Shown: positions 1 through 40,371, counted from the first letter of the stretch. The stretch is 40,371 nucleotides of DNA from Microcaldota archaeon (GCA_021789155.1 JAJYJW010000007.1:1-40371); one strand, 5' to 3'. Made by a program: numbers and translations. Notes: a model not told the origin generated them from the letters alone.

Positions 1-537
1 AAAAAAGAATATTTAGAGATTCTTGACAAGCTAAATGATGCAGATAGAAATTCCACCACGAACATAATGCCAGAAGCGGCACTTTACTTGTATAATCTTG
101 TTAGAACCAGAAAACCTTCAATTTTTCTGGAAACTGGTGTAGCAAAGGGTTTCTCTACTCGCATAATACTCGAGGCTATGAAAAAGAATAATAGCGGACT
201 TTTAGTGTCTACTGAAGTAGAAAAAGATGTTGGTTCGTTGGTGCCTAAGGAGTTACACGACCGATGGGAACTCGTAGTAGGAAATCCAAAAACTATTCTA
301 TCTTCAACGTTAAGACGATATGACAAAATAGACATTTTCTTGCATGATAGCGTTCATAGTTATGTTCAGATGTTTGGTGATTTTGTTATGGTTGAACCCC
401 ATATAGCAGAACATGGGATACTGTTGAGCGACGATGTCAATGAAAATAGGGCGTTTCTAGATTTTGCAAAACGAATAGGCGCAAATCCTAGGATAATCAC
501 AAGCTACAAAAAATGCTTTGGGATAATTGAATTGTGA
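1..537 (+). CDS. SAM-dependent methyltransferase-like protein (class I fold), 5' truncated by window edge
   Basis: Frame 1 is open from base 1 through the listed ORF. Motifs FLETGVAKGFSTRII and IFLHDSVHSYVQM match class I methyltransferase / cephalosporin hydroxylase-like proteins. Confidence 0.65.
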   Translation, partial: KKEYLEILDKLNDADRNSTTNIMPEAALYLYNLVRTRKPSIFLETGVAKGFSTRIILEAMKKNNSGLLVSTEVEKDVGSLVPKELHDRWELVVGNPKTILSSTLRRYDKIDIFLHDSVHSYVQMFGDFVMVEPHIAEHGILLSDDVNENRAFLDFAKRIGANPRIITSYKKCFGIIEL

Positions 538-1382
538 AAGGTGTTTCTTTAAACGATAATGTTTCTGCCATAATAATTTCTAATGATTCTGCAAATAAAA
601 CGTTAGCTGCACTTAATAATATCGCACCTTATGTAGGTGAGGTCATTATAATATATTCGAATCCAAATCTACCTGAACTACAAACATTACAAACAACGGC
701 ACCACATAACTCAAAAATACATTATGCAATAAATTTAGGATTAGCTGAAGTTTATAGGCAGTATGCAGAAAATCTATGCAAAAATGAATGGGTAATGATT
801 GTAGACACAGATGAACGATTTTCAGAATCTATATTCGCAGATTTACGTGAACTAACTTCAGAAAACACTAAAATTGCTTATAAACTAAGAAGATATGAAA
901 ACTCTTCTAAATCTTTTTTCACGTGGCAAACTAGGATATATAGAAAAGAGGCTATACTTTGGGAGGGTAGGGTTCATGAAAAACCAAAATGTATGGGGCA
1001 GATAAAGAAGCTCCCTAAAAAATATTATATGTTGCACGAGAAAGATAAAACTGATGCAACACCAGAATATAATCGGCTGCAACGGTATGAAAATGAGTCT
1101 CCATTTATTTTAGCACTCAAAGATTATATAATAAATAACCAAACCCGCAGTATCTATAATCCAATTTTCTTTATACATAGTTTAAAAAGGCATTTGGATG
1201 AAAGGCGCAATTTAAGCGATGTTGATAGATTAATTTCGCGTGAAATCGAAATAAACGGTATTACCAAACTACTGAATTTGACCGACCCTAAAGAAATAAA
1301 CAAATTGAATGAAACTTACAAAAATGGGGGAATAGATTTGTTAATATTATTGTTAACAAAAAAGGTTAAACTTTTGCATTGA
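534..1382 (+). CDS. Glycosyltransferase family 2-like protein
   Basis: GTG start overlaps the previous stop. N-terminal VSAIIISNDSANKTLAALNNIAPYVGEVIII, WVMIVDTDERF (DxD-like) and WEGRVHEKP are typical of GT2. Confidence 0.75.
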   Translation: MKGVSLNDNVSAIIISNDSANKTLAALNNIAPYVGEVIIIYSNPNLPELQTLQTTAPHNSKIHYAINLGLAEVYRQYAENLCKNEWVMIVDTDERFSESIFADLRELTSENTKIAYKLRRYENSSKSFFTWQTRIYRKEAILWEGRVHEKPKCMGQIKKLPKKYYMLHEKDKTDATPEYNRLQRYENESPFILALKDYIINNQTRSIYNPIFFIHSLKRHLDERRNLSDVDRLISREIEINGITKLLNLTDPKEINKLNETYKNGGIDLLILLLTKKVKLLH

Positions 1383-1415
1383 TATTTGTGTCTAAATTTA
1401 TACTAGATTAATGAT

Positions 1416-2579
1416 TTAGTTATCAAACATAGACTGTATTTTCAATACTGCTTTATTAGGACTATATTTATCTAATGTAGCACTGGATATTTTTTTCTTC
1501 ATAATTTGGTAAGCCTCTTTGTTTAATTTCCATTTAGCAAAGTACCATAAAATAGAATTTTCAAAATGTTTAATATCAAACGGCTTAGACAAACTACCAT
1601 TTTCTTTATTTTTAATCATTCTGTCAGGACCGGGAATATTGAAGGCTACAACAGGCAACCCAAAAGATTGGGCTTCTATTATGGACAATGGCATTACTTC
1701 TATCCTAGAGGGAAAAACTAATAGATTAGATTCTAAAAACAACTTTTCAAGTTTATCTCCACTAATAAAACCGACCCAATTTACATTTTTGGGGAAATTG
1801 GACACCATTTTTTTGACTATTTCTTCTCCATCCCCATTAGATCCAGCTATTATAAATTTACAGTTTTTTTCTTTAGATACTATATCTTCAACTATTTGAT
1901 ACAGCAAATCTATTCCCTTTTCATGTCTAGTAAGTCTACCTAAAAATAAAACGTTAAAATGCGGCGAGGTGGAAATTTTCCCAGGTTTAAAATAAGTAAA
2001 ATTTGGTATGAGATACTTGTCGGAATTTGGTAAAAATGTTGACACTATATGGGCATCGTCGTTATTCAATACGTGAAAATATTTAATTTGTTTTATAATA
2101 GACTTGTATAATTTAATGCGGATTTTATCTGCAATACTAACTTTATTTGAATTAATAAATAATTCGTTAAATATGTGGTTATGTGCGCCATATATCAATT
2201 TTTTGTTATATATCTTTGCAGATAACACTGCAGAAAATAAAAGTAGTGGATTCGAAGTTATAGTATAAATAATATCTGCAGATTTTAATTCTTTAATTAA
2301 GGATATTGGATTTTTTGGTACTAAAAAGTTAAACTTATACTTCCCAAATATACTTGTTGAAATGCTAAAGCAGTCTATATTAACTATGTCTTTTTTGAAG
2401 TTGTAGATTTTTTGAAGTTGTTCTAATGGCACTCTTTCTTCTCCAGAAGTAGATTTTGGATTAAACATTTTTATTTTATATTTTGATTTAAGCAGGTTAT
2501 AAACTTCCAGCGCCCATCGCTCTCCGCCACCGAATGTTGTTAAATTATTACAAAAAAATACAACGTTTCGTTTTAACAT
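1416..2579 (-). CDS. Glycosyltransferase family 1/4 (GT4)
   Basis: NVLFLGRLTRHEKGIDLL, KFIIAGSNGDGEE and PSRIEVMPLSIIEAQSFGLPVVAFNIPGPDRMI are classic GT4 motifs. Confidence 0.9.
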   Translation of the reverse strand: MLKRNVVFFCNNLTTFGGGERWALEVYNLLKSKYKIKMFNPKSTSGEERVPLEQLQKIYNFKKDIVNIDCFSISTSIFGKYKFNFLVPKNPISLIKELKSADIIYTITSNPLLLFSAVLSAKIYNKKLIYGAHNHIFNELFINSNKVSIADKIRIKLYKSIIKQIKYFHVLNNDDAHIVSTFLPNSDKYLIPNFTYFKPGKISTSPHFNVLFLGRLTRHEKGIDLLYQIVEDIVSKEKNCKFIIAGSNGDGEEIVKKMVSNFPKNVNWVGFISGDKLEKLFLESNLLVFPSRIEVMPLSIIEAQSFGLPVVAFNIPGPDRMIKNKENGSLSKPFDIKHFENSILWYFAKWKLNKEAYQIMKKKISSATLDKYSPNKAVLKIQSMFDN

Positions 2580-2669
2580 TAATTTCCACCATGTAAATAC
2601 AATTTTGTATCATTCTATATAAATGACAGTATATTAAACATTCGTGTTACAATATCATATTTATTGTAA

Positions 2670-4991
2670 TTGAATCTAAAGGGTTTTTATCTGAAATTTG
2701 CAAATTTAACATTGAATAAGAATTTAATAATTTTTATATTAATCTCTTTTGCACTTCTAGTTACTTCAGTTTACATAAAATCAGTATTATTAAAGTACTA
2801 CGGATTCTATGAACCTGATGGCTTCTTTCATTTTGCAGTTGTAAGAGCAGCAATAAACAACAATTTCATTGTGCCAAATACATTAAGTTTATCTGGGTGG
2901 CCAACACATGCAGAGGTAACTGAGCCTGCAGGATTATATTACATGACTGTAATACCCTACGCAATTCTACAATTTTTTGGTATTAATTATTATGATATAA
3001 TGCGATTAATACCTATACTTTTTGGTATTTTAGACATATTATTAGGTTACTATTTAGCTAAAAGTTATAGGAAGGATCTTTTCTTTTCCCTTTTAGTAGT
3101 GGCATTGATAGCACTCAACTTGGGTCTTTCTGCAAGAACAAGTGGAACCATCTATAGGGGTGATAGTTTCGCAACAACTTTCCTTCTACTAGCATTGATA
3201 TTTTTAGTTAAAGGACTGAAAACTGATGAAAGTAAACATATGTACCTACCTTATGCTGCTACTGGTTTAATGCTTGGTTTAAGTACGGGAGTATGGAATG
3301 GAGGCATATTTGCAGTTGCAATTATTCTATTTGCCACTGTAATTATGATGTCGCTATCTTTTATAACTGACAATCTTAAAATACTAAATAAAGTAAATTA
3401 TATTTTGCTTAGTTTAGTTATATGGTTTTTAATAGAAAGTTTATTTTTGTTCATGAATGTGATAAAATTTGTAAATGCTGCATTCTCATGGCCTTTATTC
3501 CCAGTAATACTTATTTTCATTGGGATTGGAAACCTAATTTTAACTACGTTGCTTAAAAGTAAAGATAGGTTTAGAGTTTATACGTGCAACATAGAACGAA
3601 GGATTGGCACAATATTTGCATTTGGCGTTATTGCGTTTGTTATAACCTCGATAATCTTTCCAGCAATCATATATAACGTATTTATAGCAAATGGATTTTA
3701 TATTAAAGGAAGCAATAGTGCAAGTTTTGCATCAACAATTCAAGAACTGCAACCACCCACCACGTCTTTCCTTTATGCAAGTTTTGGAATTGTGCCGTTC
3801 TTTACACCCATGTCAATAATCATGTATCTAAGCACATATTTCCTTAACGATACTGTTGCTTTCTGGTTATTGTCTTTGATTGCAATAGTTCCTTACTTCT
3901 TTCTAGATGTTGAAGGACAACAAGAAAATAAACTATTAAGTGGCAACGCAGTATTTAGATTTCATATAGAACCAGCATTACTGATACTTGCTGCATATTA
4001 TCTGCTTACTGAGTATCTCCAGATGTACGCCGTAAGATTTAATTCACTCATAGCTGTTCCATTGTCTATATTCGCCGCGTATACCCTTTATTGGCTTACG
4101 CTGCGACTTGGCAAATACAAAGTTGTGGGAATTGCAATAGTAGTTGTTCTTATAGTATCTATAATTAATACCGATCTTATCTATTCGCAAAATCTAGTGC
4201 AAGCAGACCAGATAAATCCAAATTTCATTGGTGCCATGGCATGGATGAAGAACAACACACCATCAAACGCAGTAGTGCTTACATTATGGCCTGATGGAAG
4301 TGTAGTTGAAGGCGTAGCAAATAGAACTAGTATAACAGACAGTGTTGGTTCACAAGACCCTTCCATTGCAAATCCTTTCGCAGCATTCTTGTTAAACAAT
4401 AGCAACCAAGCGCAGTTTCTTTTGAATCCCTTAAGCAGCAAACCAAGTTATTTTGTTGCGAGATATGCCTGGCTTATCGAAACTAGTGGCATATACACAG
4501 AATCAGAATTGAACGCTAGTGCGTATAACTATGCTTATGCCCAATTCACATCATTTCAAGAGAACGCAAATGCGAATGGAACGTTAGTTACGCTATCAAG
4601 CCAACAAGGAATTGGCGCACAACTACAGATATCTACACGTGGAAACAACACTGGGATCAACGCAATAGCAACATTCGGCAACAACGCATCTGCAGTGCAA
4701 CGAGTTGTATTCTTCAACTTAAGCGATGGAAATTACAGCGCAATAAACCAAACTGCATATAACCAAACAAATGGAGGAACTTTATTAGTAGAGTATTCAG
4801 ATGTGCCAAAACCAGGTTACTTCATTAACGTTACTGGAGCATATCTGTTCAACAAAGGCATTGCAGAAAGCAACCTATTCAAACTATTGTTCTTATGTGG
4901 TCCTCAGAAATGCGAATGGGACAACAACATTGCAACGATGCAATTAGTGTACAATAACCCAGACACTAAAATAACAGCAGTTCTTAGATAA
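2670..4991 (+). CDS. aglB: STT3/AglB oligosaccharyltransferase catalytic subunit
   Basis: 773 aa, multi-TM N-terminal half with EPDGFFHF (first loop DxxxH-type motif), SARTSGTIYRGDS and a soluble C-terminal domain. TLWPDGSVVEG sits where WWDYG is expected. TTG start. Confidence 0.85.
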   Translation: MNLKGFYLKFANLTLNKNLIIFILISFALLVTSVYIKSVLLKYYGFYEPDGFFHFAVVRAAINNNFIVPNTLSLSGWPTHAEVTEPAGLYYMTVIPYAILQFFGINYYDIMRLIPILFGILDILLGYYLAKSYRKDLFFSLLVVALIALNLGLSARTSGTIYRGDSFATTFLLLALIFLVKGLKTDESKHMYLPYAATGLMLGLSTGVWNGGIFAVAIILFATVIMMSLSFITDNLKILNKVNYILLSLVIWFLIESLFLFMNVIKFVNAAFSWPLFPVILIFIGIGNLILTTLLKSKDRFRVYTCNIERRIGTIFAFGVIAFVITSIIFPAIIYNVFIANGFYIKGSNSASFASTIQELQPPTTSFLYASFGIVPFFTPMSIIMYLSTYFLNDTVAFWLLSLIAIVPYFFLDVEGQQENKLLSGNAVFRFHIEPALLILAAYYLLTEYLQMYAVRFNSLIAVPLSIFAAYTLYWLTLRLGKYKVVGIAIVVVLIVSIINTDLIYSQNLVQADQINPNFIGAMAWMKNNTPSNAVVLTLWPDGSVVEGVANRTSITDSVGSQDPSIANPFAAFLLNNSNQAQFLLNPLSSKPSYFVARYAWLIETSGIYTESELNASAYNYAYAQFTSFQENANANGTLVTLSSQQGIGAQLQISTRGNNTGINAIATFGNNASAVQRVVFFNLSDGNYSAINQTAYNQTNGGTLLVEYSDVPKPGYFINVTGAYLFNKGIAESNLFKLLFLCGPQKCEWDNNIATMQLVYNNPDTKITAVLR

Positions 4992-5007
4992 AACGTCTAA
5001 AATCAAA

Positions 5008-5694
5008 TCAGCGCACTGCAACTATGCTTAGTGGATTGTTTATTTTGTTTACTCGTTTTGAGTTCTTCGAGATGAAATCGTTAAGCGCATTGTTTCTTTC
5101 TGAGTCATCTACCACTATCAGCCCTTTGTCCATGTGCTTCAGTGCCCAATCCAGCTCGAAAGACATGTTTTCGTAGGAATGCTCGGAATCGTGTATGAAC
5201 ATGTCGAATTTCTCGTTTTCCAGTTCGGGAAGCTTGTCGCTAGATTTTCCTATTAGAAGGCGCCAATTGCCCCTTAATTCATCAGGGACTATCCAGCCAG
5301 ATTCAAGCCCTTCAGGTATGTAAACTGCATCATTGGTTCCATCAGGCATGGTATAACCGCCTTTTTTGTGGTTGGGTAAATCTATGCTTATCAGTTTCCC
5401 CTTTCCGTTTTCCTTGAGCGCCTTAAGGATGAAATACGTAGATATGCCTTGCGCTACGCCCGTCTCTATGATCAGATCAGGTTTTGCATCCTTTACCACC
5501 AGATAAAGTGCAATTTCCTTTATGCCAGCACTTGCACCAGTGGAGAAGTTCTCGATGTCTTCACTGTTGAAATGGCTCTTCAGTTTTTGCTTTATCTGCT
5601 GGATCTCCTTGTGCATCTTGACATATTGCAACGCCGCACGTGCAGTAAACATCGGGTGTGCTATTGCGCGGTCAAGCGCATTCTTGCTAATCAT
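5008..5694 (-). CDS. Class I SAM methyltransferase / cephalosporin hydroxylase-like protein
   Basis: LIIETGVAQGISTYFILKAL and FDMFIHDSEHSYENM; paralogous to the CDS at 1..537. Confidence 0.75.
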   Translation of the reverse strand: MISKNALDRAIAHPMFTARAALQYVKMHKEIQQIKQKLKSHFNSEDIENFSTGASAGIKEIALYLVVKDAKPDLIIETGVAQGISTYFILKALKENGKGKLISIDLPNHKKGGYTMPDGTNDAVYIPEGLESGWIVPDELRGNWRLLIGKSSDKLPELENEKFDMFIHDSEHSYENMSFELDWALKHMDKGLIVVDDSERNNALNDFISKNSKRVNKINNPLSIVAVR

Positions 5695-5806
5695 AAGCTA
5701 AACCTTTGTCAGTAAATAGGTATTTTCGGATACTTAAGCCTTTTGATGATAAAAAAGAGAGATGCGCGGGTTCTCCACGCATCAAAACAAAAATGAACTG
5801 CGACAA

Positions 5807-6169
5807 TTACTTGTCGTAGTACATTATGCCGACAATCCCTAGTACGAAGCCAAGGAGTGTTGTCCACAGGTAGGTTGTGTTTGCAAAGGTCAATGCAGCC
5901 AATGCTATTCCCCCAAGATATACTGCCTTGTTGCTCAAGTGCATTATCTTGTCGGTCCATCCCCATGCCATTCCGCCCAAGCTAAGGAAGAACAGCGCAA
6001 CCGCGCTTATAGCGCCGACTGCGAAGAATACTGGGTACCATATGCCCATCTGTCCTGCCAAACTCGCCGTGAATGCCGATGCCCCTGTAAAAGCCACTCC
6101 GATATAGACTAAGCTACTCAAGAATTCCAGCGCAAATACTCCTGCTGTATTCTTGCTCATTTTTGCCAT
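5807..6169 (-). CDS. Small integral membrane protein (about 4 TM), unknown function
   Basis: 120 aa hydrophobic ORF. AT-rich TATA-like element about 30 nt upstream of the ATG (6199-6212 region). Confidence 0.7.
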   Translation of the reverse strand: MAKMSKNTAGVFALEFLSSLVYIGVAFTGASAFTASLAGQMGIWYPVFFAVGAISAVALFFLSLGGMAWGWTDKIMHLSNKAVYLGGIALAALTFANTTYLWTTLLGFVLGIVGIMYYDK

Positions 6170-6291
6170 GTAATCACGCTAGTAGATGCAAAAGAAAAGC
6201 TTTTAAATATATCGCAGAACCTGACAAAAGACGCAGTTGACCAGAACTAATTAACCAAACTCATTAAAGCGCAAGGCATAATAAGTGTTCC

Positions 6292-7584
6292 TTGATTAAA
6301 AAGATAGAGGACAAAAGGAGCGATGAAATGATACGCCGCAATAACTGTGCAACCTGCAACGGAACGCGACTTCATAAGATTATAGATCTTGGAATGATGC
6401 CAAATGCGAACAATTTAGTGGCAAAAGAGGATCTTAGCAAAGTTAAGCTATACCCTCTTGAATATTATTGGTGTGCTAATTGCAATTTATTGCAACAAAT
6501 TGAAATGGCAGATAAAGAAGACTTGTTCAATTCAAATTATACTTACATAACTGGAGTAAGTAAAACCATAGTTGAACACTACAAGAAATTGGCTTTTACA
6601 ATCAGTAAAAAAGTAAACGCAAAGGATTTTGCCATAGTTATAGCATCAAATGATGGTACTGAAATTGAATCATTAACAAGTGTGGGTTTTGGTAGGGTTA
6701 TTGGAGTTGAACCATCGTCAAATCTTGCTGATATTTCTAAACAAAAAGGTAACGAAACTATAAATGCATTTTTTAGTGAAGAACTTGCAACAGAATTAGT
6801 ACCAAAATATGGGAAAGCAGACGTGATAATAGCAAATAATGTACTTGCACATGTTCCTAATCCAAAAGACGTATTGCTAGGTATAAAGAAAATGCTTAAA
6901 ACTGATGGTTGTGCGTCAATTGAAGTTCATTGGTTGAGAAGTTTAGTTAAAGACGTTGAGATAGATACATTATATGCAGAACATTATTTTGTATGGACTG
7001 TGCGTGCTATGAACATTCTTGCCAGCAGTTGCGGACTTGCTATAGAGGACATAGAATTTCTTCCATCTCCCCAAGCTGGTTCACTCAGATATTGGTTACG
7101 GCATTCGGAAACATTAGTCAATAGAAGTGCAACAGAACAAGTAATACAAACGTTTATTTCACAAGAAATAGAAGAAGGCATACAAAACCTAGATCGAATG
7201 TTACAGCTTAATACAAATGCGAATATAAGAAAAGAAAAACTTGTAAAACTTGTAAAACAGATACGAAAAGATGGGAAAGAAATAGCTCTTTGGACTGCTC
7301 CGGCAAAGATGTCAACAATATTAAATTTCTGCAATTTCACATCAGACGACATAAAATGTGCATATGATGGCAGTAGGTATAAAATGAATAAATATATACC
7401 AAAGGCAAACATCCCTGTATTAGACGAAGCATTACTTCGTGATGATAAACTAGAAACATTACCTGCAGAGTATATGATTATTGGGGCTTGGAATTTGATG
7501 GATCTTGCGAAAGAAAAACTTAACTGGTATATACTACGTGGGGGATTACTGATAAACCCACTTACTGTTGAAGTATTTTCTTGA
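6292..7584 (+). CDS. Class I SAM methyltransferase with N-terminal zinc-binding domain (sugar C-methyltransferase-like)
   Basis: N-terminal CATC...CANC zinc motif, LGMMPNANNLV, GVEPSSNLADISKQKG and NNVLAHVPNPKDVLLGIKKML match the Methyltransf_13/_23/_14 architecture. Confidence 0.85.
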   Translation: MIKKIEDKRSDEMIRRNNCATCNGTRLHKIIDLGMMPNANNLVAKEDLSKVKLYPLEYYWCANCNLLQQIEMADKEDLFNSNYTYITGVSKTIVEHYKKLAFTISKKVNAKDFAIVIASNDGTEIESLTSVGFGRVIGVEPSSNLADISKQKGNETINAFFSEELATELVPKYGKADVIIANNVLAHVPNPKDVLLGIKKMLKTDGCASIEVHWLRSLVKDVEIDTLYAEHYFVWTVRAMNILASSCGLAIEDIEFLPSPQAGSLRYWLRHSETLVNRSATEQVIQTFISQEIEEGIQNLDRMLQLNTNANIRKEKLVKLVKQIRKDGKEIALWTAPAKMSTILNFCNFTSDDIKCAYDGSRYKMNKYIPKANIPVLDEALLRDDKLETLPAEYMIIGAWNLMDLAKEKLNWYILRGGLLINPLTVEVFS

Positions 7585-7594
7585 TTTAAGTGGT

Positions 7595-8548
7595 TTATGA
7601 TTTAACGTTTTGTAAAATTTTAATCAGCCCTTTATTCTTGAATTTATCTGAGAAATATGCTGCATTAGCTATGTCTCTAAATACTCTAGACAACCCCCTA
7701 CCTAAGGTTATGCCCCCATATTCACCAATGTTGAAATTTACAAAATCATATTTCACTTTATCTAAATATAAGGATAAATCCAAATCAAGATCATCAGAAC
7801 CATTTCTATATATTTCATCAAATATTTGATCATGCTTACTTGCATATTTTTTATTAAATATAAATAATCTGGAGAATCCAGGAAACTCTAATGGTTTACT
7901 TTTCATTAACATTCGAGTATAAAATCTCCTAAAAGGTTTTGCCGTGCTGTCATACATTATGAAAGGCATATTGAATTTTTCGAGCAGATTTAAATATTCT
8001 TTTGTAGTTTTTTGGACCATATTCGATATTAACTGTGATAGAAATATATTTCGCAGCCCAATATGTTGTAAATATGAAACATTGCTGTTTCTTTGCATGT
8101 TTTTGTGATTGCGTCTAAATACGACATCTATGTTTTTGTGATTTAACGAAAGCAACTGCTCCTTAAGCAAACTTGTATTTTCTATTTTATACAAGTCGTC
8201 ATTTGAGTATATAATCCATTTTGGATTATGTTTAGACGCTTCATGGATTCCTAGATTAACTGCTTTAGAAAGATGGAAATATGGGCCTGAACTTTCAACA
8301 AATATTATTTTGAATTCTTTGAATAATAGCTCAGTTTTATAAGCATTAATGGAATTGTGATCTGGAGTAGTAACAACTATTACGATGTCACTATCTTTTC
8401 CACGTTCAAAGAATTTGACTGGGGCACTAGGCAACATTTTTAGCCATTTTATTATGTCGTTAGACGTATCAAAATTACTGTAAAAATCTACCACTTCTTT
8501 AAAATCATCACTTTTAAATTTCTTCAGTAATTTGTCCATAACTCTCAC
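7595..8548 (-). CDS. Glycosyltransferase-like protein (GT2-like)
   Basis: DIVIVVTTPDHNSINAYKTELL...SKAVNLGIHEASKHNPKWIIYSNDDLY resembles a GT-A nucleotide-sugar fold. Confidence 0.6.
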   Translation of the reverse strand: MRVMDKLLKKFKSDDFKEVVDFYSNFDTSNDIIKWLKMLPSAPVKFFERGKDSDIVIVVTTPDHNSINAYKTELLFKEFKIIFVESSGPYFHLSKAVNLGIHEASKHNPKWIIYSNDDLYKIENTSLLKEQLLSLNHKNIDVVFRRNHKNMQRNSNVSYLQHIGLRNIFLSQLISNMVQKTTKEYLNLLEKFNMPFIMYDSTAKPFRRFYTRMLMKSKPLEFPGFSRLFIFNKKYASKHDQIFDEIYRNGSDDLDLDLSLYLDKVKYDFVNFNIGEYGGITLGRGLSRVFRDIANAAYFSDKFKNKGLIKILQNVKS

Positions 8549-8556
8549 GAAATAAG

Positions 8557-8709
8557 TTACTGTTTTTTACTTAGTTTTTGTCTTAGTGCCGCATCACCTT
8601 CCAATATGTCTTTTACGTTTAAATTGTCATCATCCTGTAACTCAGATAAAACTTCCCCGAGGAGCTTTATTGCTTCTTTTAATTTTGTAACTTTTTCAAT
8701 TTTATCCAT
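8557..8709 (-). CDS. Small 50-aa protein of unknown function, not in supplied ORF track
   Basis: My reading: MDKIEKVTKLKEAIKLLGEVLSELQDDDNLNVKDILEGDAALRQKLSKKQ*. The stop lies 8 nt from the downstream GT start on the same strand, and the region is otherwise an unexplained gap in the cluster. Confidence 0.55.
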   Translation of the reverse strand: MDKIEKVTKLKEAIKLLGEVLSELQDDDNLNVKDILEGDAALRQKLSKKQ

Positions 8710-8735
8710 CTTTTCACCTATAATATAAATTATGT

Positions 8736-9602
8736 CTAAACTTTCAAATGTTCTTTTTCAACTAGATACTCGCGTAGTGCAACTTGCCATGTAGGCATCT
8801 TTATACCTAATGACTCAAGTTTGTCGTTCATAAGCGCAGTGAATAAAGGTCGTTTCATTTTTAGATTCTGCAGTTCTGATTTAATTGGGTGTAACTTATC
8901 TGTTGGAATATCAAGCGATTCTAACAGATATTTTGTGAATTCATACCAATTAACTGACCCTGTATTTACGATGTTATATATCCCATATGGTGCTTTTAGA
9001 GATATTAATTTTGCGATTGCTGATGATGCATGCTTTGTATATGTAGGGCTCATGGTTATATCAGACACCATATTTATGCTTTCATTATTTTGAGCTTTTG
9101 TTATAATTGACTCTACAAAGTTACTGCCATTTTTCACTCTTGTACCTGCAATACCAAACATTGATGCGCTCCTTATAATGTAAAACTTTGTTGAAAGCAT
9201 AGTATATGCCTCACCTGCCACTTTTGATATGCCATATGTATTAACTGGACAAGTTGAATCTTCTTCGGTGTACATGCTACCTTTGTTCCCATTAAAAACA
9301 AAATCAGAGCTTATGTATACGTTTACTGCATCTACAGAGTTCGCCATTTTTGTAATGTTATATGCCCCTATTGCATTTATGGCAAAACTTGTTTCTGGAT
9401 TATCTTCACTTCTTTCTGCTGGAAAAAATGCAGCAGTATTTACTATTACATTCGGTTTAATCTCAGAAATGGCAGACAATGTATTGAATTTTGAAACATC
9501 AATTTCATCAGTTGTAAATCGTATTATTTCATGCTCTTTTTCAAGTTCTCTAGCTATGTCAAAGCCGTACTGCCCTCTTGCGCCGATAACAGCAATCTTC
9601 AT
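8736..9602 (-). CDS. rfbD: dTDP-4-dehydrorhamnose reductase-like SDR (RmlD family)
   Basis: MKIAVIGARGQYGFDIARELE, NTAAFFPAERSEDNP, YISSDFVFNGNKGSMYTEEDSTCPVNTYGISKVAGE. Confidence 0.85.
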   Translation of the reverse strand: MKIAVIGARGQYGFDIARELEKEHEIIRFTTDEIDVSKFNTLSAISEIKPNVIVNTAAFFPAERSEDNPETSFAINAIGAYNITKMANSVDAVNVYISSDFVFNGNKGSMYTEEDSTCPVNTYGISKVAGEAYTMLSTKFYIIRSASMFGIAGTRVKNGSNFVESIITKAQNNESINMVSDITMSPTYTKHASSAIAKLISLKAPYGIYNIVNTGSVNWYEFTKYLLESLDIPTDKLHPIKSELQNLKMKRPLFTALMNDKLESLGIKMPTWQVALREYLVEKEHLKV

Positions 9603-10615
9603 AACAAAACTCCGTTCAACTCTACTTCTCTAAGATTATTCTGCATTTCTATTAAACGTTTATACCAGTTTACAGTAACTGTTTTTGGGTCTTTCGGATC
9701 TAGAATATTTTCTTTAAGGGCATTGTATACTTCTTGTGCACCATCTCTAGGAGTTTTAGAGGTTTTGTAACCTATTACGTTAGAGATTTTATCAAATTTT
9801 GCTTTGTAGCTCCTAAAATCTGGATCGCCAAAACTTTCATATGAAAACTCCTTCCCGTTAGCTTCACACACAAGTTTAGCTAAATCAAAAATGTTATAAT
9901 TCTGGTTATTTGATCCGACGTTGAATACTTCTCCATTAACCAACTCTTGATCTGCTTCTATAACTTTTATAAAAGCATTTCCAGTATCTTTAACATGCAC
10001 AAACGGGCGCCATTGTTCGCCTTTACCAGTAACCATTATCTTGCCATCTCTAAATAGCGATAATGCCATTACGTTTATCGCAAGATCAAATCGCATTCTT
10101 GGGGAATACCCATAAACTGTAGCTTGTCTCAATGCAGTTACTGAAAAATCTTTACTTGAAAGTTCTAACGTTTCTTTTTCAGCAAGCAGATTTGCTTTAG
10201 CATAAGTTGTAAGTGGATTTGTTTTAGATTTTTCATCCACAAGCCCATCCTGGAATCCATATACGCTACAACTGCTAGCCAACACGTATTTCTTTACACC
10301 GTGAGCTTTGGCTAGCGTTGCAACTCTTACTCTACCTTTATAATTGATTTCAAGTGTTTTATTTGCGTCTAATTCGCCACTTACATCATTTGATAGTGCT
10401 GCTAAATCAAAAACGGCATCGACACCATCTAATATTTTAGGGTCAAAGAATCTTACATCATCTTTCACTATTGTTACTCTATCTTCGATATCTTTTATCT
10501 TATCCTTTCCAAAAAAGAACCTGTCAAAACATACAACATCGTAACCTTTTTCTACTAACGAGGCACACAATAATGATCCAATGTATCCTCCACCTCCAGT
10601 AACTAAGACTTTCAT
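9599..10615 (-). CDS. NAD-dependent epimerase/dehydratase (extended SDR, NDP-sugar)
   Basis: VTGGGGYIGSLL Rossmann motif, ASSCSVYG, YAKANLLAE; 4-nt overlap with the RmlD-like gene. Confidence 0.9.
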   Translation of the reverse strand: MKVLVTGGGGYIGSLLCASLVEKGYDVVCFDRFFFGKDKIKDIEDRVTIVKDDVRFFDPKILDGVDAVFDLAALSNDVSGELDANKTLEINYKGRVRVATLAKAHGVKKYVLASSCSVYGFQDGLVDEKSKTNPLTTYAKANLLAEKETLELSSKDFSVTALRQATVYGYSPRMRFDLAINVMALSLFRDGKIMVTGKGEQWRPFVHVKDTGNAFIKVIEADQELVNGEVFNVGSNNQNYNIFDLAKLVCEANGKEFSYESFGDPDFRSYKAKFDKISNVIGYKTSKTPRDGAQEVYNALKENILDPKDPKTVTVNWYKRLIEMQNNLREVELNGVLL

Positions 10616-10700
10616 AAAATCATCTAAAAATATGTTAATAAGTTAATAATCGTAATATATAAATTATCTTAATACTAAGCTTCCATGACTTTACCTTTAA

Positions 10701-11822
10701 ATGGGTGGTGTAACTATGAAGATCGCATTTGCTTACGACTCAGCATATCCATGGATGAACGGCGGCGTAGAGAAGCGACGTTACATAATAGCGAGGCACT
10801 TGATAGGGAAAGGTCATGAGATAAGATACTTCACCATGCTTAGGGAAGGGATGCAAGGCAACGATTTCGAAAGGAAGGGAATACGGTATAGCTGCGTGGC
10901 AGACGATACCGCATCGAAAGTATACAAGAAGAACAGACGGAGCATAATGCGCGACATAAAGTACATGTTCGGAATAGCGTCTTTGCTCATGAAGAACAAG
11001 GAGAAGTTCGATTTCATAGATGCTGATGCATTCCCTTTCCTTCACCTTCTTCCGATATACGCTTACTGCAGGCTTACCAAGACTAAGCTCGTTGTCACGT
11101 GGCACGAGGCATGGGACTTGAAATACTGGACGAAGTACATAGGCATGCGCGGCTACATAGGATATTTTGTAGAGTATCTGTGCAGCAGGATGACGAAGAA
11201 CGTGATAGTGAATTCAGAGGATACCAAGCACAGGCTGGAAAAGGTGTTCAAGGTAAAGAACAGCGTAGTGCTTCCGGCAGTAATAGACGAGAAGAGCATA
11301 GCGGATTACGTCGAAAAAGAAGACGAGATGCTCGTTGTATGCAGGCTCATCCCTGAAAAGAGGGTAGACCTTGCGATAGAGGCGATAACGTTCAGCAACG
11401 AACGCCTTACCATAATCGGCGTAGGGCCGGAGAAGGAGGCGCTTGTTAGGAAGGCTTCGGAATTGGGGGTTAAGGACAGGGTAACTTTCATGGATTCGGT
11501 GAATGAAGTGGAACTGTTCGAAAGGATAAGCTCCGCGAAGGCGCTTCTGATGTTTTCGGAGCGTGAAGGGCTATCGATGATTACAGTAGAGGCGCTAGCT
11601 TCCGGAACTCCCGTAATAATCACCGATAAGACGAACATCCCGGAAGAGCTCAAGAAGTACTGCATAATGCTTAGCAGCAAGGGGACCGCGCAGGAACTCA
11701 CCGAACTTGTTGAGGACAAGAAATCAAGGCTTTACACGCACAAAAACGACATAAGCGAGATAAAGGAAAAGTTCGGTACTGCAGGAATAGATGCTGCATA
11801 TTCCAAAATATGCAGCGAATGA
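10701..11822 (+). CDS. Glycosyltransferase family 1/4 (GT4)
   Basis: MKIAFAYDSAYPWMNGGVEKRRYIIARHL, MLVVCRLIPEKRVDLAIEAI, FSEREGLSMITVEALASGTPVIITD. The true start may be ATG 10716. Confidence 0.9.
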   Translation: MGGVTMKIAFAYDSAYPWMNGGVEKRRYIIARHLIGKGHEIRYFTMLREGMQGNDFERKGIRYSCVADDTASKVYKKNRRSIMRDIKYMFGIASLLMKNKEKFDFIDADAFPFLHLLPIYAYCRLTKTKLVVTWHEAWDLKYWTKYIGMRGYIGYFVEYLCSRMTKNVIVNSEDTKHRLEKVFKVKNSVVLPAVIDEKSIADYVEKEDEMLVVCRLIPEKRVDLAIEAITFSNERLTIIGVGPEKEALVRKASELGVKDRVTFMDSVNEVELFERISSAKALLMFSEREGLSMITVEALASGTPVIITDKTNIPEELKKYCIMLSSKGTAQELTELVEDKKSRLYTHKNDISEIKEKFGTAGIDAAYSKICSE

Positions 11823-11824
11823 GC

Positions 11825-12439
11825 TTATCTCGTTGCTAACCCTGCCAACGACATCAACGCGGAGCCGAAGGAAAGAACCAGCACTGCGCTTATGAATCCC
11901 ATTATCAACGCGCCCGCTATCATCGCCTTTATCGCCGTTCCATTAGGCACATCCTGCTGCTTGGACAATGCAAGGACATAGATTATCACGCCCCATACGA
12001 CTGATGCTATTTGGGCTATTATGCCCAATGCTGATACTTGAGCAAACATCGAAAGGAGTATGTTGGGGAAAGCTGCGAGTACGGTTGCGTTGAACGTATT
12101 CTGGAATGGCTTTTCGAACCATTTGAATATGTCGTGCGCTATCACGTGCTGGAACAGTGCGCCTACGTACATCAGTATGGGAGTTAATATGAAGAATACG
12201 AACGCTGCTATAACGAATATGCTGATTATGCCTAAACCTCGAAGGTTCGATAACCCCAAAGGAGACAATAGTAATGCAAGCACGATGTAACCCAGGAAAG
12301 GTATGCCAGCGAAATACGCATAGGTCATCAAAGCTTCCTTAGTGCTTTTCATCTTCTTGCCCACGTTCTCCTTTGGATGCAACATGAGCTCCAATCCATC
12401 CTTGAAACCATTTATGAAATCTTCTGCGTTAAAATTCAT
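11825..12439 (-). CDS. Yip1-family-like multi-pass membrane protein
   Basis: 204 aa; short amphipathic N-terminus followed by about 5 TM with Yip1-like layout (PILMYVGALFQHVIAHDIF, FPNILLSMFAQV). Confidence 0.6.
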   Translation of the reverse strand: MNFNAEDFINGFKDGLELMLHPKENVGKKMKSTKEALMTYAYFAGIPFLGYIVLALLLSPLGLSNLRGLGIISIFVIAAFVFFILTPILMYVGALFQHVIAHDIFKWFEKPFQNTFNATVLAAFPNILLSMFAQVSALGIIAQIASVVWGVIIYVLALSKQQDVPNGTAIKAMIAGALIMGFISAVLVLSFGSALMSLAGLATR

Positions 12440-12463
12440 AGATATACCTTGATTAAGTATTGA

Positions 12464-13168
12464 TTATCTTCTCCTGCGTGATGCCTTCTTGGATTTTGCT
12501 GATCCTCTTTCTTCCCTGCCAGATACGTTGAGCAATGAGAGGTATTCGCTTGATGCCTTGTGCAACATGAATATGCCGGTTACTGAGAATACGGTTATGA
12601 GAGTCATTGCGGAAACAACAAGGGATTGCCACTGGAATGCAGTATTGTTAACCCCGTAGTTAGGAAGTATGAAAAGGAAGCTAGCGAGGAATGCTGCCCA
12701 TATTATGAGTGCTGCAAAGCCAAGCTCATGGTATGAATGACCGAATATTCCGGATATGAGGATGTATGCCAGGAGCATTATGCCTCCAATGCTGAACAAG
12801 ACGAATAATGAAGCTTCTGCGGGTGCGAACACCAGCGGAAGAGCGAACAGGACAGAGCCGAAAGCCATTGCAGCGAAGAACACTGCGACGTTTCCCGAAT
12901 GCTTCGCGTGTTCCTGCTCTGTCATCCCGTTCGTTATCGAAACGTGGGATTGCACTATGTTCAGTATTACTGCTGCAAGAGTTACCGCGAAGAGCATGCC
13001 CCACATCAGCAATATGTCGAACAGGTTGTTAACAAGGAAACTGCTCATCAAAGCAGTGAATACCAACCCTATTCCGTAGGTTATGCCAAACGTGGCCATA
13101 GTGAAGCCTATCAACCTTCTATTCTGCAAAAACCAAATCCTCCTTACATTAGGACGCAAATATACCAT
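12464..13168 (-). CDS. Multi-pass membrane protein, unknown function
   Basis: 234 aa, about 6-7 hydrophobic segments, basic C-terminus SAKSKKASRRRR. Confidence 0.65.
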   Translation of the reverse strand: MVYLRPNVRRIWFLQNRRLIGFTMATFGITYGIGLVFTALMSSFLVNNLFDILLMWGMLFAVTLAAVILNIVQSHVSITNGMTEQEHAKHSGNVAVFFAAMAFGSVLFALPLVFAPAEASLFVLFSIGGIMLLAYILISGIFGHSYHELGFAALIIWAAFLASFLFILPNYGVNNTAFQWQSLVVSAMTLITVFSVTGIFMLHKASSEYLSLLNVSGREERGSAKSKKASRRRR

Positions 13169-13218
13169 ACAATCAAACAGAATATGTCATGCTAAACTAT
13201 TATAATCTTGCGATAACC

Positions 13219-14127
13219 TCATAGGATGAAGAAAAGAAGGTTGCCGAATAGCAGGGACAGTGCCACACCTATGAAAGTTAGAAGCGCAAACGGAACCGCT
13301 TTCTTGTAAACCGGGAGCTTCTTCCTTATTGATTTCATGTTATTTATCATCGGAGGGGTTGCGAGCTTCGAGAAATTCTTGACCCGTTTTATGAAATACG
13401 CCTTGTCTTTTTTGCTTACTAGGTTCAATGCGAGAATATCCCCATCGTCAAGTTCCTTCGGATATACCCAGCTAACCATCAACGTGTTCACTTTCTTCTC
13501 GTATATTATTATCAATGCGGAAAGTATTCCTATCAGCATTATGAAAGCGTAAGGCAGCAGTCTTATGCCTAGAGGGGAATATGCGAGGGTTATCACCAGC
13601 GCCGCATAAGCAACTAGCATTATCGTAGCCTTCTTCCAAGTATTCGCATCAACATGCGACAGGGAAAGCTTGTCGCCATCGAGCTTGAGCTTCGTCAGAT
13701 AATATGTGGGAATTGCGAACGCTGTTGCAAACCCTGTTGCCACGAATATGGAGAAGATGAACGGAAGGCCCAATTGGCTTGTTGTTGTGAGAAGGGGCAG
13801 GCTCTGCACTGGCATGAGCAGCACCAGAGTTATGAATTCGAAACCATCGCCTGCGCCTAGTTGACCGCCTTTGTAGAGAAGATAGGAAATCGCACCTACG
13901 AGAAGCGCTATGAGCATTGCGAATGCAATATAAGGGCCATTCGCAAGTATGCAGAACACTAACGAGAATGCTATTCCTATGTATGCGATCATATTGGGTA
14001 TGTTTCTCTTGTTGAATACGTCGAAAATCGCGTACATCAGGGAAACAGCGAATACAAGTATGATCCTCAAATAGTCGATGTTTGTCTGCGATACTATCTG
14101 CAGAATAAAGGGAATGCTAGAATGCAT
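13219..14127 (-). CDS. A24-family prepilin / class III signal peptidase
   Basis: Multi-TM protein with both aspartate motifs: YAIFDVFNKRNIPN (D...IPN) and GAGDGFEF (GxGD). Confidence 0.85.
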   Translation of the reverse strand: MHSSIPFILQIVSQTNIDYLRIILVFAVSLMYAIFDVFNKRNIPNMIAYIGIAFSLVFCILANGPYIAFAMLIALLVGAISYLLYKGGQLGAGDGFEFITLVLLMPVQSLPLLTTTSQLGLPFIFSIFVATGFATAFAIPTYYLTKLKLDGDKLSLSHVDANTWKKATIMLVAYAALVITLAYSPLGIRLLPYAFIMLIGILSALIIIYEKKVNTLMVSWVYPKELDDGDILALNLVSKKDKAYFIKRVKNFSKLATPPMINNMKSIRKKLPVYKKAVPFALLTFIGVALSLLFGNLLFFIL

Positions 14128-14156
14128 TGATACACAACGATTTTTTGTAGAAAAGA

Positions 14157-14165
14157 TTTATATAC
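14157..14165 (-). promoter_or_regulatory. TATA-like promoter element for the A24 peptidase gene
   Basis: On the minus strand GGTATATAAATC, about 30 nt upstream of the ATG at 14127; consistent with leaderless archaeal transcription. Confidence 0.45.
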
Positions 14166-14187
14166 CAATTGTGGTAATTCCTTATTG

Positions 14188-14206
14188 GTAATGTAAGTAA
14201 CATTAC
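14188..14206. repeat. Perfect inverted repeat GTAATGT-AAGTA-ACATTAC followed by T-tract on + strand
   Basis: Direct reading; lies between divergent A24 peptidase and winged-helix genes. Confidence 0.6.
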
Positions 14207-14386
14207 TTTTTTGTGTGTAAGGTTGGGATTTATGCAGCAAAGCATGATATCTATAAGGATGCACCCTAAGTTCTGGGGCTTTATGGATAGCTTGCAGATC
14301 GCATGCTACATAAATACAAATATAGTAGGAAACCTCGCTTAAGGGCGCACTACAAAAAAAACAACTTATTTTTATGGTGTTGCCCT

Positions 14387-14746
14387 ATGCGAGGATTAGC
14401 TAGAGAGTTCGATATAGAAAAGGTTCCATATTCTGCGAAGGAGAAGGAACTAATCATAATGACAGAACTTGGATATGACGAAATTGCGACAGCGACAAGC
14501 TTCGTTGATTATCTGTGCGAGAAGTACGGCTTCTCAAGGAGCTCCATTTGGTACAACCTGAAAAGGCTCAAGGAGAAGGACGTGCTCGATTTCGCGCAGA
14601 AGGGAGAGACGAAGCCCATAAGCCTGACGAGAAAGGGAGTAGGCAAATTGAGAAATTGCGTCGCGAACCATACGCTTGCAAATAGAATACCTGCACAGCA
14701 GATTGTGCACAATCAATTCGTGGCTAATGCAAGCAGCATTTACTAG
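14387..14746 (+). CDS. Winged-helix DNA-binding protein
   Basis: SFVDYLCEKYGFSRSSIWYNLKRLKEKDVLDFAQKGETKPISLTRKGVGKL fits wHTH. ORF is open from 14303, but MRGLAREFD at 14387 is the more natural start. Confidence 0.65.
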   Translation: MRGLAREFDIEKVPYSAKEKELIIMTELGYDEIATATSFVDYLCEKYGFSRSSIWYNLKRLKEKDVLDFAQKGETKPISLTRKGVGKLRNCVANHTLANRIPAQQIVHNQFVANASSIY

Positions 14747-14770
14747 CGGTGACTGGACCCACTGCTAGTT

Positions 14771-15109
14771 CTAATGCTGAAACACAGATTCAATCGCTAG
14801 AAGAGCTTTCTTCATGGCTACGCCTTTCGCGTAACCTCCGATCCCATTTGATGCAACCACTCTATGGCATGGAACTATTATAGGATATGGGTTCTTGTTC
14901 ATGGTGTTTCCAACAGCCCTCGCAGCATTAGGAAATCCAGACTTTTTCGCCAGTTCGCCATAAGTCAGCGTAGTTCCCGCTTTTGTCTTGGATAGTTCCA
15001 AAAGGACCCTTTTCTCGAAACGCGAGAGCGAATTATCGTTGTTTATCAGATGTTCCCTCAAGCTCATTATTGCGTTGATGCTAGCACCTAGAAGACTTTT
15101 GTCAGCCAA
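14771..15109 (-). CDS. ogt: Methylated-DNA--[protein]-cysteine S-methyltransferase
   Basis: Active-site IVPCHRVV, GTTLTYGELAKKSGFPNAARAVGNTMNKNPYP. Confidence 0.9.
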   Translation of the reverse strand: MADKSLLGASINAIMSLREHLINNDNSLSRFEKRVLLELSKTKAGTTLTYGELAKKSGFPNAARAVGNTMNKNPYPIIVPCHRVVASNGIGGYAKGVAMKKALLAIESVFQH

Positions 15110-15996
15110 TCCTTAAATTCGGGATTGCTTCCAGAGACCACTTCGTAATATTTATCTGCGAGCATGCTAGTTATCGGCCCAACCTTACCGTTCCCTATTT
15201 TTCGCGAATCTATGCTCGTTATCGGAGTTACCTCCGCAGCAGTTCCTGTGAAGAAAGCCTCATCGCACGTATACATCTCCTCCTTGTGGACGTTGCGCTC
15301 TACTACGCTCAATCCGTTGTATTCAGCGAGCTTTATTATCGTATCGCGGGTTATCCCCATCAGGATGTCGGCTTCTCTTGAAGGTGTTATCAACGTTCCA
15401 TCTTCTACAAAGAATACGTTCTCTCCAGGCCCTTCCGCTACATGACCCTCTTGCGATAGCAGTATGGCTTCATCAGCACCGCTCTTTTGCGCGTCTATAG
15501 ATGCTATTATCGAATTGATGTAGTTGCCGCTTGCCTTTGCCTCTGGCGGCAGTATCATCGAGTTTATGCGCTGCCACGAGGAAACCTTGCAGCTTATCCC
15601 CTTTTCCTTGTTGGCGAAATAACTTCCGAAAGGAACAGTTATTATCGCTATGCTGATCTTCTTTCCTGAAACGCCCAACCCTATGTGCTGATCGTTGTAG
15701 AACGCGAAAGGCCTAATGTACGCTGCTTTGAGCTTGTTCTTCTTCAGCGTTGCAACAACTGCATCTGCCAATTTCTTCTCGCTGAATTTCAAGTTCATCG
15801 TGTATATCTTTGCGCTTTTCATGAATCTCGAAATGTGGTCTTCTAGCCTGAAGACATACGAATTGCCGTTGGATTGGTAGCTTCTTATTCCCTCGAATAT
15901 TCCGCTACCGTACTGCATGGAATGAGTCAGTATGTGCACGTTTGCGTTCTTGAATTTTACGAATTTTCCGTCAAACCAAATGTATTGCTCTACCAT
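15088..15996 (-). CDS. ilvE: Branched-chain amino acid aminotransferase
   Basis: YIWFDGKFVKFKNANVHILTHSMQYGSGIFEGIRSY, SGADEAILLSQEGHVAEGPGENVFFV. Start taken at MVEQYIWF. Confidence 0.92.
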   Translation of the reverse strand: MVEQYIWFDGKFVKFKNANVHILTHSMQYGSGIFEGIRSYQSNGNSYVFRLEDHISRFMKSAKIYTMNLKFSEKKLADAVVATLKKNKLKAAYIRPFAFYNDQHIGLGVSGKKISIAIITVPFGSYFANKEKGISCKVSSWQRINSMILPPEAKASGNYINSIIASIDAQKSGADEAILLSQEGHVAEGPGENVFFVEDGTLITPSREADILMGITRDTIIKLAEYNGLSVVERNVHKEEMYTCDEAFFTGTAAEVTPITSIDSRKIGNGKVGPITSMLADKYYEVVSGSNPEFKDWLTKVF

Positions 15997-16043
15997 GTTA
16001 CCAAATAGCATATGCACGCAAGGGATTTAATAATTGAGTATGG

Positions 16044-16400
16044 TTAGAGCAGCTTCAATACCCTTGTGAACGCGTCTATTTCGGTGCCTTTCCAAGGACC
16101 CACCCCCAAAGCGGTCTTGGTTCCTGGAGGAACCTCGGTCAATCCAGCGTCGCTCACCAATGCGCAGGGAATGTTCTTGTACTTGAAAGCATTGAAAAGC
16201 TTGACAAGGGTTTCGAGATCATTCGTTTTCAGCACAATCTTCTTCTCCCCTTCGCGCAACCATGCCGAAGCTACCTTCTCGTCTTTTTCTACTGCATCGA
16301 GATAGCTCGAAAGAGATGCGTGGCATGCCTGCGCAACCAGTTTGCCAGTGCTCATCTCTATGTCCTTCCTTACTATTATTACCTGCTTGATCTCTTCCAT
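16044..16400 (-). CDS. pth2: Peptidyl-tRNA hydrolase Pth2
   Basis: IKQVIIVRKDIEMSTGKLVAQACHASL ... LVSDAGLTEVPPGTKTALGVGPWKGTEID. Confidence 0.93.
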   Translation of the reverse strand: MEEIKQVIIVRKDIEMSTGKLVAQACHASLSSYLDAVEKDEKVASAWLREGEKKIVLKTNDLETLVKLFNAFKYKNIPCALVSDAGLTEVPPGTKTALGVGPWKGTEIDAFTRVLKLL

Positions 16401-16495
16401 CGTTAAGGAATGGAATCTCAAAAATATAAACCTTGTATATTCCCGTGCAATTCCCTGATGTAACACAATAAATAGCATGAAGTTGCAATAGTATC

Positions 16496-17641
16496 GTGGA
16501 GATGCGACAGCACATTACAGAGCTCATAAAGGGCTACTACTCAAAGACAGAAATAGAGCTGCCGCGCTTGGAACAGAGGGAATTCGGTTTCGGAACGTTC
16601 GACGCTAAGATTGCAACTAGGCACATCGCATTCGAAAGCAAGCAGAAGCTCAAGGACTATTTGATAAGGAATGCGCCCCCGTTTTCTTCATGTTCGCCTG
16701 CATTCTACAGATTCCCATCGGCAAGGCCCATGGAGAAGAAGGAGTTTCTCGGCTCGGAACTCGTATTCGACCTTGATGCCACGGACATGAAATTAGATTG
16801 CCAGCTAGTGCACGGAACAAAATGGGTATGCAGCAACTGCATAGAAAAGGTGAGAGAGGAAACGGTTAAGCTCATCGAGCAATTCCTAATTCCAGATTTC
16901 GGATTTTCCGAAAAGGAGATAGAAGTCAATTTCAGCGGAAACAGGGGATTTCATATTCATATCGGAGCTGAGAGGATACTCTCATTGGATAGTAAGCAGA
17001 GAAAGGAGATAACCGATTACATCGGCGGCATTGGGATAGACTTCGAGAAATTCTTTCCAACTGCTGGGATCCGCGGATTCAAACTTATGGGCCCGAAACC
17101 GACAGATCCTGGATGGGGAGGAAAGATAGCGAGGAATGCGATACGCGCCATGGACAATGGAGTAGAGGAAATAATGAAATTGGGAATAGACAAACCAACT
17201 GCCTCTAGGATGTTCAGGAACAAGGCGCTGATTGAATTGGGGATAAGGAACGGAAACTGGGACATGGTTTACATCAAGAAAAAGGACGAGATATGGTCCA
17301 ATCTCATGAAGAGCCAAGCGGTAGTGCAAGCTGACAAAATAGACAAGAACGTAACGTGCGACACTTCCCATATACTAAGGATAGCGAACACGATACACGG
17401 TGAAACCGGGTTGATAGCGAAGAAGCTAAGCAGCGTGAAGGAACTTGCGGATTACGACCCAATGAAAAAATGCATAGCGTTCAACGAGGGTGAGATTGAG
17501 ATGAAAATTGGGAAATGCGAGAAATTCTCGATGAATGGGCTTGAATTCGGACCGTTCAACGAGCAGAAAGCAACGCTGCCTACGTATGCTGCGGTCTATC
17601 TCTATTTGAAAGGGATTGCAGAACCTGTGAATGATGTTTGA
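16496..17641 (+). CDS. priS: DNA primase small (catalytic) subunit
   Basis: GSELVFDLDATD catalytic motif, FSGNRGFHIHI, RIANTIHGETGLIAKKL. Confidence 0.92.
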   Translation: MEMRQHITELIKGYYSKTEIELPRLEQREFGFGTFDAKIATRHIAFESKQKLKDYLIRNAPPFSSCSPAFYRFPSARPMEKKEFLGSELVFDLDATDMKLDCQLVHGTKWVCSNCIEKVREETVKLIEQFLIPDFGFSEKEIEVNFSGNRGFHIHIGAERILSLDSKQRKEITDYIGGIGIDFEKFFPTAGIRGFKLMGPKPTDPGWGGKIARNAIRAMDNGVEEIMKLGIDKPTASRMFRNKALIELGIRNGNWDMVYIKKKDEIWSNLMKSQAVVQADKIDKNVTCDTSHILRIANTIHGETGLIAKKLSSVKELADYDPMKKCIAFNEGEIEMKIGKCEKFSMNGLEFGPFNEQKATLPTYAAVYLYLKGIAEPVNDV

Positions 17642-17835
17642 GTGAGATTATGCGAATGAGGAAAATGCACGCAAGAATCATCATAAGCATATTCGCCATT
17701 GCGATTGCATTATGGATAATGTTTGCCATAGCTGCAGCGCTCATGCCAATAGCGATTTTGGTGATAGCGATAGCTGCAGTGCTATGGATAGCCATGAACG
17801 CGAAAAGATGGAAGGCATATGCCAAGAACAATTAG
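17638..17835 (+). CDS. Small membrane protein
   Basis: 65 aa, two hydrophobic segments; 4-nt overlap with priS stop. Confidence 0.5.
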   Translation: MSEIMRMRKMHARIIISIFAIAIALWIMFAIAAALMPIAILVIAIAAVLWIAMNAKRWKAYAKNN

Positions 17836-18095
17836 CTGAATACGTGCCAGTCGTTGGAAAGCAGAAACCAGATTACCAAACCTAACAACGCCAATGCCGT
17901 GAATATCAGAGCGTCATAAAGTGGATTCTCGAAAAACGAAATTAGATTGTGCACGATTACCAATATTCCCGTATAAACGCCGTAAACGCTGATCTCAATG
18001 CCAGTGTAAATCGCGCCTAACGCAATGAATGCCGCGAATACCTTCATGCCATTCGATAATTGGGGAATTTTCATAAACATCAACCTGCAGAACAA
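17832..18095 (-). CDS. Small membrane protein
   Basis: 87 aa with two TM segments; convergent with the previous gene (4-nt overlap). Confidence 0.5.
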   Translation of the reverse strand: MFCRLMFMKIPQLSNGMKVFAAFIALGAIYTGIEISVYGVYTGILVIVHNLISFFENPLYDALIFTALALLGLVIWFLLSNDWHVFS

Positions 18096-18178
18096 GCAGT
18101 ATAAGATTACGAGATATGCTTTTATAGCTTATTATGCCAATAAATACTGCTCGTTTTAACGTTTAATAGGAGTTATAT

Positions 18179-18745
18179 ATGGGAGCATATAGATACATCA
18201 AGGAAAATATTCAAAAGGCTCATGCACTTCATGATGACAGAGTTAAGGCAAGACTCACTGAATGGAGAAAGGAGAAAGGCATAGTGAGAGTAGAGAGGCC
18301 GACGAACCTGGCGAAGGCACGCGAATTAGGATACAAGGCGAAGAACGGAGTGATAATAGCAAGAGTGAAGATAAGGAAGGGACTCAGCAAAAGGCCAAAG
18401 CCAATAAGAGGGAGAAAGCCTTCAAAGACAGGAAGATTCTACGCATATGCAAAGTCTGCACAGGCAATGGCCGAGGAAAGAGCGGCAAGGAAATTCACGA
18501 ACTGCGAAGTTTTGAATTCTTATTTTGTCGGAGAAGACGGCAATTTCAAGTTCTACGAAGCGATCATGCTGGATAGGACGAATCCTAACGTTACGAAGGA
18601 CAAGCAACTCTCTAACGCTTTGAACAACAGGAACAGAGTGTATAGGGGATTGACCAGAGCAGGAAAGGCGCATAGAGGATTGCTCAACAAGGGCTTCGGC
18701 TCTAGGAACAGACCTAGCGTAAGATCTGCAAGTAGGAGCTTATGA
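18179..18745 (+). CDS. rpl15e: 50S ribosomal protein L15e
   Basis: MGAYRYIKENIQKAHALHDDRVKARLTEWRKEKGIVRVERPTNLAKARELGYKAKNGVIIARVKIRKG is typical L15e. Confidence 0.95.
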   Translation: MGAYRYIKENIQKAHALHDDRVKARLTEWRKEKGIVRVERPTNLAKARELGYKAKNGVIIARVKIRKGLSKRPKPIRGRKPSKTGRFYAYAKSAQAMAEERAARKFTNCEVLNSYFVGEDGNFKFYEAIMLDRTNPNVTKDKQLSNALNNRNRVYRGLTRAGKAHRGLLNKGFGSRNRPSVRSASRSL

Positions 18746-19029
18746 TGAAGCTCCTGTTTACGGTTAAGGGCAAGGTACAGGGCGTAGGATATCGCAAATT
18801 CGTCAAATACGCCGCAATAAGCAACCACATAATCGGCGCTGTGCGCAATCTTGACAACGGAGACGTGGAGGTTTTTGCCGATGGCGATCAGGAAAACATC
18901 AACTCATTCTTCAAGGAAATAAGCAATCCAGGGATTGCTAATATAACTAGCATAACAAAGCACGAAGAAGGCTGCGAAGGCTATTCAGAATCATGGATCG
19001 AGTATGGTGAAAATTTCATATTGTGCTAG
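18742..19029 (+). CDS. acyP: Acylphosphatase
   Basis: LFTVKGKVQGVGYRKFVKYAA ... GAVRNLDNGDVEVFADGD. Confidence 0.92.
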   Translation: MMKLLFTVKGKVQGVGYRKFVKYAAISNHIIGAVRNLDNGDVEVFADGDQENINSFFKEISNPGIANITSITKHEEGCEGYSESWIEYGENFILC

Positions 19030-19036
19030 TGGTTGA

Positions 19037-19261
19037 ATGAACAGTGCCACGTTGTACGTAGAAATAGGAAAAGATGCCAAGGATTACGTAAAGGTAATGG
19101 ACAAGGACATTTCATTGAAGAGAAGCAAGATGAAAGTAAGCACGGAGAAGAATAAAATAAAGATAGAGATAGAAGCGGAAGACAACGTTGCGCTTCTTTC
19201 ATCGCTTAACAGCATAATAAAGCAAATGCGCATAATAGGGAATGCGTACAGCATAAAATAA
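19037..19261 (+). CDS. pcc1: KEOPS complex Pcc1-like subunit
   Basis: Short protein with IEIEAEDNVALLSSLNSIIKQMRIIGNAYSI; archaeal Pcc1-like size and motif. Confidence 0.65.
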   Translation: MNSATLYVEIGKDAKDYVKVMDKDISLKRSKMKVSTEKNKIKIEIEAEDNVALLSSLNSIIKQMRIIGNAYSIK

Positions 19262-19344
19262 GGAAAAAAGCGAAAATTCACACACAACTCTTTTATATGA
19301 AGCTCTTCATAAAGTCAATTGCTAAAAAGCAAAGGTTGAAAGAA

Positions 19345-19614
19345 ATGACCGCAATTACCAAATTTTTGAAAAAAATAGGCAATCCTACGGCCAAGACCGA
19401 AGAAACAGAGAAGAAGATTGATGAGACAGCCCTAAATAGAGAACAGCAGGCTCATCAAAAAGTAATCGAAAGTTTCAAAGGAAAGGGAAACAGTATGAGC
19501 ATAAATGACAGAGAAAAGCTCATAGAAAGTTTGAAAGCGATAGGACACGAGCTTGCTGCGAAGAAGCACGAAATGCATTTGCACATGCATATAGCAGCAC
19601 AGAAAAGAAAATAA
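19345..19614 (+). CDS. Hypothetical protein, charged, His-rich C-terminus
   Basis: ORF with start at ATG 19345 (ORF open from 19297); same strand between pcc1 and proS. Confidence 0.5.
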   Translation: MTAITKFLKKIGNPTAKTEETEKKIDETALNREQQAHQKVIESFKGKGNSMSINDREKLIESLKAIGHELAAKKHEMHLHMHIAAQKRK

Positions 19615-19693
19615 CTACAGAGGGATTTTGGGCATGTTTTGTGCCCTTCTCATTTTATATAATTGCAACTGCAAATAATCATCACTTAACATA

Positions 19694-21154
19694 GTGATGA
19701 TTTTGGAAGATAATAAATCAGACAAAGGAATAACTGCAAAAAAGAACGAGAACTTCGATGAATGGTACTTGCAGTTAGTGACAAAATCTGATCTTTTCGA
19801 TTATGGTCCTTTGAAGGGAACAATGGCGATGAAGCCGGATTCATATGAGATATGGGAGAAGATACAGGATGTATTCAATTCCATGATCAAGGAATCTGGG
19901 CACAGAAACGCTTATTTTCCATTGCTAATACCCGAAAGCCTGCTCAAGACAGAAAAAGAGCACTTCGAAGGATTCACTCCCGAAGTATTCTGGGTAACGC
20001 ACGCTGGCGACAACGAGACAAGCGAAAGGCTAGCGATAAGGCCCACCTCTGAAACTATAATCTACCACTTCATGTCGAAATGGATAAGAAGCTGGAGAGA
20101 CCTTCCTTTGCTGCTTAACCAGTGGGTAAATGTGCTCAGAGCAGAAATAAAGATGACGAAACCGTTCCACAGAACTAGCGAGTTCCTGTGGCAGGAAGGG
20201 CACACTGCACACGCAACGCAGGAAGATGCGGAGAAGGAAGTAGCGCTCACTTTGGGTTACTACAAGAAACTCGCAGAGGAATATTTGGCAGTACCGGTAA
20301 TCACAGGAAAGAAAAGCGAAAAGGAAAAATTCGCTGGAGCAGTGTACACCACCACTATAGAAGGCATGATGCCAGATGGTAAGGCACTGCAGATGGGAAC
20401 ATCACACTATCTTGGACAGAATTTCGCCAAGCCTTTCGATGTCGCGTTTCTAAACGAGAAGGAGGAAAAGGCATACGCACATACGACTTCGTGGGGAGTG
20501 TCTACAAGGCTAATCGGGGGAATGCTGATGGTGCATGGGGATGACAAGGGATTGGTATTGCCGCCAAAGGTAGCGCCTACGCAGGTAGTGATAGTCCCAA
20601 TATTCAAAACTGACAACGAAAGTATTGTGATGCAGAGGGCCAACGAGATAAAGAAAGCCCTTGATAGCAGCGGAATAAGAACAAGAATAGATTCTAGGAA
20701 CACGTACAGCCCTGGTTGGAAGTTCAACGAATGGGAGATGAAGGGCGTTCCTATAAGGATAGAGCTAGGCAACAAGGAGGTGCAAGAGAACAAGATAACA
20801 TATGCGAGAAGGGACAGCGGAGAAAAAGCCACGTGCACTACGGATGATGCAATTAAAACAATCGCGAATGCTTTGGAAGAGGTTCAAAAGGCGTTGTTCG
20901 AAAACGCGAAGAGGCTTCTCGAGAGCAAGACAATTAAAGTAAGCGATTACGGAGAGTTCAAGAAGAAAATAGAGGAGAAAGCAGGTTTCGTCATAGCGTA
21001 TTGGTGCGAAGAGGACGAATGCGAGGAGAAGATAAAAGACGAGACCAAAGCGACCACTCGCGTGATAAAAGAGGATACAAATGCGTCTTCGCAAAAATGC
21101 ATCTATTGCGGAAAAGAAGCGAAGAAAATTGCGTACTTCGCAAGAGCGTACTGA
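19694..21154 (+). CDS. proS: Prolyl-tRNA synthetase (archaeal/eukaryotic type)
   Basis: DYGPLKGTMAMKPDSYEIWE, LAIRPTSETIIYHFMSKWIRSWRDLPLLLNQW, RTSEFLWQEGHTAHAT; C-terminal Zn motif CEEDEC...CIYCG ending in ARAY. Confidence 0.95.
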   Translation: MMILEDNKSDKGITAKKNENFDEWYLQLVTKSDLFDYGPLKGTMAMKPDSYEIWEKIQDVFNSMIKESGHRNAYFPLLIPESLLKTEKEHFEGFTPEVFWVTHAGDNETSERLAIRPTSETIIYHFMSKWIRSWRDLPLLLNQWVNVLRAEIKMTKPFHRTSEFLWQEGHTAHATQEDAEKEVALTLGYYKKLAEEYLAVPVITGKKSEKEKFAGAVYTTTIEGMMPDGKALQMGTSHYLGQNFAKPFDVAFLNEKEEKAYAHTTSWGVSTRLIGGMLMVHGDDKGLVLPPKVAPTQVVIVPIFKTDNESIVMQRANEIKKALDSSGIRTRIDSRNTYSPGWKFNEWEMKGVPIRIELGNKEVQENKITYARRDSGEKATCTTDDAIKTIANALEEVQKALFENAKRLLESKTIKVSDYGEFKKKIEEKAGFVIAYWCEEDECEEKIKDETKATTRVIKEDTNASSQKCIYCGKEAKKIAYFARAY

Positions 21155-21158
21155 GTCA

Positions 21159-22025
21159 TCAAGGTGCTGAATAACCTGAACCCCAGTTGCTGGTGAAACT
21201 AAGATACGATGCAACGCCATTGTTGTTATTACCTGAGTAATCTTTAACGTCTCCGTTCAAAGGCCACCAGCCAACTAGGTTGTTGAGCTTGATAGGTGCG
21301 CCGCCTATTCCTTCGTTGTAAAGTGCAGTTATCTCATTCGAAGACAATGATGAATTGTAAATCTGAATGTTTGCCATGGATCCATGTATTGAAAGTGCCA
21401 TATTTGGGTTATCTCCAATATATGTTGGTGTCGGTGTTGCTGCATAGCCTATCGTTCCACTTGCAACCACATTGCTGACAATCACCCCGTTAAAATACGT
21501 TCTAATATGGCTACCATCATATGTAAAAGCGATGAAATTCCACGTATTTTGGGTTACAGTACCCGTATTCACATTGTAAAATGTTCCCCCTGCGTTTAAT
21601 TGAGTTCCAATTTGATAATTATTTAGACCTTGATAAAATTCAAAACCAGTCCATGTCGGTGTGGTTTGTGCCAAATTACTTACTATTCTTGGATATGTCC
21701 CCGCACCTCTTATGTTAACCCATACTGCAACAGATACGTATGCGGGAGTTATTGCTGATGCACGTACTTGGCTGTATTGTCCATCGAATTGCGCTGCATA
21801 CTGCGGCAATTCGCCGTTGCATATTCCTTGCAGGTTGATGAACGAAGTAGTCATCGGTCCGTTAGGTCTGAATACGTGACATGCGCCAGGGGGCGCTTTT
21901 GGAGTAAATGTCGATGCATTGAAGATTCCTAGTTGAAACAAAGCGCCAAGCACTACCGCTATTATGAGTATTGCCCATCCGTAGGTCATGAGATATTCCA
22001 TTGCGGACTGAAGTTTGAATTTCAT
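21159..22025 (-). CDS. LamG-like surface protein A with class III (pilin-like) signal peptide
   Basis: MKFKLQSAMEYLMTYGWAILIIAVVLGALFQLG N-terminus, LamG-like core, terminal LVGWWPLNGDVKDYSGNNNNG...SGYSAP. Start trimmed from the ORF-track start to MKFKLQ. Confidence 0.8.
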   Translation of the reverse strand: MKFKLQSAMEYLMTYGWAILIIAVVLGALFQLGIFNASTFTPKAPPGACHVFRPNGPMTTSFINLQGICNGELPQYAAQFDGQYSQVRASAITPAYVSVAVWVNIRGAGTYPRIVSNLAQTTPTWTGFEFYQGLNNYQIGTQLNAGGTFYNVNTGTVTQNTWNFIAFTYDGSHIRTYFNGVIVSNVVASGTIGYAATPTPTYIGDNPNMALSIHGSMANIQIYNSSLSSNEITALYNEGIGGAPIKLNNLVGWWPLNGDVKDYSGNNNNGVASYLSFTSNWGSGYSAP

Positions 22026-22032
22026 ATTACCA

Positions 22033-22938
22033 TCATGGTGCGGAATAACCTGATTCCCAGTTGCTGGTGAACGTGACGCCCGAGGGTACACCGTTGTTAT
22101 TGTTTCCAGAATAATCTTTCGTGTCGCCGTTCAAAGGCCACCAGCCAACGAGATTGTTGAGCTGCACTGGAGCTGCCCCAATACCCCCATTGTACAATGC
22201 GGTTATCTCATTGCTACTAAGAGTAGTGTTGTAAATCTGTACGTTGCTTATCTGGCCCTTCCAATTCGATCCTCCCGATCCGGCACTTCCACCTATCATG
22301 AACGGACTTGCTGCAGGGATTGAAAACGCCAGAGTTGCTGATACTGTATTCGTATATAGATGGCCATTGATCCCAGCGTATTGGATTATATGTGTACCGT
22401 CAAATCCAAAAACGAAGAAGCTGTATTGGTTTGTGGGAACTAGCGATCCATAAAGGCATGCGCTTTCGTAGCTTATCGATGTTGCGTATATGACATCCAA
22501 ATAATAGTTTCCACTGCACCCAGAATCTGGTCCGAATTCCATCGATGGCTGCGCACCTGCATTATAGCTTGCTATGGTATAATAAGCAGCGATTATCGAG
22601 GGATTAGCCCATGCAACAATCGTTATTTTGCTGGAACCACCATACGACAACGCCTGCATTCCGGTAAGTTTTGCTATGCTTATTGTTGAACTGCCACTGA
22701 ATTGCGCTGCATACTGCGGCAATTCCCCGTTGCATATTCCTTGAAGATTTATGAATGACACTGTATTAGGACCATTTGGCCTGAAGACATGACATGCGCC
22801 TGGCGGCGCCTTTGGGGTGAATGTAGAAGCGTTGAAAATACCTAGTTGGAAGAGTGCACCTAGGACTACTGCGATAATCAGAATTGCCCATCCGTAGGTC
22901 ATGAGATATTCCATCGCTGACTGAAGCTTAGAGGGCAT
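22033..22938 (-). CDS. LamG-like surface protein B with class III (pilin-like) signal peptide
   Basis: MPSKLQSAMEYLMTYGWAIL..., LVGWWPLNGDTKDYSGNNNNG...ESGYSAP; paralogue of A. Confidence 0.82.
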   Translation of the reverse strand: MPSKLQSAMEYLMTYGWAILIIAVVLGALFQLGIFNASTFTPKAPPGACHVFRPNGPNTVSFINLQGICNGELPQYAAQFSGSSTISIAKLTGMQALSYGGSSKITIVAWANPSIIAAYYTIASYNAGAQPSMEFGPDSGCSGNYYLDVIYATSISYESACLYGSLVPTNQYSFFVFGFDGTHIIQYAGINGHLYTNTVSATLAFSIPAASPFMIGGSAGSGGSNWKGQISNVQIYNTTLSSNEITALYNGGIGAAPVQLNNLVGWWPLNGDTKDYSGNNNNGVPSGVTFTSNWESGYSAP

Positions 22939-22975
22939 TAAATCTTGTGATAAGACACATGCAATCTTATTATAC

Positions 22976-22985
22976 GTTTTTATAT
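22976..22985 (-). promoter_or_regulatory. TATA-like promoter of LamG B/A pair
   Basis: Minus-strand CATATAAAAACG about 40 nt upstream of the ATG at 22938. Confidence 0.4.
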
Positions 22986-23151
22986 GCTTCCATACAGAAG
23001 AATAATTACATATTTTGAAGCGTGTTCACGTTATAACGCTAGTTCCGTAAATGCGATAGGAATATAAATATGAAGATTTAATAATAAACAGTTTTGTTTA
23101 CATTTAGCAGTTTCTATTAATGAAGGTCTGCTTATTAAGGCGTGTTTATCT

Positions 23152-24120
23152 ATGAGAAGAGGTTCTTTAGAATTTTGGCCACATAGGCGTGCGAAGCGCA
23201 TCCTTCCTAGAGTAAGGCATTGGCCCACTATGGAGAAAGCAGGTTTCTCCGGAATAGTCGCGTTCAAGGCAGGGATGACTCACGTCGGAGTTATAGAGCA
23301 CAGGGATACAGGTTCAAAGGGTAACGAAGTAATAAGGCCTGCAACAATCTTGGAAATACCAAAGATGAAGGTTTATGGAATAAGGCTTTATTCCAAGAAA
23401 AACAGTTACACAGAACCAAAAAGCGATTTCTATTCTGCAGAGGAAGCAGCGAAACTTGGGATAAAGAAAACCGAGAACACGATTGCAAAGCTCGCAGACT
23501 CTAAGAAAGACGTTTCCGGATTGACAGATGCAGCGGCATTGGTTTATTTTGACGGGGCAACGACAGGCTCAGGCAACAAGAGAGTAATGAGGTTGGAGCT
23601 GCACGTCGGCGGCAAGGACGTCTCGGAGAAGATTGCGTTCATTGAAAGTCAAATGGGAAAAGAGATCAACGTCAAAGAATTCGCGACCGAAGGCGAATAC
23701 CTCGATATGACTGCAGTGACGAAAGGAAGGGGATGGGCAGGAGTTATAAAGAGATTCGGGGTTGCACGTTTGGTAAGAAAGGCAACACAGAAGACAAGGC
23801 ACGTAGGAACCCTCGGAGCTTGGCACCCACCAAAGGTGCTTTACACAGTACCTCATGCAGGGCATATGGGATTCAACTACAGGACCGAGATCAACAAGCG
23901 ATTGCTGAAGGTCGGAACTATTGCAGATGTTAAAGAAGTTGCAATGAAGGGGGGCATACTCAACTACGGAATAGTGAAGAGCGATTTCCTTATAGTAGAC
24001 GGATCGATACCTGGAGTATCGAAAAGATTGATAAGGATAAGAAAGGCAATGAGACCTTCTCGCACTGAAGCGAAACCGGAACTGAAGTATATATCACTTG
24101 AATCAAAGCAAGGTGCATGA
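23152..24120 (+). CDS. rpl3: 50S ribosomal protein L3
   Basis: RRGSLEFWPHRRAKRILPRVRHWP ... KTRHVGTLGAWHPPKVLYTVPHAGHMGFNYRTEINKRLLKVG. Confidence 0.96.
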   Translation: MRRGSLEFWPHRRAKRILPRVRHWPTMEKAGFSGIVAFKAGMTHVGVIEHRDTGSKGNEVIRPATILEIPKMKVYGIRLYSKKNSYTEPKSDFYSAEEAAKLGIKKTENTIAKLADSKKDVSGLTDAAALVYFDGATTGSGNKRVMRLELHVGGKDVSEKIAFIESQMGKEINVKEFATEGEYLDMTAVTKGRGWAGVIKRFGVARLVRKATQKTRHVGTLGAWHPPKVLYTVPHAGHMGFNYRTEINKRLLKVGTIADVKEVAMKGGILNYGIVKSDFLIVDGSIPGVSKRLIRIRKAMRPSRTEAKPELKYISLESKQGA

Positions 24121-24121
24121 C

Positions 24122-24922
24122 ATGAATGCTAACATTTACAACATCGAAGGCAAGAATACGAAACAGGTAGAGTTACCTGCAGTATTCAAGTCCAGATTCG
24201 AAAAGAGTTTGGTAACTAGAGCTTTGCTGGCGGAACAAAGCCTCAGATACCAACCTCAAGGGCATAACGTAATGGCAGGTATGAACACCACTGCCGCATA
24301 CATAGGAGAATATTCCACATATAGAACCGGAAGGCACATGGGTATCGCGGTAAGGCCAAGGCAGAAGCTTGCAGGAGGTGCGATGGGAGCAGTAAGGAGA
24401 ATTCCTTCCGCAGTAAAGGGAAGAAGAGCTCATCCGCACAAGATAGACAAGATAACTGTGGAAAAGATAAACGCGAAGGAATACAGGAAGGCGTTGTCTT
24501 CTGCGATAGCGGGAACTACAAAGCTAGAACTTGTTGCCGAAAGGGCAAAGGTGACCGAGAAGATGCAGTTGCCCATAGTATTTGAAGATTCGATAGAAAA
24601 GGTTGCGAAGGCAAAGGATCTCGTGAAGATATTGAACGTGTTGGGCTTGAAGGAGGATTTGCAGGCTTCGCATGATCCGAAGAACAGAAAGGGATTGAGA
24701 AGGAGCACAAACAACAGAAGGTTCAGGAAAAGCGTATTGCTTGTTGTAAGCAATGAAGCTGCACTCGAAAAGGCAGGAAGGAACATTCCTGGAATAGACG
24801 TTGCAAGAGTAGACATGTTGCGCGTAGAAAAGGTTGCACCTGGTTCTATACCAAGGCTTACGATATGGAGCGAAAGTGCGCTGGGAAAGGTCGCTTCTGC
24901 GATAGAAAAAGCGAGGTTGTGA
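24122..24922 (+). CDS. rpl4: 50S ribosomal protein L4
   Basis: NIYNIEGKNTKQVELPAVF ... GRKHxG-type region and RRSTNNRRFRKSVLLVVSNE. Start trimmed to ATG 24122. Confidence 0.93.
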   Translation: MNANIYNIEGKNTKQVELPAVFKSRFEKSLVTRALLAEQSLRYQPQGHNVMAGMNTTAAYIGEYSTYRTGRHMGIAVRPRQKLAGGAMGAVRRIPSAVKGRRAHPHKIDKITVEKINAKEYRKALSSAIAGTTKLELVAERAKVTEKMQLPIVFEDSIEKVAKAKDLVKILNVLGLKEDLQASHDPKNRKGLRRSTNNRRFRKSVLLVVSNEAALEKAGRNIPGIDVARVDMLRVEKVAPGSIPRLTIWSESALGKVASAIEKARL

Positions 24923-24924
24923 TC

Positions 24925-25176
24925 ATGGTTTCATTATTGTATCCAGTAGCTACTGAAAAAGCGATAAACAAGATAGAACACGACAACGTAATCACATACG
25001 TTGTAGACATGCGTTCCACGAAGAAAGAAATAAAAGAAGAATTTGAGAAGACTTTTGCGGTCAAGGTAGATCAAATAAAGACCATGAGGAGCATACGCAA
25101 CATAAAGAGGGCTTACATAAAACTAAGCTCTGCCAACAAGGCTGCGGATGTTGCATTAAAACTTAAACTTGTGTGA
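24925..25176 (+). CDS. rpl23: 50S ribosomal protein L23
   Basis: PVATEKAINKIEHDNVITYVVDMRSTKKEIKEEFEKTFAVKVDQIKTM; start at MVSLLYPV. Confidence 0.93.
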   Translation: MVSLLYPVATEKAINKIEHDNVITYVVDMRSTKKEIKEEFEKTFAVKVDQIKTMRSIRNIKRAYIKLSSANKAADVALKLKLV

Positions 25177-25182
25177 TTAAGA

Positions 25183-25896
25183 ATGGGAAAGAAACTTCAC
25201 ATGCAAAGGCGAGGAAAAGGCAGTAATGCTTATACAAAATTGCCAAACCACGCGAAAGCGGATGTTGTATTCAGAGGAGTGCCAGATAAGGGAAAGGAGA
25301 TAGCAGAAGTAATAGAATTGGTACACGATCCTGGAAGAACTCCACCTTTGATGCTTCTAAAGTATGACAACAAAGAGGAGATGATGATAGCTCCGGAAGG
25401 CATAAAGATTGGCGACAAGGTGCAGGTTGGTGCAGATGCAAGCCTTGGGATAGGCAGCATAACGAGCATAGGAAGAATACCTGAAAGTATGCCAATATAC
25501 AACATAGAAGTTACGCCAGGAGACGGCGGCAAACTTGTGAGAGCTGCAGGAAGTTTCGCTACAGTAATTTCCCATTCAAGCAATACTTCAATGATAAGGC
25601 TTCCATCCAAGCAGATAATAGAAGTCAAGAACGTATGTTTAGCGCAGATAGGCGTTACTGCCGGAGGCGGCGCAACAATGCAGCCTATACTCAAGGCAGG
25701 AAAGCATCATTATATGATGCATGCTAAGAACATCAGATGGCCTGGAAACCGTGGAGTCAAGAGCAACCCTGTTGACCACCCATTCGGAGGCAAGCAGCAC
25801 CACAAAGGGGCAAGCAGCATGACCTCGAGAAACGCACCACCAGGCGCAAAGGTAGGACACATCGCTGCAAGGCGTGTAGGAAGAAAGAAGAGATGA
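25183..25896 (+). CDS. rpl2: 50S ribosomal protein L2
   Basis: VELVHDPGRTPPL-like segment, RGVKSNPVDHPFGGKQHHKGASSMTSRNAPPGAKVGHIAARRVGRKKR. Confidence 0.96.
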   Translation: MGKKLHMQRRGKGSNAYTKLPNHAKADVVFRGVPDKGKEIAEVIELVHDPGRTPPLMLLKYDNKEEMMIAPEGIKIGDKVQVGADASLGIGSITSIGRIPESMPIYNIEVTPGDGGKLVRAAGSFATVISHSSNTSMIRLPSKQIIEVKNVCLAQIGVTAGGGATMQPILKAGKHHYMMHAKNIRWPGNRGVKSNPVDHPFGGKQHHKGASSMTSRNAPPGAKVGHIAARRVGRKKR

Positions 25897-25900
25897 TAAT

Positions 25901-26290
25901 GTGGCACGAGTATTTTCATTTAGAGGAATGAGCATAGAACAGCTCCAGAAGCTTAGTATAAGCGAATTCGCAAAGATAATAAAGAGCAGACCAAGAAGGG
26001 CAATAACCAAGATGAGCGAAGATTACAAGAGGCTCATAAGCAAAGTCGAGAAGTACAAGGACAATCCTTCGAAGGTAATAAAAACGCACATAAGAGAAGC
26101 AGTAATACTCCCTGCATGGGTAGGCATGAACTTTGCAGTGCACAACGGAAAGGAATTCAAGCAGATGACGATTGCACCCGAGATGGTCGGCCACAGACTC
26201 GGAGAGTTCGCATTCTCAACGAAACGCGTATTGCACTCCGCGCCAGGTATACGTGCAACCCGTGGAAGCAAGTTCCTTGCTGTGAAGTGA
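25901..26290 (+). CDS. rps19: 30S ribosomal protein S19
   Basis: FSFRGMSIEQLQKLS, IKTHIREAVILPAWVGMNFAVHNGKEFKQMTIAPEMVGHRLGEFAFST. Confidence 0.95.
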   Translation: MARVFSFRGMSIEQLQKLSISEFAKIIKSRPRRAITKMSEDYKRLISKVEKYKDNPSKVIKTHIREAVILPAWVGMNFAVHNGKEFKQMTIAPEMVGHRLGEFAFSTKRVLHSAPGIRATRGSKFLAVK

Positions 26291-26294
26291 TAGC

Positions 26295-26954
26295 ATGAAT
26301 TATTCTCTCAACATAAAAGGAAACGATTTCGTAAAAGGAGCCGGAACTGGCATTAATGCGAGCATGAAGGATCTCGCGATAGTATGCACAAACATAAGGT
26401 ACATGAGCGTAGAGAACGCATTCCTTGTTCTCGATTCGCTCATTATGTTGAACAGGGCTATTCCTTTCAACAGGTACAACAAAAGACAGGGATCAAGAAG
26501 CGAACTCTCTGGAAAGAAGGGAGCATACCCGATAAAGGCAGCGAAGGAAGTCAGGAAAGTGCTTGAAAACGCCGTCGCTAATGCCGTAGCTAAAGGCAAG
26601 GACGATGCGGAAAAGCTTTTCGTGGTACATGCGGCTGCGAACAAAACCCTGATAATAAGGAGGAACCCTTCAAGGGGTACGCTCGCTTATGGTCGTGGAA
26701 TGTACGGAAGGAGCGCGATAGCGCACAGCGACATAGAATTGGCAAAGGTGGAAATCGCCCTTGGCGAGAAGGAGAACGAGAAGCTCACTAGCAACATGAA
26801 GTACTTCATAAACAAGAAGAACAAAGATTACGAGAATACTAAAAAGCAGATAATGCAGAAGGTAAGCAACGTTCCTGCAAAGCCTGAAAAGGAGAAGAAG
26901 GAAAAGGCAGGAAAGGAGAAGGAAAAAAGTGAGAAGAAGAAGGTTCTAGCTTAG
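26295..26954 (+). CDS. rpl22: 50S ribosomal protein L22 with K/E-rich C-terminal extension
   Basis: MSVENAFLVLDSLIMLNRAIPFNRYNKRQGSR ... RRNPSRGTLAYGRG; tail PEKEKKEKAGKEKEKSEKKKVLA. Confidence 0.9.
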   Translation: MNYSLNIKGNDFVKGAGTGINASMKDLAIVCTNIRYMSVENAFLVLDSLIMLNRAIPFNRYNKRQGSRSELSGKKGAYPIKAAKEVRKVLENAVANAVAKGKDDAEKLFVVHAAANKTLIIRRNPSRGTLAYGRGMYGRSAIAHSDIELAKVEIALGEKENEKLTSNMKYFINKKNKDYENTKKQIMQKVSNVPAKPEKEKKEKAGKEKEKSEKKKVLA

Positions 26955-27586
26955 TGATGCTTATGGTAATAGAGAGAAAATTCATAGACAATTCATTCGT
27001 AAAGTATAGGATTACAAAATACTTGGAAAAGACGCTCGCAAGAGCGGGATTCTCCAAGGTGGAAATTCAGAAAACGCCTATAATAACGAGAATAACCGTA
27101 TACGTTTCTGCCCCGGGAAGGGTAATAGGAAGGGGAGGGGAAACGATTAATGCGCTTACCGAAAGCCTGAAGACTAAATTCAGGATAGAGAACCCGCAGA
27201 TAGCGGTTTCGGAAGTTGCAAATCCAAAGCTCGAGCCAAGGCTCGTGGCAAAGAACATCGCGAATTCTTTGGAAAGAGGAGGAAACGCGAGAAGCATTCT
27301 CCACGCAGTTGTGAAGGACATAATGGCAAACGGAGCGATGGGCGCTGAGATAATAGCTGCCGGGAAGCTTGCAGCGAAAGGAGCCAAGAAGAGGATAATA
27401 AAAGTAAGGCTTGGATACATGCCAAAGGCGGGAGATACCGTGAAGCTTGTTGATGAGGCAAAGCTAACATCGTATCCTAAGTATGGTGCTATAGGGTTGA
27501 AGGTAAGGATAGTGCAGCCAGGAACCGTATTCCCAGACAGGGAAGCGAAGAAGGTTGATCTTCCGAAGAACTTCGCCACTACATGA
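26954..27586 (+). CDS. rps3: 30S ribosomal protein S3 (KH domain)
   Basis: VIERKFIDNSFVKYRITKYLEKTLARAGFSKVEIQKTPIITRITVYVSAPGRVIGRGGETINALTE. Confidence 0.95.
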   Translation: MMLMVIERKFIDNSFVKYRITKYLEKTLARAGFSKVEIQKTPIITRITVYVSAPGRVIGRGGETINALTESLKTKFRIENPQIAVSEVANPKLEPRLVAKNIANSLERGGNARSILHAVVKDIMANGAMGAEIIAAGKLAAKGAKKRIIKVRLGYMPKAGDTVKLVDEAKLTSYPKYGAIGLKVRIVQPGTVFPDREAKKVDLPKNFATT

Positions 27587-27615
27587 CATACATGCTTTTA
27601 TATCAAATATGAGGA

Positions 27616-27819
27616 ATGAATATCATGCAGATACAGGAACTACGCTCATTATCAACTGAGTCGATAAAGGCAAAGCTCGGCGAATTAAGGTTGGAGCTCA
27701 ACATAGAAAAGAGAAAGATAGCAAGCACTGGGGTTAGCAGCAAGAAGGTCAAGGCAAGGGACATGCATAGAACTATAGCAAGGCTTCTGACTATCCTTAG
27801 GGAAAGAGGTGCGCAGTAG
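27616..27819 (+). CDS. rpl29: 50S ribosomal protein L29
   Basis: ELRSLSTESIKAKLGELRLELNIEKRKIAS ... ARDMHRTIARLLTILRERG. Confidence 0.92.
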   Translation: MNIMQIQELRSLSTESIKAKLGELRLELNIEKRKIASTGVSSKKVKARDMHRTIARLLTILRERGAQ

Positions 27820-27821
27820 TA

Positions 27822-28127
27822 ATGGCTGACATCTGTCCTAAATGTGGTTTGCCAAAAGAATTGTGTGTTTGCGACGTACTCGATAAGGAAACGAGCAAGC
27901 GCATACGTGTTTATAAGGAAAAGAAGAAATTCCGCAGATATATGACCATAGTGGAAGGTCTTGATGGCGAGGAAATGGAGAGGACCGCAAAGGAGCTAAA
28001 GAGACTTTTGGCTTGCGGAGGGACTTACAAGAATGGAATGATAGAATTGCAAGGTGATCACATAAACGAAGCTAAGAAAGCTCTGATAGGGATGGGATAT
28101 CCTGAAACGAGCATAGACCTCACCTGA
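27822..28127 (+). CDS. Translation initiation factor aIF1 (SUI1)
   Basis: CPKCGLPKELCVCD, IRVYKEKKKFRRYMTIVEGLD, KRLLACGGTYKNGMIELQGDH. Confidence 0.94.
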   Translation: MADICPKCGLPKELCVCDVLDKETSKRIRVYKEKKKFRRYMTIVEGLDGEEMERTAKELKRLLACGGTYKNGMIELQGDHINEAKKALIGMGYPETSIDLT

Positions 28128-28142
28128 TTCTTTTCCAACGAA

Positions 28143-28154
28143 GTCGTATACGAC
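28143..28154. repeat. Perfect 12-nt palindrome GTCGTATACGAC
   Basis: Direct reading, intergenic between aIF1 and the 101-aa ORF. Confidence 0.55.
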
Positions 28155-28170
28155 ATCTGTACGGCTATTC

Positions 28171-28219
28171 CACAACCTTCTTTTAAACAAACTCTAAAAG
28201 GAGTTTGCAAAAGGTTGTG
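28171..28219. repeat. Long imperfect inverted repeat (cacaaccttcttttaaacaaactc / gagtttgcaaaaggttgtg, loop taaaag)
   Basis: The 3' arm reverse complement CACAACCTTTTGCAAACTC aligns with the 5' arm; ends 3 nt before ATG 28223. Confidence 0.65.
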
Positions 28220-28222
28220 AAA

Positions 28223-28510
28223 ATGGCGACAAAACTTGTTGAACCTGTTCAAATAGAACTCGATGCTGAAACGCAAATAGAGATGCTGCATTTCATCCAA
28301 ACACATGAGGATGGAATCGGATTCGTGGATTTCGCAACGCAAATCAGAAACGAAAGCGAAACAGACTACGAATCGCAAGAGCCTTTTTCTTCCGGCGCAA
28401 ACCAGAAAACGCACGATAACGAATATTTCAAAGAGTATGTGGAAAGCAGGAGGGAAAAACGTCTAGAAACGCGCGAAATGGAAATCGAAGATGGAACTTA
28501 TCCGCAGTAA
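28223..28510 (+). CDS. Hypothetical acidic protein
   Basis: ORF MATKLVEPVQIELDAETQIEMLHFIQTHEDG...; ATG 28223 preferred over the TTG at 28205 that lies inside the hairpin. Confidence 0.5.
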   Translation: MATKLVEPVQIELDAETQIEMLHFIQTHEDGIGFVDFATQIRNESETDYESQEPFSSGANQKTHDNEYFKEYVESRREKRLETREMEIEDGTYPQ

Positions 28511-28553
28511 TCTGCGATAAGGTTAAAAGGATTGAATTTGTATTGTCTTTGAT

Positions 28554-29957
28554 TTGATGCTACCGTTGATAGCAGTGCTGCTTCTTGCTCCAATAGCAGG
28601 AATACTGATCGGATTCACACTGCACGAGTCGAGAATGCACGGCATTGCGATACTAGTATCGACGATAACGCTCGCAATAGTTCTGTTCATGGCGTTTCTT
28701 TTCTGGAGCAACTCAAGCTCGCAGATAGGAAACATCGTAGTGCCTTACCTGCAAAACGCCAGCATAAACATAGGATTTACAGTAACGCAAACTAGCATGA
28801 TAATACTTGTGGCGGTTGCGCTGGTGTTCTTCGGAGCTTCGATAGCGCAGAGCAGCATGATAAGCGAGAAGGAAAGGATCTACGGCATTTCTTTCCTTGT
28901 GGCGCAGCTGGGAACTTTCGGCGTATTGCTTTCCGCCAATCTTATAACGTTCTACATCTTCTGGGAACTTTCGGAAGTCGCAGCTTTCTTCATCATATTC
29001 GTATTCGGAAGTTTCGACAGAAGGCATGCGGCTATGAAATTCCTTGTTTATTCGTTTGCGTCTACCCTCCTGTTTCTATTCGCGGCATTGCTAATATTTG
29101 AATATGCAGGTACTATCGAAATAGCTGCCATAGCGCAAAGCATCTCAAGTGCGAATGTTTCGATTCAGCTTGCAATAGCAACTTTGCTAATCCTGTCTTT
29201 CGGGATAAAAATGCCGGTATTTCCATTGCACGGATGGCTTCCGGAAGCTTATTCCGAGGCGCCGCCCACTGGCTCGATGATTCTGGGAGGAGCATTGTCG
29301 AAGATAGGCGCGTATGGTCTTCTCGTAACCGTATTGATAATTCCCGCGCTTAGCTCATACATGCAGTACGTTGCGATTCTGTTCGCGTTCTCCGCTGTTT
29401 ATGCGGCGTTGATAACGATAAGGCAAACGGAATTGAGAAGCACGATAGCATATGCGAGCATGGCAGGTATGGGCGTGATAGGATTCGCGATAACCGCGAA
29501 CAACCAGACCGCAGTGTATGGCGCATTGTATTCGATAATCGCGCACAGCATTGGCATTTCGGTTCTGTTCCTATGCTCCGGAGCTATAATGAAAGCGTAC
29601 GGAACGGACATAATAGAAAAACTCCACGGACTTGTCGAGAGCTCATCAAACATAAGCTACGTATTCCTTGCTGCGGCATTGATACAAGTCGGCATGCCAT
29701 TGACTCCTGGATTGATAGCGGATATTCTCATGCTTACCGGAATATTCTCGAAATTCTCCTATGCTGGATTCATAGTCATCATTCCGATATTCCTAATATT
29801 CGCATACCTGTTCAGGATACTTGAGATATCCTTCTTCTCGAAGGAGAACGAGATGCGCCAGTTTTACGTCGTAGACAACAACGTACTGCTCGCGTGCATA
29901 CTGCTGATATGCGCAGCCGTAGCGTTTGGTCTGTTCCCTTCGTTGCTGATAAGGTGA
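28554..29957 (+). CDS. Proton-conducting membrane transporter (complex I NuoM/N / Mrp antiporter family)
   Basis: FPLHGWLPEAYSEAPPTGSMILGGALSKIGAYGLL signature and about 12-14 TM. Confidence 0.88.
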   Translation: MMLPLIAVLLLAPIAGILIGFTLHESRMHGIAILVSTITLAIVLFMAFLFWSNSSSQIGNIVVPYLQNASINIGFTVTQTSMIILVAVALVFFGASIAQSSMISEKERIYGISFLVAQLGTFGVLLSANLITFYIFWELSEVAAFFIIFVFGSFDRRHAAMKFLVYSFASTLLFLFAALLIFEYAGTIEIAAIAQSISSANVSIQLAIATLLILSFGIKMPVFPLHGWLPEAYSEAPPTGSMILGGALSKIGAYGLLVTVLIIPALSSYMQYVAILFAFSAVYAALITIRQTELRSTIAYASMAGMGVIGFAITANNQTAVYGALYSIIAHSIGISVLFLCSGAIMKAYGTDIIEKLHGLVESSSNISYVFLAAALIQVGMPLTPGLIADILMLTGIFSKFSYAGFIVIIPIFLIFAYLFRILEISFFSKENEMRQFYVVDNNVLLACILLICAAVAFGLFPSLLIR

Positions 29958-30730
29958 ATGCCATTTCAAAAACTGCGGAAAAACAGTACGATGAACTTCT
30001 CAGTTATGCAAAGGACGACAAGGATGTGTTGGGATTCATCCTTTTGGGATCTAGAGGAAAGGGCATAGTAACGAAGAACTCTGATTATGATATCGACATT
30101 ATAATAAGAAATGGTGCGAAGCGCAAATTCAACAAAAACCATTTCCTGAGTCGAGGATTTGAAGGTTTCGACATAAGAATAAAAACTCTTGACGAATTCG
30201 AAAAATACGCTAGATTCGGAAGCGAGTACGAGTGGGATAGATACAATTACGCGCGCGTAAAAGTGCAGATAGACAAGAACAACAAAATACAAAAACTTGT
30301 TGACGAAAAAGGCGGCATGCCGCTCAACGAGAAAAACCTGCACAAATACATATATGGAACCTTAGACGCGTATGTCAACTACGTTTACAGATCTATGAAA
30401 TGCATGCGCGACGGCGATGCGCTCGCGAGCAGACTGAATGCCGCAAAGGAATTGCCTTATTTCATGAATGCCTTATTCGCACTTGACCACAGGATTGCGC
30501 CATATTACAAATACTTGGAATGGGAATTGGGGGAATATCCGATAAGGAAGTTCGCGATGGACAAACATCTTATCCTGAAATCTATCAGGGGCATACTCGA
30601 CGGCGACATATACTCGCAACAGAAGCTCCTAAAAGCGACAGAGAAAACGTTCAGGGAAAATGGCTACGACGGAGTATTCGATTCCTGGGAGAAGAAGCTG
30701 GAATGGATGAAAAGCGCTGTTCTGAAATAG
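29954..30730 (+). CDS. Nucleotidyltransferase-domain protein
   Basis: GFILLGSRGKGIVTKNSDYDIDIII (GSxGxG...DxD) motif. GTG 29954 overlaps the previous stop, so the longer ORF-track start is not needed. Confidence 0.75.
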   Translation: MNAISKTAEKQYDELLSYAKDDKDVLGFILLGSRGKGIVTKNSDYDIDIIIRNGAKRKFNKNHFLSRGFEGFDIRIKTLDEFEKYARFGSEYEWDRYNYARVKVQIDKNNKIQKLVDEKGGMPLNEKNLHKYIYGTLDAYVNYVYRSMKCMRDGDALASRLNAAKELPYFMNALFALDHRIAPYYKYLEWELGEYPIRKFAMDKHLILKSIRGILDGDIYSQQKLLKATEKTFRENGYDGVFDSWEKKLEWMKSAVLK

Positions 30731-30767
30731 GCGTTTTCAGTCAGTTACAGGACGCGTGACAGCAAGG

Positions 30768-30775
30768 TATATAAA
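30768..30775 (+). promoter_or_regulatory. TATA box for 23S rRNA transcription
   Basis: GGTATATAAACC about 180 nt upstream of the 23S region in a non-coding gap. Confidence 0.45.
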
Positions 30776-30931
30776 CCTTCAGCGACTAAACATCTTTTGG
30801 TGCCTTCATGGCGTGCTTTATCTTGTAAAAAAACTTAAGAGCGCTCTAGCTTTTTTGTGTTTGCAAGAGATACAATTTTTGTATTCTAGCATGTCGCACC
30901 CGTGATATTGCAATTTTGCAATTGATTTGAG

Positions 30932-30952
30932 GAGAAGTATAAAGCTTTGTAT
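30932..30952 (+). other. 5' arm of 23S rRNA processing stem
   Basis: gagaagtataaagctttgtat pairs with 33799-33819 atacaagctttatacttcttc (14 contiguous bp, 1-nt bulge, then 4 bp). Confidence 0.7.
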
Positions 30953-33800
30953 ATTACTAAGCCACTTAGTGGATGGCTTGGCTCTGGTAGCGAAGAAAGT
31001 CGTGGCAAGCTGCGATAAGCTTCGGGTAGGCGCATGTCAGCCTTTGAACCGAAGATTACTGAATCGTATACCATGTATAATGGTGTAAGCAAACGCGGGG
31101 AACTGAAGTATCTTAGTACCCGCAGGAGAAGAAAGCAACAGCGATACCTTTAGTAACGCGAGTGAACGAGGTAGAGGACAATCTGAATCCTACTTTGCAA
31201 AAAGCAAGGAGATGTGGTGCAACTTTTAGACTTGTATCATCAGCAGAACGCTCTGAAAAGAGTGGCCATAGAGAGTGACAGCCTCGTATGCGAATTGATG
31301 TGAGTTTTGTTGTGAAGAGTAGTCCGGCTTTATTATGCCGGATGAATATGGGGGCATTAAACTCCAATCCTAAATATTGACCAGAGACCGATAGCGAACA
31401 AGTAGTGCGAACGAAAGCTGAAAAGAACCCACACGCGTGGGAGTGAAATAGATCTGAAACTAAGTGGTTACAAGAAGATGTGGCATGAAAGGGATGACGC
31501 ATGCAGAAGCGAAGAGCCGAAAGGCAACAGCGATGCATGTTACCAGTGTTACATCCTTCTTCTTGAAGCAAGAGCCAGGGAGTGTATTTGAGTGGCAAGT
31601 TTATAGCGCAGCGAAAGCGAGTGCACGCAAGCAATGAGGTGCAGGGTGCGAAAGCGCCTAAGCCACTAATCTACGACCCGAAGCCATTGTGATCTACGCG
31701 CGGCCAGGGCGAAGTCGAATTGACGTTCGATGGAGGCCCGATACCTGTCATGGCATGTCCTGTTGGGTGAGCTGCGGGTAGGGGCGATAGACCTATCGAA
31801 CATGGCAATAGCGGGTCCCTTCTGAAGTATCTTCAGGATAGCTCCGGGTTAGTTTGCACATAAGGTAGAGCAACCGATTAGGAAGCGCGGAGCCGAAAGG
31901 CTCTACTTTCTCGTCAAACTCCGAATATATGTGCTGCGTAGACCCCGGGAGTCGGGCGCGTTGGGTAAGCTAGCGCGACGAGACCGTAAAGACGGTGACT
32001 GAGGTTAAGGTCCCTAAATCGTAATTAAGTGTAACAAAGTATGGCAATTTCGTAGACAGTCGGGAGGTAGGCTCAGAAGCAGCCACCCTTTAAAAAACGA
32101 GTAATAGCGTACCGATTAAGATTTTGCTGTGCGAAAATGGACGGGGCTAAATTATGTACCGAGACCCCAGAGTCGAAAGACTGGTAAGAAGGCGTGCTGC
32201 ATGACAAGAAGTGAGTTCGAAAGAACTCGTGGATCGTGCAGTTGAGAAAATCCTGGTGTTAGTAATATCATATAATTGTGAGAATCAATTACACCGGAAG
32301 CACAAGGTTTTCCTCGCAATGATCGTCAGCGGGGAGTTAGGCGGTCCTAAGTGCGGAGCCAATCACTACCGCGCAAAAGGGTAGCCAGTTAATATTCTGG
32401 CCCTTGATACGTAGGCGTGGCAACACAAGGTTGATTTCTGACGCCTGGGGATAGGCTTGTAACAACGTGCAAATGGCTGCAGAGTCTTATTATGAGGAGA
32501 AGCAGCTAAATGAACTTATAGCCAAATTCCTGGGCCCGTGAAAAGGGAATCAGCAACGATCGTATCAATCCGTACCGAGAACTAGCACAAGTGCTGCTGG
32601 CTGAAAAGGCCAAGGTGTGGCGGAAGAACCAAGGTTAGGGAAATCGGCCAATTAGTGGTGTAAGTTTTCAAGAAACCATGTCTGCGCTTAGTAAGTGCAG
32701 ATAGCATTAACTAGGGGGGAGCGACTGTTTATCAAAAACACAACTCACCGCACAGCCGTAAGGCTTAGTACAGTGGGTGACGCCTGCTCACCGCTAGTAC
32801 GCGAAACCCCGTTTCAACGGGACTAAGCGCTAGCAAAGAGCGGGAGTAACTCTGACTCTCTTTAGGTAGCGTAATACCTCGTCACTTAATAGGTGACTTG
32901 CATGAAGGGCGTAACGACTCCCCTACTGTCCCAATCTTGGATCCGGTGAACTCACTGCATGGTGAATATGCCATGTTCTTTCAGTGGGAAATGAAGTCTC
33001 CATGAAGCTTTACTATAGCCTGTTGTTGTTGTGCAGCGGACGCTGCATAGCGTAATTGGGAGCGTCGAAACCATGGCTTCGGTCATGGTGGAGCGAAAGT
33101 GTAACACCAATCTACGTTTGCTGCACAGCTAACCTCGAAAGGGGAACAGCTGCAGGTGGATAGTTAGACTGGGCGGTTGCTTTCGATAAGGAAACGAAAG
33201 TGACCAATGCTCTGCTTAAGCTGGTTGGAAACCAGCTGTTAAGCATAAAGGCAAATGCAGGGCTGACTGTATCCTTAAAAGCGTGGGATGCAGACTAGAA
33301 ATAGGGGCTTAACGAACCCTGGAAACCCTTTTAATGGGGTTCCATGCTGTCAGATAAGTTACTCTGGAGGTAACCGGTTCGTGGCTGGTGAGCGTTCAAA
33401 GCGACCCAGCCGTTTGATACATCGATATGGGCTTAGGTCATCCTGGTGGTGCAGGAGCTGCCAAGGGCTGGACTGCTCGTCCATTAAAGACCTACATGAG
33501 CTGAGTTCAGTACGTCGCGAGACAGTACGGTAATATCTACTGGAAGTGTTAATGTCAGAGGATAAGAAATCTCTAGTACGAGAGGAACAGGATTTCGGCG
33601 CCTCTAGCTTATCGGTTGTCCATTTGGGCATAGCCGAGTAGCCACGCGCCAAGCGGATAAGTCCTGAATGCATCTAAGGACGAAGCCGCACCCGAAACGA
33701 GACATTTAGGGAGGTTATAGTACATGACCTTGATAGGGTAGGCGTGTAAGCAGGGAGCTTCGGCGACCTGTGAGCGCACTGCTACTAACTCCTAATTTAT
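30952..33800 (+). rRNA. 23S ribosomal RNA (ends approximate)
   Basis: 5' actaagccacttagtggatggcttggctc; conserved core segments; sarcin-ricin loop agtacgagaggaac (about 33576); 3' gctactaact. About 2.85 kb. Confidence 0.95.
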
Positions 33801-33819
33801 ACAAGCTTTATACTTCTTC
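33799..33819 (+). other. 3' arm of 23S rRNA processing stem
   Basis: atacaagctttatacttcttc, complementary to 30932-30952. Confidence 0.7.
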
Positions 33820-33888
33820 ACTCTTTTTGTTTTTTCAAATACTTAGCGTAAGCCAACATAGGAAACCGCGAAGAAAGAATGAATATAA

Positions 33889-34596
33889 ATGGCTTCGGGC
33901 AAAACGTTTGTTACTGATAATATGCCAGACTCGAAGTTCCTATGCTTGAACATATTCAAGGACGATGATTATACTATAACGTTAGTGCGGGAAGTTCTGA
34001 AGGAAATGGAAAGAAGGGATGACATGGAACTTGCACCCGATGATCCGATTTCAAACGACAACAGCATGTTTTCGCTCAACAGAATAGGAATAAGCAAGGA
34101 ATATTCGACGGCATTGAACGAAAGCTGCTTCTCCCTTTTCAGAAAAGACGGAAAAGGCTCGGGATTCGTGCTTGCTGACGACGCTCTTAGATTCGGGATA
34201 ACCATTGGTTTCATGTGCAGCCGCATGGGAGAAGCGATATGCATAAGCGGCGACAGGTATTGCAAACCTGTTGAATTCGCGGTAAACCACGAAAAAGGGC
34301 ACGTGCTGTTCTCCACTAATCCAAAACAAAGCGAGATGTTATCGCAGATTTACGCGCTTTTGCAGACTAGATATCCTATTTACGACTATGCGAGCATGAT
34401 AGCAGCATACTGCCTCGCGGAACTTAATGAAGAGAGAAACGAGCACGTTAAAAATGGCGCTACAAAGGAAAGCGTATTAGAAAAAGCAATGGCCTTGCAC
34501 AATGCGAATGCTTATCTTACCGAAGAAAGCATGGGTTATTTGCGCAAAGCATACGGTTACATAGTAGACTCTGAACTTTTCTGGACTTACCTGTAA
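33889..34596 (+). CDS. Uncharacterised protein with HEXXH motif (putative zinc metallopeptidase-like)
   Basis: 235 aa; VEFAVNHEKGHVLFS (HEKGH, codons from 34288) and about 40 residues later AELNEERNEH as a possible third-ligand helix. Confidence 0.45.
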   Translation: MASGKTFVTDNMPDSKFLCLNIFKDDDYTITLVREVLKEMERRDDMELAPDDPISNDNSMFSLNRIGISKEYSTALNESCFSLFRKDGKGSGFVLADDALRFGITIGFMCSRMGEAICISGDRYCKPVEFAVNHEKGHVLFSTNPKQSEMLSQIYALLQTRYPIYDYASMIAAYCLAELNEERNEHVKNGATKESVLEKAMALHNANAYLTEESMGYLRKAYGYIVDSELFWTYL

Positions 34597-34872
34597 TCAT
34601 TCCTTGATTGACTCGAGCAAGCTGAGCACATTCCATATTACGGTCCTTGCGTAAGGCGGTAAGTTGATGTCATTGCTCACTTCGTCTATCTTGTAAGTGG
34701 CGCTTGAAGCTCTTACGGCGTATCCTTCTTCGCCGTCAAGCAACTTTTTCGCTGAATCGAGTGCGCTTTTCACGTTCCTTGGAACGCTATTATCGCCTAA
34801 AAGCATGTCCAATTGCTGTTTTATCTGGACTATCGTTGCTTCGAACTTCGGATTTGAATTTGGCTTAGCCAT
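34597..34872 (-). CDS. UPF0147 family protein
   Basis: LDMLLGDNSVPRNVKSALDSAKKLLDGEEGYAVRASSATYKIDEVSNDINLPPYARTVIWNVLSLLE. Confidence 0.88.
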   Translation of the reverse strand: MAKPNSNPKFEATIVQIKQQLDMLLGDNSVPRNVKSALDSAKKLLDGEEGYAVRASSATYKIDEVSNDINLPPYARTVIWNVLSLLESIKE

Positions 34873-34885
34873 GACAACACCTATT

Positions 34886-34985
34886 CGGGCTCGGCGGGAT
34901 TTTCATTGATCTATAAAAGACCATTTTGAACCCGCGACCTTTAGCTTAGAAGGCTACCGCTCTATCCAAGCTGAGCTACGAGCCC
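34886..34985 (-). tRNA. tRNA-Arg (anticodon UCU) interrupted by a T-loop intron
   Basis: Minus strand GGGCTCG TA GCTC AGCTTGGATA GAGC G GTAGC CTTCTAA GCTAA AGGTC GCGGG TTCAAA [intron] T CCCGC CGAGCCC G. Acceptor, D, anticodon and T stems form; CCA not encoded. Confidence 0.93.
34900..34924 (-). other. 25-nt tRNA intron at position 59/60 (T-loop)
   Basis: Removing ATGGTCTTTTATAGATCAATGAAAA restores a canonical 7-nt T-loop TTCAAAT. A bulge-helix-bulge can be drawn: TTCA/TGAA 4-bp central helix, 3-nt bulges AAA and AAT, intron hairpin TGGTC/GATCA. Confidence 0.85.
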
Positions 34986-35066
34986 ATACGTTATATTCTG
35001 TATTTAAGGGTTTATTAAGCTTTATATCCTCGCCAGCAGGACATAATTGAAATTTTGCTTCGTTTT

Positions 35067-35831
35067 TCATATGAAGAACAGGTTTCTTGTATTCGAAGAA
35101 GTTTGCCTTGCTACCTCTTCCACGCTCATTTCCTTGTACTTGGCAACGAGCTCTATTGATTTCAAAACGTCTGAAGGAATAGCCCCGACTACTGGAGAAT
35201 CCGTTTCAACGAGTATTTGCTCTATGGGCATTGCCTTCACGGCCCTTTTCCTCTTACTCGATTCTGTTGGAGGTATTGAGATGAAATAGCCATTGTCCTT
35301 TATCAGATTTGCTTCTATCTCGCTACCCTCATAATGATGGAACATCACGTTCTTTGCGTCTTTTCTACTCAGCAGTTCTATGCATTCAGTTAGTGCAACC
35401 CTTGAATGAACCACCAAAGGGATATGCAATTCATTGGCAAGATCTATTTGCAATGAAAACGCTTCGCGTTGCTTTTCTTTTTCCTTGTCTGAAGGCGCAG
35501 ATTTGTAGTCCAATCCTACTTCTCCTATTCCTACGATCTTGCGATTCATGCGCACAAGTTCAGCCAATTCCGCTATGTATGCGTAATCTTTCAGCACATA
35601 ATCTGGGCTTATACCGACAACCCCGAAAACGCTGTCGTTCGAGAGAAGATTGAGGACTGCAATGTTGTCTTCTGCAGAACCTCCTGCGCTTATCATAGCA
35701 CTCACCCCGTTCGATAACGATTCCGCAACGGTCTTGACGGGATCATCGAAAAGATTGAGATGGCAATGCGCGTCTATCATCTCAAGTTCTATGCCTTTGG
35801 TACGCTCTTGCATGCGCGATGTTTGCATCAT
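35067..35831 (-). CDS. tatD: TatD family hydrolase (DNase)
   Basis: MIDAHCHLNLFDDP, VGIGEVGLDYKSAPSDKEKEKQREAFSLQIDLANELHIPLVVHSR, ILVETDSP. Exact start uncertain (35780-35864). Confidence 0.9.
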   Translation of the reverse strand: MMQTSRMQERTKGIELEMIDAHCHLNLFDDPVKTVAESLSNGVSAMISAGGSAEDNIAVLNLLSNDSVFGVVGISPDYVLKDYAYIAELAELVRMNRKIVGIGEVGLDYKSAPSDKEKEKQREAFSLQIDLANELHIPLVVHSRVALTECIELLSRKDAKNVMFHHYEGSEIEANLIKDNGYFISIPPTESSKRKRAVKAMPIEQILVETDSPVVGAIPSDVLKSIELVAKYKEMSVEEVARQTSSNTRNLFFI

Positions 35832-35888
35832 GATAAACACGAAACAATAGTAATATAACCCCATAATATTAAATATAATCTGAGTTTT

Positions 35889-36953
35889 ATGCCATCGAAT
35901 AAAAAATCTAGCGTAGAGAAAACAATCAAAACGCTCAAGCTAGTATCTTTTGCAGCACTCCTTATAGGAATTGCAGCAATAGTCGTGGGAATTTACGCGT
36001 ATCTCGGTGCCCAGAATGCGATAAGCATAGCAAGCACTGCAGCAAAATCAACCAACACCACAGTAAAGCTAATCGCGCTGAACGTTACGAGCAGCCTGAT
36101 AACGCCTAATGACACTTATCCTGGATATCCAGTGATAACGCAGAACCAATCCTTCGGGAGCAGGCTTACGAACATCAATGCGCCTTTGAATAGCTCAGAA
36201 TTGAGCATAATAAACAACGCTCCTGATTCTTACTTCACACATGCTGGAGAGCTGTTGCTCAGCGGGTCATTTCAGGGCGTGGGCCTAAACAGACCTGACA
36301 ATTCTAGCACGTTGATGGTAAACGGCAAACCAACGGTAATATATCTAGGGGCAATCTCATGCGTGTATTGCGCAGAGAACAGATGGGCAATGGCACTTGC
36401 ACTTAGCAGATTCGGAAACTTCAGCGCGTTATACAAGGGATACAGCGCGTTGAAGGACGCAGACCTTCCGACGTTGTTCTGGCGCCCTGTAGCGTACAAT
36501 GCAACTGCAGAGATGAACCTAGGCAGCTTCTATTCAAGCAAATACCTGAATTTCTTGCCTTTGGAATTCGCATCTAACATATATTCAGGGTTTAACTTTG
36601 CACCTCTATCGCAAGTACAAAGCATGGTGGCAAGCAACAACAACGCAGCATACGATGCTGCAGTCAACGTCATAGTCGCGAACAACAATTTCGCCGGAAC
36701 GCCATACACTATTTGGGGCAGGTATAGCGTAGGGGGCGCTGATGCCAGCATATTCTCCAATGGCACCACCACGATAATGAACATGACGCATGAGCAAATA
36801 CTACACCAGATAGCTTATCCGACCAATACTTTCGGATATGCCGAATACGGTGCTGCGGACATATACATTGCATTGCTGTGCAAGTCGATAAACAACACTG
36901 CTCCAGCATGCGGAATGAACACAATAACCGCGATAGCAAGCAGGTTGACCTGA
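35889..36953 (+). CDS. DUF929-like membrane-anchored thioredoxin-fold protein
   Basis: N-terminal TM anchor, then [33 protein letters not shown] (CxxC) and [15 protein letters not shown]. Confidence 0.75.
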
Positions 36954-37028
36954 AACGCGCATTATCTGCGCGTTCCAGCAGGGAACAACACATAAATAGG
37001 AAAAAAGCCTCATGTTTTAGCGATTTAG

Positions 37029-37544
37029 ATGCAAGAACTCATCAAAGACTTGCGTGCGTTTTATTCTTCAAGAACTGCGGTGTACTTGAACGTAGCATTC
37101 GCTGCGATCTACTATTTGCTGATTGAATACATAATCGCATCATCAAACTATGGCAATTCATTTTTCGTCACTATTCCGCAATATCTGATTTATGCGTTGG
37201 TTCTTAGCGCATCTGCGCTGATGGCACTTAGCATATACGTAACGTACAGCTTGCATTCCTTAGGAAAGGGCACAAACGGAATATTCGGAATGGCCGCAGC
37301 CGTTGTTGGGGGAGCGATAGCTGGATGCGGTTGCTCCGCGCCTCTGATCGCTGCACCGCTCTACGCATTGTCATTGAACGCATTGGAAGTCAGTTCTGTG
37401 ATATCGTGGGTTGCTGATTATCAAGTGTATCTGATACTTGCAGCGATACTCATCAACATCGTACTTTTTGCGATGAATCTTCCAAACGTAAGAAAGTGCA
37501 TACCTAAGGCAAGCAAAAAAACTAGACACAATACTAGAAACTAA
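37029..37544 (+). CDS. Small multi-pass membrane protein with GCGCS motif
   Basis: 171 aa, about 4 TM, AVVGGAIAGCGCSAPLIAAPLYALSLNALEVSSVISWVADYQVYLILAAILINI. Confidence 0.65.
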   Translation: MQELIKDLRAFYSSRTAVYLNVAFAAIYYLLIEYIIASSNYGNSFFVTIPQYLIYALVLSASALMALSIYVTYSLHSLGKGTNGIFGMAAAVVGGAIAGCGCSAPLIAAPLYALSLNALEVSSVISWVADYQVYLILAAILINIVLFAMNLPNVRKCIPKASKKTRHNTRN

Positions 37545-38413
37545 GGTATGGTATAACCATTGGTCCATGTACTAGTGAATATCACGTTTGACGGAGTTCC
37601 GGCGTAATTGTTTCCAGAATAGTCGTTCACATCGTTATTCAAAGGCCACCAGCCAACTATGTGGTTGAGCTGTATAGGTGCGCCGCCTATTCCTTCATAA
37701 TACAGATTCTTTATGTCGTTCGCAGACAATGTAGTATTGTAGAACTGGACATTGGATATGAGGTCTACAGCGTATGTGGAATTATGTATTGTGAATACTC
37801 CTGCCAGAGGGCTGAAAGTACCAGTTATAGGTGTCGTTGATTGCAGTACCCCATTAAGGTACAGATTTATCGTCTGTGCGTTTGTATCATATTCTGCTGT
37901 TGCCATATACCACACGTTTGGTTTTCCCTGTGGATAACCTGCAAAGAATTGCCCCCATGCAGTGTTGGTTATTGAGGAGATGCATGCAAACGCGGTGCGC
38001 GGCCAACTATCGCGTAACGTGAATCCTGAATGCGTGTTCATATTCCCCCACACCAAATAATATTGGTTGTAATTCGTGGGACCTGACGATTCCGATATCC
38101 ACATATTGATCGTAACCGGACCAGTTGTAGATGCGAAATTACCTGTAAGCGATGAAGTTGCCCCGTTGAAATACGCCACGTATTGAGGTATCTCGTTAGT
38201 GCATACTCCCTTCTTAACGGCAAGATTAGAGTTGTGCGCGCCATAAGGCCGGTATATAGAGCACGAACCTGTTTGCGCCTTCGGGGTAAAAGTGTATGAA
38301 TTGAGAACTCCCATCTGAAGCAAACCCGCGAGCACCACCACCATGATCAGTATTGCCCACCCGTAGGTCATGAGGTATTCCATGGCAGATTGCGCAAACA
38401 ACTTCCTAAGCAT
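37541..38413 (-). CDS. LamG-like surface protein C with class III signal peptide (divergent member)
   Basis: MLRKLFAQSAMEYLMTYGWAILIMVVVLAGLLQMG ... IVGWWPLNNDVNDYSGNNYAGTPSNVIFTSTWTNGYTIP. Confidence 0.8.
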   Translation of the reverse strand: MLRKLFAQSAMEYLMTYGWAILIMVVVLAGLLQMGVLNSYTFTPKAQTGSCSIYRPYGAHNSNLAVKKGVCTNEIPQYVAYFNGATSSLTGNFASTTGPVTINMWISESSGPTNYNQYYLVWGNMNTHSGFTLRDSWPRTAFACISSITNTAWGQFFAGYPQGKPNVWYMATAEYDTNAQTINLYLNGVLQSTTPITGTFSPLAGVFTIHNSTYAVDLISNVQFYNTTLSANDIKNLYYEGIGGAPIQLNHIVGWWPLNNDVNDYSGNNYAGTPSNVIFTSTWTNGYTIP

Positions 38414-38444
38414 GATAACATCTGCACATTATGCATATTTAAGG

Positions 38445-39335
38445 CTAAGGAGCCGAATAGCCTGAAACCCAGGAGCTGGTGAATGTTACTCCAGTAGTAG
38501 CTTGAGCGTTTTTGTTGTTTCCCGAATAATCCTTCGTATCTCCGTTCAAAGGCCACCAGCCGATCAGATTATTGAGTTTTAGCGGGGCGCCGCCTATTCC
38601 TTCCTGATACAACGCCACTACCTCGTTTGCTGTCAACGAGTAGTTGTATATTTGCAGATTGCTTATTTGCCCTCTGAAATAAGGATAGTTCCCGCTTGAA
38701 CCGCCTATCATTAGATTAGATGTAGACGCCGCAAGGTTTCCCGTATGTGCTGTTGAACCCTGAAGCTTGCCGTTTTGGTAAAGATAAATGTTTGAACCAT
38801 CATATACCCCTACCAAGAAATCCCATTGGCCAAGGGTTTCGCATGCTGATGCAGGACACAAGTTACCAGTTCCTATGGCGTTTATCAGGAAGCACCATCT
38901 AGAACATGCTGGAGGACCGAATGTGCCCATATTCAAACTTATGCCTCCGTTCAATTGGTCATTGTTTCCTACTATTGCCGGCCAACCGCCTCCAGCAGTG
39001 TTTCTCCACGAAGGATTAGCCCATACCGAAATAGTAAGTTTGTTCGTTATCGCAAGCGACGTAGATGAAGGTACGGTAGCAGGTCCTGCACCTGAAAAAC
39101 TTGCAGCATACTGCGGCAATTCTCCATTACATATTCCTTGAAGATTGATGAAAGAAGTCGTGAAAGGACCGTTTGGCCTGAAGACGTGGCATGCGCCTGG
39201 AGGCGCCTTTGGCGTGAAAGTAGATGCATTGAAGATCCCCAACTGAAACAATGCGCCGAGTACGACCGCAATGATCAATATCGCCCAGCCATAGGTCATG
39301 AGATATTCCATCGCTGACTGAAGTTTGAATTTCAT
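38445..39335 (-). CDS. LamG-like surface protein D with class III signal peptide
   Basis: MKFKLQSAMEYLMTYGWAIL ... LIGWWPLNGDTKDYSGNNKNAQATTGVTFTSSWVSGYSAP; start trimmed to MKFKLQ. Confidence 0.82.
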   Translation of the reverse strand: MKFKLQSAMEYLMTYGWAILIIAVVLGALFQLGIFNASTFTPKAPPGACHVFRPNGPFTTSFINLQGICNGELPQYAASFSGAGPATVPSSTSLAITNKLTISVWANPSWRNTAGGGWPAIVGNNDQLNGGISLNMGTFGPPACSRWCFLINAIGTGNLCPASACETLGQWDFLVGVYDGSNIYLYQNGKLQGSTAHTGNLAASTSNLMIGGSSGNYPYFRGQISNLQIYNYSLTANEVVALYQEGIGGAPLKLNNLIGWWPLNGDTKDYSGNNKNAQATTGVTFTSSWVSGYSAP

Positions 39336-39342
39336 ATTACCA

Positions 39343-40239
39343 TCATGGTGCGGAATAACCTGATTCCCAGGAGCTGGTGAATGTAACGCTCGATGCAGCA
39401 CCATTGTTGTTGTTTCCAGAGTAATCTTTCGTGTCGCCGTTCAAAGGCCACCAACCAACGAGGTTGTTGAGCTTGATGGGGGCGCCGCCTATTCCTTCCT
39501 GGTAGAGTGAAGTTATCTCGTTGGCAGATAATGTAGTATTGTAGAACTGGACGTTTGCTATCGTACCTGGAAAGCCATAATTCAATCCTGCACCGATGTA
39601 GAATGGACCTGCAATTGCAGATTGTGCCGCAGTATCAATGGTAGTATACACCGTTGCGGCTGCACCGTCAATGTAAACCGATGAACTTGCTATCGAAGTG
39701 AGTGCATTACCTGGAACTGAAAACGATATGAAATGCCACGCGCCATCTATAGCGCTTGCACCCGTGCTCTGGAAATATCTGTAATTGCTTCCTCCCATGT
39801 ATATCAATGGGCCTATGCCTCCGGTTCCGCAGGATACGCACATTTCAGGCAGTGCTGACGTCCCCGAAAGGCCTAACGCTATATAGCTTGAGGATGACGA
39901 ACAGCCTATGCATCTTTCCCACAAAGTCAAAGTAAACACACTTGGTTCAAGTATGGTTTTCGTGCCTGCGTTTACGTAACTTGTAAGCGCACCGGTGAAC
40001 TTAGCCACATATTGAGGAAGTTCACCATTGCATATGCCCTGCGTATTGATAAATGAAGTTGTTCCTGGGCCGTTTGGCCTGAAGACGTGGCATGCGCCTG
40101 GGGGCGCCTTTGGCGTAAATGTCGATGCGTTGAAGATTCCGAGCTGGAAGAGTGCTCCTAAGACTACTGCGATGATGAGGATTGCCCATCCATAGGTCAT
40201 GAGATATTCCATCGCTGACTGGAGCAACATTTTATGCAT
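39343..40239 (-). CDS. LamG-like surface protein E with class III signal peptide
   Basis: MHKMLLQSAMEYLMTYGWAIL ... LVGWWPLNGDTKDYSGNNNNGAASSVTFTSSWESGYSAP. Confidence 0.82.
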   Translation of the reverse strand: MHKMLLQSAMEYLMTYGWAILIIAVVLGALFQLGIFNASTFTPKAPPGACHVFRPNGPGTTSFINTQGICNGELPQYVAKFTGALTSYVNAGTKTILEPSVFTLTLWERCIGCSSSSSYIALGLSGTSALPEMCVSCGTGGIGPLIYMGGSNYRYFQSTGASAIDGAWHFISFSVPGNALTSIASSSVYIDGAAATVYTTIDTAAQSAIAGPFYIGAGLNYGFPGTIANVQFYNTTLSANEITSLYQEGIGGAPIKLNNLVGWWPLNGDTKDYSGNNNNGAASSVTFTSSWESGYSAP

Positions 40240-40305
40240 GCTAAAGATAAGAATGAAAACTTAATAACGATTTGCAAGCAAAAGGATATTTCATAAACAC
40301 AGCAT

Positions 40306-40371
40306 GTGATCGCATTGGAAAAAGTGGAACAGTTAAGGAAGGTAATGCATCGTAGGTATAGGATATCTTAC
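40306..40371 (+). CDS. Possible start of a CDS truncated by window end
   Basis: GTG ATC GCA TTG GAA AAA GTG GAA CAG TTA AGG ... open to the window edge; too short to classify. Confidence 0.3.
   Translation, partial: MIALEKVEQLRKVMHRRYRISY

Follow-up and report, generated by a model that had tools for sequence, protein, structure and literature searches.

Genes of the window

The DNA analysed here, referred to as the window, is a stretch of 40,371 nucleotides from a genome of Candidatus Micrarchaeota (G000; 796 kb or 0.8 Mb, 33 contigs, 90% complete). Five open reading frames that an earlier note had placed on its minus strand were translated without internal stops, and lie as a pair and a triple. 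In the pair, a gene of 288 aa (21159-22025; N-block 21798-22025, LamG head 21366-21797, C-block 21162-21365) is joined by one of 301 aa (22033-22938; N-block 22711-22938, head 22240-22710, C-block 22036-22239), its tandem partner and probably the lead gene of that pair. The triple is led by a gene of 298 aa (39343-40239; N-block 40009-40239, head 39550-40008, C-block 39346-39549), next to which are a gene of 296 aa coding for protein P0004 (38445-39335; N-block 39108-39335, head 38655-39107, C-block 38448-38654) and a divergent gene of 290 aa coding for protein P0003 (37541-38413; N-block 38180-38413, head 37748-38179, C-block 37544-37747). When the five proteins were aligned, the N-block of about 76 residues and the C-block of about 68 residues were near gap-free, and the centres of about 145-155 residues were scarcely alignable, in agreement with the constant ends and variable middle described earlier. 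The gene at 37541-38413 had already been recognised as divergent; this holds, with the correction that both its ends diverge.

Directly adjoining the triple (35889-37544) are genes for a CxxC-bearing DUF929 protein and for a small membrane protein that contains Cys; the two might have a role in disulfide formation of the Cys-paired heads. In the ProRS neighbourhood of four relatives, no family member was present within about 1.5 kb; thus the site of the window's pair is not conserved in these four. Also in the window, on the plus strand, is a complete gene for archaeal 23S rRNA (30944-33807), and a search for 16S rRNA gave no match in the window. A tRNA-like match of 59 bases on the minus strand (34927-34985) was at Rfam's threshold and was missed by ARAGORN. 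This element is possibly degenerate or unusual.

Head fold and pilin-like anchor

The centres of all five proteins matched Laminin_G_3 of Pfam with E values of 1e-23 to 4.5e-9 and with scores of 37.1-84.6 bits, the gathering cut-off being 27.6. The AlphaFold model of P0004 (pLDDT 79, pTM 0.77) comprised an N-terminal helix at residues 8-32 and a strand-rich jelly-roll head, and that of the divergent P0003 (pLDDT 71.5, pTM 0.69) likewise had a helix at the N-terminus and a head rich in strands. Foldseek matched both models, with a probability of 1.00 and at moderate TM-scores (about 0.4-0.6), to LamG/pentraxin/ConA-like jelly rolls, which included PAPP-A LamG, pentraxins and an arabinanase CBM. 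P0003 is predicted, from its model, to share the fold of the other members. The suggestion that each gene carries a different display domain was rejected on these data, as Pfam in five heads and AlphaFold in two models found one fold and not five unrelated ones. The LamG/ConA jelly roll is a generic ligand-binding fold and points to no particular ligand. The remainder of that suggestion, a shared pilin-like anchor or assembly module bearing diversified heads, agreed well with the order of parts that we found, namely a pilin-like N-terminus, a Laminin_G_3 head and a constant C-block. The feature of modular pilins, a functional domain grafted on a pilin moiety, is present here as a pilin-like helix and a LamG head in one chain. 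The lectin end of the TafC fimbrial protein family NF052521 (NCBIfam) gave weak matches, far under its cut-off (best E 3.5e-8), to the heads of the genes at 21159-22025, 22033-22938, 38445-39335 and 39343-40239.

The GWWPLNGD...DYSGNN segment of the C-block resembles a displaced first strand of a LamG domain, and closure of the heads might be provided by a circularly permuted strand or by one that a neighbouring subunit donates. Head profiles in permuted and in native order gave about equal best matches against PDB chains (38.5 vs 40.7 bits). In a multi-LamG protein of the genome, a WWPMD...TGN segment sits just before the head, which keeps the idea of circular permutation alive. Locus L052 (contig 7 of the genome, 6000-20000) codes, near a PilB-like ATPase, for very large proteins (736-1134 aa) that contain at least one LamG unit, and several of these carry a WWPLNGN...DYSGN segment.

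Glu at +5, which a subset of archaeal pilins has, lies here within the QSAME motif and was invariant in 44/44 members of the genome and in an alignment of 62 sequences. The leaders are short, with K/R in most of them, and are followed by the hydrophobic helix (residues 8-32 in the model). At the cleavage site of the relatives, position -2 was K/R in 150/163 and position -1 was S/A/G in 114/163. Most members in the window's genome (41/44) have Leu at -1, outside the usual G/A/S rule; the divergent gene at 37541-38413 has Ala. Since PMC4371748 states that prepilin cleavage generally requires G/A/S at -1, and the genome mostly has Leu, cleavage of its members is plausible from their sequences, yet not secured. 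The A24 family (prepilin-type) peptidase encoded on the minus strand at 13219-14127, put forward earlier as a candidate processing enzyme, was the sole A24 peptidase found in the genome, and is thereby the natural candidate. It scored 29.0 bits over the whole open frame against a cut-off of 26.5, and 25.9 bits, just under the cut-off, as the ATG-started ORF. The genome has three PilB-like ATPases above the T2SSE cut-off. One PilB-type ATPase is followed by two membrane proteins that were read as TadC-like, and another lies beside very large multi-LamG proteins. The number of Cys residues was even in 43/44 members, as expected of an extracellular disulfide-bonded protein. For major pilin subunits, heads of the LamG type are large; the proteins may therefore not form the body of a filament but be minor pilins, tip pilins or pseudopilins held in the membrane.

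Distribution of the family and histories of its parts

A genome-wide count, as proposed in the earlier note, showed the family to be larger than five: we found 44 full-length members, plus fragments. The full-length members take up 38.8 kb, which is 4.9% of the assembly. As several contigs break off within a member, 44 is a lower bound. The members are arranged in 24 separate arrays of 1-3 genes each, and most array-leading genes have an upstream region of their own. Near the arrays are short headless pilin-like genes of 156-184 residues (C18:10453-10923, L038; C32:53412-53966, L039), which start nearly as the LamG members do and have another C-terminal domain and no LamG head. They are candidate major pilins. 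The family was present in 60/60 of the nearest genomes (same family and order), in 4 to about 40 copies. Among 295 genomes of the phylum, strong matches were obtained only in two families of the window's own order, and other orders gave only weak matches at the level of LamG. The 76 relatives in named genomes came from Candidatus Micrarchaeota or Micrarchaeaceae, save those of one genome labelled Marsarchaeota.

Mean pairwise amino-acid identity among the 44 members was 0.90 in the N-block, 0.20-0.29 in the centre (depending on the alignment) and 0.72-0.74 in the C-block, with entropies of 0.31, 2.64 and 0.72 bits per site, respectively. The ends are characteristic of the genome in which they are found. 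The best match lay in the own genome for 87% of N-blocks, 73% of C-blocks and 23% of heads, against 13% by chance; N-block identity was 0.90 within and 0.71 between genomes, and two genomes of the same genus had visibly different end sequences.

An identical start of 36 residues, shared by 36 members, was encoded by 36 distinct DNA versions which were on average 20.6 of 108 nt apart. Recent gene conversion was thus rejected as a simple cause of the constant ends here, their silent sites being near saturation in the window's genome. Silent identity, compared with the expectation from composition, was 0.381 against 0.304 in the N-block, 0.343 against 0.296 in the C-block and 0.305 against 0.282 in the head of this genome, and 0.564 against 0.354, 0.544 against 0.355 and 0.307 against 0.306, respectively, in genome G031. 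Between genomes the value was 0.30, so that the excess in the ends is not accounted for by codon choices common to particular sites. Pairs on the same contig had higher silent identity (p=0.0002 for each end, p=0.018 for the head), with no effect at the amino-acid level. Since the silent excess in the window's genome is small, conversion there, as judged from these sequences, must be rare or old.

Recombination between copies was evident in genome G042, a single contig. The gene at 14471 (locus L200) was 100% identical to its downstream neighbour throughout N-block and head; over the final 60 codons of the C-block it was 100% identical to its upstream neighbour, whose head is unrelated. In another copy of this genome the N-block alone differs from the neighbours, and the recombinant junctions fall at the head boundaries. 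Two genes at L138 have identical heads and wholly different N-blocks, and in G028, also a single contig, ends of 88-95% nucleotide identity flank heads of about 40%. Assembly error, which can occur in a metagenome, is unlikely to be the source of several independent cases such as these. At 5641-12414 of L200 there is a tandem repeat of 1974 bp with pilin-LamG genes; three consecutive copies are identical gene-wide, which indicates very recent unequal recombination.

A head common to G021 and G031, genomes of different genera, had 77% amino-acid identity and matched at 37/53 silent sites, while the ends matched at 16/45; ProRS of the same genomes had 65% amino-acid identity and matched at 40/111 silent sites. 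The silent identity of the head exceeded that of ProRS (p=4.5e-5) and that of the ends (p=7e-4), and the ends equalled ProRS. These comparisons would most simply be read as transfer of the head, the ends being resident ones. For G051 and the genome of L118, too, the head seemed to have diverged less than the ends, at a marginal p=0.045, on account of which we did not accept this as a second case, and the evidence for head transfer comes mostly from the one strong pair, G021/G031. For related heads between genomes, dN/dS was 0.08-0.28 where it was measurable. Four more diverged pairs gave values in this range, and a single recent duplicate pair gave 0.76. The values of the four pairs led us to reject general positive selection on the heads, and imply that the heads are maintained and not churning. 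The word hypervariable, as applied earlier to the centres, is apt for the diversity among paralogs and not for rapid change of one gene.

Taken together, the sequences suggest that segmental gene conversion homogenises the ends, and that the heads persist as separate lineages, mostly under purifying selection. Rare segmental conversion would explain how different DNAs come to encode identical proteins, and also the species-specific ends, the effect of proximity and the recombinants.

A modular adhesin model, its alternatives and known systems

We favour, at a probability of roughly 0.6, the reading that these genes code for modular type IV pilin-like adhesins, with ends homogenised by conversion, heads kept as separate lineages, and a repertoire of binding specificities as the outcome. 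The A24 peptidase would cut off the short leader, and the invariant Q-S-A-M-E5 hydrophobic helix would hold the subunit in the membrane or in a filament. After the helix would come a short stalk, in which a Cys pair is conserved, and then the LamG/ConA-like jelly-roll head on display, with the constant C-block closing it. One species-specific anchor for many heads would allow the use of the same assembly machine and probably of the same filaments, and the ends are probably kept alike for this shared assembly interface, one machine serving many heads. Intragenomic gene conversion and unequal recombination would re-homogenise the N- and C-blocks repeatedly, at a rate below that of silent substitution and above that of accepted amino-acid change in the constrained ends. 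Heads could pass to other genomes, where the gene would have the recipient's own ends. The likely use would be a ligand-binding, probably glycan-binding, repertoire by which the cell would attach to host archaea, to other cells or to surfaces. Of these steps, we infer processing, co-assembly in filaments, the binding of ligands and the recognition of hosts.

Constancy of the ends could instead be due to purifying selection alone, acting very strongly on a common assembly interface, with no need of conversion. The 36 identical starts from 36 different DNAs do speak for extreme selection on the ends, but selection by itself fits poorly with ends that are uniform within species and different between species, with a silent excess that is concentrated in the ends and dependent on proximity, and with the existence of discrete recombinants; we regard it as quite improbable. 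Gonococcal-type (pilE/pilS) antigenic or phase variation, in which one expressed copy draws head sequence from silent donors, would account for constant ends with a variable centre, a pilin-type N-terminus and recombination visible between copies. Such an arrangement of one expressed locus with silent incomplete copies was rejected, because all 44 of the 44 genes are complete and open, and spread over 24 arrays, most of whose leaders have their own upstream region. Truncated donor cassettes were absent save for a remnant of 34 residues and fragments at contig ends. Moreover, the heads, being 20-30% identical and silent-saturated, are far too old for a switching repertoire, and related heads in different genomes show purifying selection, with dN/dS of 0.08-0.28. 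This kind of variation is thus very improbable.

A further alternative retains the pilin-like signal and dispenses with the pilus, the proteins being individually membrane-anchored lectins, as with archaeal class III-signal substrate-binding proteins, or secretion pseudopilins. The large C-terminal domain would suit such a role, and with Leu at -1 the leader might stay uncut and the helix serve as no more than an anchor. However, a free anchor would not need a near-invariant helix over 40 paralogs, and E5 and the K/R at -2 are preserved across the order. We consider this alternative unlikely, though the least so of the three. The modular adhesin reading can also be carried further: heads might be cassettes exchanged order-wide between species and genera and refitted with the N- and C-blocks of the recipient by recombination, mosaic pili with dozens of co-assembled heads might act as a partner-recognition code, and the strand of the C-block might be permuted or donated. 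This extension is tentative, and on balance doubtful.

An expansion of LamG-like jelly-roll proteins was reported for Mia14 (ARMAN-2-related) and other DPANN by Golyshina et al. 2017 (PMC5498576). According to the available part of that paper, Mia14 has two pilus systems and a single FlaK-like peptidase, and pili-like bridges joining small ARMAN-type cells to larger ones had been reported earlier. Mia14 resembles the window's genome in belonging to the same phylum and in having expanded LamG proteins, some of which are tied to type IV pilus loci. Its account, in the same part, is one of expansion and of a proposed role in host interaction, and does not mention an architecture of pilin, head and C-block, ends specific to a species, recombination or the exchange of heads. 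In the bacterium Streptococcus sanguinis, glycan binding by PilC was shown and its position at the pilus tip was modelled (PMC9934059). Like the window's family, PilC is a pilin with a class III signal peptide and a ConA-like lectin; unlike it, PilC is one gene in one operon and has an Ig-like module between pilin and lectin, and neither a multigene repertoire nor a conserved C-block was described. The H-domain hardly varies among the adhesion pilins PilA1-6 of Haloferax volcanii, which differ in adhesion (PMC4371748). The conserved part of these six pilins is described as the H-domain and not an N-block with a C-block, and the available part of the paper mentions no LamG head. The precedents of PilC and PilA1-6 make the idea of one machine with many heads plausible. 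In teleost clustered protocadherins, regional conversion homogenises one part within species, and the recognition domains remain distinct and orthologous between species (PMC1852091); these are unrelated vertebrate proteins in another genomic layout, and the analogy is in evolutionary logic only. Our search of the open-access literature, which did not extend to subscription journals, found no description of the pilin-LamG architecture or its evolution. The LamG expansion in Micrarchaeota is already known, and pilin anchoring with segmental concerted evolution is apparently new in the open literature that was searched.

It has long been asked how ultra-small DPANN archaea recognise their hosts and hold on to them, and molecular candidates are few. 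Here, a tiny, probably host-dependent archaeon keeps an order-wide family at about 5% of a reduced genome, and different heads on the same anchor may supply it with a repertoire of sticky, partner-recognising filaments. The family is also a clear archaeal case of segmental concerted evolution, in which end proteins are identical, their DNA is near silent saturation and the heads have their own histories. Anchor and head are separable for expression and testing, the heads are open to ligand screening, and the species-specific ends could tie uncultured genomes to filaments seen by cryo-EM.

With regard to glycosylation, the pilin-LamG proteins have a mean of two N-glycosylation sequons each. An STT3/AglB-like oligosaccharyl transferase is encoded at 2670-4991 of the window (TIGR04154, E 2e-15, far under its cut-off), and the genes near it read like glycosyltransferases and sugar-nucleotide genes.
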